From Marinobacterium stanieri (GTDB taxonomy: Bacteria > Pseudomonadota > Gammaproteobacteria > Pseudomonadales > Balneatricaceae): a stretch of DNA of 64,000 bases. Where the stretch lies: NCBI RefSeq assembly GCF_900155945.1, contig NZ_FTMN01000005.1, positions 248,001-312,000 on the forward strand, written 5' to 3'. Of the stretch, positions 1-64,000 are shown one piece after another; positions within the stretch are counted from its first letter, which is position 1; each line of letters starts with the position of its first letter. Position numbers and translations under genes: made by a program. Below the pieces are notes generated by a model. That model had not been told where the DNA came from. It was given only the letters and a program-made list of their open reading frames with translations, and ran no database searches.

Positions 1-66
1 CGCCTGTCCCGCTTCACCGACTTTGAACTGGTCGGTGAGAAGGGCGCAGCGTCGGTCGGGCACTGA
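1..66 (+). CDS. mgdA: N-methylglutamate dehydrogenase subunit A (sarcosine oxidase beta-like), C-terminal end only
   Basis: The window opens inside this gene. Only the last 21 codons and the stop at 64-66 are visible. The tail, an Arg-Phe-rich stretch ending in Ala-Ala-Ser-Val-Gly-His, looks like the C-terminus of SoxB/MgdA proteins, the FAD- and FMN-carrying beta subunit of heterotetrameric sarcosine oxidase-type enzymes. The call rests mainly on context: it sits 12 bases before the delta-type subunit, in the usual B-D-A-G order of this enzyme. In MgdABCD the subunit would oxidise the N-methyl group of N-methylglutamate. Whether the upstream part is intact cannot be judged. Confidence 0.75.
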   Translation, partial: RLSRFTDFELVGEKGAASVGH

Positions 67-78
67 GGAGAGGGGACG

Positions 79-345
79 ATGAAAGTATTCGACTGTCCCG
101 TGATTGGCCCCCGGCCGATCAGCGAATTTGATTACATCGGTGAAGTCCGTCGCCCGCCGATGGATGCCGACGAGCCCACCTGGGCCGCGTATGTCTTCAA
201 CCGTCAGGGTGCGCCGGGCCTGCTGCGCGAGTGGTGGTATCACCGTCCGACCGGGCGCTGGTACGTCATGGAACGCGACACCCTGAAGGATGAAGTGGTG
301 CGGTTTATCGATCTGGAGGAGGTGCGTTATGACATCCCGGCTTGA
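79..345 (+). CDS. mgdB: N-methylglutamate dehydrogenase subunit B (sarcosine oxidase delta-like)
   Basis: An 88-residue SoxD-family protein, the small delta subunit of heterotetrameric sarcosine oxidase-type complexes. A strong purine-rich ribosome site (67-77) fixes the ATG at 79. The family's general pattern is present: Cys-Pro near the N-terminus, a Trp-rich middle and a Gly-Arg-Trp-Tyr segment near residues 59-62. Canonical SoxD binds zinc through a CxxC pair near the N-terminus and His/Cys near residue 60. Here only Cys6 and His55 remain; the second N-terminal Cys is replaced by Ile9 and the HGCGRW-type motif reads HRPTGRW. The zinc site is therefore probably lost or altered. The next gene starts inside this one (17-base overlap), indicating translational coupling. 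Confidence 0.85.
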   Translation: MKVFDCPVIGPRPISEFDYIGEVRRPPMDADEPTWAAYVFNRQGAPGLLREWWYHRPTGRWYVMERDTLKDEVVRFIDLEEVRYDIPA

Positions 346-3238
346 TCCCCAGCCGCTGGAGTGGCTCGACCGCTCCGAGACGCTGAGCTTCGAATTTGAA
401 GGCCTGGCCTTCACCGGTTTCGCTGGTGACAGCATCAGCTCGGCCCTGCTGGCATCCAACCAGACCCTGTTGGGTCGCAGCTTCAAATACCACCGCCCCC
501 GCGGCGCGGTGACGCTGGCCAACCACGACGTGAACGCGCTGTTCCAGAGCAGTGAAGAGCCCAACATCCGCGGCGATGTCACACCGCTGGCGGCGGGCAT
601 GTCGCTGACCGCCTGCAACGTCAACGGCAGCCTGGAAAAGGACAAGGACCAGATTATCGGCAAACTGTCCCGCTTCCTGCCGGTGGGCTTCTACTACAAG
701 TCATTCCACAAGCCGAAAAAACTGTTTCCGATGTGGGAGCGTGTGATTCGCGAAAAGGCGGGCCTGGGCACCATCGATACCCGCTGGGATGCGCGCCGCA
801 AGGCCAAGACCTATGGCTTCTGCGATCTGTTGGTAGTGGGTGCCGGTGCCTCTGGCATGCAGGCGGCGCTGACAGCGGCGGAGCAGGGGCTGGATGTAGT
901 CCTGGCAGACGAGAACCCGCATATCGGCGGCAGTCTGGATTACCAGCTGGCGAACGATGACAGTGCTGCACCGATTCGCACAGCGTTGAAACAGAAAGTA
1001 CAGAGCCACGCCAATATCCGTGTGCTGCCGGGCCACCTGGCCTGTGGCTGGTATACCGACCACTACGTGCCGCTGTTGGGGCCGGAAGGCATCGTCAAAA
1101 TGCGTGCCCGTGCCGTGATCAGTGCCACCGGCGTGATGGAGCAGCCTGCTGTGTTCCGCAACAACGACCTGCCCGGCGTAATGATGGCCTCTGGCGCCCA
1201 GCGCCTGGTGGCACGCTATGCGGTTAAACCGGGTCAGCGAGCTGTCGTGCTGACAGCCAACAGCGAAGGTTATCGTGCTGCGCTGGATATGCTGGCTGCC
1301 GGTGTCGAAGTGGCTGCGGTCGTGGATATGGGCAAGGCTGACAGCCGTGGTCGCTGGGCCGACGAGCTGAAGAGCAAGAATGTCAGCGTGCTGGAAGGCC
1401 ACGCGGTGTACGAAGCCAAGGGCAAGGACAAATTGAAGCAAGTTGTCGTTGCTCCCTTTGATGGCTCGGCCTGCAACCTCAAGCTGGCGCGCGAGATTGA
1501 TGCTGACCTGCTGCTGATGAGCGTGGGCTGGGCCCCGGCCGCGCAGCTGCTGTATCAAGCGGGCAGCCGTCTGGCTTACGACAGCACCCTGGAGCAGATT
1601 CTGCCTCAGGAACTGCCCAGCGGCATCTTCGCCTGTGGTCGTTTGAACGGTGCCTTTACGCTGGATCAGCGCCTGGCCGATGGTGAACGTGCCGGTACTG
1701 AAGCGGCGGCGTTCCTCAAGGATCAACCGCTGCCGGCCGAGCAGACAGACTGCCGCGACACTGAAGCGCACTCCCACCCCTGGCCGATTGTGGATCATCC
1801 CAAGGGCAAGAACTTTGTCGATTACGACGAAGACCTGCAGCTGAAGGATCTGGTCAACGCAGCGAAGGAAGGCTTCGACAATATCGAGTTGATGAAGCGC
1901 TTCTCCACCGTGGGCATGGGTCCGAGTCAGGGCAAGCACGCCAACATGAACGGTATCCGTGTGTTGGCAGCGGTCACTGGTCGCACCATCGACCAGACCG
2001 GCTCGACCACCGCACGTCCCATGTTCCACCCGGTTCCGGTGCAGGCGCTGGCGGGTCGACGTTTCCGTGCGGAACGTCTCACGGCCATGCATCAGTGGCA
2101 CCTGGATAACGGCGCCCAGATGATGGAAGCCGGTGCCTGGCTGCGTCCCGAATTCTATGGTCGTCAGGAAGAGCGCGCTCAGGCGATCCTGCGTGAAGTG
2201 CAGGCGGTGCGAACCGGTCTGGGTCTGATCGACGTTTCGACGCTGGGCAAGATCGAGGTGATGGGTCCGGACGCTGGCAAGTTGCTGGATGGCGCCTACA
2301 CCATGCGCATGTCCAACATTAAACAGGACATGACCCGTTACGCCCTGATGGTGGACGAAAGCGGCGTCATCGTGGATGACGGCATCGCAGCCCGTGTGGC
2401 CGAAGACCGCTTCTACGTGTCGGCCACCACCAGCCATGCGGACGCGACCTTCCGCACCCTGTCCCGCCACATTGTGGAGTGGGGGCTGGATGTGCGTCTG
2501 GTCAATCGCACCGGCACCTTGGCCGCCATGAACCTGGCCGGTCCTCATGCCCGCAAGCTGCTGGCACCGCTGACCGACATCGACCTGAGCGAAGAGAACT
2601 TCCCCTACCTGGGCTTCAAGGAAGGCAACCTCTGCGGTGTCCCCGTGCGTCTGATTCGCGTCGGTTTTGTCGGCGAGCTGGGCTACGAGATCCACCTGCC
2701 GATCGAGTCCGCACAGCTGGTCTGGAACACCCTGATGAACAAGGGTGCCGAGTACGGTATCCGCCCGTTCGGTGTGGAGGCCCAGCGAGTGCTGCGTCTG
2801 GAGAAGGGCCACATCATTGTGGGTCAGGACACCGATGGTCTGACCAACCCGTTCGAAGCCAACATGCCCTGGGCGGTGCCGCTCAAGAGCAAGCCTTGGT
2901 TCACCGGCAAGCCATCGCTGGCGCTGCTGAAGGAGCGCTGCCAGCGCACCCTGCGCGGTTTCATGCTGCCCAAGGGCTACAGCGGTGAGCTGCCGAAGGA
3001 ATGCCATCTGCTGATCGACAGCGGCGATATCGCCGGTCGCATCACCAGTATCGCCTACAGCCCCTCACTGGGTCGCTACATTGGTCTGGCCATGGTGGAC
3101 CAGCCGTTGGCCGGCAGTGATCGCATGTACCAGGTGCGGGTCGATTCCGGTGCGCTGGTTCCGCTCGAACCCTGTGCAATTCCCTTCTATGACGCCGAAG
3201 GCGAGCGTCAAACCATCGACCTGACGGAGGTGGCCTGA
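329..3238 (+). CDS. mgdC: N-methylglutamate dehydrogenase subunit C (sarcosine oxidase alpha-like)
   Basis: A 969-residue SoxA-family alpha subunit. The order is: an N-terminal ferredoxin-like domain (about residues 8-150) lacking the 2Fe-2S cysteine set, a dinucleotide-binding domain with a GAGASG motif near residue 170 for NAD, and a C-terminal GcvT-like tetrahydrofolate-binding region (about 590-960). In this family the alpha subunit hands the oxidised methyl group to tetrahydrofolate, giving 5,10-methylene-THF. I chose the ATG at 329 (MTSRLDPQPL) rather than an in-frame start at 290, because it follows a GGAGGAGG ribosome site and gives the usual N-terminus. It overlaps mgdB by 17 bases and mgdD by one (TGATG). 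The neighbouring gmaS and mgsABC genes favour N-methylglutamate over sarcosine as substrate. Confidence 0.87.
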   Translation: MTSRLDPQPLEWLDRSETLSFEFEGLAFTGFAGDSISSALLASNQTLLGRSFKYHRPRGAVTLANHDVNALFQSSEEPNIRGDVTPLAAGMSLTACNVNGSLEKDKDQIIGKLSRFLPVGFYYKSFHKPKKLFPMWERVIREKAGLGTIDTRWDARRKAKTYGFCDLLVVGAGASGMQAALTAAEQGLDVVLADENPHIGGSLDYQLANDDSAAPIRTALKQKVQSHANIRVLPGHLACGWYTDHYVPLLGPEGIVKMRARAVISATGVMEQPAVFRNNDLPGVMMASGAQRLVARYAVKPGQRAVVLTANSEGYRAALDMLAAGVEVAAVVDMGKADSRGRWADELKSKNVSVLEGHAVYEAKGKDKLKQVVVAPFDGSACNLKLAREIDADLLLMSVGWAPAAQLLYQAGSRLAYDSTLEQILPQELPSGIFACGRLNGAFTLDQRLADGERAGTEAAAFLKDQPLPAEQTDCRDTEAHSHPWPIVDHPKGKNFVDYDEDLQLKDLVNAAKEGFDNIELMKRFSTVGMGPSQGKHANMNGIRVLAAVTGRTIDQTGSTTARPMFHPVPVQALAGRRFRAERLTAMHQWHLDNGAQMMEAGAWLRPEFYGRQEERAQAILREVQAVRTGLGLIDVSTLGKIEVMGPDAGKLLDGAYTMRMSNIKQDMTRYALMVDESGVIVDDGIAARVAEDRFYVSATTSHADATFRTLSRHIVEWGLDVRLVNRTGTLAAMNLAGPHARKLLAPLTDIDLSEENFPYLGFKEGNLCGVPVRLIRVGFVGELGYEIHLPIESAQLVWNTLMNKGAEYGIRPFGVEAQRVLRLEKGHIIVGQDTDGLTNPFEANMPWAVPLKSKPWFTGKPSLALLKERCQRTLRGFMLPKGYSGELPKECHLLIDSGDIAGRITSIAYSPSLGRYIGLAMVDQPLAGSDRMYQVRVDSGALVPLEPCAIPFYDAEGERQTIDLTEVA

Positions 3239-3723
3239 TGATTGCTTTGCAAGTAAATGAAACGGAGCGGGCCAGCTATCTGCTGACCGGCCCCGAGAGC
3301 AGCGAAGCCCTGGCGAGTGCCGGTCTGCCGGTTCCCGAACAGGTGCTGAGTGCAGAGGAGCGCAGTGGTGCTCTGGTGGCACGCACAGGACGTGACGAAT
3401 ACATGGCGATGCTCAAGGCCGGTGTCACGGCGCCGCAGAGTGAATGGTGTTTCCGCCGTTACGACAGCGTGTTTGAGCTCAAGGGTGAAGGCTGGGTCGA
3501 GATGATGGCCCACCTGTGCCAGTACGACTTCCGCCAGCTTAAGCCGGGTGACTGGCTGATGACTTCCGTCGCCGGGGTCAATTGCTGGCTGTATCACGAA
3601 ATCGAGAGTGGCAGTTTGTTGATCGGTGCTGATCCGGGCTACCGCCACTACCTCAACGAAACGTTCAGCGCGGTCCTTGGTGACCTTAGCGCAACCCGAA
3701 ATCCGACAGGAGGTGCATCATGA
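3238..3723 (+). CDS. mgdD: N-methylglutamate dehydrogenase subunit D (sarcosine oxidase gamma-like)
   Basis: A 161-residue SoxG-family gamma subunit. It starts at the ATG overlapping the mgdC stop (TGATG) and its own stop overlaps the start of gmaS, so the three are translationally coupled. The conserved C-terminal half carries the family pattern around residues 75-140 ([10 protein letters not shown], the Phe-Arg-Gln-Leu-Lys-Pro-Gly-Asp stretch, and a Trp-Leu-Tyr-His segment). The gamma subunit is a structural partner, with a fold related to the GcvT/YgfZ family, and has no known catalytic residues. It closes the mgdABCD order seen in methylamine users with the N-methylglutamate pathway. Confidence 0.85.
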
Positions 3724-5054
3724 TGCCCGCAGAGATCGAACGCATTGTCAGCCAGAACGATATCAAATACGTACTGGCCCAGTTTGTGGATATCCACGGC
3801 GTTGCCAAAACCAAATCGGTTCCGGCCAGCTGCCTGATGGATGTGGTGGAAAAGGGTGCGGGTTTTGCCGGCTTCGCCGTCTGGGGCATGGGCATGGAGC
3901 CGCACGGCCCTGACTTCATGGCCCGTGGCGACCTGAATACCTTCAGTGTCGTGCCCTGGCAGCCGGGTTATGCCCGCATTGCCTGCGATGGTTATGTGAA
4001 TGATGCGCCGCACCCCTACTGCAGCCGCGTCGTGCTAAAGCAGCAGCTGGCGCGCCTGGCCGAGAAAGGCTGGACCCTGAACACGGGGGTGGAGCCGGAG
4101 TTCTCCCTGTTCACCCGTGATGAAAAAGGCACTCTCAAGCCGGTGGATGAGAGCGACGTACTGGACAAGCCCTGCTACGACTACAAGGGTCTTTCCCGCT
4201 CTCGCGAGTTCCTGGAGCGCCTGGTGGAATCCCTGCAGGCAGTGGACTTCGACGTCTATCAGATCGACCACGAAGACGCCAACGGCCAGTTCGAGATCAA
4301 CTACACCTACAGCGATGCGCTGACCTCCGCTGACCGTTTCACTTTTGTGCGCATGGCGGCCGGCGAGATCGCCAACGACCTGGATATGGTTTGCTCCTTC
4401 ATGCCCAAGCCGTCTTCGGACCGCACCGGTAACGGCATGCATTTCCACCTGTCGATCACCGACAAGGATGGCCAGAACCTGTTCCATGATGCCGATGACA
4501 AGAGCGGCATGGGCCTGTCCAAGCTGGCGTACCACTTTACCGCCGGTCTGCTGGCACATGCCCCGGCACTCTGCGCTATCGCAGCCCCGACCGTGAACTC
4601 CTACAAGCGTCTGGTCGTGGGCGGCAACGCCTCGGGTGCGACCTGGGCGCCGGCCTATGTCTGCTACGGCGACAACAACCGTTCCGCCATGGTCCGTATC
4701 CCCTACGGCCGTCTGGAATTCCGTCTGCCGGACTCCGGCTGCAACCCCTACCTGGTGACCGCAGCCCTGATCGCCGCCGGTATGGACGGTGTCGAGCGTG
4801 AGCTGGATCCGGGTGAGCCGATGAACGTGAACCTGTACAGCCTGAGCCTGGACGAGATCAAGGAGAAGGGTGTCAGCATCCTGCCGCAGAACCTGAATGA
4901 AGCTCTGGACGCGCTGGAAGCGGATACCGTTTTTACCGAAGCCCTGGGTAATGAAGTTGTGTCCGAGTTCCTCAAGGTGAAGCGGGCCGAATGGGTGGAA
5001 TACAGCCGCCATGTATCCGACTGGGAAGTCAGTCACTACGCCGAATTTTTCTGA
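3720..5054 (+). CDS. gmaS: Gamma-glutamylmethylamide synthetase
   Basis: A 444-residue glutamine synthetase-like ligase. GmaS joins methylamine to glutamate at the expense of ATP, the entry step of the N-methylglutamate pathway. Visible glutamine synthetase motifs are GVEPEFSLF near residue 123 (metal-binding Glu pair), NGMHFHLS near 239 (glutamate-binding His), and [14 protein letters not shown] near 331. An AGGAGG ribosome site at 3708-3713 serves either ATG at 3720 or 3723. The first overlaps the mgdD stop. An ordinary glutamine synthetase is unlikely, since the gene lies between mgdABCD and mgsABC. GmaS is also the usual marker gene for this pathway in marine bacteria. Confidence 0.9.
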
Positions 5055-5081
5055 TCCGGTTTTGTTACGAGGAATTTGATT

Positions 5082-5987
5082 ATGTGTGGAATTGTCGGGC
5101 TTTATCTGAAGAACCCTGAACTGGAAAGCCGGATCGGCGAACTGTTTAAACCGATGCTGATCGCCATGACCGAACGCGGTCCCGACAGCGCCGGTTTCGC
5201 CATCTACGGTGATGAAGTGGGCGATGGCTGGGTCAAGCTGACCCTGCGTCACCCGGATGCTGAATATGACTGGGAAGCGCTGGCCACCCGTCTGAAAAAC
5301 GAGCAGCAGATGGAACTGAGCTGGTTCCAGAACGCCAGCGTTGCCGTGTTCAAGGTGCGTGCTGAAGAAGCTGCCCTGCGTGAATGGCTGGCGGAAGAAG
5401 CGGCTGATGTACTGATTCTCAGCGTGGGCCAGTCCATCGAGATCCTGAAAGAAGTGGGTTTGCCGGAGAAGATTGCTGAAAACTTCAACCTGGAAGGCAT
5501 GAAAGGCAGCCACATCATCGGTCATACCCGTATGGCGACCGAGTCTGCCGTCACCATGGAAGGCAGCCACCCGTTCTCCACCGGCATGGACCTCTGCCTG
5601 GTACACAACGGCTCTCTGTCCAACCATAACCGTCTGCGTGATGCCCTCAAGCGCGAAGGCATCAGCTTCGAAACTCAGAACGACTCCGAAGTCGCGGCGG
5701 GTTACCTTACCTGGCGTCTGCAGAAGGGCGACAGCCTGAAGGAAGCGCTGGAGCATGCGCTGGAAGATCTGGATGGCTTCTTCACCTTCACCATCGGCAC
5801 CCGCGACGGTTTTGCCGTCATGCGTGACCCCATCGCCTGTAAGCCGGCGGTACTGGCCGAAACGGATGACTATGTCGCCATGGCGTCTGAATACCAGGCC
5901 CTGACCACCCTGCCGGGCATCGAGAATGCCAAGGTCTGGGAGCCGGAGCCGGCCACTTTCTATGTCTGGGAACGCAGCAGCAACTGA
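5082..5987 (+). CDS. mgsA: N-methylglutamate synthase subunit A (class II glutamine amidotransferase, GlxB-like)
   Basis: A 301-residue Ntn-type amidotransferase. The ATG at 5082 is chosen because the next codon is Cys (MCGIVGLY); after Met removal this Cys is the catalytic nucleophile of class II amidotransferases. A TTG two codons upstream would bury it. The ribosome site GAGGAA lies at 5070-5074. In MgsABC this subunit releases methylamine from gamma-glutamylmethylamide and channels it to the synthase subunit. Other family residues are HTRMATES near residue 148 and the HNGSLSNH segment near 178. The gene follows gmaS by 27 bases and precedes mgsB by 23. Confidence 0.88.
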   Translation: MCGIVGLYLKNPELESRIGELFKPMLIAMTERGPDSAGFAIYGDEVGDGWVKLTLRHPDAEYDWEALATRLKNEQQMELSWFQNASVAVFKVRAEEAALREWLAEEAADVLILSVGQSIEILKEVGLPEKIAENFNLEGMKGSHIIGHTRMATESAVTMEGSHPFSTGMDLCLVHNGSLSNHNRLRDALKREGISFETQNDSEVAAGYLTWRLQKGDSLKEALEHALEDLDGFFTFTIGTRDGFAVMRDPIACKPAVLAETDDYVAMASEYQALTTLPGIENAKVWEPEPATFYVWERSSN

Positions 5988-6010
5988 GCCTGAGTCGAGG
6001 AGAAACAACG

Positions 6011-6694
6011 ATGAAAACGATTGATCTGGCTGAATCCAGCATCCGTGAACTGAACCAGGCGCTGCACGACCAGGCCACCGAATGTACCGAGCGCGAGTGG
6101 GAAGTGCTGAACCCCAAAGGGCAGCACAACATCGCCTGCGGTCTGGACCAGAACCTGGCGGTGGATATCCAGGGCCACGCCGGTTACTTCTGCGCCGGCA
6201 TGAACAAGAAAGCCCATGTGGTGGTGCACGGTAACGTGGGCCAGGGTGTGGCTGAAAACATGATGTCCGGCACTGTTCGCGTCAAGGGCGACGCGTCCCA
6301 GGCCGCTGGCGCCACCGCTCATGGCGGTCTGCTGGTGATCGAGGGTAACGCCGGTGCCCGTTGCGGCATATCCATGAAAGGTGTGGATATCGTGGTCAAG
6401 GGCAGCATCGGTCACATGAGCTGCTTCATGGGCCAGTCCGGCTCGCTGGTTGTATGCGGTGACGCCGGGGAAGCACTGGGCGACTCCATGTACGAGGTGC
6501 ACATCTACGTGAAGGGCGAAGTGAAATCCCTGGGCGCGGACTGCATCGAGAAAGAGATGCGCGCCGAGCATATCGAAGAGCTGACTGACCTGCTGAACCG
6601 CGCCGGTGTGGATGAAGATCCGGCCAGCTTCAAGCGCTACGGTTCAGCCCGTCAGCTGTACAACTTCAAGGTTGATAACGCATCTGCCTATTAA
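6011..6694 (+). CDS. mgsB: N-methylglutamate synthase subunit B (GlxC-like, GltB C-terminal beta-helix)
   Basis: A 227-residue protein of the GXGXG-repeat family, equivalent to the C-terminal beta-helix domain of glutamate synthase. Repeating Gly/Val-rich strands run from about residue 55 to 180. This domain is structural and links the amidotransferase and FMN domains. The start at 6011 follows a GAGGAG site (5997-6002). It is a separate polypeptide here, as in other mgsABC/glxBCD operons. A G+C-rich hairpin follows before mgsC. Confidence 0.87.
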   Translation: MKTIDLAESSIRELNQALHDQATECTEREWEVLNPKGQHNIACGLDQNLAVDIQGHAGYFCAGMNKKAHVVVHGNVGQGVAENMMSGTVRVKGDASQAAGATAHGGLLVIEGNAGARCGISMKGVDIVVKGSIGHMSCFMGQSGSLVVCGDAGEALGDSMYEVHIYVKGEVKSLGADCIEKEMRAEHIEELTDLLNRAGVDEDPASFKRYGSARQLYNFKVDNASAY

Positions 6695-6713
6695 CGGACC
6701 GACAGGCCGTCAT

Positions 6714-6744
6714 GGCCGCCCAATATGTGTGTATAGGGGCGGCC
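6714..6744 (+). other. Intercistronic hairpin between mgsB and mgsC
   Basis: GGCCGCCC (6714-6721) is complementary to GGGCGGCC (6737-6744) with a 15-base loop. There is no T-tract after it, so it is not a standard terminator. It could stabilise or process the mgs mRNA, or partly attenuate it. Confidence 0.5.
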
Positions 6745-6772
6745 TCTGAAACCGATTTTTGAGGACTTGATT

Positions 6773-8101
6773 ATGAGCAACGATATCAACGTCAACCCGG
6801 GCCTGCGTGAGTCAGCCACCTTTGACCGTACTACCATGGCCGAGATCCGCCGCGCTGCCGATAGCGGTATCTACGACATCCGCGGCTTCGGTGCCAAGCG
6901 TAAGCTGCCGCACTTTGATGATCTGCTGTTCCTGGGAGCGTCCATGTCACGCTACCCGCTGGAAGGCTACCGCGAGAAGTGCAACACCCAGGTCACCCTG
7001 GGCACCCGTTTCGCCAAGAAGCCGATCGTGATTGAAACCCCGGTCACCATCGCCGGCATGAGCTTCGGTGCTTTGTCTGCCAACGCCAAGGAAGCCCTGG
7101 GCCGTGGCGCCTCCATGGTGGGCACGACCACCACCACCGGTGATGGCGGCATGACGCCTGAAGAGCGTGGCCAGTCCAGCAAACTGGTGTACCAGTACCT
7201 GCCGTCTCGTTACGGCATGAACCCGGACGACCTGCGCAAGGCTGACGCCATCGAAGTGGTACTGGGCCAGGGCGCCAAGCCGGGCGGCGGCGGCATGCTG
7301 CTGGGCCAGAAGATCACCGACCGCGTTGCGCAGATGCGTACGCTGCCCAAGGGTATCGACCAGCGTTCCGCTTGCCGTCACCCGGACTGGACCGGCCCCG
7401 ATGACCTGGCAATCAAGATTCAGGAACTGCGTGAAATCACCGACTGGCAGGTGCCTATCTACATCAAGGTGGGCGCGACCCGTACCTACTACGACGTGAA
7501 ACTGGCGGTTAAAGCCGGCGCTGATGTCATCGTCGTTGATGGCATGCAGGGCGGTACTGCGGCGACTCAGGACGTGTTCATCGAGCACGTGGGTATCCCG
7601 ACGCTGGCCGCCATCCCGCAGGCAGTTCAGGCGCTGCAGGAGATGGGCATGCACCGCAAGGTTCAGCTGATCGTCTCCGGTGGTATCCGCAACGGCGCGG
7701 ACGTGGCCAAGTGCATGGCACTGGGCGCCGATGCGGTCGCAATCGGTACTGCAGCGCTGGTGGCACTGGGTTGTAACGACCCGAAATACAGCGAAGACTA
7801 CGAGAAGATCGGTTCGGCTGCAGGCTTCTACGATGACTATCAGGAAGGTAAGGACCCGGCCGGTATTTCCACTCAGGACCCTGAGCTGGCCAAGCGTCTG
7901 GACCCGGAAGATGGCGGACGCCGTCTGGCCAACTACCTGCGCGTTCTGACCCTGGAAGCCCAGACGCTGGCCCGTGCCTGCGGCAAGAACGACCTGCGTA
8001 ACCTGGAGCCGGAAGATCTGGTAGCCCTGACCGTTGAATCCGCTGCCATGGCGCGTGTTCCTCTGGCGGGTACTACCTGGGTGCCGGGCCAGAGCTTCTA
8101 A
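6773..8101 (+). CDS. mgsC: N-methylglutamate synthase subunit C (FMN-binding glutamate synthase domain, GlxD-like)
   Basis: A 442-residue protein of the glutamate synthase FMN-domain family, the catalytic subunit that forms N-methylglutamate from methylamine and an alpha-keto acid. The PGGGGMLLG phosphate loop (about residue 169), IYIKVGATRTYYDVKLAVKAG-like barrel strands and the VSGGIRNGADVAKC segment (about 303) are present. The start at 6773 (MSNDIN) follows a GAGGA site; a TTG two codons earlier is less likely. The region that carries three 3Fe-4S cysteines in GltB keeps the first (ALGC, about residue 334), but the CHxNTCP part is replaced by a Tyr/Gly-rich stretch ending in STQDPEL. I infer that this paralogue lacks the full iron-sulfur site. 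Confidence 0.87.
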   Translation: MSNDINVNPGLRESATFDRTTMAEIRRAADSGIYDIRGFGAKRKLPHFDDLLFLGASMSRYPLEGYREKCNTQVTLGTRFAKKPIVIETPVTIAGMSFGALSANAKEALGRGASMVGTTTTTGDGGMTPEERGQSSKLVYQYLPSRYGMNPDDLRKADAIEVVLGQGAKPGGGGMLLGQKITDRVAQMRTLPKGIDQRSACRHPDWTGPDDLAIKIQELREITDWQVPIYIKVGATRTYYDVKLAVKAGADVIVVDGMQGGTAATQDVFIEHVGIPTLAAIPQAVQALQEMGMHRKVQLIVSGGIRNGADVAKCMALGADAVAIGTAALVALGCNDPKYSEDYEKIGSAAGFYDDYQEGKDPAGISTQDPELAKRLDPEDGGRRLANYLRVLTLEAQTLARACGKNDLRNLEPEDLVALTVESAAMARVPLAGTTWVPGQSF

Positions 8102-8133
8102 CGGAGCATGCCACTGAAACCCTTCTAATCTGA

Positions 8134-8151
8134 GGCGGGGGCAACCCCGCC
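8134..8151 (+). other. Intercistronic hairpin between mgsC and folD
   Basis: GGCGGGG (8134-8140) and CCCCGCC (8145-8151) form a perfect 7-bp stem with a GCAA (GNRA-type) tetraloop. No T-tract follows, so it is more likely an mRNA-stability or processing element than a terminator. It lies 24 bases before the folD start. Confidence 0.5.
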
Positions 8152-8174
8152 AGCAAGCAAACAAGGAGACACGC

Positions 8175-9050
8175 GTGAATCAGGCGCTGACTGTAAGTGA
8201 CAAACGGATTGATGGTAAAGCCGTGGCAGCAGAGCTGCGTAAATCCATAGCGGCACAGGTGGCTGAACGGGTTTCAGCCGGTAAATCACGTCCGGGGCTG
8301 GCGGTAGTACTGGTGGGCGAGGATGCAGCGTCCCAGGTCTACGTGCGCAGCAAGGTTAAGGCCTGCGAAGAAGCCGGCATTATTTCTCGCAACCACAGTC
8401 TGCCGGTCGAAACGACCCAGGAAGAACTGCTGGCTCTGATCGATACCCTCAACGCTGACCCGATCATCAACGGCATTCTGGTGCAGCTGCCGCTGCCACC
8501 GCAGATCGATGTTCAGGCGGTGATTGAGCGTATCGATCCGAGCAAGGATGTGGATGGTTTCCACCCCTACAACCTCGGTCGTCTGGCGGGCAAGGCACCG
8601 ACCCTGCGTCCCTGCACTCCCTATGGTTGCATGCGTCTGCTCGACGCCTACGGCATCGACCCCATGGGTAAAAAGGCTGTCGTGGTGGGTGCATCCAATA
8701 TCGTCGGCCGCCCGGTCGCGCTGGAACTGCTGATGGCCCGTGCCACTGTAACGGTATGCCACTCCAAAACCGCCGACCTGCCGGCGGAACTGGCGCAGGC
8801 GGATATCGTGATCGCGGCGGTGGGCATTCCCGAGTTCATCAAGGGCGAATGGCTCAAGCCGGGCGCTGTGGTGATCGATGTGGGTATCAACCGACTGGAT
8901 GATGGCCGCCTGGTGGGCGATGTGGAGTTTGAGCCGGCATACGAAAAGGCTTCAGCCATTACGCCCGTGCCGGGCGGTGTTGGGCCGATGACGATTGCCT
9001 GCCTTCTGCAGAATACGCTGGAGGCCTGCGAAGCTGCGGAAACCGCTTAA
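8175..9050 (+). CDS. folD: Bifunctional 5,10-methylene-THF dehydrogenase / methenyl-THF cyclohydrolase
   Basis: A 291-residue FolD, the usual family length. It oxidises methylene-THF (the product of MgdABCD) with NADP and hydrolyses methenyl-THF to 10-formyl-THF. Signature segments are [11 protein letters not shown] (about residue 56, with the catalytic Lys), [13 protein letters not shown] (about 96), [10 protein letters not shown] and the [16 protein letters not shown] site (about 170). Translation starts at a GTG (8175) after AAGGAGAC. It is the last gene of the mgd-gmaS-mgs run, before a strong terminator, so this copy is probably dedicated to C1 oxidation from methylamine. Confidence 0.93.
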
Positions 9051-9084
9051 TCACCAAGTTCCCCCTCGACGTTGTGTTAATTTG

Positions 9085-9117
9085 CCGCAGGCTCTTGATT
9101 GGGCCTGCGGTTTTTTT
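9085..9117 (+). terminator. Intrinsic terminator after folD
   Basis: CCGCAGGC (9085-9092) pairs with GCCTGCGG (9103-9110) over a 10-base loop, followed by seven T residues. It ends the mgd-gmaS-mgs-folD transcript. Confidence 0.9.
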
Positions 9118-9265
9118 GCGTTTGCAAAAGCAGAGGTTGCCATATCTAAGCAAAGGGAGCGTGAAAAGCTGCAGGAATCACAGTAGATTAGCAGGGTGTT
9201 AGGCGTCCAATATAACAATCCGTCTTGGCCTCTGATGCTTGTCAGAGTGCTACAAGAGACAATAC

Positions 9266-9967
9266 ATGATGCACGAAAACCGGGATGCAAACCCCTTCCA
9301 ACATGAAACGCTTGCCTTGATCGAGCGGCTGGTTCCCCTCAGTGGCTCAGCATTCTTTCTGGTGAACCCGGATATGCAGCATAGCGGGGCGTTGCTCTAT
9401 AATCTCGCGCCCACAGCCGAACGTGAATACCGCACCGAGTTTGGTGCGCTGGACCCCCTCAATCCCGAGCGCTTTGCCGACAGCGATGAAACCGTGGTGA
9501 CGCTGGATTCACGTATCGCGCCTCACTTTCTGCGTCAGACGCTCTACTACCAAAACTTTATGGTCCCCCATAATCATCGTTATGTGGCCGACATGTTCTT
9601 TCGCCGTGATGGTCGCATTATTGCCGGCCTGACCATTCTGCGGGAGGAGTCCATGGGAAACTTTCGCGCGGATGAACTGGCGTTGCTGCGCAAGGTGCAG
9701 CCCTTTATCGAGTTCTCGCTGAATCAAACCTACCTGCCGCAGCGAGACCGTGAACGTGAGGGGATTGGCAGCAAATATGATCTGACCGAGCGTGAGCTGG
9801 ATGTGCTGGAGTGTGTGCTACGCGGTAATACCAACAAGGATATTGCCATTCAGCTTTCTCTGGGTCTGGCCACGGTCAAAACCCACCTGCACCATATCTT
9901 CAGGAAAACCGATGTGAGAGTTCGCAGCGAGCTGGTCGCCAAGGTGATGGCGGACCTCAACCGCTGA
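9266..9967 (+). CDS. LuxR-family transcriptional regulator
   Basis: A 233-residue regulator with a C-terminal LuxR-type helix-turn-helix (about residues 168-232; LTERELDVLECVLRG, then NKDIAIQLSLGLATVKTHL). The N-terminal 150 residues form no domain I can name and have no phosphoacceptor-type receiver motif, so it is probably a one-component sensor. The ATG pair at 9266/9269 is preferred to a TTG at 9239, although the ribosome site is weak. It stands between the folD terminator and the phospholyase/kinase pair on the same strand, so it may control that pair. That is inference from position only. Confidence 0.75.
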   Translation: MMHENRDANPFQHETLALIERLVPLSGSAFFLVNPDMQHSGALLYNLAPTAEREYRTEFGALDPLNPERFADSDETVVTLDSRIAPHFLRQTLYYQNFMVPHNHRYVADMFFRRDGRIIAGLTILREESMGNFRADELALLRKVQPFIEFSLNQTYLPQRDREREGIGSKYDLTERELDVLECVLRGNTNKDIAIQLSLGLATVKTHLHHIFRKTDVRVRSELVAKVMADLNR

Positions 9968-10063
9968 ACTCAACCCTTTGATGGATGCCGCCAGCGGCCC
10001 TCAGCCCGAATACTGATGCCTGATTTCAGTCGTCCGTTTTGAGCAGAGGAGGTACCGAACACC

Positions 10064-11365
10064 ATGGCTGACCATCAGGATCTTCTGGCCCGGCGCTACC
10101 GCGTTATGGGCCATCATTCTCCACTGTTTTATGACAAGCCGCTGCAACTGGTGCGCGGTGAAGGTGTCTGGCTGTGGGACGCCGAAGGCAAGCGTTACCT
10201 GGATGTGTATAACAATGTGCCGCACGTGGGGCACTGTAACCCCCGCGTGGTTGAAGCGCTGAGCCGTCAGGCTTCCACACTCAACATCCACACCCGCTAC
10301 CTGCACAACAACATCGTCGATTATCTGGAGCGTCTGACCGGCACCTTCAATCCGGGGCTGGAGATGGCGATGCTGACCTGCACCGGCAGCGAGGCCAACG
10401 AGCTGGCGCTGCGCATGGCGCGTTTCTGCACCGGTGGCCAGGGCATTATCGTCACCGACTTCGCTTATCACGGTAACACCGAAGCGGTGGCAGAGATCGG
10501 TACCGGTTTCATGCCGGAAGCGCGAACCACCAGGCGTGTTAAATCCTTCCCGATCCCCGACTCCTATCGTCCGTTGGATGGCTTGGCCGGTGAGGCTTTG
10601 GCCGATGCCTATGCCGACCGGGTACAGCAGGCAATTGATGAGTTTCATGCCGAGGGGATCAAGGTCGCCGGTATTCTGGTGTGCCCGGACTTTGCCAATG
10701 AAGGTTTGCTCAATGTGCCGACCGGTTTCCTGGAAAAGGCGGTGGCAAAAGTTCGCCAAGCAGGTGGTGTGTTCATTGCTGATGAAGTGCAGGCGGGCTT
10801 TGGCCGCAGTGGCAAGCACTTCTGGGCGCACCAGTGGTATGACGTCACGCCTGATATCGTGACGCTGGGCAAGCCCATGGGCAACGGTCATCCGCTGGCT
10901 GGTGTGGTGGCACGGCCTGACATGATTGAGGCCTTCAGCAAGGAGGCGATGTACTTCAACACCTTCGGTGGTACCCCGGTGTCCTGTGCCGTGGGCATGG
11001 CGGTACTGGATGCACTGGAGGAAGACAATCTCATGCAGAATGCGATCACCACGGGGGCCTATGTCACCGAGGGCCTGCGCAAGCTGCAGCAAAAGCATGA
11101 GCTGATCGGCGATGTGCGTGACCTGGGCCTGTTCTTTGGTGTAGAGCTGGTAACGGACCGCCACTCCAGGGCACCTGCCAAAGTCATGGCGCGCAGGGTG
11201 ATCAACCTGATGCGCGATCAGGGCGTGCTGATCAGCACCATCGGTGTGCATGACGCAATTCTCAAGCTGCGCCCGCCCATGCCGTTTCAGATCGAGCACG
11301 CCGATATCCTGCTGCACACGCTGGACACTGTGCTGACTCAGGTTGCTGTTAAGGAGGTGGTGTGA
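10064..11365 (+). CDS. Class III PLP enzyme, probable amino-alcohol-phosphate phospholyase
   Basis: A 433-residue fold-type I class III aminotransferase-family protein. The PLP lysine is Lys270 in VTLGKPMGNG. The segment YNNVPHVGHCNP near residue 48 and TRYLHNNIVDY near 84 resemble ethanolamine-phosphate phospholyase (ETNPPL/AGXT2L1) rather than ordinary transaminases. That enzyme converts phosphoethanolamine to acetaldehyde, ammonia and phosphate. The gene overlaps a kinase-like gene (TGATG), which would supply the phosphorylated substrate. A strong GAGGAGG site lies about 12 bases before the ATG. A second, clearly related copy lies at 61214-62548 beside the ethanolamine genes. Substrates such as 1-aminopropan-2-ol phosphate are equally possible. 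Confidence 0.72.
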   Translation: MADHQDLLARRYRVMGHHSPLFYDKPLQLVRGEGVWLWDAEGKRYLDVYNNVPHVGHCNPRVVEALSRQASTLNIHTRYLHNNIVDYLERLTGTFNPGLEMAMLTCTGSEANELALRMARFCTGGQGIIVTDFAYHGNTEAVAEIGTGFMPEARTTRRVKSFPIPDSYRPLDGLAGEALADAYADRVQQAIDEFHAEGIKVAGILVCPDFANEGLLNVPTGFLEKAVAKVRQAGGVFIADEVQAGFGRSGKHFWAHQWYDVTPDIVTLGKPMGNGHPLAGVVARPDMIEAFSKEAMYFNTFGGTPVSCAVGMAVLDALEEDNLMQNAITTGAYVTEGLRKLQQKHELIGDVRDLGLFFGVELVTDRHSRAPAKVMARRVINLMRDQGVLISTIGVHDAILKLRPPMPFQIEHADILLHTLDTVLTQVAVKEVV

Positions 11366-12390
11366 TGTCTTTTGATTCTCTGACCCCGGAACAGCAAATT
11401 GCACATCTGGAGGAACTGGCGAAAAAGTCACTGCGACACTGGGATCTGCAGGGCAGTGAGCTGGCGCTGGTGAAGTACCGCGAGAACGCGGTATACAAGG
11501 TGACGGCTCCGGACGGGGTGCGTTACGCCCTGCGTATTCACCGCCATGGCTATCATTCCGATGCTTCCCTGCGCTCTGAGCTGGTGTGGATGTCGGCGCT
11601 GAACGAGAGTGGCATTGCCGTACCTCAGGTGCTGCCGGCCACCGATGGGCGTCTGCTGGTCTCTGAAACCACCACTGCCATGGTTGAGCCGCGCAAGATC
11701 GATCTCTTTGCCTGGATCGATGGTGAGCCTCTGGGTACCGACAGTGAAGGGCTTGGGGACAATGCGGACCGCGTCACCGAACTCTATACCGACCTGGGAC
11801 GCTCGGCCGCCGAGTTGCACAACCAGTCCAGCCAATGGGAGCTGCCTGAAGGCTTTGAGCGCCACGCCTGGGATCACGACGGCCTGGTGGGTGAACAGCC
11901 CTTCTGGGGGCGCTTCTGGGAGCTGGAGCTGCTGGATGCATCCCAGCGAACGCTGATGGAGCAGATACGTGACCGCATCAGTGATGAACTGTCCCGTTAT
12001 GACCGTTCAGCCCAGAATTACAGTCTGATTCATGCCGACTTTGTGCCTGAAAACCTGATGGTGGATCAAGACGCCCTGCGCCTGATCGACTTCGACGATG
12101 CCGGCTTTGGCTGGCACCTGTTTGAGCTGGCCACAGCGCTCTACTTCATTCAGGAAGAGCCCTACTACCCTGCGGCCCGGCAGGCACTGATCGACGGCTA
12201 CCGTCAGCAGCGCCCGTTGTCTGATGAGGATCTGGAGCATCTGGAACTGTTTCTGGCGGCGCGTGGTTGCACCTATCTGGGCTGGATTCGCAGCCGTCAG
12301 GAAACCGATACCGCCCGTGAGCTGGCGCCGGATTTGATTCGTCGTGCCTGCAGGCAGGCGGAGCGCTACCTGGCATCCTGCGACGAATGA
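11365..12390 (+). CDS. Aminoglycoside phosphotransferase/choline-kinase-like protein, probable amino-alcohol kinase
   Basis: A 341-residue APH-superfamily kinase. The catalytic motif HADFVPENLMVD (about residues 223-234) and the metal-binding IDFDDAGF (about 239) are present. The start ATG at 11365 shares bases with the phospholyase stop and follows AAGGAGG at 11351-11357. I infer that it phosphorylates a small amino alcohol for the preceding phospholyase. The family also contains homoserine and choline kinases, so the substrate is open. The paired paralogue at 60210-61196 has the opposite gene order relative to its phospholyase. Confidence 0.7.
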   Translation: MSFDSLTPEQQIAHLEELAKKSLRHWDLQGSELALVKYRENAVYKVTAPDGVRYALRIHRHGYHSDASLRSELVWMSALNESGIAVPQVLPATDGRLLVSETTTAMVEPRKIDLFAWIDGEPLGTDSEGLGDNADRVTELYTDLGRSAAELHNQSSQWELPEGFERHAWDHDGLVGEQPFWGRFWELELLDASQRTLMEQIRDRISDELSRYDRSAQNYSLIHADFVPENLMVDQDALRLIDFDDAGFGWHLFELATALYFIQEEPYYPAARQALIDGYRQQRPLSDEDLEHLELFLAARGCTYLGWIRSRQETDTARELAPDLIRRACRQAERYLASCDE

Positions 12391-12405
12391 CCGGTAAGCG
12401 GGCAT

Positions 12406-12440
12406 AAAAAAGGCTCCGCCCCTTGTTAAAGGGGGGAGCC
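12406..12440 (-). terminator. Terminator of the leftward aldehyde dehydrogenase gene
   Basis: GGCTCC-G-CCCCTT (12412-12424) pairs with AAGGGG-GGAGCC (12429-12440). On the minus strand the stem is followed by a run of six T, so it ends the transcript of the aldehyde dehydrogenase converging on the kinase gene. Confidence 0.7.
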
Positions 12441-12481
12441 AAGAGCAACATCTCCATAGCAGAGAAGTTAGGGGTGAGGGG

Positions 12482-13903
12482 TTACTTGGGCGCGTTGATG
12501 ACCTGCAGCTGGGTATATTCCAGCAGTCCTTCCAGACCGAATTCCACGCCAACGCCGGACAGTTTGCAGCCGCCAAAAGGAATATGGGGCAGCACTTCTG
12601 CATGGTTGTTGATCCAGGCTGTGCCGCACTCCAACTGGCGAGCGATCTGCCCCGCCTGTTCGGTGTCTGAGCCCCAGACCGAGCCGCCCAGACCCACGCT
12701 GCAGTCGTTGGCCAATGCGATGGCCTGTTCCACATCCTGGTAGGCAATCACCGGCAGTACCGGGCCGAACTGTTCCTCGTCGACCAGGCGGGTACCGTTG
12801 CACACATCGGCAACAATGGTGGGTGGGTAAAAATAGCCTTTGTCCGCTGACGGGCTGCCGCCACAGAGGATACGTGCACCCTGGTTGCGGGCATCGTCCA
12901 CCAGTTCGATCACCTGACGGTACTGGTTGGCGTTTTGAACGGGGCCAAAGGTGGTGGTGTCATCAAGGCCGTTGCCGACAACCTGCTGCTCGGCAAGCGT
13001 GGCCAGCTTCTGGCACACCGCCTCGTACTGGCTTTCGTGTACATAGAGTCGCTTCAGTGCCGCGCAAGTCTGACCCATGTTGATGAAGGCGCTGTTGAAC
13101 AGACCTTCAGCGATGGCATCAACGTCGGAGCCGGGCAGCACGATGGCTGCGTCGTTGCCACCGAGTTCCAGTGTAAGACGTTTCAGTGTAGTGGCCGAGT
13201 TGACCAGGATACGCTGACCGGTTGGCGTCGAGCCCGTAAAAATGACCTTGTTGATATCGGCATGACCGCTGATGGCACTGCCGATCTCGGCTTCGCCCAG
13301 CACACTGTTGATTACGCCGGCAGGTAACACCTCATTCATGATCTCTACAAGACGCAGGGTATTCAGCGGTGTCATGCCCGAGGGTTTGCAGATCACGGTA
13401 TTGCCGGTCCGCAGGGCTGGCATGATGTGCCAGATGGCGATCATCAGAGGCCAATTCCAGGGTGTGATAGACGCCACGACACCCAGCGGTTTGCGGTGGC
13501 CGATTACACGTTTGCTGTCGCTGTCTTCGAATACCTGTTCCGGAATCTCCAGGTCGGCGTTATAGCGCGTCCAGCCTGCCGCCGCACCCACTTCCATCTG
13601 CGCAAGTGCCAGGGGTTTGCCCTGTTCCTGCACGATGATACGGGCCAGTTCGTCGGCGTTGGCTTCGAGGCGGTCAGCAATTTGATGCAGCAAGCGGCTG
13701 CGCTCGGCGTCCGGGGTGTCACGCCATGCCGGGTAGGCGGCACGGGCGGCCGCGACGGCCTGATCCAGCTGGTCAACGCTGGCCATATTGCATTGGCAGA
13801 TGGCGTCTTCGGTGGCCGGGTTGATCACCGAAAATGCCTCGCCATCCCCCGTCACCTGGATGCCATTAATAAGCATGGAGTTTGTCATTGTCATGGAGTG
13901 CAT
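12482..13903 (-). CDS. NAD(P)-dependent aldehyde dehydrogenase
   Basis: A 473-residue ALDH-superfamily enzyme. Family motifs are ITPWNWPL (about residue 138), LELGGND (general-base Glu, about 240), NMGQTC (catalytic Cys, about 275) and EQFGPVLPV (about 370). It converges on the phospholyase/kinase pair and could oxidise the acetaldehyde or propionaldehyde they are predicted to release. It is read towards the porin-side genes' downstream end and has its own terminator. The ATG at 13903 has only a weak ribosome site; in-frame ATGs at 13894, 13888 and 13876 are alternatives. Confidence 0.8.
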   Translation of the reverse strand: MHSMTMTNSMLINGIQVTGDGEAFSVINPATEDAICQCNMASVDQLDQAVAAARAAYPAWRDTPDAERSRLLHQIADRLEANADELARIIVQEQGKPLALAQMEVGAAAGWTRYNADLEIPEQVFEDSDSKRVIGHRKPLGVVASITPWNWPLMIAIWHIMPALRTGNTVICKPSGMTPLNTLRLVEIMNEVLPAGVINSVLGEAEIGSAISGHADINKVIFTGSTPTGQRILVNSATTLKRLTLELGGNDAAIVLPGSDVDAIAEGLFNSAFINMGQTCAALKRLYVHESQYEAVCQKLATLAEQQVVGNGLDDTTTFGPVQNANQYRQVIELVDDARNQGARILCGGSPSADKGYFYPPTIVADVCNGTRLVDEEQFGPVLPVIAYQDVEQAIALANDCSVGLGGSVWGSDTEQAGQIARQLECGTAWINNHAEVLPHIPFGGCKLSGVGVEFGLEGLLEYTQLQVINAPK

Positions 13904-13990
13904 AGCTCTGAAATAAGACAGGAGCCCGGTAGGCTCCTGTTACAACCTTGGAAAAATGAGGCGCTTAGCAGATAGATTTTCGACAGCCTG

Positions 13991-15316
13991 TTAGAACGGA
14001 ACGATCGCGATGACCTGTCCGTAGACATTGGTGTCGTCGCCACCGATCTGAGTGCCGTTGCTGCTGTCCGGCGTGTAGAAGCCAACCAGCGGGCTGATGA
14101 TCAGGTTCGGAGTGACCACCCATTCCGCGTACAGGTCGATTTCCTGACCGTCCATGGCACCGCCAGCGGTGTCGCTGAAGTCAAAGAACAGCGCGCCCAG
14201 GCTCAGCATTTCGGTCGGTGAGGCTTTTACGCCCACGTGATGTACATCGGTACCGGAGTTGAACGGGCCGGCATAGTTGGCCGCCACTTCACCCTGGAAC
14301 CAGGTGCCGTAGCCACGGTTGAAACCGAAGAACAGCGGGTCGAAGCCTTCGTCAAAGGAGGCGTAACGGTAGTTCACGCTCGGTGACCAGGGCACGTCAG
14401 CGAAGGTCCAGCCGGCTTCCATGTACCAGGCATCGGCATCCGGTGCAGAGTTATCGCCCTGATCCTGAGTGACGAACTCACCGGACAGGAACAGGTTTTC
14501 AACGCCGGCATTGCCCTGGTAGCGCAGGCTCAGGGTCTGCTGACCGTCACGGTTGGTGTAGCCGTAGTCTTCGTTGACATCCAGGCCTTCAATGAAGGCG
14601 GCACCGAAAGTACCTTCCGGCGTTACGTATTCGGCGTTGATACCGGCCAGCTCGGTCTCGGCCTGGGCACGGTTGTCCGATTCCAGCCAGAACAGGTCGG
14701 CACGCAGCCCTTCCGCACCACCGACACGTACAACTGCGGTACGGTCAAAGGCTTTACGCGCGGCCAGCCAGTAGGCGCCACCGCGGTTCATGTCAGTGCC
14801 GGCCAGTTTATCGATGGCATCACCGAAGTTGAGGGCATCACCATTGATCAGGAAGCCGTCGCCGATGGAAAAGTTCTGACGACCGAAAGAGATGTCCAGA
14901 CCGTCCTGACCCAGCGCCGGGATGAGGCTGCCGGAACGCCAGCCCAGGTAAGCGTCTTCCAGATCGGTTTCAGATTCGTCACCGGAGGTGAAACCGCCGG
15001 CATCACCGTCGCCCCAGGTGGCGGAGCTGATCAGGTTCAGGCCACCGTAAACGCTGGCACCGGACTGATAGGCGTGGCTGCCGGACAGACCGTACTTGAT
15101 GTAGCCTTCGCGCCAGTCGGAACCACCGGCTTCGCTCTTGGCACCCAGGTTGTAGTTTTCTTCACTGGTGAATACACCGAATACCGCTTCGATATCCAGA
15201 TTCAGCTCGGAGCCCTTGTCACTGTACAGATTGTACGCAGAGGCTGAGCCTGAGACCGCTGCAATGGCAGAACCAAGCAAGACCGCAGATAGAGATGGTT
15301 TAAAGTTTTTGTTCAT
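13991..15316 (-). CDS. Outer-membrane porin, signal peptide present
   Basis: A 441-residue beta-barrel protein. The ATG at 15316 gives a typical Sec signal (MNKNFKPSLS, then a hydrophobic stretch ending Ser-Ala-Ser-Ala, cleavage about residue 25). The rest alternates short amphipathic strands with Gly/Asp-rich loops and ends in a terminal Phe (IVIVPF-type, here AIVPF), the normal sorting signal for barrel proteins. It resembles alginate-export/carbohydrate-type porins in general layout, but I cannot name the substrate. It lies downstream of tctCBA on the same strand and may pass the same solute through the outer membrane. Confidence 0.75.
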   Translation of the reverse strand: MNKNFKPSLSAVLLGSAIAAVSGSASAYNLYSDKGSELNLDIEAVFGVFTSEENYNLGAKSEAGGSDWREGYIKYGLSGSHAYQSGASVYGGLNLISSATWGDGDAGGFTSGDESETDLEDAYLGWRSGSLIPALGQDGLDISFGRQNFSIGDGFLINGDALNFGDAIDKLAGTDMNRGGAYWLAARKAFDRTAVVRVGGAEGLRADLFWLESDNRAQAETELAGINAEYVTPEGTFGAAFIEGLDVNEDYGYTNRDGQQTLSLRYQGNAGVENLFLSGEFVTQDQGDNSAPDADAWYMEAGWTFADVPWSPSVNYRYASFDEGFDPLFFGFNRGYGTWFQGEVAANYAGPFNSGTDVHHVGVKASPTEMLSLGALFFDFSDTAGGAMDGQEIDLYAEWVVTPNLIISPLVGFYTPDSSNGTQIGGDDTNVYGQVIAIVPF

Positions 15317-15405
15317 CCGATAGATCCTCGGTATTACGGTTTGGGGGTTTATATGCACTGATAGACGGAGTGAAGGGAAACCATCGACAGTACTCAAGGT
15401 ATCTT

Positions 15406-15430
15406 AAAAAGGGGGACCAAAGGATCCCCA
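15406..15430 (-). terminator. Weak terminator-like hairpin between tctA and the porin
   Basis: Read on the minus strand, GGGGA and TCCCC flank an 8-base loop and are followed by CTTTTT. The stem is short, so termination may be partial and the porin may be partly read from tctA. Confidence 0.35.
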
Positions 15431-15539
15431 ACAACCAAAGGGTGATTAGAGCTTAGTGAGGCCTTTGGCTAACCGTTGCAGGGCCAAACTCTGCCCTGTG
15501 AGGCGTGCGGGTACTGTTTGATGACCTGCACACCCGTGT

Positions 15540-17018
15540 TCATACCTTGCGCTGGCGCAGCTGACTCCAGGCGAAGACGCCGATGGACACCAGGATCATA
15601 ATGAATAGCACCAAGCTGACCGGTCGCTGCAGAAAGATGGTCAGGTCGCCGCCGGCAACGCCCAGTGCCTGCTGGGTACGGGTGAGGAACAACGGCCCCA
15701 GTACCAGTCCCAGAATAATCGGCACGGCCGGAATCTGGTTGCGTCTCAGGACATAGCCAAAGATGGCAAACCCCAGGGCGATCAGGCAGTCGGAGAACTG
15801 GTAGTTCTGGCTGTAACTGCCGATGAAACCCAGCACCAGGATGAAAGCACCAATAAAGCGGCCGCGTACACGCGTCAGATTAACGATCCATTTAGTGGCA
15901 AAGGTGAGGTAGGTGAATACCACCACATTCATCAGCAGCAGGGAGATGTACAGGCCGGAGATGAATTCCGGACGCTCCACAAACAGGGTGGGGCCGGGAA
16001 CATAGTTATGCACCATGAAGACGGCCAGCAGCATCGCCATCAGCGCATCTGCCGGAATACCAAACGCCAGCAGAGGTACCATCACGGAGGCGGTTACGGC
16101 GTTGTTGGAGGTCTCGGAGGCGATCAATCCTTCCGGGTTGCCGTCACCAAATTTTTCCGGGGTTTTGGAGAACTTCTGCGCAAGGGTGTAGGAGAAGAAC
16201 TGTGAGCCGAACTCACCGACCCCCGGCAGCAGGCCCATCACCACGCCCAGCGCGGCAGAGCGCAGCACCGTCATCTTGTGTTTGAGCAGATCGATCACGC
16301 CGGAGAAGAATCCGCTGCCGGTCAGTTCGGTTTTTTGCGCATCGTTGCCACGCTGGGACAGGAGTACAAACGCCTGTGACATGGCAAACAGGCCAATTAC
16401 GGCCGGTACCAGCGGAATACCGGAATAGAGCCAGCTCTGGCCAAAGGTGTATACCTGGGTGCTGTAGGACAGATCCAGCCCGACGGTGCCCAGGAAGATT
16501 CCCAGCCCCAGCATCATGGCGGCTTCCACCACATGCTTGCGGTGGGCGAGGACGACAAAGATCATGCCCAGGGCTGCCAGCATGGCGAACTCGGCGGAGC
16601 CGAACTTGCGCGCAATCTGGGACAGCGTGGGCGCCAGCATCACCAGCGAGAAGACGCTGATCAAACCGCCCACGAACGAGGAGGTGTAGGCGATGGACAG
16701 GGCGCGACGGGCTTCCCCGCGTTTGGCCATGGGGTAACCATCGTAGGTGGTTAACACCGCCACGGGGGTCCCGGGCGTATTCATCAAAATGGCTGGTATG
16801 GCCCCGCCGTACCAGGCGCCGCCGTAGACACCGAGCAGCAGGGATACACCGGGCAGGGGTTCCATGGCGAAGGTGATCGGCAGCAGAATCGCCATCACGC
16901 CGGCGGGCTCAAGCCCCGGAATGGAACCGATGGTGACGCCAATCAGGGCACCGATCACGATGGCCATGATGACGTCCAGCGTGGCCACTTCGTTAAGGCC
17001 TAATAGAATTGCATCCAT
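15540..17018 (-). CDS. tctA: Tripartite tricarboxylate transporter permease, large subunit
   Basis: A 492-residue TctA-family membrane protein with about 11-12 predicted hydrophobic segments. The family signature near the N-terminus is visible (GALIGVTIGSIPGL, about residues 23-36), as is the mirrored motif MGLLPGVGEFGSQFFSY (about 258). TctA forms the conducting subunit of TctABC secondary transporters, which use a periplasmic binding protein. It is the last gene of tctC-tctB-tctA, 14 bases after tctB. The substrate (a tricarboxylate or another carboxylate) cannot be told from sequence. Confidence 0.9.
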   Translation of the reverse strand: MDAILLGLNEVATLDVIMAIVIGALIGVTIGSIPGLEPAGVMAILLPITFAMEPLPGVSLLLGVYGGAWYGGAIPAILMNTPGTPVAVLTTYDGYPMAKRGEARRALSIAYTSSFVGGLISVFSLVMLAPTLSQIARKFGSAEFAMLAALGMIFVVLAHRKHVVEAAMMLGLGIFLGTVGLDLSYSTQVYTFGQSWLYSGIPLVPAVIGLFAMSQAFVLLSQRGNDAQKTELTGSGFFSGVIDLLKHKMTVLRSAALGVVMGLLPGVGEFGSQFFSYTLAQKFSKTPEKFGDGNPEGLIASETSNNAVTASVMVPLLAFGIPADALMAMLLAVFMVHNYVPGPTLFVERPEFISGLYISLLLMNVVVFTYLTFATKWIVNLTRVRGRFIGAFILVLGFIGSYSQNYQFSDCLIALGFAIFGYVLRRNQIPAVPIILGLVLGPLFLTRTQQALGVAGGDLTIFLQRPVSLVLFIMILVSIGVFAWSQLRQRKV

Positions 17019-17032
17019 GGTTATCGAATCTC

Positions 17033-17578
17033 TTAAAGGTAACTGTTGGCGAAATCAGCCATCGTGTCCGGCAGTAACGAGTACAGCCATACGTCCGGCA
17101 GCCACACGGATACCGCAACGCGAAAAATCAGCACCAGTACGATCAGCGTACCGATGGTGGCGAACAGCCAGGTACGGTTCATCAGCCGCGACAGCCACAG
17201 CAGCACCGTGACGAAAATGAACGTCGCGGGTACAAAGCCGATCAAGGACAGTGAGTGGATATAGATGTAAAACAGCACCGATGAGATTAGCGCTGTCCGG
17301 TAGCTGCCCAGGAGTTCAACCAGCGTTTCCAGCGGGTTCTGCTGGAACACGCGGGAACGCCAGCGATTGCCATGATCACGTGTCATCTGGAACACGCGAT
17401 AGGCAGAAAAAATGGCCATAATGCCAAGGCCCAGCAGAGCGCCCATCATGGGCTGTGTGTACCATCCACGTTTGGTCTCGACCCAGGCCGCCTGATCTGG
17501 AATCAGGATCAAGAGCACCACGGATATGATGAGCAGAAGCCAGTAAATGTCGGCTTTGACTTGGGGTTCGTTGGACAC
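17033..17578 (-). CDS. tctB: Tripartite tricarboxylate transporter, small membrane subunit
   Basis: A TctB-family protein of about 181 residues with four hydrophobic segments, which pairs with TctA in the inner membrane. I prefer a GTG at 17578 (VSNEPQVKADIYW) because it puts the first membrane helix at the usual distance from the start and follows an AAAGAG stretch. An ATG at 17620 would add 14 residues and cannot be excluded. It stands between tctC and tctA. Confidence 0.82.
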   Translation of the reverse strand: MSNEPQVKADIYWLLLIISVVLLILIPDQAAWVETKRGWYTQPMMGALLGLGIMAIFSAYRVFQMTRDHGNRWRSRVFQQNPLETLVELLGSYRTALISSVLFYIYIHSLSLIGFVPATFIFVTVLLWLSRLMNRTWLFATIGTLIVLVLIFRVAVSVWLPDVWLYSLLPDTMADFANSYL

Positions 17579-17670
17579 GGTGAACGCTCTTTCAGGGTTA
17601 ATCAAACTAGTCCTAGTCACTTCAAGGTAGCCCAGCGGCCCTAGTAAGGAGAGCCGCCGGGCGACAGGAC

Positions 17671-18618
17671 TTACTTGTTCATGAACTCAAGCAGCTGCTT
17701 GGAGCTTTCAAAATCGTTGGCAACGACTTCTTTGGCAGCATCGCCTTCGATCCAGTAAATACCGGCACCTGTTGTCGCACTCAGGTCCTGCACCTTGTCG
17801 GACTTGAGGGCCGCCTGGGCAATTTCTGCAAGCTTGGCTTTAACCTCATCAGACGTACCTTTTTTAACGAACAGGCCGTTCCAGGTGGTCTGGGTGATGC
17901 CGGTCTGCTCAGCCAGCGTCGGAATTTCCGGCGCGATGGACAGGCGGTCACGGGTGATGGAGGTCAGCAGCTTCACTTCGCCGGACTTCAGGCAGGACAG
18001 GATCAGCTGAGTAGTGGTGTTGATGATGTCGGCATCGCCGGTTGCCAGCGTGGCACAGTTGTTCACGTCAAAGGCGGAATCGGATGCGATCTTGATGCCT
18101 TCCATTTCAGCCGCTTTGAACGTGATAGCGGTCGGCAGTGCCTGGTAGCCGAAGTGGCCCAGAGACACATCGTTTTTCTGGGAGTAGTCAGCCAGTTCCT
18201 GCAGGTTGTTGTAGGGTGCGTCGGCTTTGGTGGCCAGCACGAACGGGTAATCCAGGAAGATGCCGACCGGCTCAAAGGTATCCGCGCTGTACGGTGCATT
18301 ACCGGAGTGGATATGGGTGGTCAGAATATCCGCGACAAATGAGCCAACGGTCTGGCCATCAGGACGTGCCTGGGATACATCCAGTGCACCCACGATACCG
18401 CCACCGCCGGGCTTGTTGATAACAGACGCTGGCGTACCGGTTACGTCGGTCATCTCTTCGGCAATCATGCGGGTGATGATGTCTTCCAGGTCACCTGGAG
18501 GCCAGGGGACGATGAATTTAACCGGGCGCTCAGGGTACTCCGCCACGGCGGTGGCGCTGAACATCAGGGGTGAGACGGCCAGTGTAGCGATGGACAGAAG
18601 TTTTGTTAGTTTTTTCAT
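17671..18618 (-). CDS. tctC: Tripartite tricarboxylate transporter substrate-binding protein
   Basis: A 315-residue TctC/Bug-family periplasmic protein. The ATG at 18618 (MKKLTKLLS) starts a clear signal peptide, cleaved near Ala26 (TAVAEYPERPV). The family features YPERPVKFIVPWPPGD and NKPGGGGIVG are present. In the common Bug family the ligand-binding loop reads PxxPGGxxD; here Asp-Leu-Glu-Asp follows PPGD. The ligand is not predictable. It is the first gene of the tct operon, 40 bases after the UspA gene. Confidence 0.88.
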   Translation of the reverse strand: MKKLTKLLSIATLAVSPLMFSATAVAEYPERPVKFIVPWPPGDLEDIITRMIAEEMTDVTGTPASVINKPGGGGIVGALDVSQARPDGQTVGSFVADILTTHIHSGNAPYSADTFEPVGIFLDYPFVLATKADAPYNNLQELADYSQKNDVSLGHFGYQALPTAITFKAAEMEGIKIASDSAFDVNNCATLATGDADIINTTTQLILSCLKSGEVKLLTSITRDRLSIAPEIPTLAEQTGITQTTWNGLFVKKGTSDEVKAKLAEIAQAALKSDKVQDLSATTGAGIYWIEGDAAKEVVANDFESSKQLLEFMNK

Positions 18619-18658
18619 GGTTTCCCTCGTATTTGGCAAGGTTCTCTAATCCACCTGC

Positions 18659-19144
18659 TCAGTCCCGCAACGGAACGATAAGCACAGGAATGTCTGTCTG
18701 GTGAATGGCTTTTTGGGTTGTTGAGCCCAGGAAAATGCGGGATGCGGCAGAGCCGCCGCGGTCCCCCATCACAATCAGATCGGCCTGCCGTTCCCTGGCC
18801 ACTTTTACGATCACCTGGTCGGGTTGTCCGATTTCAACCTCGATCTCAGGGGCTTCAGCCAACTGGATCTCCGTTGGAATTTCACAGTCCATGAAGGCTG
18901 AAATGCGTTGCTGAATCTTGTTGCGATACTGGTCCATCAGCTGTTGGGTATGGTTGAACTGCGCCTGCGACAGCAGGTAGTCGTGCACCATTTCATCAGC
19001 TTCCGTGCTCAAGGGCTGGATGGCGTGCAGAAAGATAATGTGAGCGTTGTGTTTAACCGCCTGCTCAACAGCCATGCGAAACGCCGGGCGGCTGCCTTCG
19101 GTAATATCCGATGCGTAGATGATGGTTTTTACAGTCGGCAGCAT
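18659..19144 (-). CDS. Universal stress protein, UspA family
   Basis: A 161-residue single-domain Usp protein. The ATP-binding pattern G-x2-G-x9-G-(S/T) is seen near the C-terminus (MGDRGGSAASRIFLGSTT, about residues 127-144), so this is likely an ATP-binding type. UspA proteins often accompany TRAP or Tct transporters. It reads in the same direction as tctCBA, immediately upstream, and may be the first gene of that operon. Confidence 0.85.
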   Translation of the reverse strand: MLPTVKTIIYASDITEGSRPAFRMAVEQAVKHNAHIIFLHAIQPLSTEADEMVHDYLLSQAQFNHTQQLMDQYRNKIQQRISAFMDCEIPTEIQLAEAPEIEVEIGQPDQVIVKVARERQADLIVMGDRGGSAASRIFLGSTTQKAIHQTDIPVLIVPLRD

Positions 19145-19242
19145 GGCATTCAGCCCTCTTGGTACTTGGATTCAGCTTGATTACACATTCATTGCAGTTG
19201 CCCGGATATCGACCAGATGGTTGATACCCGGCATGCGCTGTT

Positions 19243-20535
19243 TCATAACCGCCCGAACCGGTAGGGCGTCGGGTCGATCAGGGGAGCATCCCCCGCGACC
19301 AGGTCCGCTGCCAGCTGGCCGGCAGCCGGTCCGGTACCAAAGCCGTGCCCGGAGAAGCCGGTGGCGATGGTCAGGCCAGGGATCGATTCAATGTGGTCGA
19401 TCACCGGGTTGGAATCCGGGGTCACATCCAGCAAACCCGCCCAGGCTTCTTCAATTTGTGCTTCATCGAACGCCGGCCAGGCTGCCTTGAGGTTGTTCAG
19501 GGCGTCCTGATTCAGGCGCATGTTGGGTGCAGGGTCATTGGTGCGCACCTGCTCAAACGGCGTCACCTGGGTCGATTTCCAGCGGCGCTTCATCGCCAGG
19601 TCGCGGAAGAAGGGTTTGCCAAAGCCGATGTTGAGGAAACTGCGCTGGGTACGCAGCTGATCGAGATAACGGTGGCCCACCAGCAGGTGATCAAGCATGA
19701 AGGGCGCATCCAGCTTACCGCGCTGGGTAATAATGTAGCCGCCATCCTGGTGTTTGCGGAAGGAGAAGTTCGGTCCGCCAACCGCTGTATCGGTCGGGCC
19801 TTGCATGGGTTTGGTGCGCAGCACCGAACAGATCAGCGGCAGGGTCGGCAGGGACACACCCAGATTGCCGAGGAAACGGCGCGACCAGGCACCGCCTGCC
19901 AGCAGCACCTGCTCGCACTTGATTTCGCCCTTCTCGGTCACGACGCCTGACACCTTGCCGCCAGAGCGGGACAGGGTACGCACGGCGCAGTGCTGAATCA
20001 GCGTGGCGCCTTTTTTGACGGCGGCCTCTGCCATGGCGCTGGTGGCCAGGGCCGGTTCGGCGTAACCATCAGACGGGGTATGAATGCCGCCAACCCAGTC
20101 GCCCTTGCCACCGGGAACCAGACGGTCAATCTCCGTCGGGGACAGCAGTTTGGAATCCAGTGACAGTGGCGCGACCGACTTGTGCCAGTCCTCATGCATG
20201 GCCATCTGTTCCTCGGTTTTGGCCAGGAACAGGATGCCGGCTTCACGGTAGCCGACGCTGCGGCCGACGCGCTCTGGCATATCTTTCCATAGCCGGTCGG
20301 CGGCCTGTGCCATGGGCACATCCGCTGCATGACGGCTGGTTTTGCGAATCCAGCCAAGGTTGCGAGATGACTGTTCACCGGCAATGTGTCCCTTTTCCAG
20401 CAATACCACCGGGATATTGCGTTCCGCCAGGGACAGGGCAGCCGCGACGCCAACGATGCCGCCGCCAATCACCACTACCTGGGTGGAGGAGGGGAGCTCA
20501 TCAGCGGTCACAACGGGTTCCAGTTTCTTGGTCAT
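19243..20535 (-). CDS. FAD-dependent amine/D-amino-acid oxidoreductase (DadA/glycine-oxidase family)
   Basis: A 430-residue DAO-family flavoprotein. The N-terminal FAD-binding motif is VVVIGGGIVGVAAALSLAE (about residues 20-38), and the C-terminal FAD segment is TIATGFSGHGFGTGPAAG (about 394). The ATG at 20535 is preferred to a start 35 codons upstream because it follows AAGGAAAA and gives the normal distance to the FAD motif. Enzymes of this family oxidise a C-N bond in amino acids or N-methyl amines. The following neighbours encode a Rid-family protein and an ornithine cyclodeaminase-like protein, so an imine or enamine intermediate is plausible. Confidence 0.8.
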   Translation of the reverse strand: MTKKLEPVVTADELPSSTQVVVIGGGIVGVAAALSLAERNIPVVLLEKGHIAGEQSSRNLGWIRKTSRHAADVPMAQAADRLWKDMPERVGRSVGYREAGILFLAKTEEQMAMHEDWHKSVAPLSLDSKLLSPTEIDRLVPGGKGDWVGGIHTPSDGYAEPALATSAMAEAAVKKGATLIQHCAVRTLSRSGGKVSGVVTEKGEIKCEQVLLAGGAWSRRFLGNLGVSLPTLPLICSVLRTKPMQGPTDTAVGGPNFSFRKHQDGGYIITQRGKLDAPFMLDHLLVGHRYLDQLRTQRSFLNIGFGKPFFRDLAMKRRWKSTQVTPFEQVRTNDPAPNMRLNQDALNNLKAAWPAFDEAQIEEAWAGLLDVTPDSNPVIDHIESIPGLTIATGFSGHGFGTGPAAGQLAADLVAGDAPLIDPTPYRFGRL

Positions 20536-20593
20536 ATCAGTTTTCCTTGGCTGTGGTAGCGGAGCCGGGTCGTCGGCCCCGCTCCAAAGCGAT

Positions 20594-21016
20594 TTATTGC
20601 GCGATGGTGATCTCTTCAACGTCAGCGTCTGCTGCGCCACGGTAAGCCGTGACTTCCAGCTCGACCTTGTAGACGGTTGAGCCCAGCGGCGGGCAGGTCA
20701 CGGTAGTGGCCGGATTCACGCCACGGAATTTGGTGCCGATGAACTCCATCACCTTGGGGGTGTCTTCCGGGTTCTGGATAAACACGCGGGACATGACAAC
20801 GTCGGCCAGTGATGAATCAACTGCGGCCAGTGCACGCTCGATGTTCTTGAATACCTGTTCGGTCTGCTCGATCACGTCTTCCGGAATTTCCTGAGTATCC
20901 GGGTTACGGCCAGCGGTGTTGGATACATTGATCCAGTTATCCACGGCCACTACGCGGGAGTAGCTGGCGATCTCTTCAAACTTGGAACCGGTTTTTACTT
21001 TTACAATCTTGGTCAT
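20594..21016 (-). CDS. Rid-family protein without the RidA active-site arginine
   Basis: A 140-residue RidA/YjgF-family protein. Canonical RidA enzymes hydrolyse enamines and imines using an Arg in a PAR(S/T) segment. Here the matching segment is NPATTVTCPP (about residues 101-110), so the Arg is Thr104. That places it among the Rid subfamilies that lack classical deaminase activity or act on other substrates. It lies between an FAD oxidoreductase and an ornithine cyclodeaminase-like gene on the same strand, with 58- and 74-base gaps, and probably belongs to the same operon. Confidence 0.85.
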   Translation of the reverse strand: MTKIVKVKTGSKFEEIASYSRVVAVDNWINVSNTAGRNPDTQEIPEDVIEQTEQVFKNIERALAAVDSSLADVVMSRVFIQNPEDTPKVMEFIGTKFRGVNPATTVTCPPLGSTVYKVELEVTAYRGAADADVEEITIAQ

Positions 21017-21090
21017 GGCTATAACTCTGATAAATGTGGGGGGCAGAGCGGGCCGGCCGTGTTGGAGCGGCCCACAGAATAAGATTCAAA

Positions 21091-22230
21091 TCAGCGCAGT
21101 GCCGGGGTATCCCAGAGGTTCAGCTTGACGCCAATCCCTTTCTCCAGCGCGTTCTGGTAGATGCGGGTGGCCCAGGCCACGTCTTCCACCGGCATGCCGC
21201 CAACCGACATGATGATGATCTCGTCATCGTTCTGACGCGCCGGGGTGTCGCCGGCGACGATAGCGCCCAGGTCTTCCAGCTCATCCTTGGACATGAGTCC
21301 GTCTGCGATCATGTCCATGAAGCGCATGCCGATAAGCGGAATCACGTTGTGAGCCGGCTTGGGTACTTCTTCATACCAGGCTTCGTACAGGCCGATGCTG
21401 TCCATTACCTTACGTACACCAGCGCCGCTCATGCCGTCGTCCAGCATGCAGCTGGCGGGCATGGCCAGGTACGCACCCGGTTTGACCCATTCGCGCTTGA
21501 CGATCGGGTACTTGGAGGGGTCACCCACCTCACCGGAGTTGCAGTAGGTGACGATGTCGGCATCACGGACCACGTCTTCGTCGCTGTCCACGACTTTCAC
21601 GTTGGTGATCTGCGGATACTCCTCCTTGATCCAGGCGAGGAAGCTTTCCAGGTTCGCCTTGCCACGGCCTTTTACCTTGATGGTGTCGATGTTCGGGCGC
21701 GCGGCCATGAAGGAGGCAACTGAGGTTTTACCCATCACGCCTGGGCCCAGCAGACCGATCACCTTGGCATCCTTGCGTGCCAGGTAACGTGCACCGACAC
21801 CCGGAATGGCACCGGTGCGGTAGGCGGACAGCAGGTTCGCGGACATGTACGCCAGTGGTGCGCCGGTATCGATGTCATTGAGGATGAACATCAGGATTGA
21901 ACGGGGCAGGCCCTTTTCGCGGTTGGCAATGTTGGAGCCGTACCACTTCACGCCGCAGGTCTGGAAATCACCACCGAGGTAGGCCGGCATCGCCATCAGG
22001 CGGCGGTCTGCTGTCGGTTTGGGCATGGTCGGGAAGGGCGATTCTTCCGGAAAGGTGATCATGGCACCATGGGAATCACTGTTGGGGCCGGCCATGCGGT
22101 AATCACCTTTGTGGAGCAGAACAAACATCTCCTCCATGGTATCCACGCAAGCAGACATGTCGGTCACACCCGCTTCAATCATGTCCGGCTCGGACAGGTA
22201 AATAAAATCGATCTTGGTATTTTCGGACAT
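21091..22230 (-). CDS. Ornithine cyclodeaminase/mu-crystallin family protein
   Basis: A 379-residue NAD(P)-binding protein of the ornithine cyclodeaminase/mu-crystallin superfamily. The Rossmann motif VIGLLGPGVMGKTSVASF lies near residues 151-168. A typical substrate-side segment is MPAYLGGDFQTCGVKWYGSN (about 79-98). Members range from true cyclodeaminases to imine reductases and a group named tyramine oxidase subunit B in databases; this one resembles the last group in length and in its FAD-oxidase/Rid neighbours. It is the first gene of the leftward operon, divergent from an AraC regulator. Confidence 0.75.
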   Translation of the reverse strand: MSENTKIDFIYLSEPDMIEAGVTDMSACVDTMEEMFVLLHKGDYRMAGPNSDSHGAMITFPEESPFPTMPKPTADRRLMAMPAYLGGDFQTCGVKWYGSNIANREKGLPRSILMFILNDIDTGAPLAYMSANLLSAYRTGAIPGVGARYLARKDAKVIGLLGPGVMGKTSVASFMAARPNIDTIKVKGRGKANLESFLAWIKEEYPQITNVKVVDSDEDVVRDADIVTYCNSGEVGDPSKYPIVKREWVKPGAYLAMPASCMLDDGMSGAGVRKVMDSIGLYEAWYEEVPKPAHNVIPLIGMRFMDMIADGLMSKDELEDLGAIVAGDTPARQNDDEIIIMSVGGMPVEDVAWATRIYQNALEKGIGVKLNLWDTPALR

Positions 22231-22442
22231 TGCATCACCTGTATACGTTGGGCGCTGTCCCCGATTTCGGTGCCGGTGCTCTGGAGCCCAGACGTGAAAA
22301 GTACCGGGGGGATGGCAGCTATCCTTTTCGATGCTAGCGAGCGGTTTTCAGTCCGTATTGAATTTTTGCGACAGGGATATGAAAAAATAGTTAATATATT
22401 ATTGGAACGGATATTGCTTAGTACTTTTGGAATGCGTCCAAA

Positions 22443-23312
22443 ATGGTACTTAGCATGTTAAGTGTTTCCGATGGTAACAATGTTACCGCTTCAGCCGGTA
22501 ACAAAACGGTCACAAGCTACTCAGAGCAGCCCTGGTTTGTCCTGAGTGCGGCCAGGCATTATGACCTGCATATGTCTCAGGACCCGGCAATTTCGCACTT
22601 TTACAGCTTTGAAGCCGACCAGTCTGAAGGCCTGACGTTCGCCATACCGGATGGCTGCGTCGATATCCTGTTTGACTGTGATGACGCCAGACCGGATGCC
22701 CAGGTGTGCGGCTCTCCGCTTGAAGCACGTCATGCGGTGCTCAAGCACAAGCACAGTTATTTCGGCGTGCGCTTTGCCATGGGCGTAGTCCCTGATTTTC
22801 TTGATGTTTCAGCGGAAGAGCTGGTGAATCATGAATATGGCTTGCTGGAAACGGTGCCCGGTTTTGAACCCTTCTTCGAGCAAATTGTGGGTGATTCGAC
22901 TTTTTCCAGTCAGGTTGAGTTATTCAATCGTTTTTATTCAGGGAAAATGCCCAGAAAAACCTCGGATACCACTTTAAAAGCGGTGCATGCAATTTGTCAG
23001 CAGAAAGGGGATATTCGCATCAAGGAACTGGAAAACCTGACTGGTTACAGCAGCCGTACATTGCAACGCCAGTTCCAGGCCGATATGGGCATGTCACCCA
23101 AGGCGTTCAGCCGTATTGTGCGCTGCCAGTCAGCCGTGCATGAAATAAATCATCAGAGCAGTATCGTGTTTTCCGAGTTGGCATCGGATCTTGGTTTCAG
23201 TGATCAGCCGCACTTTCTGCGTGAATTCAAAAAGCTGGTTTCGACAACGCCGATGAACTATCAGCGGCGGGTTCAACAGAGTGATTACCTGCATCGAATT
23301 CGGTATGCGTGA
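22443..23312 (+). CDS. AraC-family transcriptional regulator
   Basis: A 289-residue regulator with a C-terminal AraC helix-turn-helix pair (about residues 185-280). Segments IKELENLTGYSSRTLQRQFQ and ELASDLGFSDQPHFLREFKK are the two DNA-binding helices. The N-terminal half resembles the DUF6597-type sensor found in similar AraC proteins. Two ATGs (22443, 22455) are possible; neither has a clear ribosome site. It is divergent from the ornithine cyclodeaminase/Rid/FAD-oxidase operon across a 212-base A+T-rich gap, which makes that operon its likely target. Confidence 0.82.
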   Translation: MVLSMLSVSDGNNVTASAGNKTVTSYSEQPWFVLSAARHYDLHMSQDPAISHFYSFEADQSEGLTFAIPDGCVDILFDCDDARPDAQVCGSPLEARHAVLKHKHSYFGVRFAMGVVPDFLDVSAEELVNHEYGLLETVPGFEPFFEQIVGDSTFSSQVELFNRFYSGKMPRKTSDTTLKAVHAICQQKGDIRIKELENLTGYSSRTLQRQFQADMGMSPKAFSRIVRCQSAVHEINHQSSIVFSELASDLGFSDQPHFLREFKKLVSTTPMNYQRRVQQSDYLHRIRYA

Positions 23313-23379
23313 CCTGAAACAGGGCAAAACCTGGTATTTGGCATCATCCTGGTGCGGTTTTTCATAAAGCACATGTGTA

Positions 23380-23413
23380 AAAAAGGCCGGATATCTCAGA
23401 TATCCGGCCTTTT
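23380..23413. terminator. Bidirectional terminator between araC-type and sulfatase genes
   Basis: GGCCGGATAT (23385-23394) and ATATCCGGCC (23400-23409) form a perfect 10-bp stem with a 5-base loop, flanked by A-runs on the left and T-runs on the right. It serves both converging genes. Confidence 0.9.
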
Positions 23414-23421
23414 CGTTCAGA

Positions 23422-25110
23422 TTAATACCCGCTGACCCAGTCCGGCAGGATGATGTTGTTGTCCTGACGGTACTCTTCCCACAGAGCCAGCATCTCGGCC
23501 AGTTTCTCCGGCTCGGATGCGCTCAGGTCCTGACTTTCACCCAAGTCTGTGCTCAGGTTGAACAGCTGGACTTCACCTTCACTGTAGGGTTTGGGCACCA
23601 TGACCAGTTTCCAGTCACCCTGACGGACAAAGTACTTGCCGAACAGCTCTCCGCCCAAAACCCGGTCAGGATCTGCAGCTTCACCCTTGAGGATGGCAAC
23701 GGCGGACTGGCCGGTAATGGGTTTGACGGCCTGCCCCTTGTATTCACCCTCCGGTGCTTGAATGCCGGTCATCTCCAGCAGAGTTGGGGTAATGTCACGC
23801 ACCGATACCAGACTGTTGGTAATGGCGCCTTCCTTCAGGCCGGCAGCCTTGATGATGCCAGTGGTGCGGGTGCCGCCTTCGGTGGGGAAGCCCTTGTGCA
23901 GTTTGAATGTAGGAGCGCCTGCCCAGGCCCAGTTGGGGCCATAGAGGGTATAGGAGCCGGGGCGTCCCATCTGCTCGTAACTGAAGTCGTTGCTCTCGTC
24001 GATCACCTTGCGGATTTTCGGGAACTGGTCGGCCGGCCAGGTTTCGTCCAGATCGTGGCCTTCAGCGCCGTTGTCGGAAATGAACATGACGATGGTGTTG
24101 TCGTAGAGCCCCTGCTGCTTCAGGTAATCAAATACACGGCCGGTGTGCGCATCCATTTCATCGACCATGGCGGCATAGATTTCCATGGCACGGGCTTCAA
24201 CCTTTTGCTGCTCCGGGCTCAGGCTGTCCCAGGGCTGGCCCTTGGGTGGTCGCGGTGCGCCCTCGGCATTGGCCGGAACCAGCCCCATTTCCTTCTGTCG
24301 TGCCAGGCGGTCGGCAAAGATCTGATCGTAGCCCTGATCGTAGCGGCCACGGTATTTCTCAATGGCTTCATCAGGCGCTTGCAGTGGCCAGTGGGGTGCG
24401 GTGTAGCTGAGCATGCCAAAGAAGGGCGCGCCGTTCTCGCGGTCCGACTCGATATATTCGATCATCTTGTCAGCGTAGAACTGGGACGAGTATTTGAAGC
24501 TGTCCGGCAGTTGGGTCAGCAACTGGCCATCTTCCACATAGGGGGCCTTGGCATCCGGTGTGGGTGCGTAGGCCGGTCGCATGTCAGGCCAATGGCTGGC
24601 GCCACCGACCAGCAGGCTGAAGGAGTGCTCAAAGCCGCGGGCATCTGGCGTTGTGCCTTCGCCGCGCCCCAGGTGCCACTTGCCGGACAGGTAGGTGTTG
24701 TAGCCCGCGTCCTGCAGCAGCTTGGTCACGGGGACCGCGCTGTCATTCAGATAGCCCTCATAGCCGGGTTTGCCCTGCTGGTTGGGGGCCGTTTCTTCAG
24801 CCATGTTGCCAAGGCCCACCTGGTGCGGGTCCAGGCCTGTCAGCAATGCCGCTCGGGTGGGGGAACAGGCGGGTTCGGCATGGAAGTTGGTCATGCGCAC
24901 GCCTTCGCTGGCGAGTGCATCCAGATGAGGGGTTTCGATTTCACCGCCGTAGCTGCCCAAATCGGCAAAGCCCATATCGTCAGCGACGATGAGCAGAATA
25001 TTGGGACGTTCGGGGTCGGTTGATGCAGCAAACGCAGTGCTGCAAGTCACGGCTGTTGCCAGCGCAATAGAAGTTGCCAGCGCCTGCTTGCCAAAGGAGG
25101 TCGGTTTCAT
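23422..25110 (-). CDS. Secreted arylsulfatase (type I, formylglycine-dependent)
   Basis: A 562-residue sulfatase. The ATG at 25110 begins a signal peptide (MKPTSFGKQA plus a hydrophobic stretch, cleavage near Ala29), so the enzyme is periplasmic. The activation motif is CSPTR at residues 82-86; Cys82 would be converted to formylglycine. The metal-binding start of the domain, NILLIVADDMGFADLG, is at about 37-52, and a GKWHLG motif follows later. The order matches AtsA-type arylsulfatases. No sulfatase-maturing enzyme is encoded nearby. An IclR-type operator lies at 25207-25225 upstream, and the IclR gene itself is next. Confidence 0.87.
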   Translation of the reverse strand: MKPTSFGKQALATSIALATAVTCSTAFAASTDPERPNILLIVADDMGFADLGSYGGEIETPHLDALASEGVRMTNFHAEPACSPTRAALLTGLDPHQVGLGNMAEETAPNQQGKPGYEGYLNDSAVPVTKLLQDAGYNTYLSGKWHLGRGEGTTPDARGFEHSFSLLVGGASHWPDMRPAYAPTPDAKAPYVEDGQLLTQLPDSFKYSSQFYADKMIEYIESDRENGAPFFGMLSYTAPHWPLQAPDEAIEKYRGRYDQGYDQIFADRLARQKEMGLVPANAEGAPRPPKGQPWDSLSPEQQKVEARAMEIYAAMVDEMDAHTGRVFDYLKQQGLYDNTIVMFISDNGAEGHDLDETWPADQFPKIRKVIDESNDFSYEQMGRPGSYTLYGPNWAWAGAPTFKLHKGFPTEGGTRTTGIIKAAGLKEGAITNSLVSVRDITPTLLEMTGIQAPEGEYKGQAVKPITGQSAVAILKGEAADPDRVLGGELFGKYFVRQGDWKLVMVPKPYSEGEVQLFNLSTDLGESQDLSASEPEKLAEMLALWEEYRQDNNIILPDWVSGY

Positions 25111-25206
25111 GGGTCGAGATCCTGCCAGTCTTTTTGTCGTTATGAGTGCCGGGGGTCGCTTTAGGATAGTCAATCTAAATGGGGGAGCAGCGAGGGGTAA
25201 ACTATG

Positions 25207-25225
25207 GTTTTCACAGAGTGAAAAC
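25207..25225. promoter_or_regulatory. Palindromic operator, probable IclR site, upstream of the sulfatase
   Basis: A perfect 8-3-8 palindrome, GTTTTCAC-AGA-GTGAAAAC, 97 bases upstream of the sulfatase start. Close relatives occur at 26279-26307 and 26344-26362 in front of the iclR-type and porin genes, which argues that it is bound by the IclR protein encoded at 25259-26056. Confidence 0.7.
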
Positions 25226-25258
25226 TTTTGGTGAAACCAGGAGGGAGAGTGCTTGTTT

Positions 25259-26056
25259 TCAGTAGAGTTCATGTGTGAGCAAACGCTGGGCGATGGCGTC
25301 GGCGGCAGCTCTCAGCGCGGGCAGAAACACCTCTTCAAGTTGCTCTGGTTGTACCAGTTCTTCAATCCATGTCAGGTTCAGGCAAGCTTGGACTTCCTGC
25401 ATGACAATAATGGGTATGGCAACAACATTAACCTCATAGCTGTTACTGTCATCCGGTCCGCCAAAGTAATTCCGGTCACGCTCGGCGTAGCCTTGTCGGC
25501 GGGTCTCCTCCAGTATCTTTTGTACCCACACCTCATCGTGCGCCAAGTTGGCATCAGGTCCTTCCTCCCGCTGTAGACGTTGCAGGATGACCTTGCAGTC
25601 ATTCGGGTGACTCCAGGCCAGGTAGGCGCGACCGGTGGCTGATTGCAGCATGTATGGTTGATAGCCCATGAACCCCTGTGGCAAAAACAGGGGAGACTGG
25701 CGACGTGTGGTTTCGATAATTTCCATACGTTTGCCGTTGTAAATCATCAAGTCGGACGGCCAATGCAGCTTCTTCTGCAGTGCTTCCAGTATGGGTGAAG
25801 CCAGCTGCGCCAAGCTGTTTTCTGGGCGAATGTGTGTGCCCATTTCACGTAGCTGAAAGGTCAGGCGATAGCAGCCGTCACCAAGGCTGCGGTAAACCCA
25901 GCCTGCATCCATGAGAGTGGCCAGAATACGCAGCAGGGTTGCACGGTCCAGCTCGGTTAGCTGGTGCAGTTGATGCAGGCTGAGTGCTCGGTCAGCGTGG
26001 TTCAAGGTTTCAATTACGTTGAGAGCGCGTGTAAGTGAGCGGATCTGTTTTGTCAT
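25259..26056 (-). CDS. IclR-family transcriptional regulator
   Basis: A 265-residue regulator with an N-terminal winged helix-turn-helix (about residues 6-60; LHQLHQLTELDRATLLRIL) and a C-terminal effector domain (about 80-260). IclR proteins sense small aromatic or organic acids. The gene lies between the sulfatase and the OprD-like porin, and its own upstream region contains two palindromes like the one before the sulfatase, suggesting autoregulation and control of both neighbours. A natural reading is uptake by the porin and periplasmic desulfation of an organic sulfate. A remnant of a second IclR gene lies at 27744-27935. Confidence 0.87.
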   Translation of the reverse strand: MTKQIRSLTRALNVIETLNHADRALSLHQLHQLTELDRATLLRILATLMDAGWVYRSLGDGCYRLTFQLREMGTHIRPENSLAQLASPILEALQKKLHWPSDLMIYNGKRMEIIETTRRQSPLFLPQGFMGYQPYMLQSATGRAYLAWSHPNDCKVILQRLQREEGPDANLAHDEVWVQKILEETRRQGYAERDRNYFGGPDDSNSYEVNVVAIPIIVMQEVQACLNLTWIEELVQPEQLEEVFLPALRAAADAIAQRLLTHELY

Positions 26057-26278
26057 GGTCGGCCGGTTAATTCAGTGGCTGTGTTGGGATGTTGCTGGGG
26101 GCCTGCAAGGAATGCGATAACACAAGGTTAGCTGATCTACTTGCCTCAGTGTTAGTGCAGGGCGGTTACCACGCTCTGATGCCAGGCATTGGGTTCCGTA
26201 CACTGTGTACTAACCTGCCGGTGCCCGCTCCCGCGTTAAAAAGAGTCGAAGAAATTTGTAAAAAGTCTGTTTGTGAAA
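26057..26278. other. Upstream region of the IclR gene, no gene seen
   Basis: No coding region is supported here. The 418-base gap between the iclR-type and porin genes contains the two operators listed at 26279-26307 and 26344-26362 in its right half; the left part holds nothing I recognise. Confidence 0.5.
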
Positions 26279-26307
26279 GTGAAAATGTGATTTTCACACT
26301 CTGAAAA
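26279..26307. promoter_or_regulatory. Overlapping palindromes, probable IclR operator in front of iclR
   Basis: GTGAAAAT-GTG-ATTTTCAC (26279-26297) is a perfect 8-3-8 palindrome. Overlapping it, TTTTCAC-ACT-CTGAAAA (26291-26307) matches the 25207 site with one change. The three half-sites in a row suggest cooperative binding. Confidence 0.65.
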
Positions 26308-26343
26308 ATACGGATAAATCCTGACAGGTTTAAAGAAACTAAG

Positions 26344-26362
26344 GTTTTTACAGAATGAAAAC
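26344..26362. promoter_or_regulatory. Probable IclR operator in front of the OprD-like porin
   Basis: GTTTTTAC-AGA-ATGAAAAC matches the 25207 palindrome with two changes, keeping the AGA centre. It is embedded in a longer inverted repeat (AAGGTTTT at 26341-26348 with AAAACCTT at 26358-26365). The porin start is 112 bases downstream. Confidence 0.65.
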
Positions 26363-26474
26363 CTTAGTTGCCCCGTTCATGTTTTTGTAATCATATTCCA
26401 GCCAGTTACCTGTCGTTTATATGCGGACAGGCGCTGTACTAATTATAAAAAACGGTTACCAGGAGTATTTAGTA

Positions 26475-27677
26475 ATGAATAGGGCTCGATTCATCGGTTA
26501 TTTCATGCTGGCTGCGTTGAGCGGCTTGGCTAATTCACAGGTGTATGCGGAAGACAACCTCTCTTTGACCTTCCGTACCCACTATGGGCAGGTGGATCGA
26601 CACTTTGGACCGGAAGACAGCGAGGAGATGAGCTTTGCCACCCGGCTTGATTATGTGTCGGATTACTATTTGGATCGTATCGGTTTTGACGCTTCTATCT
26701 ATGCCGTTGCCAAGCTGTATGCGGACAAGAACACAGCAGGTCTGCCACTGCTGGATGAGGACGGGAAAGGCTTCACCAAAATCGGTCAGGCCAATATCAA
26801 ATGGAAGCCGACGGACGAACTCGAGTTGCGCTTGGGCCGTATGCGGATCATTTCGCCGTTGATGACCGATACCGATGGCCGTTCCGAGCCGAGTACGCGT
26901 GAAGCATTCAAGGCGGATTTCCAGGTTGGTGGCGCCAAGCTTTATGGCATCTACAGTACGGGTGTGGCCACGACTGGGCAGGACAGTTTTGGCAGCTATA
27001 CCGAGGGTGATGATGGTGTGGTGATTCTGGGTGGACGCTACCGTTTCAGCAATGGACTGGGTGTTCACCTGGCGCATGGTCAGTTGAAAGATGCAAAACG
27101 CCAGACATTTGTGAACGCGTCCTACGGCATCCCTGTTGGTGACGACAAGCTGTCTTTCGATCTGTATCACTATATGGCGAAGGGTATCGGGGACCAATCC
27201 AACCTGGCGGATGCTACCGGGTCGGATGGTGACCTGGATACCTACCTGAGTAGTCTGGCCGTCAGCTATACGCATAAAGACCTGACCTACTCAGCGGCTT
27301 ATCAGCGCGTCGGTGATGACCTCTATGAACCCAGCTGGGATGGTTTTAATAACGACAGATCTGTGCTCTGGACCAACAACTCCGTGCAGATTCTTGATTT
27401 TTACAACCCCCATGAAGAGTCTCTGCAGCTGCGCGTGGACTACGCGCCTGCCGTTGTTCCGGGGCTGACGCTTATGACCCGATATACCGAGGGTGATTAT
27501 AAAGCGGCTGGCGAAACGCTGGAGGACAAGGAGTTCAACCTGGAAGCGATGTATGAACTTCAACAGGGCTGGGCGAAAGGTCTGTCGCTGCAACTGCGCT
27601 ATGCTGACGTGACCATTGGTGGTGTTGGCGACTTGGAGGATATGCGTCTGATCGCCCAGTACAAGCTGGTCCTGTAA
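26475..27677 (+). CDS. OprD-family outer-membrane porin
   Basis: A 400-residue barrel protein with a signal peptide (MNRARFIGYF, hydrophobic stretch, cleavage after Val-Tyr-Ala near residue 26). The ATG at 26475 follows AGGAG at 26461-26465. The family pattern is seen: an early LTFRTHYGQVDR strand, the ELRLGRMRIISPLM segment (about 118), and a C-terminal strand LIAQYKLVL. OprD-type channels take up small substrates such as amino acids or aromatic acids. Its promoter carries the palindrome shared with the sulfatase and the IclR gene. Confidence 0.82.
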   Translation: MNRARFIGYFMLAALSGLANSQVYAEDNLSLTFRTHYGQVDRHFGPEDSEEMSFATRLDYVSDYYLDRIGFDASIYAVAKLYADKNTAGLPLLDEDGKGFTKIGQANIKWKPTDELELRLGRMRIISPLMTDTDGRSEPSTREAFKADFQVGGAKLYGIYSTGVATTGQDSFGSYTEGDDGVVILGGRYRFSNGLGVHLAHGQLKDAKRQTFVNASYGIPVGDDKLSFDLYHYMAKGIGDQSNLADATGSDGDLDTYLSSLAVSYTHKDLTYSAAYQRVGDDLYEPSWDGFNNDRSVLWTNNSVQILDFYNPHEESLQLRVDYAPAVVPGLTLMTRYTEGDYKAAGETLEDKEFNLEAMYELQQGWAKGLSLQLRYADVTIGGVGDLEDMRLIAQYKLVL

Positions 27678-27707
27678 CCACCGGGCGATGTTGTTAACCT
27701 CATACAA

Positions 27708-27730
27708 GGGCGCCAACTGGCGCCCTTTTT
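27708..27730 (+). terminator. Intrinsic terminator after the OprD-like porin
   Basis: GGGCGCCA and TGGCGCCC form a tight stem with a very short loop, followed by TTTTT. Ends given to within a base or two. Confidence 0.85.
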
Positions 27731-27743
27731 GGTGGGGCTTCAC

Positions 27744-27935
27744 TAGAAGTTGAAGCTCGTGTCCGTTGCAGATGGCCAGACCGGAGGGGCAGAGTATCGT
27801 TTTCTGCAAGTTTTCAAGGATCGATGTTACCCGCTGGGCCAGGCTATTCTGGGGTTGAAAGCATTGCGGATCGTCGGTTTCAATCCTGCGCAACGGCATC
27901 GATTGATAATGATAAACAGTGAGAGCAATAACGTT
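27744..27935 (-). pseudogene. Degenerate fragment of an IclR-family gene
   Basis: On the minus strand this stretch encodes NSLAQ-x3-SILE-x-LQK (about 27795-27850) followed by PSGLAICNG, which lines up with NSLAQLASPILEALQK and PSDLMIYNG of the intact IclR protein at 25259-26056. Before it, NVIALTVYHY resembles the NVIETLNHAD start of that protein, but about 40 intervening residues, including the recognition helix, are missing, and the similarity stops after about 83 residues. The frame then runs as an antisense shadow of the porin gene. I read it as the remnant of a duplicated IclR gene. Confidence 0.5.
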
Positions 27936-28079
27936 ATCTGATCTCGGCACACGGCGAGAGACAGTTCCTGCCCCGCAATGGACCCCGTGCACTCCAGGCT
28001 GCTCTATTTTTGACCACCCCTGTCGGCTGTTACTGACGAACCGGCTTTTTGTACCTTAACAAACAATAAGTTACAAATC

Positions 28080-28110
28080 TGGCCCGCGCTTTGCTTATTC
28101 CCGTCAGGAA
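28080..28110 (+). promoter_or_regulatory. Sigma-54 promoter with adjoining palindrome, amt1
   Basis: TGGCCC (28080-28085), five bases, then TTGCT (28091-28095) fit the -24/-12 consensus TGGCAC-N5-TTGCW. Three bases after the GC, TTCCC-GTC-AGGAA (28098-28110) is a 5-3-5 palindrome with one mismatch. The same arrangement precedes dmmA, the GcvT-like gene and amt2. No clear NtrC box was found upstream. Confidence 0.75.
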
Positions 28111-28194
28111 ACTCAATATCCTTTTGATAAAAGTCAGCAATGCCCTCACAGGGCGCAGCTGACAGGGAAATCAAGCGACCTTCGGGAGAACGAT

Positions 28195-29544
28195 ATGGAC
28201 GGCATGGTGCTGGAACTGGGGTACGCCCTGGATACGTTTTACTTCTTGATGTGTACAGCGTTGGTGATGTGGATGGCAGCGGGTTTTGCCATGCTCGAGG
28301 CTGGCCTTGTACGTGCCAAGAACACGGTTGAAATCTTGAACAAGAACGCGCTGCTCTACGGCGTGGCCTGTGTGGTTTATCTACTTGTGGGTTACAACAT
28401 CATGTACCCCGCCAACCCGGTCAGCTCTGTGATTCCGGGCATCGACTTCCTGCTGGGAGCAGACAACACCACTGAATCTGTTGTGGCCGGTGGTGATGAT
28501 GCACCTTACTACTCCGGTATGGCTGACTTTATCTTCCAGGCCGTATTCGCGGCAGCAACCATGTCTATCGTCTCCGGTGCCGTGGCCGAGCGTATGAAGC
28601 TCTGGCCGTTCCTGACCTTTGCGGTCGTTATGGTTGCGGTTATCTACCCGGTTGAAGGTTACTGGAAATGGGGTGGCGGCTTCCTGGATCAGCTGGGCTT
28701 CCAGGACTTTGCAGGCTCTGTGGTTGTGCACATGGCGGGTGCTGCGGCTGCCCTGGCTGCAGTTATTCTGGTCGGTCCGCGTAAAGGCAAATACGGCAAG
28801 AACGGCGAAGTCCGCGCCATTCCGGGCGCTAACCTGCCGATGGCGACTCTGGGCATGTTCATCCTGTGGATGGGCTGGTTCGGCTTTAACGGCGGTTCCG
28901 AGCTGAAGATCGCCAACGTTGAAGAAGCCAACGCCGTTGCCAAAATCTTCGTGAACACCAACGCCGCTGCGGCTGCTGGCATGATCGTCGCGGCCCTGTT
29001 TGCCCGTGCTCTGTTCGGTAAAACCGACCTGACCATGACCATCAACGGTGCTTTGGCCGGTCTGGTGGCCATTACGGCTGAACCTCTGCAGCCGTCTGCC
29101 GGCCTGGCATCCATCATCGGTGCCATCGGTGGTCTGGTTGTAGTGATGTCAGTTGTCACCTTGGACAAGCTGAAGCTGGATGACCCTGTCGGTGCCATCT
29201 CTGTACACGGCTCTGCCGGTATCTGGGGCATCTTCGCAGTAATGCTAAGCAACGATGATGCGACTTTCACAGGTCAGTTGATCGGTACTGTCGCAACCTT
29301 CGCCTGGATGTTCATAGCCAGCTTCGTGGTACTGCTGATCATCAAGGCAGTTATGGGTCTGCGTGTCACCGAAGAAGAAGAGATGGAAGGTATGGATGTC
29401 AGCGAATGCGGCATGCAGGCCTATCCGGAATTCGGCCCGGGCCACTCCTCCATGGGGCTGAGCAGCGGCTCTGACAAGTCGGGTACTGCCAGCAAGGGCC
29501 AGGCGGCTCCTGGCTACCAGGCCAGCCAGGCTGTAAGTAAATAG
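28195..29544 (+). CDS. amt: Ammonium transporter, Amt family (first copy)
   Basis: A 449-residue Amt/MEP/Rh protein with about 11 membrane helices. The pore twin histidines are visible in SVVVHMAGAAA (about residue 180) and AISVHGSAGIWG (about 336). The N-terminal segment AGFAMLEAGLVRAKN (about 24-38) is typical. The C-terminal tail (about 390-449) is long and Ser/Gly-rich. The start at 28195 follows a GGGAG site. Its sigma-54 promoter points to control by nitrogen or amine supply. Amt proteins also carry methylammonium, which fits the adjacent amine-demethylation genes. Confidence 0.9.
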   Translation: MDGMVLELGYALDTFYFLMCTALVMWMAAGFAMLEAGLVRAKNTVEILNKNALLYGVACVVYLLVGYNIMYPANPVSSVIPGIDFLLGADNTTESVVAGGDDAPYYSGMADFIFQAVFAAATMSIVSGAVAERMKLWPFLTFAVVMVAVIYPVEGYWKWGGGFLDQLGFQDFAGSVVVHMAGAAAALAAVILVGPRKGKYGKNGEVRAIPGANLPMATLGMFILWMGWFGFNGGSELKIANVEEANAVAKIFVNTNAAAAAGMIVAALFARALFGKTDLTMTINGALAGLVAITAEPLQPSAGLASIIGAIGGLVVVMSVVTLDKLKLDDPVGAISVHGSAGIWGIFAVMLSNDDATFTGQLIGTVATFAWMFIASFVVLLIIKAVMGLRVTEEEEMEGMDVSECGMQAYPEFGPGHSSMGLSSGSDKSGTASKGQAAPGYQASQAVSK

Positions 29545-29566
29545 AGTTCCAACCTCCTCCAGAGAC

Positions 29567-29592
29567 AAAAGGCCCTTAGGGGCCTTTTTTTT
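29567..29592 (+). terminator. Intrinsic terminator after amt1
   Basis: GGCCC (29571-29575) pairs with GGGCC (29580-29584), extended by A/T pairs, and is followed by eight T. The rest of the 316-base gap to the next gene (about 29593-29800) shows nothing I recognise. Confidence 0.85.
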
Positions 29593-29801
29593 AGCTTTGG
29601 ACTCAGCATGCTTAACGTCTGTGGTGCCGCAGAGCAGTAGTGAATACTGGCCAGAAGGTATCGATTTAATCTAAGGGCAGACCGCTATGCCGTTCACGGA
29701 TAGCTGAATGGATAGCTTGGAGATGGGAGTCTGTCGGCAGCTGCCAGGTTTGCAGTAGCTGTTCAGGGAAGTAATTGCTGAGCGTTACTCAGATCCAGTG
29801 C

Positions 29802-29832
29802 ATAAAAAAGGGGCTGTTACTGGAACAGCCCC
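29802..29832 (-). terminator. Terminator after the leftward GcvT-like gene
   Basis: GGGGCTGTT (29810-29818) and AACAGCCCC (29824-29832) form a 9-bp stem with a 5-base loop. On the minus strand it is followed by CTTTTTTATG, giving the T-tract. Confidence 0.88.
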
Positions 29833-29860
29833 TGTGCGTGCACAACGCTGAAAAGCGTAC

Positions 29861-31000
29861 TTAGCCTTTTGCGGTGCGCTTTTTCTTCTCCGGGTCATCA
29901 AATGGCAGGGTATGGGCGATGGCCGATACCTCAAGGCTGCCTTTGACCTGAAGGGGTGTGCCCTGCTCGGCGTAAGGAACGGCCAGTCGGGCAATCGCCA
30001 TGGACTTGTCGGTCAGGCGTGAGTACATGGCGCAGGTGATATCACCCACCTTTTTGCCATCGGCCCAGAGTTCATCGCCTTCGGCCGCGGCTTCTTTACC
30101 CTCCAGCAATACACCGAAAATCTTGAATCGCTCCTTGCCCTGCAGACGGAAGTGCTCGTAGGCACCGCAGAACTCGGTCTTGTCCTTGGAAACGGTGAAA
30201 TCCAGACCCAGTTCCCAAAGGGTATCGCCAGCCGGTTCATTTTCGAACGGGTACATCTCGGAGTTATCGAACGGATAGAACAGCAGATAGCTTTCGGTGC
30301 GCAGCCAGTCCAGTGCGGTGAAAGAGCAGGGGATAATACCGAATGCCTTACCCTCTTCCAGAATACCGTCCCAGATGGTGGCGGCGTCGGCGGCCTTACA
30401 GAAGATCTCGTAACCGCGCTCGCCGGTGTAGCCGGTGCGTGAGATGGTGATCGGGCAGCCAAACAGTCGCGCGTGGGTGTGGTGGAAGTAGGCCAGATCA
30501 CGAATGCCGGGGATATGTTCGGCGAGGAAATCCACCGCAGTGGGGCCCTGCAGGGACAGGTCATGCATGTCGTCATCAAATAATACGGCTACCTGCTTGC
30601 CGAGTGCGGCCTGGGTCAGGCGTTCGTAACCGGCGCCAGTACCGTGCACTACCATGAACGAGTTGGGACCCATGCGGTAGATAACGCAATCATCGATGAA
30701 CTTGCCCCCTTCATTCAGCATGGTCGCGTAGACCGCCTTGCCGGGATAAAGCTTGGAAATATCGCGGGTGGTAGCCCACTCCAGCAGGCTCTCGGCGTGG
30801 GGGCCGACATAGTGCACCTTCTTCAGACCTGATACATCCATCAAGCCTGCCTTGGTGCGGATCGCTTCGTGTTCATCCGCCAGGGTGTAACCGCTTTTAC
30901 TGTAGGTCCAGGCCGTCGGCAGGCCGTTCCAGTCTTCCAGGTTGGAACCCAGGGCACGATGTTTTTCAGCCAGTGCGGCGATACGCCATGAATTAGCCAT
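29861..31000 (-). CDS. GcvT-like tetrahydrofolate-dependent aminomethyltransferase, probable partner of dimethylamine monooxygenase
   Basis: A 379-residue GcvT-family protein (folate-binding domain about residues 30-290, C-terminal barrel about 300-375). The ATG at 31000 follows GGAGAG. It lacks the full glycine-cleavage operon context and is divergent from dmmABC, sharing with dmmA the same type of sigma-54 promoter. In marine methylated-amine users a fourth dmm gene (dmmD) accompanies dmmABC and, as I recall, encodes this kind of protein. The likely role is to move the formaldehyde-level carbon released by demethylation onto tetrahydrofolate. A DmdA-type DMSP demethylase is a less likely alternative, given the context. 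Confidence 0.7.
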   Translation of the reverse strand: MANSWRIAALAEKHRALGSNLEDWNGLPTAWTYSKSGYTLADEHEAIRTKAGLMDVSGLKKVHYVGPHAESLLEWATTRDISKLYPGKAVYATMLNEGGKFIDDCVIYRMGPNSFMVVHGTGAGYERLTQAALGKQVAVLFDDDMHDLSLQGPTAVDFLAEHIPGIRDLAYFHHTHARLFGCPITISRTGYTGERGYEIFCKAADAATIWDGILEEGKAFGIIPCSFTALDWLRTESYLLFYPFDNSEMYPFENEPAGDTLWELGLDFTVSKDKTEFCGAYEHFRLQGKERFKIFGVLLEGKEAAAEGDELWADGKKVGDITCAMYSRLTDKSMAIARLAVPYAEQGTPLQVKGSLEVSAIAHTLPFDDPEKKKRTAKG

Positions 31001-31031
31001 TGTTCTCTCCATTCGTCTAGATAAGGCTTGA

Positions 31032-31081
31032 TTCCTGTAAGGGAATTATTATTCCTGATAGGAAAGGCAAGTTTCGGGCCA
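31032..31081 (-). promoter_or_regulatory. Sigma-54 promoter with palindromes for the GcvT-like gene
   Basis: On the minus strand TGGCCC-GAAAC-TTGCC (31081-31066) is a -24/-12 element, and two bases later comes the near-perfect palindrome TTCCT-ATC-AGGAA (31064-31052). A second, imperfect copy TTCCT-GTA-AGGGA lies at 31032-31044, and a third, TTCCT-ATG-GGGAA, upstream at 31101-31113. The gene starts at 31000. Confidence 0.75.
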
Positions 31082-31113
31082 TGCACAAGCAAGCTGATGA
31101 TTCCTATGGGGAA

Positions 31114-31428
31114 AAAATATTTCGTGGCCCTTGTTGCTGTGGCATGTATCTGAATCTGAGCATTCACGGCGCAGAGTGCGCCCCGTTTTAGGTCAACGCC
31201 CTTTTTTGTGAGCCCGTTTCCCTGCTGTTCTGTCTTTAGAAGGGGAGCCAGCCTGACCGCTCACTCACTATCCAGGCTCTGTATGCGGCGCATTTGACGT
31301 GGAGTCGACGGACGTTTGCCCTGAACTGAGTCACGCAGACATGGAGATGCACTGTTGCTGTGCCCCTATCAGCCTGTCTATTGGGTACGATTTTTTTAAC
31401 TCTTTGAAATGCATCGAATTTATTTTTT
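31114..31428. other. Central part of the divergent dmm control region, no gene seen
   Basis: A+T-rich at its right end and without a supported coding region. Enhancer sites for the activator of the two flanking sigma-54 promoters would be expected here, but I found no repeated motif beyond the palindromes listed. Confidence 0.4.
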
Positions 31429-31458
31429 TGGCAGAAGTTTTGCTTTTCCTGATAAGAA
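31429..31458 (+). promoter_or_regulatory. Sigma-54 promoter with adjoining palindrome, dmmA
   Basis: TGGCAG (31429-31434), five bases, then TTGCT (31440-31444). Two bases after the GC the palindrome TTCCT-GAT-AAGAA (31446-31458) follows, one change from the perfect form. dmmA starts 48 bases downstream. Confidence 0.75.
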
Positions 31459-31505
31459 ATAAATTATACCACTAATAAATTTTGGGTAACCCAAAAGGAG
31501 TAGTG

Positions 31506-32051
31506 ATGCAGATCGATCCATCCATCAAGAGTCGTCCAAAATACGTGGCGCCCGAGCTGGTGGCGTCGGCGGGGTTGCAGCTGTTCGTCAGTGAATCCGA
31601 TGCCGGTCACCTGCTGGAGCCGTTATACCGTCAGTGCTCGGAATCCGGTGCTCAGTGGCTGGTGGCAGAGCCGGGCAATGCGCCGGGTACGCTGGCTGAT
31701 TCCCTGTCCGGTTACCTGCAGCGTGTCCTCAGTGATGCTCCTGTTACCACCCGTCTGTACGTAGCGGGGAGCGAAGGTTTTCTGTGGGACATCCGCAATC
31801 AGGCCCTGTCTGCCGGGCTGGTGGATGAGCAGATTCAGCTTGCTCCTCCGGTCACCAAGGCGCGGCGCCTGTTCTGCACCCATTGCTACACCCTGATGGA
31901 AGGGGTGACGTCCAGCCCGCACACCTGCAGTGGCTGTGGGCGTTTATTGCTGGTGCGGGATCATTTTGCCCGTCTGCACGGTGCCTATGTGGGCGTGCAG
32001 ATCAATGCCGAAGATCCTGAGGAACAACTGGAACAGGAGGTATTGCAGTAA
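31506..32051 (+). CDS. dmmA: Dimethylamine monooxygenase subunit A
   Basis: A 181-residue DmmA-family protein. The C-terminal part holds two Cys pairs, Cys124-x2-Cys127 and Cys141-x2-Cys144, a rubredoxin- or zinc-ribbon-like metal site. The ATG at 31506 follows AGGAG at 31496-31500; a TTG at 31482 is less likely. Together with DmmB and DmmC it oxidatively demethylates dimethylamine to methylamine and formaldehyde. Its stop overlaps the dmmB start (TAATG), so the two are coupled. Confidence 0.85.
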   Translation: MQIDPSIKSRPKYVAPELVASAGLQLFVSESDAGHLLEPLYRQCSESGAQWLVAEPGNAPGTLADSLSGYLQRVLSDAPVTTRLYVAGSEGFLWDIRNQALSAGLVDEQIQLAPPVTKARRLFCTHCYTLMEGVTSSPHTCSGCGRLLLVRDHFARLHGAYVGVQINAEDPEEQLEQEVLQ

Positions 32052-33001
32052 TGAGTATCGACAGCATACCCGTGCGGGTCATGGCCATTGAGCAGGTGGC
32101 GCCGCTGATTCGAGAGTTCAAGCTGGAAGCGATTGAAGGCAAGCTGCCGGCGTTTTCACCCGGCAGTCATGTGCAGGTAATTATGCCCGGTGAGGCGCGT
32201 GAAATTCGCAATGCCTACTCGCTGTGCAGCGATCCAGCCATGCCGCGTCGTTACAGCATCGCGGTGCGTCTGCAGGAGGACTCTCGTGGGGGCTCCTCCT
32301 TCATGCACGGGGAAGTCAACGTTGGGGATGAACTGGCGATCACGCCGCCGGCGAACCTCTTCGCCCCCGTGATGGCGGCCCGCAAGCATCTGCTGATTGC
32401 CGGTGGCGTGGGTATCACACCGTTCATGTCCTATATCCCCGAACTCAAGCGCCAGGGTGCGGAATTCGAGCTGCACTATCTGTATCGGGGCAGTCAGACC
32501 GGTGCCTATCTGGATCAACTGCAGCAACAGCTGGGCTCTGCCTTGCATCGCTATGACTCGGGGCAGGGGAACAAGTGTGACTTGAGCACAGTGCTGAGCG
32601 ATCAGGGGCCGGGGACGCATGTGTATATCTGTGGCCCTGAATCCCTGATTGAAGGTGTCTGCAGCACCGCAAAGGCATTGGGCTGGCCGGAAAGCCTTAT
32701 TCACTACGAGGCCTTTGCCGCCCCTGAGCCGGGTGAGCCGTTCAAGGCCCAGCTGACCCGCAGCGGCAAAACCCTGGATGTGGCAGCCGATGAAAGCCTG
32801 CTGGAAGCGCTGGAACGTGAAGGCATTGCCGTGCCCAACCTCTGCCGTGGCGGTGTCTGTGGCCAGTGTGCAACGCCCGTGATCGAAGGCGCAGTGGAAC
32901 ACCGCGATGAGTTCCTTTCGGCCGATGAGAAAGCCAACGGCGGTTGCATCATGCCCTGCGTCTCCCGTGCCGCCGGCAAACACCTTACTCTGGATATATA
33001 G
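32051..33001 (+). CDS. dmmB: Dimethylamine monooxygenase subunit B, flavin/2Fe-2S reductase (PDR/VanB family)
   Basis: A 316-residue reductase: FMN-binding domain (about residues 1-100), NAD-binding domain (about 105-225, with LLIAGGVGITPFMSY) and a C-terminal plant-type 2Fe-2S ferredoxin (CRGGVCGQC near 274 plus a fourth Cys about 30 residues later). This matches phthalate dioxygenase reductase and VanB. It passes electrons from NAD(P)H to the haem-dependent oxygenase component. It overlaps dmmA by one base and ends 11 bases before dmmC. Confidence 0.88.
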   Translation: MSIDSIPVRVMAIEQVAPLIREFKLEAIEGKLPAFSPGSHVQVIMPGEAREIRNAYSLCSDPAMPRRYSIAVRLQEDSRGGSSFMHGEVNVGDELAITPPANLFAPVMAARKHLLIAGGVGITPFMSYIPELKRQGAEFELHYLYRGSQTGAYLDQLQQQLGSALHRYDSGQGNKCDLSTVLSDQGPGTHVYICGPESLIEGVCSTAKALGWPESLIHYEAFAAPEPGEPFKAQLTRSGKTLDVAADESLLEALEREGIAVPNLCRGGVCGQCATPVIEGAVEHRDEFLSADEKANGGCIMPCVSRAAGKHLTLDI

Positions 33002-33011
33002 GAGCGACGTC

Positions 33012-34031
33012 ATGCGCATGTCACCCAAACCCGTACAGACCTTTCGTGACGACTTCAGCTACAGCAACAGCCCCGGCGCGATTGCACGTTTTCCCTTTCC
33101 GTTTCCGGATGATGAATACCGCTATTCGGTGAATATCGAGCCGCATACCACGCCGGGTCCGGAAGGGTCGGTATATGAGTTCCTGCTGGATATCGACGAG
33201 CACTATCTATCGGAGATGGCCGAGCGCGATATCGTGCTCAAGGAAAACCCACAGCGCTGCCTGGCCATGCCGCATATGGACCTGGCCTGCTGGGACATGA
33301 TCGAACGTTGCATGCAGTCACTGGCGGCTGATTATCCACAGCATTTCAGCCTCAGCACTGAAGGTGATCAGTGGACCTGGGAAAACCGTCTGCTCAACAT
33401 CAAGGACAGCTTCACCTTTGGTGACAGCAGCACCTTGCCGTTGCCGCCGATGGAATACATGGGCCGCCAGCTGCAAGGCGACTTTGCCCTGCTGGATCAG
33501 CGTGATGGCGACCTGTTTCTGGATGCTGGCATTGTTACCTGTCCGGCGGACTGGTCACTGGCCTTTGATGCCGGCATGAGCTTCTCGGAATGGCACGGCC
33601 CCGTGCCGCTGGCGCATGAAATGGGCGTGTTCGAGCGTGCACTGAAATATCTGACTGCGATTCCGGTCGGCCGTCCGGTACGACGTCTGAACTGGACCCT
33701 CACTGTCAACGCCCGCATGGATACGTCTCCCGAAACCTATCCCAACTGGGGCACCGATCGAGCCAGTTTGACGGCGGATAATGTAGGCGAGAAAGTGCAC
33801 CTGCGTGTGGAATTGCAGGTACTGGATCGTATGCCGCGCAGCAACGCTCTGATGTTCAGCATCCGCACCTTCCTGATCAGCTTTGATGATCTGGTCACCA
33901 ACCCGGACTGGGCGCGCCGCATGCACCGCGTACTGAAAACACTGCCGCCTGAACTGGTTGAATACAAAGGACTGGGCCGCTATCACGATCTGGCGGTGGA
34001 ATGGCTGTCTCAGTACGATCCGGCCAACTGA
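33012..34031 (+). CDS. dmmC: Dimethylamine monooxygenase subunit C, haem-dependent oxidative N-demethylase (DUF3445)
   Basis: A 339-residue protein of the DUF3445/HODM family, the catalytic haem protein of dimethylamine monooxygenase. The family segments MPHMDLACWDMIERC (about residues 82-96) and the Trp/Pro-rich middle (PADWSLAFDAG, about 179) are visible. The ATG at 33012 is preceded by AGGAG at 32999-33003; a second ATG at 33018 is possible. It follows dmmB in the same operon and supplies methylamine to the gmaS pathway. Confidence 0.85.
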   Translation: MRMSPKPVQTFRDDFSYSNSPGAIARFPFPFPDDEYRYSVNIEPHTTPGPEGSVYEFLLDIDEHYLSEMAERDIVLKENPQRCLAMPHMDLACWDMIERCMQSLAADYPQHFSLSTEGDQWTWENRLLNIKDSFTFGDSSTLPLPPMEYMGRQLQGDFALLDQRDGDLFLDAGIVTCPADWSLAFDAGMSFSEWHGPVPLAHEMGVFERALKYLTAIPVGRPVRRLNWTLTVNARMDTSPETYPNWGTDRASLTADNVGEKVHLRVELQVLDRMPRSNALMFSIRTFLISFDDLVTNPDWARRMHRVLKTLPPELVEYKGLGRYHDLAVEWLSQYDPAN

Positions 34032-34042
34032 CAGGAGATTCT

Positions 34043-34369
34043 ATGGGCTGGGTATACTTGCTGATCGCCGGAGTGCTGGAGTGCCTCTGGGCGATCGGCC
34101 TCAAGTACAGTGATGGCTTTACCCGCTTCTGGCCTTCGGTGGTGACCGCCGTATTGATAGTGGTGAGCCTTGGGCTGTTGTCCTTGGCGATGCGCACCAT
34201 TCCGGTGGGCACCGCTTATGCGGTCTGGTCCGGCATCGGCGCCTCGGCACTGGCAGTGGTGGGTATTCTGTTCATGCAGGAACCGGGCGGCCTGGTGCGA
34301 ATCGGTTGTATCGGCATGATTGTGTTGGGGGTGGCCGGACTCAAATTATTCGGCGACACTGCGGTGTGA
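34043..34369 (+). CDS. Small multidrug resistance exporter, Gdx/SugE type
   Basis: A 108-residue SMR protein with four membrane helices. The essential Glu is in GVLECLWAIGLKYSDGF (residue 13), and the Gdx-type features GLKYSDGFTR and PVGTAYAVWSGIGA are present. Gdx proteins export guanidinium, and other SMRs export quaternary ammonium compounds. The ATG follows AGGAG and lies 11 bases after dmmC, so it is co-transcribed. A role in expelling excess alkylated amines or guanidinium by-products is inference. Confidence 0.85.
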   Translation: MGWVYLLIAGVLECLWAIGLKYSDGFTRFWPSVVTAVLIVVSLGLLSLAMRTIPVGTAYAVWSGIGASALAVVGILFMQEPGGLVRIGCIGMIVLGVAGLKLFGDTAV

Positions 34370-34403
34370 TACCTGAGGGCGTAACATGGAAGAGAGGTGA
34401 AAT

Positions 34404-35165
34404 ATGACACAGACAGATCAACCTGTAGTGCTGGTAACGGGTGCAAGCAAAGGAATAGGGCTGGGCATTGCGCGGGTCTTTGCCGCCAAGGGATATCGCG
34501 TGGCCATCGCCGCGCGTCATCAGGAACAGGCTCAGGCGGCTGCAACCAGCCTGGGTGAAGGCCATTTGGGACTGGTGGCGGATGTCACCAGTCGCAGCAG
34601 TCTGGATCAGGCGGTAGCAACGGTGACAGAGACCTTTGGTCAGCTGGATGTGCTTTGTGCCAATGCTGGTATCTTCCCCTCGGCCAGTCTGGAAACCATG
34701 CCGGAAGAAGATTGGGACCAGGTGATGAATACCAATCTCAAGGGGCTGTTCAACAGTGTTCAGGCGGCGCTGCCGGCGCTGAAAAAAAGCAGCTGTGGCC
34801 GTATTGTGGTGACCTCCTCAATCACGGGCCCTGTTACAGGCTTCCCGGGCTGGGCACACTACGGGGCCAGCAAGGCCGGGCAGCTGGGCTTTATTCGTAC
34901 GGCCTCCATCGAGCTGGCTCGTTACGGAATTACCGTGAACGCCGTAATGCCGGGCAATATCATCACCGAAGGGCTGGAGGACATGGGGGAAGATTACCTG
35001 CGCCAGATGGCCGCATCGATCCCGATGAAGCGTCTTGGGCAGGTGGAGGATATCGGCAACGCGGCGGCCTTTTTCGCGTCGCCCGAAGCCGGTTATATCA
35101 CGGGGCAGACCTTGATCGTGGATGGTGGTCAGATTCTGCCGGAGTCCCTGGAAGCGGTAGGCTAA
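34404..35165 (+). CDS. Short-chain dehydrogenase/reductase (FabG-like)
   Basis: A 253-residue classical SDR. The cofactor motif is VTGASKGIGLGIA (about residues 11-23), NNAG-like ANAG lies near 87, and the catalytic Ser/Tyr/Lys set is Ser138 region, Tyr and Lys in HYGASKAGQ (about 152). The C-terminal ITGQTLIVDGGQ is typical of FabG-type enzymes. The substrate is not predictable. It ends the dmm operon, before a terminator. Confidence 0.85.
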   Translation: MTQTDQPVVLVTGASKGIGLGIARVFAAKGYRVAIAARHQEQAQAAATSLGEGHLGLVADVTSRSSLDQAVATVTETFGQLDVLCANAGIFPSASLETMPEEDWDQVMNTNLKGLFNSVQAALPALKKSSCGRIVVTSSITGPVTGFPGWAHYGASKAGQLGFIRTASIELARYGITVNAVMPGNIITEGLEDMGEDYLRQMAASIPMKRLGQVEDIGNAAAFFASPEAGYITGQTLIVDGGQILPESLEAVG

Positions 35166-35190
35166 GCGTCAGCTGAGGGGATAGACTCTA

Positions 35191-35225
35191 AGCCTTGTCA
35201 GGGGGCGCCTCGACAAGGCTTTGTG
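35191..35225 (+). terminator. Intrinsic terminator ending the dmm operon
   Basis: AGCCTTGTC (35191-35199) pairs with GACAAGGCT (35212-35220) over a 12-base loop, followed by a T-rich TTGTGTTTT. Confidence 0.8.
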
Positions 35226-35340
35226 TTTTCCTCGCTCCGCAGCCACTTTACCAATGGTCCTCCGATGAAGACGCCGTCTTTGCTTAGGGTAAAAGTCCCC
35301 GCGCTGGAGCCCTGGCTGGGACAATTGGCCCAGTTTAGAA

Positions 35341-35916
35341 TCACGGTATTTTCTGAGCCAGGACAGCCACTTTTTTCAACCAGGAGTTCCTCTTGTCGCT
35401 GCTGGAATTTATTACCGGTCCGAAATAAGTCGATGACGTGTTTTTAATGCCGGAGAAATCCAAAATAGAGTTGTTCAACTGTTTGTATATTGCATTCCCT
35501 TTAATATATCTATACCAGAAGGGGGGACTATCAAGCGTGATTATTATTTCAGAGCTTCGTCCTTTTAATAACTGTTTTGGCATAGCCTTTCCATCAATGT
35601 ATTCGAATGAAAAGCCGGGTAAGAAGGATCTATCAATAGCACCTTTGAATTTTGCTGGTACTGTCCCCCACCAAACGGGGCTGACAATGACAATATGATC
35701 TGACCATTGAATCTTCTTTTGAAAATCCACCAGGTCCGGTTCCAGTTCGGTAACCTTATCATACCCGTCGTCTAAGCTTATTTCGAAATTCAAATCACCA
35801 ATATGGATTTGCTCAACTGTATGCTTCTCTCTTGCAACAGACGCATACTTCTCAGCCAAAGCCTTACACAGGCTACCGGGTTTTGGGTTTGCATTGATAA
35901 CGAGTACTTTTTTCAT
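35341..35916 (-). CDS. NAD(P)H-dependent flavodoxin-fold oxidoreductase
   Basis: A 191-residue protein of the NQO1/MdaB/azoreductase-like family (flavodoxin fold). The FMN phosphate loop is INANPKPGSLCKAL near residue 7, and SPVWWGTVPAKFKGAIDR near 79-96 is the family signature. It reduces quinones or nitro/azo compounds with NAD(P)H. Base composition is clearly more A+T-rich than its neighbours, suggesting recent acquisition together with the upstream MerR gene. The MerR-type promoter at 35951-35981 drives it. Confidence 0.8.
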   Translation of the reverse strand: MKKVLVINANPKPGSLCKALAEKYASVAREKHTVEQIHIGDLNFEISLDDGYDKVTELEPDLVDFQKKIQWSDHIVIVSPVWWGTVPAKFKGAIDRSFLPGFSFEYIDGKAMPKQLLKGRSSEIIITLDSPPFWYRYIKGNAIYKQLNNSILDFSGIKNTSSTYFGPVINSSSDKRNSWLKKVAVLAQKIP

Positions 35917-35950
35917 AAGCCAACATCTCCCCTGCAGGTTAGGAAGTGCA

Positions 35951-35981
35951 GCTTAAACCCTCACCTAAAGGTCAGAGTCAA
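35951..35981 (-). promoter_or_regulatory. MerR-type promoter with 19-base spacer in front of the oxidoreductase
   Basis: On the minus strand a TTGACT -35 (35981-35976) and a TTAAGC -10 (35956-35951) are separated by 19 bases, longer than normal and typical of MerR activation. The spacer contains the dyad ACCTTTAGGT (35972-35963). It overlaps the end of the merR-type gene. Confidence 0.65.
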
Positions 35982-36345
35982 GGCTTCGAATGCAATTATC
36001 AATAGAAATTCGATAATCTATGATGCGCTGCTTTTTTAGTTCCAGATCTTTTATTTCATTGTCGACTGATTCTTGTTTTTTAACCAGAAGTTCACTCACG
36101 CGCTTCCAGTCAAAATCTTCTTCATTTTTTCTTAAAGCAACCATTTCGGAAAGTGAAATTCCAATAGTTTGAGCTTCCTTAATCATTTTTATTGTTTTTA
36201 TGTTTTCTTGACTATAAACACGATACTTTCCTGATCTGTTAACACGCATGAGCCCGATGGATTCATATAACCTGATTGCGCGTTGAGTCGCGCCAGATTG
36301 TTTTGATGCTTCATTAATGAACACTAGAACGTCCTTATCCTGCAT
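35965..36345 (-). CDS. MerR-family transcriptional regulator
   Basis: A 126-residue MerR regulator. The N-terminal DNA-binding domain (about residues 8-75) shows TQRAIRLYESIGLMRVNRSG and YRVYSQENIKTIKMIKEAQ. A coiled-coil dimerisation helix runs from about 78 to 118. There is one Cys near the end and no obvious metal or redox site. Base composition is A+T-rich like its neighbour. It activates, by inference, the 19-base-spacer promoter located at its 3' end, in front of the oxidoreductase. Confidence 0.85.
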   Translation of the reverse strand: MQDKDVLVFINEASKQSGATQRAIRLYESIGLMRVNRSGKYRVYSQENIKTIKMIKEAQTIGISLSEMVALRKNEEDFDWKRVSELLVKKQESVDNEIKDLELKKQRIIDYRISIDNCIRSLDSDL

Positions 36346-36370
36346 GTTGGCTCGGGAGAATAAATCCGCT

Positions 36371-36421
36371 TTAAGCGGTTGAGCGGTTATTTCAGCTTAA
36401 TCGTAAAGTGCTTCAAGATCG
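36371..36421. repeat. Direct repeat, left copy (contains a cupin 3'-end remnant)
   Basis: Fifty-one bases nearly identical (about four mismatches) to 48361-48411. In the right copy they form the last codons and 3' flank of the cupin gene; here they encode the same Lys-His-Phe-Thr-Ile-Lys-Leu-Lys-stop on the minus strand with no gene attached. It looks like the scar of a duplication or insertion that brought in the 12-kb segment between the copies. Confidence 0.75.
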
Positions 36422-36468
36422 AGGAGAGTTTAGCGCCCTGCAGTCGGCCTTGCCATAAGGCGGGAAAC

Positions 36469-36491
36469 CCCGCCGACAGCTGGTCGGCGGG
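36469..36491 (-). terminator. Terminator-like hairpin after the VOC gene
   Basis: CCCGCCGAC (36469-36477) and GTCGGCGGG (36483-36491) form a perfect 9-bp stem with a 5-base loop. The T-tract on the minus strand is short (GTTTCCC), so efficiency is uncertain. Confidence 0.5.
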
Positions 36492-36498
36492 TGAATAA

Positions 36499-36933
36499 TC
36501 ACTTCGCAAACAGTGATTCGATGTTCGCAAACGCCTTGATTTCGATGGCATTTTCAGAGGGGTCCATGAAGAACATGGTGGCCTGTTCGCCAGCCTCACC
36601 CTTGAAACGTACATACGGCTCAATAATGAACTGGATACCCAGACCGGTCAGGCGGTCAGCCAGTTGTTGCCACTCATCCATCGGCAAAACGACACCGAAA
36701 TGACGTGCCGGGACCTTGTGAGAATCGACATCGCTATACGCGTCACAGCCGCATTCCTCCGGCGCCTTGTGCGCGACGATCTGATGACCGTAAAAGTTGA
36801 AGTCGCACCATTCACCCGGAGCACAGCGACCTTCGGTACAGCCCAGTACTTCGCCGTAGAATGTGCGGGCTTCTTCGACATCACGAACCGGAAACGCCAG
36901 GTGGAACGGGGGGATGTTATGTGTGTTGCTCAT
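36499..36933 (-). CDS. VOC (glyoxalase/bleomycin-resistance) family protein
   Basis: A 144-residue VOC-superfamily protein. Conserved positions include [23 protein letters not shown] at residues 8-30 and a C-terminal [15 protein letters not shown] (about 124-138) with the metal-binding Glu. The superfamily covers glyoxalases, ring-cleaving dioxygenases and resistance proteins. The ATG at 36933 is preferred to one four codons earlier. It lies next to, but 161 bases from, the DUF1330 gene, so it may or may not share its transcript. Confidence 0.75.
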
Positions 36934-37093
36934 AATCACTCTCACTTGGTTGGGCCTTGATGGCAGCTTTGAGTGTATGTAAGGCGTGACTTAAAACAAA
37001 TCGAAATCTGTCGGATGGGGGCTGGGCGGCCCCGTTCCCTGGTTAACAAACCTGCAAGCGGATGGGAATGTTGGCTCGATTCGGGTGTTCAGT

Positions 37094-37408
37094 TCAGCCG
37101 GGTCGAGGACTGTCTTCCATTCCTTGCAAGATCAGAATATGGGCTTCGGAGCAGAGGATGCGCTTTTCCCGTGCCTGCTGATATTCCTCGGAGTGGTAGC
37201 AAGCGAGCGCCTGTTCATAGCTCTCGAATTCCAAGACAACCGCTCTTTGTGGAGGATTGTCTTCAAAGCCTTCCAGAGGGGTGAAGTTTTCACCCCGGGA
37301 AAGAATCTTCGCACCATATTTGGCCAGGGCCTGAGGAGCAAGTGCCAGGTATGCCTGATAGTCTTCTTCTTGCTGAATAGTGACGTGGGCGATCCAGTAA
37401 CCTTTCAT
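37094..37408 (-). CDS. DUF1330 family protein
   Basis: A 104-residue ferredoxin-like alpha/beta-barrel family protein. The pattern GYWIAHVTIQQEEDYQAY, the middle GAKILSRGENF and the VVLEFESYEQALACYHSEEYQQARE segment define DUF1330. The function is unknown; relatives sit in catabolic operons. It follows the carboxymuconolactone-decarboxylase-like gene by two bases, in the operon headed by the GntR regulator. Confidence 0.78.
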   Translation of the reverse strand: MKGYWIAHVTIQQEEDYQAYLALAPQALAKYGAKILSRGENFTPLEGFEDNPPQRAVVLEFESYEQALACYHSEEYQQAREKRILCSEAHILILQGMEDSPRPG

Positions 37409-37410
37409 AC

Positions 37411-37803
37411 TTAACCCTTGGCTTCCAAAAGGCCCAATTCTGTCAAAGTGGCGCGCGCTATGCGGAAGCACTCAACGCCCTGAGGTACGCCACAGTAAAT
37501 AGCGATCACATGCAGGATGGAGCGAACTTCGTCCACGGTTACACCGTTGGAAATGGCGCCTTTGAGGTGTAGCTCCCATTCTTCCATCTTGCCAAGTGCT
37601 GCAATCATGGTGAGATTCATCATGGAACGGGTTTTGGCATCGATGGTGTCATCGCCCCAGCCGAATCCCCAACACCAGCTTGTCATTGCTTCCTGGAAAG
37701 GGAGGTTAAAGCTGTCAGCTTTCTCAAGATTCTTTTCTACATAGTCTTTTCCCAGCGTTTCTTTACGCTTTTGTAGACCAAGTTCAAACAGATCATCTTT
37801 CAT
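37411..37803 (-). CDS. Carboxymuconolactone decarboxylase family protein
   Basis: A 130-residue CMD/AhpD-like protein. The family core is SMMNLTMIAALGKMEEWELHLKGA-like near residues 55-80, with GVTVDEVRSILHVIAIYCG near 84-102. The Cys-x2-Cys pair of AhpD is not seen, so it is closer to the decarboxylase-type group. The ATG (37803) overlaps the GntR stop by four bases, which indicates translational coupling. A role in handling a lactone or keto intermediate of the neighbouring catabolic route is possible. Confidence 0.8.
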   Translation of the reverse strand: MKDDLFELGLQKRKETLGKDYVEKNLEKADSFNLPFQEAMTSWCWGFGWGDDTIDAKTRSMMNLTMIAALGKMEEWELHLKGAISNGVTVDEVRSILHVIAIYCGVPQGVECFRIARATLTELGLLEAKG

Positions 37804-38462
37804 GAGTTGTTTCCTTTCTCCAGTTGGCATGCGATTTCGTAGGCTTCTTTAAGATGACGCTCACAGATTGCACAGGCTTTATCGGGGTCGTGCTCCTCAA
37901 GGGCTTTGACCATTTCATACAGGTCTTTCGGGCCTGCGGTTTTACGCCCGACAGAACTCAGGGTCATGGCGCGCAACCGGGATATGCGAGAGTTGAGCTG
38001 TTCGACCAAGACCCAGGCAACATGCTTACCTGCGCTGTGAAAGATCAATTCATAGAAGTCTTTGGTGAGGCGTAAAGCGGTTTTGATATCGTCTTTAGCC
38101 AAGTGATCTGCGATCTGATCATGCAGCTGGTACAGGCTCTGAATGATTTCCGAGGTGATGACTTTGCTGCATTCTCGAACAGCCATGCATTCCAACAGGG
38201 TGCGTATCTCGTAGATCTCCTTCACTTCTGCATCACTGATAGATGCAACCGCAAAGCCCGCGTTGGGAAGACCCACAACCAGGTGCTCGCTTTCCAGATG
38301 ACGGATACATTCCCGAACAACGGTGCGGCTAACGCCCAGCGTTTCACACAGGTTGCGTTCGATTAAGCGAGTGCCCGGTGTCAGTGAATTACTGGTGATG
38401 GCGTCACGCAGGGAATCGAGGGCGTGTTCTTTCAAGGTTTTGGGTCGTTCAACCTTCTGCAT
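37800..38462 (-). CDS. GntR-family regulator (FCD-type), probable regulator of the tgn-like cluster
   Basis: A 220-residue GntR regulator of the FadR/FCD group: winged helix at about residues 8-70 (GTRLIERNLCETLGVSRTVVRECIRHLE) and an all-helical FCD domain at about 80-210. It heads a leftward operon with the carboxymuconolactone-type and DUF1330 genes and is divergent from the trigonelline-type cluster. The 16-bp palindrome at 38554-38569 in the shared promoter region is of the kind bound by FCD-GntR proteins. The equivalent regulator in the known trigonelline cluster is TgnR. Confidence 0.82.
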   Translation of the reverse strand: MQKVERPKTLKEHALDSLRDAITSNSLTPGTRLIERNLCETLGVSRTVVRECIRHLESEHLVVGLPNAGFAVASISDAEVKEIYEIRTLLECMAVRECSKVITSEIIQSLYQLHDQIADHLAKDDIKTALRLTKDFYELIFHSAGKHVAWVLVEQLNSRISRLRAMTLSSVGRKTAGPKDLYEMVKALEEHDPDKACAICERHLKEAYEIACQLEKGNNS

Positions 38463-38553
38463 GTGTCTTCGTTCCTCTGAATCAGAATCCAGTTTTGCAT
38501 CTTAGCATAGCGACCACTTGATTCAGTCGTGATTGTATGATTATCTTTGTGTC

Positions 38554-38569
38554 ATATGGTATACCATAT
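38554..38569. promoter_or_regulatory. Perfect 16-bp palindrome, probable GntR operator
   Basis: ATATGGTATACCATAT is a complete palindrome containing TGGTATACCA, a core typical of FCD-type GntR operators. It lies in the 146-base divergent region, 92 bases from the GntR start and 40 bases before the DUF1185 start. Confidence 0.75.
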
Positions 38570-38608
38570 TACGAAAAAGATCATTATCACCTTGGGCGGG
38601 ATCCGGAA

Positions 38609-39208
38609 ATGAGTTTAGAGATACGCAAAATCGTCAGCTTTGAAGAAGAAACCCTGATTGAGGGTTATAAGAAGGCAGACAGGCCTCTGCGCATGTTTGC
38701 GGTGGCTGCTGTCGTCACAAACCCCTGGGCAGGGCGCTTTGTGCATGACTTGAAACCGGTTGTTCGTGAGTATGGTCCGCAACTGGGAGAACTACTGACG
38801 CAGCGCATCTGCGAACTGGCGGGTGGCGCGGAGAACATCGAAGCTTTCGGTAAAGCTGCGGTTGTAGGTCTGAACGGTGAAGTCGAGCATGCCTCTGCTC
38901 TGATTCATACGCTGCACTTTGGCAATTTCTACCGTGAGGCGGTAGAGGCTAAATCATTCCTCTCGTTCACAAACACCCGTGGCCCTGCCAACGCACCGAT
39001 TTCTGTTCCGATGATGGACAAAAATGATGGTGGCAAGCGTTCCCACTATTTGACGCTGCAATTCAACATCGGTGACGCGCCTGCTGCTGATGAAATTGTG
39101 GTTGTTCTTGGTGGTGCAACTGGTGGTCGCCCGCATCACCGTATTGGCGACCGTTATCAGGAACTTCAGGAGCTTGGGCATGACGTCGATAACCCTGCCG
39201 CGGTTTAA
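38609..39208 (+). CDS. DUF1185 (amino acid synthesis family) protein
   Basis: A 199-residue DUF1185-family protein (called amino acid synthesis family in databases, without strong biochemical support). It has a Gly-rich tail, VVVLGGATGGRPHHRIGDRYQEL at about residues 166-188. The ATG at 38609 follows TCCGGAA, and a start 24 codons upstream would cover the operator. It is the first gene of the tgn-like cluster and overlaps the next gene by 29 bases. Its role is unknown; small-molecule binding or handling of a ring-opening intermediate is possible. Confidence 0.75.
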   Translation: MSLEIRKIVSFEEETLIEGYKKADRPLRMFAVAAVVTNPWAGRFVHDLKPVVREYGPQLGELLTQRICELAGGAENIEAFGKAAVVGLNGEVEHASALIHTLHFGNFYREAVEAKSFLSFTNTRGPANAPISVPMMDKNDGGKRSHYLTLQFNIGDAPAADEIVVVLGGATGGRPHHRIGDRYQELQELGHDVDNPAAV

Positions 39209-39995
39209 GTCCCGTTCAGGGCTTGCCTATACCCGAACAGGACAAGGGCCGTCTCTGGTTCTCATCCACGGCGTAGGCTTGCGCCTGGAAGCATGGGTAC
39301 ACCAGGTCGAAGGCTTGTCGAAGTTCTTCACGGTGTATGCCGTGGATATGCCGGGTCATGGTGAGAGTGACATCATGGCAGAGTGCCTTGATATCCCGAC
39401 CTATACCGACGCCGTTGCTGCATGGATTGACGAAGTCGTGCAGGCACCCGTGCTGATTGCCGGGCACTCAATGGGATCTATGATCGCGCTGAACTTTGCC
39501 ATTCGTTATCCCCAACAATGTGCAGGTGTGGCGGCGCTGAATTCGGTTTACCGGCGGTCGGATGCTGCCAAGCAGGCGGTCTTTAGCCGCGTTCAGCAGA
39601 TCAAGGAGAGTATTACGGCTGAAAATGTAACGGCTCCGGTTAAGCGCTGGTTTGATTTCCCCTTACAGGGTGATGATGAACAACATGCACGCATGTGTCG
39701 TGAATGGCTGAGTCATGCTTCCCTTGATGGTTATCGACAGGCTTATGAAGTCTTCTGTTTCAATGATGGCCCTTCAGATCGTGATCTTGAAAATCTGTCT
39801 GTTCCGGCGCTGTTCCTGACGGGAGAGGGAGATCCGAACTCAACGCCTGATATGTCCAAATCCATGGCAAGACTATGTCCTGAAGGCGAGAGCTATATCG
39901 TTCAGGCGTCTCGCCACATGGCCCCTTTAACTCACTCCGTAGAGATAAATCCAATAATAAAAGATTTCGGTCAGCGCTGTTTTGACCGGAACTAA
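39180..39995 (+). CDS. tgnD: Alpha/beta hydrolase, probable (N-methylformamido)methylene-succinate hydrolase
   Basis: A 271-residue alpha/beta-hydrolase. The nucleophile elbow GHSMGS (Ser near residue 98), the oxyanion-type LIHGVGLRLEAW (about 27) and a late His in ASRHMAPL (about 247) form a standard catalytic triad. In trigonelline degradation TgnD hydrolyses the last nitrogen-containing intermediate to succinate semialdehyde, CO2, formate and methylamine. The assignment rests on its place beside TgnA/B-like genes. The ATG at 39180 overlaps DUF1185 by 29 bases; no ATG after 39208 gives the motif spacing. Confidence 0.62.
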   Translation: MTSITLPRFKSRSGLAYTRTGQGPSLVLIHGVGLRLEAWVHQVEGLSKFFTVYAVDMPGHGESDIMAECLDIPTYTDAVAAWIDEVVQAPVLIAGHSMGSMIALNFAIRYPQQCAGVAALNSVYRRSDAAKQAVFSRVQQIKESITAENVTAPVKRWFDFPLQGDDEQHARMCREWLSHASLDGYRQAYEVFCFNDGPSDRDLENLSVPALFLTGEGDPNSTPDMSKSMARLCPEGESYIVQASRHMAPLTHSVEINPIIKDFGQRCFDRN

Positions 39996-40007
39996 GGAGA
40001 TATTCCT

Positions 40008-40916
40008 GTGAATACCTTTGACCCCAGAGAGCTGCGTAACGCGTTTGGTTCCTTTATGACGGGCGTCACGGTGGTAACTGCCGTGAGCAAGACGGGAGAG
40101 CAAGTAGGCTTTACAGCGAACTCGTTTACCTCAGTATCAATGGATCCGCCGCTGTTGCTGGTATGTCCAGCCAACAAGCTCTCCAGTTTTGATGTATTCG
40201 AGCAATGCGAACACTTTGCTGTCAGCATTCTTGCCGAAGAGCAGCAGCATGCTTCCAACACCTTTGCAGGCTCCTCAGGCGACCGCTTTTCTGAAGTGTC
40301 CTGGACAGCCGACGAATTTGGTACGCCGCTGATTGATGGAGCGGTAACGCATTTCTCATGTTCGGCTTTCCAGAAGGTTCCCGCTGGGGATCACCTCCTT
40401 CTTGTAGGCAAGGTGGAAGCCTTCGCAACGACAGAAAAACTGGGTTTGGGATATGCCAAGGGTGGTTATTTCAGTCTGGGAATGGAGCACAAGGCGGAAG
40501 AAGTTGCACTGCAGTCATCGGCTCAGGTGGGTGCCTTGATTGAGTGTAACGACAAGCTGCTCGTGCAGAAAACAGACCAGGGCTACATCCTGCCTGTTGC
40601 AGACATGACGAAAGGGCAAAGCTCACACGAAACACTCGCCTCCTTTGTCAAAGAAATAGAGCCCGAGAGTGAAGTAGGCCAGGTGTTTTCCGTGTATGAG
40701 AAAGCCACAACCGGCGGCTTCATTGCGTTTTACCGGGTTGAAAGCGCTAAAGAGTCTGATCACCAGCAGTATGAATATGTGCCATTTGAAGAGTTGGCAG
40801 ACCTGAATTTTGCGTCATCCGATCTTCAATCAATGGTCGGTCGTCTGGTCAATGAAAAGCAGAATGGCGTTTTCCGTCTGTACTTTGGGGATGAAACAAA
40901 AGGGGATGTGCGATGA
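40008..40916 (+). CDS. tgnA: Flavin reductase with C-terminal extension, trigonelline oxygenase reductase component-like
   Basis: A 302-residue protein with an N-terminal flavin reductase domain (about residues 5-160; FMTGVTVVTAVS, SFTSVSMDPPLLLVCPA). It is longer than a single reductase domain: residues about 170-300 look like a degenerate NUDIX-type fold. It starts with GTG at 40008 after AAGGAGA and overlaps the oxygenase gene by four bases (ATGA). Two-component flavin monooxygenases need such a reductase to supply reduced FMN. The extension also occurs, as I recall, in TgnA. Confidence 0.68.
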   Translation: MNTFDPRELRNAFGSFMTGVTVVTAVSKTGEQVGFTANSFTSVSMDPPLLLVCPANKLSSFDVFEQCEHFAVSILAEEQQHASNTFAGSSGDRFSEVSWTADEFGTPLIDGAVTHFSCSAFQKVPAGDHLLLVGKVEAFATTEKLGLGYAKGGYFSLGMEHKAEEVALQSSAQVGALIECNDKLLVQKTDQGYILPVADMTKGQSSHETLASFVKEIEPESEVGQVFSVYEKATTGGFIAFYRVESAKESDHQQYEYVPFEELADLNFASSDLQSMVGRLVNEKQNGVFRLYFGDETKGDVR

Positions 40917-41944
40917 AATTTTCACTCTTTGCTCACATGGAGCGCGTGGACGAACAGCAGAAACAGCAGGATCTGTACGACGAATTTATTTCATTATGCA
41001 AAATTGCTGATGAAGGTGGCATGTGTACAGTCTGGACCGGTGAGCACCATGGTATGGACTTCACCATCGCACCGAACCCTTTCCTCAACCTGATCGATCT
41101 TGCCCATCAGACGAAGAATGTTCGCCTGGGGACAGGGACAGTTGTGGCCCCCTATTGGCACCCGATAAAACTGGCCGGCGAAGCGGCCATGACGGATATC
41201 ATTACGGGTGGTCGTCTGGATCTGGGTATCGCGCGAGGCGCATACTCATTTGAATATGAACGTATGGTGCCGGGTATGGATGCCTGGGGCGCGGGTGAGT
41301 GCCTGCGTGAAATGGTGCCTGCCATTAAAGGTCTCTGGAAAGGTGACCACACCCAGGAAGGCAAGCATTACAACTTCCCGAAAACCACATCATCGCCCAA
41401 GCCATTAACTGAAGATGGCCCTCCGATTTGGGTAGCCGCCCGCGATATTAACAGCCATGAATTTGCTATCAGCAACGGCTGCAATGTGCAGGTCACGCCG
41501 CTGTGGCAAGGGCTGGAAGAAGTAGAAGCATTGATCTCCAAATATAACGAAGCCTGCGAAAAGCATGATAAGCGCACCAAGATCATGATCCTCCAGCACG
41601 CCTTCGTTTCAGACAATCCGACTGAGCTGGACCAGGCTGCTCGAAAACTGCATGAGTTTTACTGCTACTTCGGTGCCTGGTTCAAAAATGAGCGCCCGAT
41701 CAGTCAGGGTCTTATTCAGCCTCTTTCACAAAAAGAAATTGATGAGCACCCGTTCTATAAGCGCGAAGCTATCCGCAATGATCTGATGATAGGTACACCT
41801 CAGCAGATTATTGATCGTCTTAAGCACTATGAAGACCTGGGCTATGACGAGTTCGCTTACTGGAGTGATTCAGGCATGACACGCCAGGAAAAAGAAACGT
41901 CGCTGCGTCGTTTTATTGATGAAGTGATGCCTGCTTTTAATTAA
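40913..41944 (+). CDS. tgnB: Luciferase-like flavin-dependent monooxygenase, trigonelline ring-opening oxygenase-like
   Basis: A 343-residue LLM-family oxygenase (TIM barrel). Segments TVWTGEHHGMDFTIAPNP (about 38-55), VRLGTGTVVAPYWHPI (about 68-83) and GGRLDLGIARGAY (about 99-111) match the bacterial luciferase family and resemble TgnB, which opens the pyridinium ring of trigonelline. It is coupled to the flavin reductase by a four-base overlap. Other substrates of this class (dimethyl sulfide, alkanesulfonates, homarine) must be considered, but hydrolase, ALDH and SSADH neighbours favour the trigonelline-type route. Confidence 0.68.
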   Translation: MKFSLFAHMERVDEQQKQQDLYDEFISLCKIADEGGMCTVWTGEHHGMDFTIAPNPFLNLIDLAHQTKNVRLGTGTVVAPYWHPIKLAGEAAMTDIITGGRLDLGIARGAYSFEYERMVPGMDAWGAGECLREMVPAIKGLWKGDHTQEGKHYNFPKTTSSPKPLTEDGPPIWVAARDINSHEFAISNGCNVQVTPLWQGLEEVEALISKYNEACEKHDKRTKIMILQHAFVSDNPTELDQAARKLHEFYCYFGAWFKNERPISQGLIQPLSQKEIDEHPFYKREAIRNDLMIGTPQQIIDRLKHYEDLGYDEFAYWSDSGMTRQEKETSLRRFIDEVMPAFN

Positions 41945-41958
41945 TGGATGGGATCCTT

Positions 41959-43449
41959 ATGTCTGATTTAAATCTGCCCCACTATAAGCTGTTCATTGAT
42001 GGTGAGTGGGTTGAAGGCGCAGCAAACAAGAAAATGCCGACGATTAATCCGGCAACGGGTGATGCCTGGGCCACTTTTGCTTGTGCCGAACCTGAAGATG
42101 TTGAACGTGCCGTAAAAGCGGCCCGTCGCTCTCTCAGTGATCCGCAGTGGGCCGGTATCACACCCTCAGAGCGAGGCGTGTTGCTGAATCGTTTAGCTGA
42201 CCTGCTGGAAGAAAACTCTGCGGCACTTGGAGCTGTAGAAACCAGTGACAGCGGTAAGCTGGCGGCTGAAACCCAGTCGCAGGCCCGATACGTCGCCCAG
42301 TATTATCGATACTACGCAGGGCTCGCCGATAAAATCGAAGGCCACACACTGCCTATCGATAAGGCTGATATGCATGTGTTCACAAAGCCTGAGCCCATCG
42401 GCGTCGTTGCGGCGGTAGTGCCCTGGAACGCCCAGATGTTCCTGACCGCCACCAAGCTGGCTCCGGCCTTGGCCGCTGGTTGTTCGGTCATTATCAAGGC
42501 ATCTGAGATTGCACCTGTTGCCATTCTGGAGTTCGCTCGCTTGATTGAGCAGGCAGGCTTCCCGAAAGGCGTGGTGTCAGTGATTACCGGTGATGCCGTC
42601 GGCTGTGCCATTCCGCTGACATCACACCCGGATATTGATCGTCTGGCCTTTACCGGTGGACCTGAAACAGCGAAGCATGTTGTTCGTAATACGGCCGAAA
42701 ACTTCGCGGTCACATCCCTTGAGCTGGGCGGCAAGTCACCCATTCTGGTATTCGAGGATGCTGATCTCGAAAGTGCGACCAACGGGATTCTGGCCGGTAA
42801 CTTTGGTGCTTCAGGTCAGTCCTGTGTCGCGGGCTCGCGAGTGTATATTCAGCGTGGGCTGTACAAGGAGTTGGTCAGTCGTCTTCTGAAGGCCACGGCT
42901 GAAATCCGGGTCGGTAACCCTCTGGACAGCACTTCTCATATCGGTCCGCTCTGCACAATGGCACAGGTTGAAGGCATAGAAGCGGCACTGCTCAAAGCGA
43001 AAGAGCAGGGTGCGTCGGTACTGGCTGGTGGACATCGCCTGGCTGAGTTGGGCTCAGAACACTATTTCGCCCCCACCATTGTTGAATGTCCTGATTTCGA
43101 GACCCTAACTCTGAAAGCCGAGTTGTTTGGGCCGGTGATGTCGATCGCATGCTTTGACACCGAAGAAGAGGCGATTGCGCTGGCTAATGATTCCGAGTTT
43201 GGTCTTGGGTCAGGTGTATTCACTGAAAACCTGTCAAAAGCTCTGCGTGTGTCTCAGCAAATCAAATCCGGCATCTGCTGGGTGAACACCTACCGCGCAA
43301 TCTCGCCGGTTGCTCCTTTTGGTGGTGTCAATCAGTCAGGGTACGGGCGTGAAGCAGGTATCCAGGCGATTCAGGACTATATACGCGTGAGAACCACCTG
43401 GATTAATACCTCCAGTGAACCCATGGGTAATCCGTTCGTAATGCGATAA
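41959..43449 (+). CDS. tgnC: NAD-dependent aldehyde dehydrogenase (probable tgnC)
   Basis: A 496-residue ALDH. The catalytic Cys is in ASGQSCVAGSR (about residue 294), the general-base Glu in LELGGKSP (about 260), and EIAPVAILEFARL and AEFGPVMS-type segments are present (LFGPVMS). In the trigonelline route TgnC oxidises the hydroxybutyrolactone-type aldehyde formed after ring opening. The start is the ATG at 41959, preceded by GGATGGGA; an ATG at 41944 overlapping the oxygenase stop is an alternative. BCCT follows after a small hairpin. Confidence 0.65.
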   Translation: MSDLNLPHYKLFIDGEWVEGAANKKMPTINPATGDAWATFACAEPEDVERAVKAARRSLSDPQWAGITPSERGVLLNRLADLLEENSAALGAVETSDSGKLAAETQSQARYVAQYYRYYAGLADKIEGHTLPIDKADMHVFTKPEPIGVVAAVVPWNAQMFLTATKLAPALAAGCSVIIKASEIAPVAILEFARLIEQAGFPKGVVSVITGDAVGCAIPLTSHPDIDRLAFTGGPETAKHVVRNTAENFAVTSLELGGKSPILVFEDADLESATNGILAGNFGASGQSCVAGSRVYIQRGLYKELVSRLLKATAEIRVGNPLDSTSHIGPLCTMAQVEGIEAALLKAKEQGASVLAGGHRLAELGSEHYFAPTIVECPDFETLTLKAELFGPVMSIACFDTEEEAIALANDSEFGLGSGVFTENLSKALRVSQQIKSGICWVNTYRAISPVAPFGGVNQSGYGREAGIQAIQDYIRVRTTWINTSSEPMGNPFVMR

Positions 43450-43507
43450 CGGGTTGCTCAACAATAAAAATAACAGCTTCGGCTATTTTTGATGCTTAGG
43501 AGTTTTT

Positions 43508-45142
43508 ATGAAACCCAGCACAAGAGCTTTATCCGGTGTTCCTGATGCCGGAAAAAGCACATTCATGAGCTACTGCTCCATTTTGATGGTAGCGGCGTTT
43601 GTACTATTCACAGTGCTTAACGTCGAACTTTCCAACGAAATTTTCAGTGGCTTCAATAGTTGGATTCTTCACAATCTCAGCTGGTACTACGTGGTCATTG
43701 TCAGCGCCGTTCTGGGGTTTTCTGTCTGGGTAGCATTTAGCCGCTACGGTGATATTCGTTTAGGCAACGATGATGAAAAGCCCGAGTTCGGGTTTGTGGC
43801 ATGGTTTTCAATGCTATTCAGCTGTGCCATCGGTACAGGCCTGCTCTTTTGGAGTATTGGTGAACCCCTGATGCATTTTCAGGGGAACCCTTTCCTGGAT
43901 ATGAATGGCATAGAGGCCGCCACCGAAAGTGCTGCGCGTATGGCGGTTAAAATCACCATGTTCCATTGGGGGCTGCATGGTTGGGCGGTTTATATTCTGG
44001 TGGGCTTGTGTCTTGCCTATTTCTGCTACCGTCGCGGTCTTCCATTAACGGTTCGCTCCGGTCTTTACCCTTTACTGGGTGATAAAATTTATGGACCTAT
44101 CGGTCACGCTGTCGACTTGTTGGCAATCTTCAGCACGCTGTTCGGTACCGCAACCACACTGGGTCTGGGCGTTTCGCAAATGAATGCCGGGCTGAACTAT
44201 TTATTTGGTGTGCCCGTTTCCACGACCACGCAAGTTATTCTGATCGCATTTGTGTCGGTTGTTGCCACACTGTCGGCTATTTCAGGTGTTGGGCGCGGTA
44301 TTAAAATACTGAGTATCTGGAATATCCGCCTGAGTCTGGTGCTTATTGCATTCTTTGTATTTGCAGGACCCACCGTATTTCTGATGGATCTGACGGTTTC
44401 CTCTCTGGGGGATTATGTGGCCACCTTTATCCCGATGGGGTTCTGGGTTGACCTGGATGCTGAGCGTCAATGGCAGGGCTGGTGGACCATCTTCTACTGG
44501 GGCTGGTGGCTGTCCTGGGGCCCGCTGGTCGGTATGTTCATTGCCCGTATTTCACGTGGTCGTACCGTACGTCAGTTTTTGCTCACGGCCCTGGTTATGC
44601 CGCCGTTGGGCGGGTTTCTCTGGATCATTGTCTTTGGTGGTACGGCGCTTAACATTGAGTTGCTGAATGCCGGGCATCTTACTCAGGTGGTTAACGAAAA
44701 CATTACCCTGTCGCTTTACAGCACCATCGAAGCCATTGGTGTGGATTCTATGACCCAGGCGATGGCTGTGCTGTCGACACTGCTGATTGTGACCTGGTTT
44801 GTTACCTCTGCGGATTCGGGCACGCTGGTCATTTGCACCATTGTGTCTCAGGGGGATACTCACCCGGCCCGGTCTTTACGCATTATCTGGGGCCTGGGGC
44901 TTGGCGGTGTTGCTTTGGCGCTATTGTTAGCCGGCGGTCTCGATGCGCTGAAGACGGCCACCATTATTGCTGCACTTCCATTCTCTGTGGTGCTGACATT
45001 CATGTGCTGGGCGCTTGTTAAAGGCTTTCAAGATGAGCGGAGTGGGATTACCTACAATGCCAATGATCTGGCAAAGCCCGTTGTATCCACTGACGTCGTG
45101 ACGAGCAAGCTTGCTGAAGGCGAGGCTGCTTTAGCTGACTAA
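43508..45142 (+). CDS. BCCT-family betaine/carnitine/choline transporter
   Basis: A 544-residue BCCT protein with 12 predicted membrane helices. The family signature is seen around the aromatic box: FWSIGEPLMHFQ (about residues 116-127), MFHWGLHGWAVY (about 153) and a Trp-rich WTIFYWGWWLSWGPLVG stretch (about 322-338). BCCT carriers import betaines with a sodium or proton gradient. Placed in the tgn-like operon, it is the likely importer of the N-methylated substrate; trigonelline and homarine are themselves betaines. The known trigonelline cluster uses a different transporter family, so this is a lineage-specific replacement. Confidence 0.85.
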   Translation: MKPSTRALSGVPDAGKSTFMSYCSILMVAAFVLFTVLNVELSNEIFSGFNSWILHNLSWYYVVIVSAVLGFSVWVAFSRYGDIRLGNDDEKPEFGFVAWFSMLFSCAIGTGLLFWSIGEPLMHFQGNPFLDMNGIEAATESAARMAVKITMFHWGLHGWAVYILVGLCLAYFCYRRGLPLTVRSGLYPLLGDKIYGPIGHAVDLLAIFSTLFGTATTLGLGVSQMNAGLNYLFGVPVSTTTQVILIAFVSVVATLSAISGVGRGIKILSIWNIRLSLVLIAFFVFAGPTVFLMDLTVSSLGDYVATFIPMGFWVDLDAERQWQGWWTIFYWGWWLSWGPLVGMFIARISRGRTVRQFLLTALVMPPLGGFLWIIVFGGTALNIELLNAGHLTQVVNENITLSLYSTIEAIGVDSMTQAMAVLSTLLIVTWFVTSADSGTLVICTIVSQGDTHPARSLRIIWGLGLGGVALALLLAGGLDALKTATIIAALPFSVVLTFMCWALVKGFQDERSGITYNANDLAKPVVSTDVVTSKLAEGEAALAD

Positions 45143-45173
45143 TGCTAAATATGGCTTTTAACAGGTGTACACA

Positions 45174-46637
45174 ATGATTGCAGAGATGCTCCGAGACCCT
45201 TCACTGGTCAAAACGAAAGGGCTCATCAACGGGCAATGGGTTGAGGGGCTGACAACCTTTGAGGTTGAAAACCCCTCCACCACTCAACCCTTGGCAAGGG
45301 TTGCAAACCTGGGCGCAGAGGACGCGCAACGTGCTGTTGATGCAGCCCAGCAGGCTATGGAGCAGTGGCGGTCAGTCACTGCGAAGGAAAAGTCGAGCTT
45401 GCTGCGCAGATGGTTTGATCTGGTGATGGAGCACCAGGATGATCTTGCCACGCTGATGACTGCCGAACAGGGCAAGGTGTTTAGCGAAGCCAGGGGGGAG
45501 GTCGCCTATGGCGCCTCCTATATCGAATGGTTCGCTGAAGAAGCCAAGCGGATCTACGGTGATATTCTGCCCGCGACCACTTCAGATCGGCGTTCTCTGG
45601 TCATCAGGCAGCCGGTGGGTGTGGTAGCTGCTATCACACCCTGGAACTTTCCACTTGCCATGATTACGCGCAAGGTAGCCCCGGCGTTGGCGGCGGGTTG
45701 TTCCATTGTGCTGAAGCCTGCAGCGGAAACGCCTCTGTCTGCGCTGGCTCTGGCGGAGCTGGCGCAGCGAGCCGGCATTCCTGATGGACTCATTAATGTT
45801 ATACCGGGCACGGATGCGGCTGCCATTGGGCAGGTTTTGACGTCTCATCCATTGGTTAAAAAGGTGACGTTCACCGGTTCCACGCGAGTAGGCAAAATCC
45901 TGATGGAGCAGTCGGCCAGAGGGGTTAAACGCACATCAATGGAATTGGGTGGCAATGCGCCGGTGATGGTGTTTGAGGATGCGGATCTGGATAAGGCCGT
46001 CGCCGGTGTGCTTGCCGTCAAATACCGTAATGCCGGTCAAACCTGTATTTGCGCCAATCGGATACTGGTGCAGCAGAGCATCTATGAGCGTTTTCTCGAG
46101 AAACTGACCGCTAAGGTTTCCGAGTTTGTGCTGGGGGATGGGTTTGATGCATCGGTCACAGCAGGGCCGTTGATAACAGGGCAGGCGGTTAACAGTGTCG
46201 ATACCCTGGTGAAAGATGCTGTTGGTAAGGGCGCCGGCGTCTGTATTGGCGGCAAGCCGGCCAACGGTAAGGGCTACTTCTATGAACCGACTGTGCTGCG
46301 TGATCTCACGGCCGATATGCGCCTGGCGAAAGAAGAGGTATTCGGACCTGTGGCACCGGTATTCTCATTCGAGAATGAGGCTGAAGCCGTTGCAATGGCA
46401 AACGATACCGAGTTTGGCCTTGCTGCGTATGTGTTCACTAAAGATCCATCCAGAATATGGAGGGTCAGTGAGCGTTTGGAGTACGGGATGGTGGGAGTCA
46501 ACGAAACCGGAATCAGTTCCGAGATGATCCCCTTTGGTGGTGTGAAAGAGTCTGGTCAGGGACGAGAAGGTTCTAAATACGGCCTGGAGGATTACACGGA
46601 GCTGAAATACATCTGTATGGGTGATATTGAATCCTGA
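45174..46637 (+). CDS. tgnE: Succinate-semialdehyde dehydrogenase (probable tgnE)
   Basis: A 487-residue GabD-like ALDH. The catalytic Cys lies in NAGQTCICANRI (about residue 287), the Glu in MELGGNAP (about 253), and GFTGSTRVGK-type NAD site residues at about 228. Length and sequence fit succinate-semialdehyde dehydrogenases. In the trigonelline route TgnE converts succinate semialdehyde to succinate for the TCA cycle. The ATG at 45174 is preferred over a GTG at 45165. It ends the cluster, before a strong terminator. Confidence 0.78.
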   Translation: MIAEMLRDPSLVKTKGLINGQWVEGLTTFEVENPSTTQPLARVANLGAEDAQRAVDAAQQAMEQWRSVTAKEKSSLLRRWFDLVMEHQDDLATLMTAEQGKVFSEARGEVAYGASYIEWFAEEAKRIYGDILPATTSDRRSLVIRQPVGVVAAITPWNFPLAMITRKVAPALAAGCSIVLKPAAETPLSALALAELAQRAGIPDGLINVIPGTDAAAIGQVLTSHPLVKKVTFTGSTRVGKILMEQSARGVKRTSMELGGNAPVMVFEDADLDKAVAGVLAVKYRNAGQTCICANRILVQQSIYERFLEKLTAKVSEFVLGDGFDASVTAGPLITGQAVNSVDTLVKDAVGKGAGVCIGGKPANGKGYFYEPTVLRDLTADMRLAKEEVFGPVAPVFSFENEAEAVAMANDTEFGLAAYVFTKDPSRIWRVSERLEYGMVGVNETGISSEMIPFGGVKESGQGREGSKYGLEDYTELKYICMGDIES

Positions 46638-46692
46638 GGGTATCTATCCAATAGAAACGCATACTGACTTCTGAAGGGTATGTACGGCAATA

Positions 46693-46725
46693 AACCCTGA
46701 GCGACCCAAGTCGCTCAGGGTTTTT
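46693..46725 (+). terminator. Intrinsic terminator ending the tgn-like cluster
   Basis: ACCCTGAGCGA and TCGCTCAGGGT form a strong stem with a CCCAAG loop, followed by TTTTT. Confidence 0.9.
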
Positions 46726-46865
46726 GCTTTAAAGCCGCTTTACAATTTGTTGTTTGTGACCGAACAGCAAAAAGCTCAATGCTTTCCCAATTATTTATAC
46801 CAGAGCCAGTAGGCCAAATCGGTAGTTGGTCTGGCTGATGTACTTGCCAGTGGCCAGGTGTTGCT

Positions 46866-47138
46866 TCACCCAAATAGCGAACCTATTGCGTCCAATATTC
46901 CTGAAAATATTGCAGAAATACCTTCTGCAAACATTTCGAAGACTCCCGTGACACATTCAATCGCTCCATCTGCATAAATTACGGCTGGAATAGCTAGTCC
47001 GCTGAATGCTGAAACCAGAATGACGGTCGAAATTGCATCAAACCCTGCAATCAGAATATATAAAAGGGTTAAAATAAGAAAAAGTGAAGATATTGCTCCA
47101 AGAATGACTACTGGGATTGGCTTTACGTCATTGCTCAT
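46866..47138 (-). CDS. Small hydrophobic membrane protein, function unknown
   Basis: A 90-residue protein with two long hydrophobic stretches (about residues 8-32 and 36-56) and a small-residue-rich tail containing FAEGISAIFSGILDAIGSLF. The ATG follows AAGGAA. Base composition is A+T-rich. It lies 30 bases after the DUF6985-like gene on the same strand, so the two may be co-transcribed. I do not recognise a family. Confidence 0.55.
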   Translation of the reverse strand: MSNDVKPIPVVILGAISSLFLILTLLYILIAGFDAISTVILVSAFSGLAIPAVIYADGAIECVTGVFEMFAEGISAIFSGILDAIGSLFG

Positions 47139-47168
47139 GATTTATTCCTTTCACTGAATTATTTTATT

Positions 47169-47702
47169 TCATCGAAAATCGAATGCTTCTGACGCATGTC
47201 CATCTTCGATTGCTATCAGGTTTTTAAACCTGACACCTGCGCCATGTTCATCTTCCCAGTTACACCCAAATTCAATTCCGAATCTGTGGTTGCCTGAGTC
47301 ATCGGGGGTATTAATGTGAACTGCAACTATGCCGCATAGACTCTTTAGATCTTGGGGAGCAGATATTTCCGGGACCACTTCACTGGGGTCTTCATCGACG
47401 AGGCATTCAAGAACGTACTCACGGTTTTCCCAATACTGGTCGACCATTGCAGATAACGCCGCATCAAGAATTTCAACGGCATGGTCACTGACCCATTTGG
47501 ATTCGGTAAGGAAGGTCTCCGTACCCATATCCTTGTCGCCAGAATAGTGTACGGTGCCGTCTGATGGTTCGCAGCTGGAAAGTGCGCCATAGGGGCCGTT
47601 TCGAACATTAAGCCCGGAAAATCCATCTGACTTGATGGATGTGTATATGCAGTATTCATCAAAATTTATTTCTGGATACGGCGGAGCATCAGTGTTGTAC
47701 AT
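47169..47702 (-). CDS. Hypothetical protein, DUF6985-like C-terminus
   Basis: A 177-residue acidic protein. The C-terminal segment WEDEHGAGVRFKNLIAIEDG followed by Ala-Ser-Glu-Ala-Phe resembles DUF6985-type proteins, often found near toxin-immunity loci. The N-terminal part starts with Pro/Tyr-rich residues and shows no motif. No toxin gene is visible next to it. The region is low in G+C compared with its surroundings, consistent with horizontal transfer. Confidence 0.5.
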   Translation of the reverse strand: MYNTDAPPYPEINFDEYCIYTSIKSDGFSGLNVRNGPYGALSSCEPSDGTVHYSGDKDMGTETFLTESKWVSDHAVEILDAALSAMVDQYWENREYVLECLVDEDPSEVVPEISAPQDLKSLCGIVAVHINTPDDSGNHRFGIEFGCNWEDEHGAGVRFKNLIAIEDGHASEAFDFR

Positions 47703-47789
47703 TTTGAGTCCCTTAAAGTCGAAGGCCCAGTATATACGGGGCTTTCAAATCGATTCTTAAAGCCTATAGTGAAGCTTTTGAGCCTTTTA

Positions 47790-48053
47790 TTATATGGGTA
47801 GAGCTTCCAGGAAATATCTAAATCTCTTGAAATCCCAGGTTGGCTCATTGTCTAAATGTTTTCGAAGGAACCCTGTATTAACACAATTTATTGAGTCACA
47901 TTCATACATAGGGTTTGTTTTTTCTTTTACGGATAATTCCTTTTGGAAGGCCAAAAGATTAAAACCAATTAAAGGGTGCTCTTCAACTAATTGCCCGGAA
48001 ACTGTCGAATACTGTGCAATGCATCTAATGACTTCCATTTCATTCATAACCAT
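47790..48053 (-). CDS. Hypothetical small protein
   Basis: A possible 87-residue protein starting at the ATG at 48053. Residue use (Glu/Asn/Phe-rich, one Cys pair CDSINC) looks natural, and it has the same A+T-rich composition and direction as the two genes to its left. No ribosome site is convincing, and the opposite strand is also open, so coding is uncertain. A size and composition like an immunity protein is only an impression. Confidence 0.3.
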   Translation of the reverse strand: MVMNEMEVIRCIAQYSTVSGQLVEEHPLIGFNLLAFQKELSVKEKTNPMYECDSINCVNTGFLRKHLDNEPTWDFKRFRYFLEALPI

Positions 48054-48360
48054 AGGTAATTTGCTCACGAGTAGAGGCAACTAAGAAATACTAAGTGCTT
48101 GTATTGGAAAGATAAATGACGAGCCACAGCTATTCTCCTCCATTGAAAAAAGCCTGCGTGCTTTGTGCTAGACCCTGCACTGTATCCTGCAACGGTCAAT
48201 CCATAGTGCCTTGATATTGGACCAAACTGTCGTGTGTTGCCAGTCGGAAGTGGCAGTAATAAGGGCGGTGTGGGGAGGAACGGCTGGCGAGAACCGAGAC
48301 ATGTCCTGAGCTAAGGGTGCCCGGCCAAGGTGTGTGGGCCTGAAGCCGGGCGGTCGGGCT
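48054..48360. other. Gene-free stretch left of the cupin gene
   Basis: No coding region, terminator or repeat is supported here apart from the direct repeat starting at 48361. The composition shifts from A+T-rich on the left to G+C-rich on the right. Confidence 0.4.
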
Positions 48361-48411
48361 TTAAAAGGTTGAGCGGTTATTTCAGCTTGATCGTAAAGTG
48401 CTTCACGATCG
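48361..48411. repeat. Direct repeat, right copy (3' end of the cupin gene)
   Basis: Matches 36371-36421 with about four mismatches over 51 bases. It covers the last codons and stop of the cupin gene (48377 onwards) and the flank beyond it. The two copies bracket the VOC, tgn-like and hypothetical genes. Confidence 0.75.
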
Positions 48412-48733
48412 GGGCGGTGATCTCCCAGGTACCCACGAAATCCTTTTCGATTACAAAGGCATCACCGGGGCCAACTTCTACGGGCTCGCCGCCGTCAGGA
48501 GTGATGATGGCGGAGCCTTCAATCAGGTGAATAAACTCCCAGCTTGCGTAGGTGGAGTGCCAGGTGCCGGGTGAGGCTTCCCACCAGCCGCTGATCATGC
48601 TGCCGTCATCGGCGGTGTATTCGATCCAGGTGGTCATGGTGGGTTCACCGGCGACAACGGTCCAGCCCGGCAGGGCGTCGGTCATCGGTTCCGCCTTGCG
48701 GTTCGGCAGGCGGGTAATGGGTGCATTACTCAT
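48377..48733 (-). CDS. Cupin-domain protein (cupin_3/DUF861, EutQ-like)
   Basis: A 118-residue single cupin. The region GTWHSTYASWEFIHLIEGSAIITPDGGEPVEVGPGDAFVI shows the two cupin motifs, but the metal-binding His pattern is reduced, as in DUF861 proteins. The ATG at 48733 follows GAGGA. It reads 44 bases after tmm, in the same direction, so it is the last gene of the tmm transcript. Cupins of this type are often next to methylated-amine genes, where their function is unknown. Its 3' end recurs at 36371-36421. Confidence 0.78.
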   Translation of the reverse strand: MSNAPITRLPNRKAEPMTDALPGWTVVAGEPTMTTWIEYTADDGSMISGWWEASPGTWHSTYASWEFIHLIEGSAIITPDGGEPVEVGPGDAFVIEKDFVGTWEITAPIVKHFTIKLK

Positions 48734-48777
48734 GATCGGTCCTCGAAAGATGCCGGCCGGAGCCGGCATGGGGTGAG

Positions 48778-50151
48778 TTAGCCTGCCTTGCGGGCAGCGT
48801 CGGTCAGCGGTGCATCGGCCAGGTAGGCTTCCATGGAGTCGTCCAGCGCATCCAGCCAGGGGGTATGGTGCGGGGGCGCCATGGTGCCGGTCATCAGTGA
48901 GGCATAGGAGTGGTCACGGAAGGTCATGATGTTGTCCTTCTTGTGCTGTTTCCACTCAAGGAAGGTGCGATTGACGCCGTCGATGTCGAAGGTCGGGTAA
49001 TCGGTCTGCTCGATCAGGTGCAGAATATAGGCACCCTGGAACTCGTACATCTCTTTGGCGGTTTCCAATGCCAGTTCCTGCTCGCGCCATTTCAGGCTGT
49101 CGGCGGTCATCTCGGCCTTGGACGGCAGGGCAATACGGCCCAGAATCACGTCACGCACATACCAGGCCTGGGCGTCGAACATGTTGAAGGAGTACCACTG
49201 GTCCTGCATGCCGATGTAGAAGAACTGCGGATTGTCTTCCCAGACCACACCCTTGTAGAGATTCAGCGGCCAGAGGCGGTTGTCGGTCTGAAGGCGCAGG
49301 TCGTCGGCGAGGAAGGGGAAGTGGTGCAGGTAACCGGTGCAGAGGATGATGGCGTCGATTTTCTTGCTGCTGCCGTCCTTGAAGTAGGCAGTGTCGGTAT
49401 CCACATGGGTCAGCGCCGGCTTTTCTTCCCAGTTGTCTGGCCATTTGAAGCCCATGGGCTCGCTGCGGTAGCAGCTGGTGATGGAGCGGGCACCGTATTT
49501 ATAGCACTGGGAACCGATATCTTCGGCCGAGTAGCTGGCGCCGACAATCAGAATATCCTTGTCCTTGAACTCCAGCGCATCGCGGAAGTCATGGGCGTGC
49601 AGTACGCGGCCACCAAAGGTTTTAAAGCCTTCATACTCGGGCACCTTGGGGGTCGAGAAGTGGCCACTGGCGCAGACGACATAGTCGAATACTTCGCTGT
49701 AGGTCGTGTCGGTGTTGTGGTCGTGCACCGCAACGGTGAACTGGCCGGTGGTTTCGTCGTAGGAAATGTTGCGTACCGGGGTGTTAAAGCGGATGTATTT
49801 GCGCACGCCGGCCTTGTCTACGCGCCCTTTAATGTAGTCCCAGAGCACTTCGCGCGGCGGATAGGAGGCGATCTGACGTCCGAAATGCTCCTCGAAGGTG
49901 TAGTCGGCGAATTCCAGGCACTCTTTAGGGCCGTTGGACCAGAGGTAGCGGTACATGCTGCCGTGTACCGGTTCACCGTTCTCATCCAGGCCAGTGCGCC
50001 AGGTGTAGTTCCACATGCCGCCCCAGTCATCCTGCTTCTCGAAGCAGACCAGCTCCGGAATTTCGGCGCCCTTGGCTTCAGCTGACTGGAAGGCTCGTAA
50101 CTGTGCCAGGCCGCTGGGGCCTGCGCCGATGATGGCTACGCGTTTTTTCAT
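48778..50151 (-). CDS. tmm: Trimethylamine monooxygenase
   Basis: A 457-residue flavin-containing monooxygenase. The FAD motif is GAGPSG (residues 9-14), followed by [16 protein letters not shown] (about 39); the NADPH motif is VGASYSAED (about 206), and the FMO hallmark [12 protein letters not shown] lies at about 181-192. Sequence and length agree closely with bacterial Tmm, which oxidises trimethylamine to TMAO with NADPH and oxygen. The ATG at 50151 follows GGAGATAACC. It lies downstream of the PAS/regulator/kinase genes on the same strand and opposite to tdm. Confidence 0.93.
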
Positions 50152-50222
50152 GATGGTTATCTCCGCATCAATCCTGTTTTGGGATTCCGATGGCCACATC
50201 AGGTGGCCGTTGATAACCAAAT

Positions 50223-50278
50223 TACCCCTGAGATCCTGTGGGCAAAATTCCCCGTTGAAGGTAACCCCGCGGGGCTAC
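50223..50278. promoter_or_regulatory. tmm upstream region with a NarL-type half-site and a palindrome
   Basis: TACCCCT at 50223-50229 matches the NarL-type heptamer (TACYYMT), the same half as in the perfect site at 52947-52962. A second palindrome, GTAACCCCGCGGGGCTAC (50261-50278), overlaps the stop of the PAS gene. It may be a regulatory site or a processing hairpin of the upstream operon. Confidence 0.4.
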
Positions 50279-51048
50279 ATTGGGGTGTGTGCGGAGGGGG
50301 TAGAGAAGGTGAGAACCATGCCTTCAACGCCCAGAATGGCGCCATTGTCGGCATAAATGCCCTGGCCTTTTTCAATCACGGGGATGAGGCGCCCATCAGC
50401 GTGCTGCAGGCGGTAATGCAGCTCGAAACGCTCGCCACGGCTGAGTGCATCCTGCACCTGTTCCCACACGGGATCAGCGTCCTCAGGGTGGATCAGGTCA
50501 CCGTAGTTGAGGCTGGACTGGTTGGTCAGCACTTCCGGGGGATAACCGGTCAGCTCCAGCGAGCCGGCACTGACAAACGCCATGGTCCAGTCCCGGTTGT
50601 TGCGGCTGCGATAGAGCATGGCCGGTAATTGATTGACCAGCTGGGTGAGGCTGCGCCAGTCCGCATCACGCTGGCGGGAACGGGACATCTGGTCGCTGAT
50701 ATCGGTCAGCGTGATACTGATGGGCCAGAGCGTATTGCTGTCGACAGGCTGGTGTTTCAGCTCGCACCAGAGACTGTTGCTCTGGGCGCTCAGCACACGG
50801 GCCTGCAGGGGGCTTTCCTGTGTCAGCAATGCCTGTTGCCATAGAGGGCGATCACCAGGATGCAGGTGCTCATGAAACAGGGTGCTGCAGTTGTCGCCTT
50901 TAAGGCGCTGCCAGCCCTGATTGGCGGCCAGAATCTGTCCATGTTCGTTGACCACCAATACAGCGATATCCAGGCTGTCGAGTACCCGGTCGAGCGGAAT
51001 GGGGTCAGGCGCCGGTTCTGCTGACCGGGCCAGCAGGCGGCTCAGCAT
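50275..51048 (-). CDS. PAS-domain signalling protein
   Basis: A 257-residue protein with two PAS domains: about residues 22-118 (VLDSLDIAVLVVNEHGQILAAN) and about 130-250 (a PAS_3/PAC-type, WTMAFVSAGSLELTGYPPEVL and IHPEDADPVWEQV). It carries no kinase, GGDEF or helix-turn-helix domain, so it must pass its signal by protein contact. The start at 51048 overlaps the response-regulator stop by seven bases. Position and overlap make it part of the same operon; it may be the sensory partner of the kinase, which has no transmembrane input domain. Confidence 0.8.
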   Translation of the reverse strand: MLSRLLARSAEPAPDPIPLDRVLDSLDIAVLVVNEHGQILAANQGWQRLKGDNCSTLFHEHLHPGDRPLWQQALLTQESPLQARVLSAQSNSLWCELKHQPVDSNTLWPISITLTDISDQMSRSRQRDADWRSLTQLVNQLPAMLYRSRNNRDWTMAFVSAGSLELTGYPPEVLTNQSSLNYGDLIHPEDADPVWEQVQDALSRGERFELHYRLQHADGRLIPVIEKGQGIYADNGAILGVEGMVLTFSTPSAHTPM

Positions 51049-51740
51049 GTCTCGTTCTCCGGCAGGGGATGGTTGTGTACCCAGGCCGCCAGTTCCAGGC
51101 GGGAGTGCAGATTGAGTTTGCGCAGCAGGCTTTTCACATACACCTTCACGGTGCTGTCGCTGATGCCCAGCTCCCGCGCGATCAGCTTGTTGCTGAGGCC
51201 CCGGGAGATCCAGATCAGCGTTTGGCGTTCGCGTTCGGTCAGCACTTCGTACCAGCGTTCATCCGCGACCACATTGGCGCCGGCAGGTGTGGCGGTGGTT
51301 TCGGCAGGCTCGCCCTGCTGGCGCAGCCCTTCACGCAGCAGCAACAGCATGTCGTCATCCAGTCCCACGTGCCCTTCCAGCACGTTATTGAGGCGTTCGA
51401 TCATCATGTCGGGGGCGGTATCCTTGAGCAGATAGCCGTCGGCGCCGATACGCAGTGCATCCATAAGGTGGACGGGGTCATCGGAGGCGGTCAGCATCAC
51501 TACGCGGATATCTACATTGAACTGCTTGATCTGTTGCAGCAGGTCGAGCCCGCTGCTGTCCGGCATCTGCAGGTCCAGCAGCACCAATTCCGGTGCCGCG
51601 CGGTGGATATGCTCCAGCACGCCGGCGGGGCCATCAAATTCCGCGACCACTTCAAAGTGATCGGTATCCTGCAGCAGTTCAGCGACTCCGCGCCGAAACA
51701 GCGGATGGTCATCGACCAGAATTACCGGCGTGTGTGTCAT
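51042..51740 (-). CDS. NarL/FixJ-type response regulator
   Basis: A 232-residue regulator. The receiver domain (about residues 4-120) has the acidic pair Asp10-Asp11, the phosphoacceptor Asp56 in LVLLDLQMP, and a Lys in GYLLKDTAPD. The LuxR-type helix-turn-helix (about 165-225) shows LTERERQTLIWISRGLSNKLIARELGIS-like spacing. It is coupled to the kinase by a four-base overlap (ATGA) and to the PAS gene by seven. A NarL-type 7-2-7 palindrome occurs between this operon and tdm (52947-52962), so tdm is a probable target. Confidence 0.88.
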   Translation of the reverse strand: MTHTPVILVDDHPLFRRGVAELLQDTDHFEVVAEFDGPAGVLEHIHRAAPELVLLDLQMPDSSGLDLLQQIKQFNVDIRVVMLTASDDPVHLMDALRIGADGYLLKDTAPDMMIERLNNVLEGHVGLDDDMLLLLREGLRQQGEPAETTATPAGANVVADERWYEVLTERERQTLIWISRGLSNKLIARELGISDSTVKVYVKSLLRKLNLHSRLELAAWVHNHPLPENETC

Positions 51741-52876
51741 GAGCAGAGCTCCTCTGTAATCAGTTCAATGCAGGTGCCCTGGCCGGCGCGGGACTCGATG
51801 CGGAAATGGGCGCCGATGCGTTTGGCGCGTTCTTCCATGATGCCAAGCCCGAAACTGTCGGCGTTGCGCTCGCTGGGCAGGCCCTGGCCGTCGTCTTCAA
51901 TACGGATGTGGATACCTTTCTCGCCGTGCGGCAGAAGCTGGATACGGACCTTCTGTGCATGGGCATGACGGACGGCGTTGCTGAGGGCTTCGCGCAGAAT
52001 AAGCAGCAGTTCGACGGCGATCACCTCTGGCAGGTTGCGGTCACAGAGGCGGTTATCGAGCTCGAACATCAGGCCTGAATGGCGCTCGAATTCGGCGATG
52101 GCCGTTTGCAGCTCTTTCTCCAGGCTGTGGTGCAGGCGGATGCGGGAGCTGCTGATCAGTTCTCGTGTTTGCCGATAGGCCTGGCGGGCCTGTTGCCTGA
52201 GTCCATGCAGCCGGTCGCGCATTTCGTCATTGGGGAGCTGTTCGACCTGTTGCTCCAAACGGCCGGTTTGCAGGCACAGATAACAGAGCTGCTGGGCGAC
52301 GGAATCATGCAAGGTGGCGGCCAGGGATTGCTGCAGACTCTGACGTTGCTGGCGTAGCTGGTTGCTGTGGGCAAGGTTGAGGTCCAGCCCCTCGCGGATG
52401 GCCTGGCCCAGGTCACAGAGCACCTGACGCCAATGGTCCGCCTTGTCCGCATCCGGGGTGGGTGCCAGTAACCAGAGCTGCAACCCACTCTCGCCATCGG
52501 GCATACGGATGCCCTGAACCGATAAATCGGCCAGTGTTTCCCGGGTTTGCAGGCGCGTCCGGTCACCACGGGTGGCCAGATCCAGCTGATATCCGAGCCG
52601 GCTGACCTCAAGTGCACTGGCAGCATCATCGGTGCCATTCAGGTGCCAGGTGCTTTGGTGATCGGTGCGCCAGGCCAGCCAGAGTGGCAGGGAAAAGCCG
52701 GATGCGACTGCACCCTGTCGGAGCAGGTCCGGCAGGGTGGCATCCAGATCATCACCACAGCGAATCAGGCTGAGGGTCATCCGGTGCAACAGCTCCCGCT
52801 GGGGGCGGTAACGTCGTTTGTCAGCGCCGGCCTCTGCCTGCGTGCGTCCAAACCAGCGTGTGAGACTGACAGCCAC
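51737..52876 (-). CDS. Soluble NarX-type sensor histidine kinase
   Basis: A 379-residue HisKA_3 kinase. The phosphorylated His is in ATLHDSVAQQL (His190), followed by a dimerisation helix, and the C-terminal ATPase domain shows ALSNAVRHAHAQKV (about 292-305), EDDGQGL and FGLGIMEERAKRIGA. The N-terminal part (about 30-155) resembles a GAF domain; no membrane segment is seen, so the enzyme is cytoplasmic. Translation starts with GTG at 52876 after AGGAGG. It heads the kinase/regulator/PAS operon, divergent from tdm. Confidence 0.87.
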   Translation of the reverse strand: MAVSLTRWFGRTQAEAGADKRRYRPQRELLHRMTLSLIRCGDDLDATLPDLLRQGAVASGFSLPLWLAWRTDHQSTWHLNGTDDAASALEVSRLGYQLDLATRGDRTRLQTRETLADLSVQGIRMPDGESGLQLWLLAPTPDADKADHWRQVLCDLGQAIREGLDLNLAHSNQLRQQRQSLQQSLAATLHDSVAQQLCYLCLQTGRLEQQVEQLPNDEMRDRLHGLRQQARQAYRQTRELISSSRIRLHHSLEKELQTAIAEFERHSGLMFELDNRLCDRNLPEVIAVELLLILREALSNAVRHAHAQKVRIQLLPHGEKGIHIRIEDDGQGLPSERNADSFGLGIMEERAKRIGAHFRIESRAGQGTCIELITEELCS

Positions 52877-52946
52877 AGCAACCTCCTGTGCGAATGTGTT
52901 GTTAACGGGAAGCTAAATGCACACATCATGCCAGCAACAGATGGAT

Positions 52947-52962
52947 TACCCCTGCAGGGGTA
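52947..52962. promoter_or_regulatory. NarL-type 7-2-7 palindrome between the kinase operon and tdm
   Basis: TACCCCT-GC-AGGGGTA is a perfect palindrome in the 7-2-7 layout recognised by NarL-family regulators. It lies 71 bases upstream of the kinase start and 178 bases before tdm. Confidence 0.72.
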
Positions 52963-52987
52963 GCTCCTTTGACGCATTGCCCATTAA

Positions 52988-53000
52988 TTCCTGTAAGTAA
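52988..53000 (+). promoter_or_regulatory. Palindromic element resembling the sigma-54 associated motif, tdm
   Basis: TTCCT-GTA-AGTAA differs from TTCCT-N3-AGGAA by one base. Unlike the four other copies, it has no convincing -24/-12 element next to it. Confidence 0.45.
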
Positions 53001-53139
53001 AGAATTTTTACCAAGAGTAGCGGCTCATACATGGGTTTACGGACCCGTCATGCGAGCCGCAAAACAGGGCAATGGGCCCCGAGCATGCACGCAATTGATG
53101 CATGTACAGCCAGGTAAGGCATTTACCGGGAGTGGTGTT

Positions 53140-55458
53140 ATGAATATGCAAATGAATGACCTGCTGGGTGGAGGGCTGGCGGCCGGTGTGCGCCGCCGCC
53201 TTCGAGCCCAGCAGGCAATACAGCTGGTGTTGATGCCGGGGGAAGAGGTCTGCATTCAAGGGGCTGACGCCGGCCAGTGCTGCGAAATACTGGCGTTTGA
53301 TGCCAAGGGGCAGTCGGCCGTTGATGCGCTTGAGCTGAATGGATATCAGGCGGGAGCGACAGTGACTCAGGCACAGCTTGAGGCTGGCAGACCCTCCGCC
53401 CAGCGTCTGTTACAGCAGCTCAAAGGGTTCAGCGTCGATCCGCATCAGCTCTCGGCTGCCGTGCACCTTGCGCCGGATGAGTTGCCTTGTGTGATTACAG
53501 CCAGTGAACGTAGTGGCCCGGTCAGTCTGGTTTTGATCGCGCCGGGTCTGGATATGCGCCCGGATGAGCAGCTGACCGTGTCGGAGCTGGATATCAGCAT
53601 TCACTATCTGCCGGAGCGCACGCCGGAACTGCCTGAGCCGCTGGCGCAGCCGGTTCAGGACCTGCATATTCCGCACAGCAGTGCGCGCGTGTACCGGGTC
53701 AAGGCAGGTGAGTGGATCCAGATTATCGATGTGGCCGGCAAACAGTGCTCCGATTTTATCGCCTTTGATGAGGCGGCCCTGGAACAGGGTGAAGAGGTGA
53801 CGCTGGATGCCGTGGCGACGCGTACTCTGGCCGGTCAGGCACTGCCCCAGCCAGGGCTCTATTCCCGTTTTGCCGACAGCCGCCTGCAGCCGATGCTGGA
53901 ACTGGTGCAGGACACTGTGGGCCGCCATGACAGCTTTCTGCTGGCCTGCACACCGAAATACTATGAAGACGAAGGCTACTTCGGCCATGTCAGCTGCACG
54001 GATAATTTCAACCGGGCCCTGAAAGACTATGGCGTTAAGCCGCGTGCCGGCTGGCCTGCCATCAATTTCTTCTTCAACACTCTGATCGAACCCTGTGGCA
54101 CGGTCGGCATGGATGAGCCCTGGTCCCGTCCCGGTGATTATGTATTGCTGCGGGCAAACCGCGACCTGATCTGTGCTTCTTCAGCCTGTCCGGACGACAT
54201 CGACCCGGCCAACGGCTGGGCCCCCACCGATATTCATGTCCGCGTGTATGGCGCGGAAAACCAGTTTGAGCGCGCCATTGCCCATCGTGTGGTGCCCGAG
54301 GAGTTGCCGCGTATGACCCTGCAAACCGCTTTCCACAGCCGCACGTCAAAATTGACGCGCCACTTCGCTGAATACCGTGGCTACTGGGTACCCACCGAGT
54401 TTGAAGGCTGGGGCGCTCGTGCCGAGTATCTGGCCTGTCGCGAGAAGGTCGCGGTAATGGACCTGTCGCCGCTGCGAAAATTTGAGATCCTGGGGCCGGA
54501 TGCCGAAGCGCTGCTGCAATATGCACTGACGCGTAACGTCCGCCGTCTGGCGGTGGGAGAGATTGTCTACTCTGCGGCCTGCTTTGAAACCGGCGGTATG
54601 GTGGATGACGGTACCCTGTTCCGTATCAGTGAGCAGGCATTCCGTTGGGTGTGCGGTGATCCCTGGAGCGGTACCTGGCTGCGGGAGTTGGCTGCCCAGA
54701 GAGGCGACCAGGTCAGTATTCGTGAGTCCACGGATCAACTGCATAACCTCGCTGTGCAGGGTCCGAATAGCCGGGAGCTGCTGAAACAGCTGATCTGGCA
54801 GCCGGAAACACGTACCCCCGTCAGCGAGCTGAAGTGGTTCCATTTCACGGTTGGCCGCCTGGGGGGGCCGGAAGGGATTCCGCTGATGGTGTCGCGGACC
54901 GGTTATACCGGCGAGCTGGGCTTTGAAGTCTGGTGTCACCCGGATGACGGCACTGAACTCTGGGATGCGATCTGGGAGGCCGGGCAGGATTATGGTCTGG
55001 CACCTTTGGGTTTTGATGCGCTGGATATGCTGCGTATCGAAGCGGGGCTGATCTTTGCAGACCATGAATTCTGTAACCAGACCAACCCCTATGAAGCCGG
55101 TATCGGCTTTACCGTGCCGATGAAAACCAAGGAAGAGGATTTCAGCGGGCGGACGGCCCTGCAGCGGCAGGCACCGGAAAGTCGGCACAAACTGGTTGGT
55201 CTTGTGCTGGAAGGCAATGAGCCTGTGCATCATGGAGACATTGTCTACGATGGGCGTATGCCGGTAGGGCAAATTACCAGCGCAACACCCTCGCCACTGA
55301 TGGGCAAAATGATTGCGCTGTGCCGGGTGCAACCTGACTGGTCAGCCCCCGGAACGGAGCTGGAAGTCGGGCAGCTGGATGGTTTGCAGAAACGCTTGCC
55401 AGCCGCTGTTCAGGCACTGCCGTTTCATGACCCCGAACGGATCAAAGTGAGAAGCTGA
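53140..55458 (+). CDS. tdm: Trimethylamine N-oxide demethylase
   Basis: A 772-residue fusion: an N-terminal DUF1989 region (about residues 1-385) and a C-terminal GcvT-like tetrahydrofolate-binding region (about 400-765). Tdm splits TMAO into dimethylamine and formaldehyde, and the folate domain captures the formaldehyde. Three Cys at 270, 286 and 350 have the same spacing as the zinc ligands I recall for the Methylocella enzyme. The ATG at 53140 follows GGGAGTGG; an in-frame start 57 codons earlier would be in the control region. Tmm next door supplies TMAO. Confidence 0.9.
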   Translation: MNMQMNDLLGGGLAAGVRRRLRAQQAIQLVLMPGEEVCIQGADAGQCCEILAFDAKGQSAVDALELNGYQAGATVTQAQLEAGRPSAQRLLQQLKGFSVDPHQLSAAVHLAPDELPCVITASERSGPVSLVLIAPGLDMRPDEQLTVSELDISIHYLPERTPELPEPLAQPVQDLHIPHSSARVYRVKAGEWIQIIDVAGKQCSDFIAFDEAALEQGEEVTLDAVATRTLAGQALPQPGLYSRFADSRLQPMLELVQDTVGRHDSFLLACTPKYYEDEGYFGHVSCTDNFNRALKDYGVKPRAGWPAINFFFNTLIEPCGTVGMDEPWSRPGDYVLLRANRDLICASSACPDDIDPANGWAPTDIHVRVYGAENQFERAIAHRVVPEELPRMTLQTAFHSRTSKLTRHFAEYRGYWVPTEFEGWGARAEYLACREKVAVMDLSPLRKFEILGPDAEALLQYALTRNVRRLAVGEIVYSAACFETGGMVDDGTLFRISEQAFRWVCGDPWSGTWLRELAAQRGDQVSIRESTDQLHNLAVQGPNSRELLKQLIWQPETRTPVSELKWFHFTVGRLGGPEGIPLMVSRTGYTGELGFEVWCHPDDGTELWDAIWEAGQDYGLAPLGFDALDMLRIEAGLIFADHEFCNQTNPYEAGIGFTVPMKTKEEDFSGRTALQRQAPESRHKLVGLVLEGNEPVHHGDIVYDGRMPVGQITSATPSPLMGKMIALCRVQPDWSAPGTELEVGQLDGLQKRLPAAVQALPFHDPERIKVRS

Positions 55459-55491
55459 CTCCGTCGGCCCAAAAACCGTCCGTTCTCAACT

Positions 55492-55521
55492 AAAAAAGCG
55501 CCTTTTCAGGGCGCTTTTTTT
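55492..55521 (+). terminator. Intrinsic terminator after tdm
   Basis: GCGCC (55498-55502) pairs with GGCGC (55510-55514), with A-run and T-run flanks extending the stem. The remaining upstream stretch (about 55522-55718) is A+T-rich and holds nothing else I recognise. Confidence 0.85.
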
Positions 55522-55718
55522 ATGCCTGGAGCCGCTGTTATGCACCGTAAAAGAACGCATGCGCACAAAAAAGCCCCTACATAAAGCACGATCAATTATT
55601 CACAAGGTGACAGGGTTTGATTAGAACGCGTCTGTATATTTTTTAATCTAAAAATAGTTCAATAAAAACAATATATTATGAATTACATCTGGATAAATCG
55701 TAAGTTATAAACAGGCAT

Positions 55719-55749
55719 TGGCATAAGCTTTGCTTTTTCTTATCAGGAA
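55719..55749 (+). promoter_or_regulatory. Sigma-54 promoter with adjoining palindrome, amt2
   Basis: TGGCAT (55719-55724), five bases, TTGCT (55730-55734), then three bases later TTCTT-ATC-AGGAA (55737-55749), the mirror of the dmmA copy. The amt2 start is 96 bases downstream. Confidence 0.75.
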
Positions 55750-55844
55750 ATAAATATCACTGAAGGGCAAGGATGCTCGGGCTTAAATGCTGCGATGCAG
55801 CATAATAAAAAGCGGAGCATTTCCGCGCAGATGAGGACAAGCCT

Positions 55845-57182
55845 ATGACTGTGGAAACCGTGGAGTCGCTCAAGGCGACATTCGAGATGCACCAGGCAAT
55901 GAATGTGGAAGTGTTCTACTGGTGGTGTACCGCCATCATGTTCATGATCCACGCCGGATTTCTTGCTTACGAAATTGGCGCCTCGCGCGTCAAGAACGCG
56001 CTTACCTCCGGGATGAAAAACATCCTGACCCTGTCGGTGATTATCCCGACCTTCTACTTCTTCGGTTGGTGGATCTATAACGCCTTCCCGAATGGCCTGA
56101 TTCCGATTGACGCTTCTGCTGCACTGCCCTGGAGCCTGAGCATGGGACCGGATGTGCAGGATATGGGTACCGGTATCTTCTTTGCCGCTTTCGCGCTGTT
56201 TGGTGCGACCACCGGCTCGATTTTGTCCGGTGCCGTGATTGAACGTATCCGTTTGAGCGCCTTCCTGATTCTGGCTGCAATCCTTGGTTCTGCCGTATGG
56301 ATTCTGGCGGGCGCCTGGGGCTGGCACCCGGACGGCTGGCTGCTGACCGAACTGGGCTACCACGATGTGGGTGCATCCGGTGTTGTGCATGCCGTAGCAG
56401 GTTTCTTCGCGCTGGGCGTATTGATGAACCTGGGCGCTCGTGTCGGCAAGTTCAAGGACGGCGTGGCCATGTACATTCCGCCGCACAGCCTGCCGATGGC
56501 CCTGATCGGCCTGATGATGATCATTGTAGGCTTCTTCGGCTTCCTCGGTGGCTGCATCATCTTCAACGGCGGTGAAACCGGCTGGACCACCATCTACGGT
56601 AACCCGACCAACTTGTCCGCCTTCGGCTTCAATACCCTGATGGGCTTCGCCGGCGGTGTTGTGGGTGCCTACCTGACCTCCCGTGAGCCTTTCTGGACCA
56701 TGTCCGGTGGTCTGGCCGGCATCATCACCGTGGCTGCGGGTCTGGATCTGTACTACCCGGGCCTGACCTTCGTCATCGCCGCCAGCGGTGGTGCACTGAT
56801 GCCGATCGTCGGTCGCATGATCGAGAAAATGGGTGTCGACGATGCTGTAGGTGCGGTTGCCGTACATGGTTTCTGCGGCGTCTACGGCGTGATCATGGTG
56901 GGTGTCTTTGCATCGGCCTACCCGAACGTGGGTGACCTGCCTGACATCACCCTCAGCGGACAGCTGATCGGTGCCATCGTCATGGCCCTGACCGGCTTCA
57001 TTCCGGGCTGGGGTATCTCCTACGTGCTGAAGAAACTGAACGCACTGCGCGTACCGCCGCATGTGGAAGCGCTGGGTCTGGACCTGGTCGAAATTCCGGC
57101 CAAACCCTACCCGGAATCACTGCCGGCGCAGGCAATTGTGGAAAACACTCTGGAACCGGGTCAGGAAAAACAACTGGTCTGA
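55845..57182 (+). CDS. amt: Ammonium transporter, Amt family (second, divergent copy)
   Basis: A 445-residue Amt-family protein with about 11 helices. The pore histidines occur in SGVVHAVAGFF (about residue 180) and VAVHGFCGVYG (about 346). Overall it differs strongly from the first copy at 28195. The N-terminus (WWCTAIMFMIHAGFLAYEIGASRVKN) replaces the normal MLEAGLVRAKN by YEIGASRVKN. The gene is preceded by a sigma-54 promoter and followed by a small membrane protein. It may carry methylammonium or a related amine rather than ammonium alone. Confidence 0.85.
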   Translation: MTVETVESLKATFEMHQAMNVEVFYWWCTAIMFMIHAGFLAYEIGASRVKNALTSGMKNILTLSVIIPTFYFFGWWIYNAFPNGLIPIDASAALPWSLSMGPDVQDMGTGIFFAAFALFGATTGSILSGAVIERIRLSAFLILAAILGSAVWILAGAWGWHPDGWLLTELGYHDVGASGVVHAVAGFFALGVLMNLGARVGKFKDGVAMYIPPHSLPMALIGLMMIIVGFFGFLGGCIIFNGGETGWTTIYGNPTNLSAFGFNTLMGFAGGVVGAYLTSREPFWTMSGGLAGIITVAAGLDLYYPGLTFVIAASGGALMPIVGRMIEKMGVDDAVGAVAVHGFCGVYGVIMVGVFASAYPNVGDLPDITLSGQLIGAIVMALTGFIPGWGISYVLKKLNALRVPPHVEALGLDLVEIPAKPYPESLPAQAIVENTLEPGQEKQLV

Positions 57183-57269
57183 TTCTGAAACGAAGTGGCG
57201 CTGCCGAGGTGGCGCCACCTTCATGTTCGATACCTTAAGACAGGTGCCCAAGGCACCGAGGAGCACAGC

Positions 57270-57437
57270 ATGTTTTCAAGTCCAATCACCAGCTGGGAAA
57301 ACGTAGCCGCGTACTTCACCTTCTCAGATAGCCCAATGGGCATTGCCATCAGCCTGGCAGCTGCAGTGGGGATCTATCTCTTTCTCAATGCCAGCATCAT
57401 GAAACATGAGAAGGAATCCTTCGATAAGCATCAGTAA
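57270..57437 (+). CDS. Small single-span membrane protein downstream of amt2
   Basis: A 55-residue protein. The ATG at 57270 follows GAGGAG. One membrane helix (about residues 23-41, MGIAISLAAAVGIYLFLNA) separates a polar N-terminus from a charged C-terminus ending KHEKESFDKHQ. It begins 87 bases after amt2 and ends at a strong terminator, so it is co-transcribed. No GlnB/PII-type protein is present; this gene could be a transporter accessory. I know no named family for it. Confidence 0.75.
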   Translation: MFSSPITSWENVAAYFTFSDSPMGIAISLAAAVGIYLFLNASIMKHEKESFDKHQ

Positions 57438-57442
57438 AAGGA

Positions 57443-57475
57443 ACCAAAGAGCCGGCAGTTTGCCGGCTCTTTGGT
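57443..57475. terminator. Bidirectional terminator between amt2 operon and eutR-like gene
   Basis: A 15-bp perfect inverted repeat (57443-57457 with 57461-57475) around GTT, with AAAG and TTTG flanks. It serves both converging transcripts. Confidence 0.88.
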
Positions 57476-57499
57476 GTTTGCAGCGAAAGTACTTGGGAG

Positions 57500-58510
57500 T
57501 CAGTGAGGCAGACGTTTAATTGTGTCTGAAGGCCGTTCGCCAAACAGCCGCTTGTAGTCGGTAGCAAATTGGCTCAGGTGGTAAAAGCCCTGGCTGGCAG
57601 CCGCATCTGCAATGGAGGTGTCATGGCAGGACAGCAGTTTGCGTCTAACCCGGTTCAGGCGAGTAGCACGCAGGAACTGGACAGGGCTGATGCCCAGGAT
57701 GCTTTCAAAACTGTATTGCAGAGTCCTGCGGCTGACACAGGCCAGTTCACAAAGCGATGTGATGGTGACGGGAAGGTCGCCGGCGGTATGCAGATAGTCT
57801 CGGACGCGATCAACCACCGCCTTGCGGTGGCGATAGCTTGGAATCACGCTTTCGTTGATCTCGGCGTTACCCAGCAGGTGCAACAGTTGCTGAACCAGCA
57901 GGTCCTTGTGAATATCGGTGTCCATATCCGACCCTGCAGCAAGGATTCGGGATACCAGCAAGGTCAGTTCTTCCAGCTGCCGGGCGCTGCCACACAGGCG
58001 TGGATTGGTATTGCTTGCGTCCAGGTTCAATTCGATACCCTGACGTTCGGCCAACCCAAAGAGCTCCTCACGCTGCACCACAATGCTGAGGATATTGCAG
58101 TCGGCTGGGGTGACCAGCTCGAATGGAGTATTGCCGTGTCGCCAGAGCAGGTCATGCTGTTCGATCGCCTGGCCATTGATACGGAGCTCTTCCCGCTTAT
58201 CCGGAATGCCGATCCAGAAGGATTCAGGCCAGACCAGACAATGCTGGTGCAGGCTCTGGTTGGTGAATTCGTTGATCAGCTGTACGCCTGCAAACTGACA
58301 CTCATCGACACGACCTTCAAAGCGACCTGCGCTGTACTGGTTATATTCCTGATCCCAGTCGGTCAGGTTGAAGGCCTGCTCATTGATATCGTCCGAAACG
58401 GACACGCACCGCTGTGGTGCCTGTTGTTGTTTTTGGTGCACCTTGGCCTCGTTCTTATTTTTTCGATCCAGTATGGACGCCGTTTCGGCGTTCTGCCAAG
58501 TCTGCAGCAT
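57500..58510 (-). CDS. eutR: EutR-like AraC-family regulator of ethanolamine use
   Basis: A 336-residue AraC-type regulator. The segment CLVWPESFWIGIPDKRE (about residues 91-107) closely resembles EutR. The C-terminal DNA-binding part shows SLCELACVSRRTLQYSFESILGIS-type and GFYHLSQFATDYKRLFGERPS segments. EutR senses ethanolamine together with adenosylcobalamin. The ATG at 58510 follows GAGTGAAG; a TTG at 58543 is an alternative. It is divergent from the ethanolamine permease gene, with a 13-bp inverted repeat in between. Confidence 0.83.
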   Translation of the reverse strand: MLQTWQNAETASILDRKNKNEAKVHQKQQQAPQRCVSVSDDINEQAFNLTDWDQEYNQYSAGRFEGRVDECQFAGVQLINEFTNQSLHQHCLVWPESFWIGIPDKREELRINGQAIEQHDLLWRHGNTPFELVTPADCNILSIVVQREELFGLAERQGIELNLDASNTNPRLCGSARQLEELTLLVSRILAAGSDMDTDIHKDLLVQQLLHLLGNAEINESVIPSYRHRKAVVDRVRDYLHTAGDLPVTITSLCELACVSRRTLQYSFESILGISPVQFLRATRLNRVRRKLLSCHDTSIADAAASQGFYHLSQFATDYKRLFGERPSDTIKRLPH

Positions 58511-58597
58511 TGCTTCACTCTCGCTTCGGAACAGGTTTGCCAATTTTCGATAACCGCCGTTTGCAGGCTCTCGTTAGTCTGAATGAGCTAGCAATTT

Positions 58598-58634
58598 CCA
58601 TTCCCTTTCGTTGGGAGGCAGCGAAAGGGAATGG
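58598..58634. promoter_or_regulatory. Long inverted repeat in the eutR-permease control region
   Basis: CCATTCCCTTTCG (58598-58610) is complementary to CGAAAGGGAATGG (58622-58634), an 11-base loop apart. It may be a EutR operator or a leader hairpin. No cobalamin riboswitch could be recognised here. Confidence 0.6.
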
Positions 58635-58679
58635 GCATACGAGAACTGAAAACCTTGGTTATCGATCTGGAGAATGCTC

Positions 58680-60149
58680 ATGGCAAATACAATCGATCAG
58701 GACTATCTGGCCAAGCGCCAGCTCAAGAAAGGTACGGCAGGCTGGGTCCTGCTGGCAGGCCTTGGGGTGTCCTATGTGATCTCCGGCGACTTCGCCGGCT
58801 GGAACTTTGGTTTGGCGGAAGCGGGTTGGGGTGGCTTCGCTATCGCCGCAGCACTGATGGCCACCATGTACTTCGCGCTGGTGCTCTCACTGGCTGAAAT
58901 GTCGGCAGCGATTCCTGCGGCGGGCGGTGGCTACAGTTTTGCCCGTCAGACCATGGGCACCACGGGTGGCTATCTGACCGGCCTGGCGGTGTTGATTGAA
59001 TATGCACTGGCCCCGGCGGCCATCGTGATCTTTATTGGCGCAGCGGTGGAAGAGCTGTTGGGCATCAACGGCCCGCTGGTCTACGCCGTGTTCTATGCCA
59101 TCTTCATCGGTATCCATCTGGCCGGTGTGGGTGAGGCGCTGAAGACCATGATGATTATCAGTGGCCTGGCGGTGGTTGCCATTCTGGCCACGGCAGTTGC
59201 CCTGATCGGCGATTTCGAAACCGCTAACCTGTTCAACATTGCGCCGACCGAAGCCGCGGGTGCCAGCGAGATTCTGCCGTTTGGCTGGTACGGCGTTTGG
59301 GCGGCTCTGCCGTTTGCCATGTGGCTGTTCCTGGCGGTTGAAGGGGTTCCGTTGGCGGCTGAAGAAGCCCGTAATCCGGCCCGTGATGTGCCCAAAGGCA
59401 TCATCGGTGCCATGATTTTCCTGCTGTTTACCGCTGCGTTGGTGATGTTCCTGCTGGCCGGTGCGGCCGGTGCTGATGTAATCAGCGCCAGTGGCGTACC
59501 CCTGGTGGATGCACTCAAGGCAACCGGCAGTGGCGAGCTGGCCACCGCAATCAACGTATTGGGTCTGGCAGGTCTGATCGCTTCTTTCTTCTCGGTTATC
59601 TATGGCTACAGCCGTCTGGTGTTCGCCCTGTCGCGTGCCGGTTATCTGCCGAAGTTCCTGTCCCTGACCAGCAAACGCAAGGCACCGACCTGGGCGCTGA
59701 TCGTACCGGGCGTATTCGGCTTTGCAGCGTCCCTGACCGGTGAAGGTGATCTCATGCTGGGCATGGCGGTCGTAGGTGCCACCATCTCCTATGCCCTGAT
59801 GTCATTGAGCCACATCCTGCTGCGTCTGCGTCGTCCGGAACTGAAACGTCCTTACAAAACACCGGGTGGCATCCTGACCTCGTCCATCGCGCTGATACTG
59901 TCTTTGGTCGCCATGACCGGTGTCTACGCGTTCGATCCCCGTGCCTTCAACTACACCCTGATCCTGTTCGTGATCGGTGCCATCTACTTCTTCGCCTACG
60001 GCAAGCGCCACCTGGTGGCCAAGTCGGCCGATGAGGAATTGGCACTGATTCTGGATGCTGAACATGATCTGGATGAGATGGATGCTGAGGCGAACACCAG
60101 CACCGAAGAACCGACTGTATCGCTGCAGGCCGAAACCCCGCGCGCCTGA
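58680..60149 (+). CDS. eat: Ethanolamine permease (APC family)
   Basis: A 489-residue amino acid-polyamine-organocation transporter with 12 predicted helices. The first segment VLLAGLGVSYVISGDFAGWNFGLAEAGW (residues about 23 on) and GGGYSFARQTMG (about 82-93) resemble ethanolamine permeases of pseudomonads and relatives. The ATG at 58680 follows GGAG at about seven bases; an ATG at 58674 is less likely. The C-terminal tail (from about 450) is acidic and Glu/Thr-rich. It is the first gene of the eut run, divergent from eutR. Confidence 0.83.
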   Translation: MANTIDQDYLAKRQLKKGTAGWVLLAGLGVSYVISGDFAGWNFGLAEAGWGGFAIAAALMATMYFALVLSLAEMSAAIPAAGGGYSFARQTMGTTGGYLTGLAVLIEYALAPAAIVIFIGAAVEELLGINGPLVYAVFYAIFIGIHLAGVGEALKTMMIISGLAVVAILATAVALIGDFETANLFNIAPTEAAGASEILPFGWYGVWAALPFAMWLFLAVEGVPLAAEEARNPARDVPKGIIGAMIFLLFTAALVMFLLAGAAGADVISASGVPLVDALKATGSGELATAINVLGLAGLIASFFSVIYGYSRLVFALSRAGYLPKFLSLTSKRKAPTWALIVPGVFGFAASLTGEGDLMLGMAVVGATISYALMSLSHILLRLRRPELKRPYKTPGGILTSSIALILSLVAMTGVYAFDPRAFNYTLILFVIGAIYFFAYGKRHLVAKSADEELALILDAEHDLDEMDAEANTSTEEPTVSLQAETPRA

Positions 60150-60209
60150 ACCGGTTGCCCGCACTCAAGGGTGCGGGTCTTGAAATGAGAACTGACAGGA
60201 GATGATCAG

Positions 60210-61196
60210 ATGTATACCGATACTCTGGTGAATACTCTCAAGATGGAACTGGGACAGTGTCTGAACTACTGGCGCATGCCCACCGACGCGCGGGTCGATC
60301 TGCTGACCACCTCGGAGAATGCCACCTTCATTTCGCATGATTGTCATACGGATCGGAAAATAATTATCCGCGTGCACCGCCCGGATTATCACGAGCAGCA
60401 GGAGATCGAATCCGAGCTGGCCTGGATCTCGGACCTGCGCACCTCGGGTCAGATCGAAACACCGGCCCCGATTGAAACCACGCATGGATCGCCAGTGGTG
60501 AGTATCAAGGCCGACGGGCGCGAGTTTTTTGTGGTGGGGTTTGAGCATGTCAGCGGTGCCGAGCCGGATGTGGGGCAAAGCCTGCCCAACTGGTTTGAAA
60601 AGCTGGGAGCTGTGACCGCCACCCTGCATCAGCACAGCCGTGACTGGCAGCCGCCGGACTGGTTCATGCGAAAGCGCTGGACGCTGGATACCATGATTGC
60701 ACCGGATGGCCTCTGGGGTGACTGGCGCGACGCACCGGGTCTGAGCGCCGATGATGAAGCGGTCATTAATCAGGCCATCGGGCATATCGAGCGTGAAATC
60801 GAGGCTTATGGGCTGGGCGATGATCGCTACGGGCTGGTGCACGCAGACCTGCGCCTGGCCAATCTGCTGGTGGATGGTGATCGAATGTCGATTATCGATT
60901 TTGATGACAGTGGTTTCTGCTGGTATGCCTATGATTTCGCCGCAGCAATCAGCTTTTACGAGCTTGATCCGATCATCCCCCAACTGCGCGAAGCCTGGGT
61001 CAAAGGCTACCGCTCTGTAGCTGAGTTCTCCGACGAGGATGAAGCCTTGCTGGAAACCTTCGTCATGATCCGACGCATCATGCTGACAGCCTGGCTGGCT
61101 TCTCATGCGGACAGTGAAGCGGCGCAGGAGTTGATCGATGGCTATGCCGAGGGCACGGCGCAGCTGGCCCGCGTCTATCTGCAAGGACGCCCCTGA
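60210..61196 (+). CDS. Aminoglycoside phosphotransferase-like kinase, probable amino-alcohol kinase (second copy)
   Basis: A 328-residue APH-superfamily kinase. The motif HADLRLANLLVDGD (about residues 210-223) and IDFDDSGF (about 227) are the catalytic and metal-binding parts. It is a paralogue of the protein at 11365-12390. It lies 60 bases after the ethanolamine permease and 17 before the phospholyase-like gene, so phosphorylation of imported ethanolamine or another amino alcohol is a reasonable reading. Confidence 0.7.
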   Translation: MYTDTLVNTLKMELGQCLNYWRMPTDARVDLLTTSENATFISHDCHTDRKIIIRVHRPDYHEQQEIESELAWISDLRTSGQIETPAPIETTHGSPVVSIKADGREFFVVGFEHVSGAEPDVGQSLPNWFEKLGAVTATLHQHSRDWQPPDWFMRKRWTLDTMIAPDGLWGDWRDAPGLSADDEAVINQAIGHIEREIEAYGLGDDRYGLVHADLRLANLLVDGDRMSIIDFDDSGFCWYAYDFAAAISFYELDPIIPQLREAWVKGYRSVAEFSDEDEALLETFVMIRRIMLTAWLASHADSEAAQELIDGYAEGTAQLARVYLQGRP

Positions 61197-61213
61197 GGCG
61201 AAAGGAGACAGAG

Positions 61214-62548
61214 ATGAGCAAGATTCGTGGCATTCTGGATCAGAACGCCTTCAACATGGACAGTATCGACCAGGCCGACGCGCGCATCGGTGCGCTGGTG
61301 CGCAAGCGTCTGGAAACCGTTGGCCCGACCTCCATGCTGTTCTACGAGGAGCCGTTGCATATCGTGCGTGGTGAGGGTGTCTGGTTGTTCGACGATCAGG
61401 GCCGTCGCTATCTGGATGTGTATAACAACGTGCCCTCAATCGGCCACTGCCACCCGAAAGTGGTGCAGGCGGTAGCCGAACAGATGGGCACGCTGAATGT
61501 GCACACCCGCTATCTGCATGAAGGCATCCATACCTACTCCGAGCGTTTGTTGGCGACGCTGCCCGCACCGCTGAATCGTCTGGTGATGATGTGTACCGGC
61601 AGTGAAAGTAACGATATGGCCCTGCGTCTGGCACGCCGCTGGACCGGCCGTCAGGGTATTATCGTCACCGAGGCGGCCTATCACGGCAATACGTCTGCCG
61701 TAACCGAGGTTTCGCCTTCATCCTACAAGCAGGGTATGCCGCCGGACTTTGTCCATATCATCCCGATTTCACAGATGCCCGCGCAGGCTGACCCTGCCGC
61801 CTGGTTCGCGGATCAGGTACGCACCGGCGTAGAGCAGCTCAATGCGTTGGGGCATGGCTGTGCGGCGCTGCTGGTGGATTCCATTTTCTCCAGCGATGGT
61901 GTCTATGCTGATCCGGCTGCATTTCTGAAACCGGCCGTGGAATGGCTGCAGGCCGAGGGCATGCTGTTCATCGCGGATGAGGTCCAGCCGGGCTTTGGCC
62001 GCACGGGTTCAGGCATGTGGGGCTTTGAACGGCATCAGGTTACGCCTGATGTGGTCACCATGGGCAAACCCATGGGCAACGGTTTCCCCATGGCCGGATT
62101 GGTAGCGCGTGAAGAGTTGCTGGCAGCGCTTAATAGCGATGTGGGCTATTTCAACACCTTTGGCGGCTCTACCGTCGCCGTTGCGGCTGGTACTGCGGTG
62201 CTCAATGTACTGGAAGAGGAACAGCTGATGGCTAACGCGGCCAGTCAGGGGGAATACCTGAAACAGCAGCTGACCGGCCTTAAGTCCAGTTATGACGAAG
62301 TGGCCGATGTGCGTGGTGCCGGTCTGTTTATCGGACTGGACCTGTGCGACCCGACGCAGGCAGGCGCGCCGGACCCGGTGCGGACCACAGCTGTAATCAA
62401 TGAACTTAAACGTAACGGCGTACTGATCGGCGCCGCCGGCAAGTCGGGCAGTACGCTGAAAATTCGTCCGCCCCTGTGCTTTGGCCGAGCCGAAGCGGAT
62501 CTGTTCCTGGAACGTTTGCAGCAATCGATCAAGGCCACTGCGGGGTGA
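61214..62548 (+). CDS. Class III PLP enzyme, probable amino-alcohol-phosphate phospholyase (second copy)
   Basis: A 444-residue paralogue of the protein at 10064-11365. The PLP Lys is Lys285 (VTMGKPMGNG), and the YNNVPSIGHCHP and TRYLHEGIHTY segments near residues 74 and 100 are of the phospholyase type. It is read directly after the kinase and six bases before eutB. With the kinase it would turn ethanolamine into acetaldehyde by a cobalamin-free route, in parallel with EutBC. Ordinary transamination of a diamine or amino alcohol is the main alternative. Confidence 0.72.
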   Translation: MSKIRGILDQNAFNMDSIDQADARIGALVRKRLETVGPTSMLFYEEPLHIVRGEGVWLFDDQGRRYLDVYNNVPSIGHCHPKVVQAVAEQMGTLNVHTRYLHEGIHTYSERLLATLPAPLNRLVMMCTGSESNDMALRLARRWTGRQGIIVTEAAYHGNTSAVTEVSPSSYKQGMPPDFVHIIPISQMPAQADPAAWFADQVRTGVEQLNALGHGCAALLVDSIFSSDGVYADPAAFLKPAVEWLQAEGMLFIADEVQPGFGRTGSGMWGFERHQVTPDVVTMGKPMGNGFPMAGLVAREELLAALNSDVGYFNTFGGSTVAVAAGTAVLNVLEEEQLMANAASQGEYLKQQLTGLKSSYDEVADVRGAGLFIGLDLCDPTQAGAPDPVRTTAVINELKRNGVLIGAAGKSGSTLKIRPPLCFGRAEADLFLERLQQSIKATAG

Positions 62549-62553
62549 GTTGA

Positions 62554-63939
62554 ATGAGCTATCAAATCGATATTGGCCAGACACGCTATACCTTTGCGGA
62601 TCTGAAAACCCTGATGGCCAAGGCAACACCGCTTAGATCCGGTGATTGCCTGGCCGGTGTCGCGGCGGAGAACGCCAGCGAGCGAGTAGCGGCGCAGCAA
62701 TGTCTGGCCGAGGTGCCGCTGAAGCGTTTTCTGAATGAGGCACTGATCCCTTACGAGCAGGACGAAGTGACCCGGTTGATCCTCGATAGTCATGATGCCG
62801 AGGCTTTTGCCCCCGTCTCGCATCTGACGGTGGGTGATTTTCGCAATTGGCTGCTGTCGGAGCTCGCCAGCACCGAGGCTTTAAAAGCGTTGGCGCCGGG
62901 TCTGACGCCGGAAATGGTGGCGGCGGTGTCCAAAATCATGCGGATTCAGGACCTGATTCTGGTGGCGCAGAAAACCGAGGTGGTCACCCGGTTCCGCAAT
63001 ACCATCGGTTTGCGAGGGCGTATGTCTACCCGTTTGCAGCCCAACCATCCCACCGACGACCCTGCGGGAGTTGCCGCTGTCGTGCTGGATGGTCTGCTCT
63101 ACGCCAATGGTGATGCGGTGATCGGCATCAACCCGGCCACCGACAACTACCATGCGGTAACCCGTCTGATGAACCTGCTTGATGAGGTGATTCAGCGCTA
63201 TGAGATTCCGACACAGTCCTGTGTACTGACCCATGTGACGACCCATCTGGAAGCGATCAACCGTGGTGCGCCGGTAGACCTGGTGTTCCAGTCGATCGCC
63301 GGCACTCAGGCGGCCAACGACAGTTTCGGCATCAGCCTGTCCATTCTGGATGAAGCGCACAAGGCAGCGCTGGAGCTGGGGCGCGGCACTGTGGGCCAGA
63401 ACGTGATGTATTTCGAGACCGGGCAGGGCAGTGCACTATCGGCCAATGCCCATCATGGCGTCGATCAGCAAACCTGTGAAACCCGCGCCTATGCGGTGGC
63501 GCGCCGGTTTGATCCGTTGCTGGTCAACACCGTGGTCGGCTTTATCGGCCCTGAGTACCTGTATGACGGCAAACAGATTATTCGTGCCGGTCTGGAAGAC
63601 CATTTCTGCGGCAAGCTGCTGGGACTGCCGATGGGCTGTGATATCTGCTACACCAATCACGCCGAAGCGGATCAGGATGATATGGACATGCTGCTGACCC
63701 AGCTGGGTGTGGCGGGGATCAACTTCATCATGGGCATTCCCGGCTCCGACGACATCATGCTCAACTACCAGACCACCTCCTTCCACGATGCGCTCTATGT
63801 GCGTGAGGTACTGAACAAGCCGCCGGCACCGGAGTTTGCGGCCTGGCTGGAGAAAATGGGTATCTTCGGAACCGACAACCGCCTCGCCAGCGGTTCAACC
63901 CTGCCCCCGCCTTTTGCTCATCTTCAGGACAGATTGTGA
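62554..63939 (+). CDS. eutB: Ethanolamine ammonia-lyase large subunit
   Basis: A 461-residue EutB of normal length. Characteristic parts are RGRMSTRLQPNHPTDDP (about residue 153-169), LDEVIQRYEIPTQSCVLTHVTTHLEA-like spacing (about 210-232), VDLVFQSIAGTQ and MYFETGQGSALSANAHHGVDQQTCE (about 286-310). EutBC uses adenosylcobalamin to split ethanolamine into acetaldehyde and ammonia. It starts six bases after the phospholyase stop and is followed at once by eutC. No carboxysome-type shell gene is seen in the window. Confidence 0.95.
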   Translation: MSYQIDIGQTRYTFADLKTLMAKATPLRSGDCLAGVAAENASERVAAQQCLAEVPLKRFLNEALIPYEQDEVTRLILDSHDAEAFAPVSHLTVGDFRNWLLSELASTEALKALAPGLTPEMVAAVSKIMRIQDLILVAQKTEVVTRFRNTIGLRGRMSTRLQPNHPTDDPAGVAAVVLDGLLYANGDAVIGINPATDNYHAVTRLMNLLDEVIQRYEIPTQSCVLTHVTTHLEAINRGAPVDLVFQSIAGTQAANDSFGISLSILDEAHKAALELGRGTVGQNVMYFETGQGSALSANAHHGVDQQTCETRAYAVARRFDPLLVNTVVGFIGPEYLYDGKQIIRAGLEDHFCGKLLGLPMGCDICYTNHAEADQDDMDMLLTQLGVAGINFIMGIPGSDDIMLNYQTTSFHDALYVREVLNKPPAPEFAAWLEKMGIFGTDNRLASGSTLPPPFAHLQDRL

Positions 63940-63942
63940 GGT

Positions 63943-64000
63943 ATGCCGGTGGATAAAAAATCTGTGGATACTCATGCGTTTGTGACCTCAAACAGCTGGG
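63943..64000 (+). CDS. eutC: Ethanolamine ammonia-lyase small subunit, N-terminus only
   Basis: The gene begins with ATG at 63943, three bases after the eutB stop and behind a GTGAGG ribosome site. Nineteen codons (MPVDKKSVDTHAFVTSNSW) are visible before the window ends. The Val-Thr-x-Asn-x-Trp-type start and position fit EutC. The rest of the gene is outside the window. Confidence 0.8.
   Translation, partial: MPVDKKSVDTHAFVTSNSW

What the first reader, a model, noticed from the sequence alone, without database searches (positions are those of the whole stretch)
28080..55749. Composite sigma-54 element plus TTCCT-N3-AGGAA palindrome shared by four amine-related promoters
Upstream of amt1 (28080-28110), the GcvT-like gene (31052-31081, minus strand), dmmA (31429-31458) and amt2 (55719-55749), a -24/-12 element TGGC-N8/9-TTGC with N5 spacing is followed 2-3 bases later by a 13-bp palindrome TTCCT-N3-AGGAA (0 to 2 changes). 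Extra copies lie at 31032-31044, 31101-31113 and, without a -24/-12 element, at 52988-53000 before tdm. The fixed position at the likely start site suggests a repressor or an unusual co-regulator acting on sigma-54 transcription. I do not know a named factor with this site. This may be the unifying switch of the region.
Basis: partly seen in the sequence, partly recalled or inferred. Interest (0 to 1): 0.8.

Follow-up and report, generated by a model that had tools for sequence, protein, structure and literature searches.

The report
Repressor switch for methylamine genes
A short mirrored DNA word sits on the start point of several genes for using methylated amines as nitrogen in a marine bacterium, and comparison of related genomes suggests that it is the docking site of a repressor encoded just outside the window, which would let the cell combine "nitrogen is scarce" with "methylamine is present".

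Summary
Four -24/-12 elements (TGGC-N7-TTGC) are each followed 2-3 bp later by TTCCT-N3-AGGAA (0-1 change); no other place in the genome matches the composite pattern. Most extra copies belong to a larger design: operators in tandem at exactly 20 bp, sometimes with a third upstream of the -24 element. A perfect copy lies 2.2 kb before the window, between a divergent XRE-cupin regulator and purU, which heads the N-methylglutamate operon running into the window. Among relatives a site lies upstream of this regulator in 38 of 57 orthologues (29 of 1939 control windows), beside different amine operons. Composite sites (<=1 mismatch) occur in 14 of 39 regulator-bearing genomes and 1 of 77 others; tandem sites in 22 of 39 and 1 of 77. 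NtrC-like sites are enriched upstream. Best reading: an autoregulated XRE-cupin repressor sits on the sigma-54 start site while NtrC activates under nitrogen limitation. Binding, repression and ligand are not shown. XRE-cupin repressors and sigma-54 promoters are both known; my searches found no paper joining them or giving this site for amine genes. Outside the family, regulators of 60% identity or less do not keep the site.

The parts
28080..28094 (+). -24/-12 (sigma-54) element of amt1, TGGC-N7-TTGC
   Evidence: present together with the operator in 8 of 23 amt1 orthologues, spacer 3 in all 8
28098..28110 (+). amt1 operator at the predicted start site, TTCCCGTCAGGAA
   Evidence: 1 mismatch
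28118..28130 (+). weak second amt1 operator exactly 20 bp downstream (ATCCTTTTGATAA, 4 mismatches)
   Evidence: 2 mismatches at the same offset in G001, G002 and G115
28195..29544 (+). amt1, ammonium/methylammonium transporter family
   Evidence: Pfam PF00909, NCBIfam TIGR03644
31067..31081 (-). -24/-12 element of the GcvT-like gene
31052..31064 (-). GcvT-like operator at the predicted start site, TTCCTATCAGGAA (perfect)
   Evidence: composite kept in 12 of 23 orthologues
31032..31044 (-). second operator, exactly 20 bp downstream (TCCCTTACAGGAA)
   Evidence: the only tandem double site (<=3 mismatches) found in this genome
31101..31113 (-). upstream operator 49 bp before the start-site operator (TTCCCCATAGGAA)
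   Evidence: copies with 2 mismatches at 47-48 bp in G011, G026, G084
29861..31012 (-). GcvT-like gene (folate-binding aminomethyltransferase fold)
   Evidence: Pfam GCV_T, GCV_T_C
31348..31364 (+). NtrC-like site TGCACTGTTGCTGTGCC 81 bp upstream of the dmmA -24 element
   Evidence: consensus recalled; identical in G006 (L113)
31429..31443 (+). -24/-12 element of dmmA
31446..31458 (+). dmmA operator at the predicted start site, TTCCTGATAAGAA
   Evidence: composite in 5 of 24 testable dmmA upstream regions, any <=1-mismatch site in 10 of 24
31506..34031 (+). dmmABC, dimethylamine monooxygenase subunits
   Evidence: Pfam DmmA-like, Fer2, HODM_asu-like
52988..53000 (+). operator-like site before tdm without -24/-12 (TTCCTGTAAGTAA), possibly over a sigma-70-type -10 region (inference)
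   Evidence: weakly conserved
53140..55458 (+). tdm, trimethylamine N-oxide demethylase
   Evidence: NCBIfam NF053776 (1071.9 bits, just under the 1100 cut-off)
55719..55733 (+). -24/-12 element of amt2
55737..55749 (+). amt2 operator at the predicted start site, TTCTTATCAGGAA
   Evidence: composite also before amt2 in G073, G001 and G006
55845..57182 (+). amt2, second Amt-family transporter
   Evidence: Pfam PF00909
290..8101 (+). 3' part of the purU-mgd-gmaS-mgs operon (N-methylglutamate pathway). Its promoter, its operators and the divergent XRE-cupin gene lie before the window: regulator at contig 7 position 245094-245690 (minus strand; window base 1 = 248001), perfect operator at 245790-245802, purU -24/-12 at 245878-245892 followed by weaker tandem sites at 245895 and 245915

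Best explanation
TTCCT-N3-AGGAA is the operator of an autoregulated XRE-cupin repressor (199 aa: N-terminal Cro/C1-type helix-turn-helix, C-terminal cupin sensor) encoded divergently from purU at the head of the N-methylglutamate operon, 2.3 kb before the window. A dimer would bind each 13-bp palindrome. At target promoters one site begins 1-3 bp after the -12 element and so covers roughly -9 to +4 (if the C of TTGC is taken as -12, recalled), the stretch that sigma-54 polymerase must melt; a second site exactly 20 bp (two helical turns) downstream, and in some promoters a third upstream of -24, suggest cooperative binding of two or more dimers. With no methylated amine the repressor blocks open-complex formation or start-up at purU-mgd-gmaS-mgs, dmmABC, the GcvT-like gene, amt1 (or glnK-amt1) and amt2, and at its own promoter. 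When an amine-derived metabolite fills the cupin pocket it would let go, and the enhancer-binding protein, most likely NtrC, can activate, so that expression needs both nitrogen limitation and substrate. Shown here: site, position, tandem spacing, co-conservation with the regulator. Inferred: that the regulator binds it, that it represses, the ligand, NtrC as activator.
For: Perfect site between the regulator and purU. 58 loci encode relatives (57 used, the partial 31% match L075 dropped): <=1-mismatch site within 500 bp upstream in 38 of 57 against 29 of 1939 control windows of the same loci. The neighbour changes (purU-mgd, mgdA, gmaS-mgs, dmmABC) and sites are found in each setting. Family scan, 116 genomes: orthologue in 39; composite with <=1 mismatch in 14 of 39 with it and 1 of 77 without (p=4e-7); at <=2 mismatches 15 and 3; all pattern hits 21 and 10. 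Among genomes with a tdm gene, composite (<=1) or tandem sites in 24 of 32 with and 1 of 10 without the regulator (hand tally; p=4e-4). Tandem 20-bp pattern in 22 of 39 versus 1 of 77 genomes (hand tally; test). Using only loci fetched by protein searches, 46 of 54 composite promoters have a second site (<=4 mismatches of 10) at offset 20, while offsets other than 19-21 have 0-3; the operator spacer is 1, 2 or 3 in 54 of 55 (8 in one; 0-10 tested). The generic amt paralogue has no <=2-mismatch site in 7 of 7 upstream regions examined. The helix SQGM(V/I)SKIEN is in 52 of 57 orthologues. Seventeen paralogous XRE-cupins (25-32% identical) have the 13-bp site at <=1 mismatch in 0 of 17 but a related TTTCC-N4-GGAAA in 13 of 17. 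NtrC-like sites: 20 of 55 composite promoters with <=2 mismatches against 1.9 expected. XRE-cupin proteins of P. aeruginosa are local repressors that bind core promoters and a region next to their own gene (PMC7901475 section 7).
Against: No binding or expression data. The named loci were fetched through the regulator, so co-occurrence there is partly built in; the whole-genome scans avoid this, but their genomes are related and not independent. 19 of 57 orthologues lack a <=1-mismatch site and 5 of 57 lack even a <=2 one. In a class-wide scan of 369 genomes tandem sites occur in 5 of 27 regulator-bearing genomes (own excluded) and 21 of 341 others, only p=0.03. Of 29 class orthologue copies examined (of 30), only the two most similar (71% and 66%) have a <=1-mismatch site upstream (2 of 29 against 3 of 107 control windows; at <=2 mismatches 8 of 29, after correction, against 20 of 107): not significant. 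One genome (G082, 87% complete) has a perfect composite but no detected regulator. amt1, dmmA and amt2 in this genome have only weak second sites (4-5 mismatches). The amt1 and amt2 NtrC-like sites here are poor (4 and 3 mismatches). At <=2 mismatches the 13-bp pattern also matches upstream of 13 of 17 paralogues, largely through their 14-bp palindrome.
Confidence: 0.75

Rival explanations
1. Another regulator binds the palindrome: an AraC-type TmaR-like master activator, or the LuxR-type response regulator or an AraC protein encoded in the window.
For: TmaR, an AraC protein, binds the promoters of tmm, tdm, dmm, gmaS-mgs and mgd in Ruegeria (PMC13390433, sections 15, 17, 20, 21). The window encodes a response regulator (51042-51740) and two AraC proteins (57500-58543, 22443-23312).
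Against: In the family the listed best matches to a TmaR-like protein are at most 36% identical and 115 of 116 genomes have one, so they do not track the site (the query, the AraC/DJ-1 gene next to the XRE-cupin in L072, is itself only presumed TmaR-like; of four own-genome matches the two listed are on contigs 8 and 17, the other two were not shown). AraC57 gives no blastp match to it, AraC22 only in the helix-turn-helix part. Response-regulator orthologues were seen beside tmm, and many loci with operators show none within 10 kb (not searched genome-wide). TmaR is an activator and no site for it is given in the passages read.
Confidence: 0.1
2. The XRE-cupin protein binds there but acts as an activator or co-activator of sigma-54 polymerase rather than as a repressor.
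For: The position next to the -12 element is nearly fixed (spacer 1-3 in 54 of 55).
Against: The site covers the region to be melted and the first transcribed bases; the XRE-cupin proteins whose regulons were determined in P. aeruginosa repress (PMC7901475); sites also lie upstream of the regulator itself and at places without a -24/-12 element.
Confidence: 0.1
3. The palindrome is an RNA or initial-transcript feature, or an extended sigma-54 promoter signal, with no protein of its own.
For: It straddles the predicted start site; part of it and the second copy would be transcribed.
Against: Copies lie upstream of -24 and upstream of the regulator gene with no sigma-54 element next to them; it tracks the regulator across genomes.
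Confidence: 0.03
4. Chance similarity.
For: The bare 13-mer (<=1 mismatch) is common: 107 in the genome.
Against: 4 composites against 0 for the reversed control in this genome, and composites at orthologous promoters in other species.
Confidence: 0.01

Closest known systems
XRE-cupin repressors of Pseudomonas (PauR, PsdR, ErfA and others; PMC7901475)
   Same: Helix-turn-helix plus cupin architecture, palindromic sites in core promoters, gene beside its targets, a site next to its own gene.
   Different: Their promoters are described by -35/-10 boxes in the section read; most have one or two local targets; their three consensus motifs are said to differ from one another (motif figures not seen). 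Here the targets carry -24/-12 elements, the operator is tandem with 20-bp phase, and the targets are methylated-amine genes.
TmaR and TmoR of Ruegeria pomeroyi (PMC13390433)
   Same: Regulate the same pathway (tmm, tdm, dmm, gmaS-mgs, mgd).
   Different: TmaR is an AraC-type activator and TmoR a GntR-type repressor of tmm; the words XRE, cupin and palindrom do not occur in the text (sections and passages).
HutC repressor with sigma-54 hut promoters of Pseudomonas (recalled; a 2026 HutC paper, PMC12977541, seen only as a listing)
   Same: Substrate-sensing repressor combined with an NtrC/CbrB-dependent promoter for use of a nitrogen compound (recalled).
   Different: GntR-type protein with a different site; the position and tandem phasing seen here are not part of what I recall.
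NtrC-dependent sigma-54 promoters
   Same: TGGC-N7-TTGC and upstream NtrC-like sites.
   Different: A second control layer sits on the start site.

Membership tests
XRE-cupin transcription factors | N-terminal Cro/C1-type HTH and C-terminal cupin | tested here: met
   PF01381 HTH_3 (residues 21-74) and PF07883 Cupin_2 (132-193), both above cut-off
XRE-cupin transcription factors | Gene next to its metabolic target genes | tested here: met
   Matches to methylated-amine genes within 10 kb in 53 of 58 loci; none in L031, L032, L033, L035 and L075
XRE-cupin transcription factors | Palindromic site beside its own gene and in core promoters | tested here: met
   38 of 57 orthologues; at predicted start sites. 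Binding itself not tested
XRE-cupin transcription factors | Acts as a repressor released by a ligand | not testable with these tools
   Needs deletion, expression and binding assays
Sigma-54 promoter | GG-N10-GC (TGGC-N7-TTGC) element | tested here: met
   4 promoters in the window and purU
Sigma-54 promoter | Upstream activator (bEBP) site | tested here: inconclusive
   20 of 55 composite promoters with an NtrC-like site at <=2 mismatches against 1.9 expected; good at dmmA, poor at amt1, gcvT-like and amt2 here
Sigma-54 promoter | Transcription depends on RpoN and starts about 12 bp after GC | not testable with these tools
   No RNA data
TmaR (AraC-type amine regulator) | AraC-type HTH protein, close orthologue in the amine cluster | tested here: not met
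   The candidate regulator is HTH_3-cupin; listed family matches to a TmaR-like query are at most 36% identical, and neither AraC protein of the window matches it beyond the HTH part

The most novel reading that the evidence does not exclude
A tandem XRE-cupin operator locked 1-3 bp behind the -12 element forms a 'lock on the bubble': the repressor lets sigma-54 polymerase dock and stay poised but forbids melting, so that a two-input (nitrogen limitation AND amine) gate is built inside one 60-bp module that has been re-used at some six promoters (purU, gmaS, dmmA, GcvT-like, amt1 or glnK-amt1, amt2) and moved between operons over several genera.
Probability: 0.3. Interest if true: 0.72.

Novelty: new variant of a known kind. 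Interest (0 to 1): 0.6.

Why it matters
Methylated amines are an important marine nitrogen source. A master regulator was reported in 2026 for Ruegeria, an alphaproteobacterium (TmaR, PMC13390433); for Marinobacterium, Nitrincola, Marinomonas, Amphritea and relatives I found none in the searches made. This gives a named candidate, an operator sequence, a list of targets and a simple prediction. It would also be a clear natural case of a ligand-sensing repressor placed on the melted region of sigma-54 promoters, a class usually thought of as controlled by activators (recalled).

Tried and rejected
Considered and rejected: chance; TmaR-like AraC as binder; a pure sigma-54 promoter extension (sites without -24/-12); tdm as a full member (<=1 mismatch in 2 of 29 testable upstream regions, no -24/-12). 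The first orientation-blind scan of upstream regions was wrong for minus-strand loci and was replaced. In some searches five loci at contig starts (L223, L250, L316, L322, L340) were read at the wrong place; re-read them: L223 and L250 have too little upstream DNA (53 and 6 bp) and are left out of the dmmA and tdm counts, L316 and L322 have no site, L340 has a 2-mismatch one. (57 promoters) included loci fetched by the composite and tandem patterns themselves; one search repeats it on loci fetched by protein searches only, and those numbers are used. Extension of the motif across the class failed for regulators of 60% identity or less. 14 of 57 orthologues also have a 14-bp TTTCC-N4-GGAAA match upstream (control 32 of 1939), so the two site types are not exclusive. 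The motif figures of PMC7901475 are supplementary and were not seen, so likeness of TTCCT-N3-AGGAA to the PauR, PsdR or ErfA motif could not be checked. PMC12565409 was seen as passages only. Structure prediction could not be run.
Full report
OBSERVATION. In each, TGGC-N7-TTGC (not N8/9) is followed after 2 bp (GcvT-like, dmmA) or 3 bp (amt1, amt2) by TTCCT-N3-AGGAA; the GcvT-like copy is perfect and the other three have one change. The window has 8 copies with <=1 mismatch against 1.5 expected from 30 Markov shuffles, 1 of them perfect against 0.03. In the whole genome the pattern TGGC-N7-TTGC-N2/3-TTYNYNNNRNRAA matches four times, all here, with none for the reversed control. The bare word is not rare: 107 copies with <=1 mismatch, reversed control 50.

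WHERE THE SITE LEADS. The genome scan gave 10 perfect copies, of which I looked at the surroundings of four (L001, L006-L008). One lies 2.2 kb before the window, between two divergent genes: a 199-residue XRE-cupin regulator (HTH_3 and Cupin_2) and purU (formyltetrahydrofolate deformylase). purU is followed by sox-like mgd genes, gmaS (type III glutamine synthetase family) and glutamate-synthase-like mgs genes, which run into the window (290-8101), that is, the N-methylglutamate route for methylamine (mgd/gmaS/mgs names recalled from the pathway). purU itself has a -24/-12 element, TGGCAAAGTGATTGC, followed after 2 bp by a weak site TTACCTTGGTGAA and, exactly 20 bp on, TTCCCATCGAGAA.

CO-CONSERVATION WITH THE REGULATOR. 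A scan of genome contigs gave 58 loci encoding relatives of the regulator, mainly Marinobacterium, Nitrincola, Marinomonas, Amphritea, Neptuniibacter and Oceanobacter. Leaving out the partial match L075, a <=1-mismatch palindrome lies within 500 bp upstream in 38 of 57, against 29 of 1939 same-size windows elsewhere in the same loci; at <=2 mismatches 52 of 57 against 285 of 1939. The partner operon differs: purU-mgd, mgdA, gmaS-mgs, or dmmABC, and sites are found in each setting. L031 lacks a site; there the gene follows directly on what looks like a bioMNY biotin-transport operon (read by eye, no family search).

WHOLE-GENOME TESTS. Among 116 genomes of the family the regulator (E <= 1e-40) is in 39. 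The composite pattern hits 31 genomes: at <=1 mismatch to the palindrome 14 of 39 with and 1 of 77 without the regulator (p=4e-7), at <=2 mismatches 15 and 3, all hits 21 and 10. The exception at <=1, G082, is an 87%-complete assembly in 490 contigs. Among genomes with a tdm gene, composite or tandem sites occur in 24 of 32 with the regulator and 1 of 10 without (p=4e-4). Of the 16 fetched composite loci with palindromes close to consensus (L106, L109-L121 and L130, L132), 15 lie before or near amt1, the GcvT-like gene, dmmA or amt2 orthologues; L132 (G012) does not. By gene: the GcvT-like upstream region carries the composite in 12 of 23; amt1 in 8 of 23, spacer 3 in all 8; dmmA in 5 of 24 testable; tdm in 0 of 29 testable (30 of 42 tdm loci fetched). 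Ten further amt1 orthologues have a <=2-mismatch site at -379 to -399, in several with TGGCAC...TTAC and spacer 3; glnK lies between in two of three examined (L190, L193 yes; L186 not detected). The generic amt paralogue has no site in 7 of 7 regions examined.

TANDEM ARCHITECTURE. Distances between sites in 128 upstream regions peak sharply at 20 bp: 34 of 111 pairs at <=2 mismatches and 81 of 379 at <=3, while three shuffles gave 0-1 at 20 bp. Among 54 composite promoters from loci fetched by protein searches only, 46 have a second site (<=4 mismatches of 10) at offset 20; apart from 19 and 21 (14 and 19, which a palindrome shifted by one base tends to give), other offsets have 0-3. The first site begins 1, 2 or 3 bp after the -12 element in 54 of 55 promoters (16, 26, 12), 8 bp in one. 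These promoters are related, so counts are not independent events. In amt1, dmmA and amt2 of this genome the 20-bp partner is weak, 4-5 mismatches. A family-wide search for the tandem pattern found it in 22 of 39 regulator-bearing and 1 of 77 other genomes; some individual hits are probably noise, and the reversed control hit 6 genomes.

TEST OUTSIDE THE FAMILY, AND ITS LIMIT. In 369 genomes drawn across the class the tandem pattern hit 27 (26 besides our own). Excluding our own, 5 of 27 regulator-bearing and 21 of 341 other genomes had it, p=0.03, so most such hits are background. But four of the five lie near the regulator gene: about 250 bp away in G281 and G257, 2.6 kb in G401, 5.1 kb in G344 (coordinates). 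G257 shows the whole module, TGGCAAGCCGTTTGC-T-TTCCTGAAGGTAA-N7-TTCCCATCAGGAA. Of 29 class orthologue copies examined only the two with 71% and 66% identity have a <=1-mismatch site upstream; at <=2 mismatches 8 of 29 (corrected) against 20 of 107 control windows, not significant. The motif thus holds for the close orthologue group, not for the wider XRE-cupin relatives.

SPECIFICITY. 52 of 57 orthologues share the helix SQGM(V/I)SKIEN. Seventeen paralogous XRE-cupins fetched (25-32% identical) have no 13-bp site with <=1 mismatch in 500 bp upstream, but 13 of 17 have a related 14-bp palindrome TTTCC-N4-GGAAA. This suggests a shared half-site with changed spacing and fits an XRE-cupin binder. 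In the PDB only distant relatives turned up (best ClgR, E 8.5e-7, HTH part; 1y9q covers both domains).

ACTIVATOR. Using a recalled NtrC consensus, 20 of 55 composite promoters have a site with <=2 mismatches within 260 bp upstream, against 1.9 expected from shuffles. dmmA here has TGCACTGTTGCTGTGCC; the amt1, GcvT-like and amt2 candidates here are poor (4, 4 and 3 mismatches). NtrC is therefore likely but unproven.

MECHANISM. I propose that the XRE-cupin protein binds as dimers on the start site and 20 bp downstream, blocking melting or escape of sigma-54 polymerase until a metabolite of amine breakdown releases it, and that NtrC supplies the nitrogen signal. Binding, repression, ligand and start sites are inference. 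XRE-cupin proteins of P. aeruginosa are local repressors bound at core promoters and beside their own genes (PMC7901475: outline, section 7 and passages read), which agrees.

RELATION TO THE LITERATURE. In Ruegeria the pathway is controlled by TmaR (AraC-type activator) and TmoR (GntR-type repressor of tmm) (PMC13390433: abstract, sections 15, 17, 20, 21 and passages read). The words XRE, cupin and palindrom do not occur there. In three alphaproteobacterial loci (L072-L074) a distant XRE-cupin (44-48%) has a 2-mismatch site upstream at a similar position, and in L072 it stands back to back with an AraC/DJ-1-like gene between mgd and dmm genes, so the two kinds of regulator may work side by side there. 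Searches gave no paper linking an XRE-cupin repressor to sigma-54 promoters or to this motif, judged from listings apart from the papers named; the library holds only open-licence papers.

VERDICT. Real, well conserved among close relatives, and best explained as the tandem operator of an autoregulated XRE-cupin repressor on sigma-54 promoters of methylated-amine genes: a new variant of a known kind.

Noticed in passing
L090, L092, L095-L105 (upstream of paralogous XRE-cupin genes): Paralogous XRE-cupins of unknown role carry a related 14-bp palindrome TTTCC-N4-GGAAA upstream in 13 of 17 loci.
   Followed up: partly
L031 8098-10588: In a Nitrincola species the regulator gene follows directly on what looks like a bioMNY biotin-transport operon, with no match to the amine genes within 10 kb; its targets there are unknown.
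   Followed up: partly
L072 8807-10570: In an alphaproteobacterial amine cluster the XRE-cupin gene is back to back with an AraC/DJ-1-like (TmaR-like) gene, suggesting joint control.
   Followed up: partly
window 50275-52876: A histidine kinase, a LuxR-type response regulator and a PAS protein stand between tmm and tdm, and relatives stay beside tmm in L021, L027, L028, L034, L065 and L067: a likely separate sensor.
   Followed up: partly
window 52988-53020: Several tdm upstream regions share a TGTAAGTAAAGA-TTTTT stretch that only partly resembles the operator (TTACT/AGTAA half-sites, weak 20-bp partner); it may belong to another factor.
   Followed up: no
G082 contig 24, 2002-2031 (L120): A perfect composite about 500 bp before dmmA in an assembly where no regulator was found; the assembly is 87% complete.
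   Followed up: no
G012 contig 4, 16958-16987 (L132): A good composite (1 mismatch) in a regulator-bearing genome that is not next to any of the amine genes compared; a class-III aminotransferase-like gene lies further on.
   Followed up: no
window 49753-49765: One palindrome copy (TTCGTCGTAGGAA) lies inside the tmm coding sequence and is probably chance.
   Followed up: no
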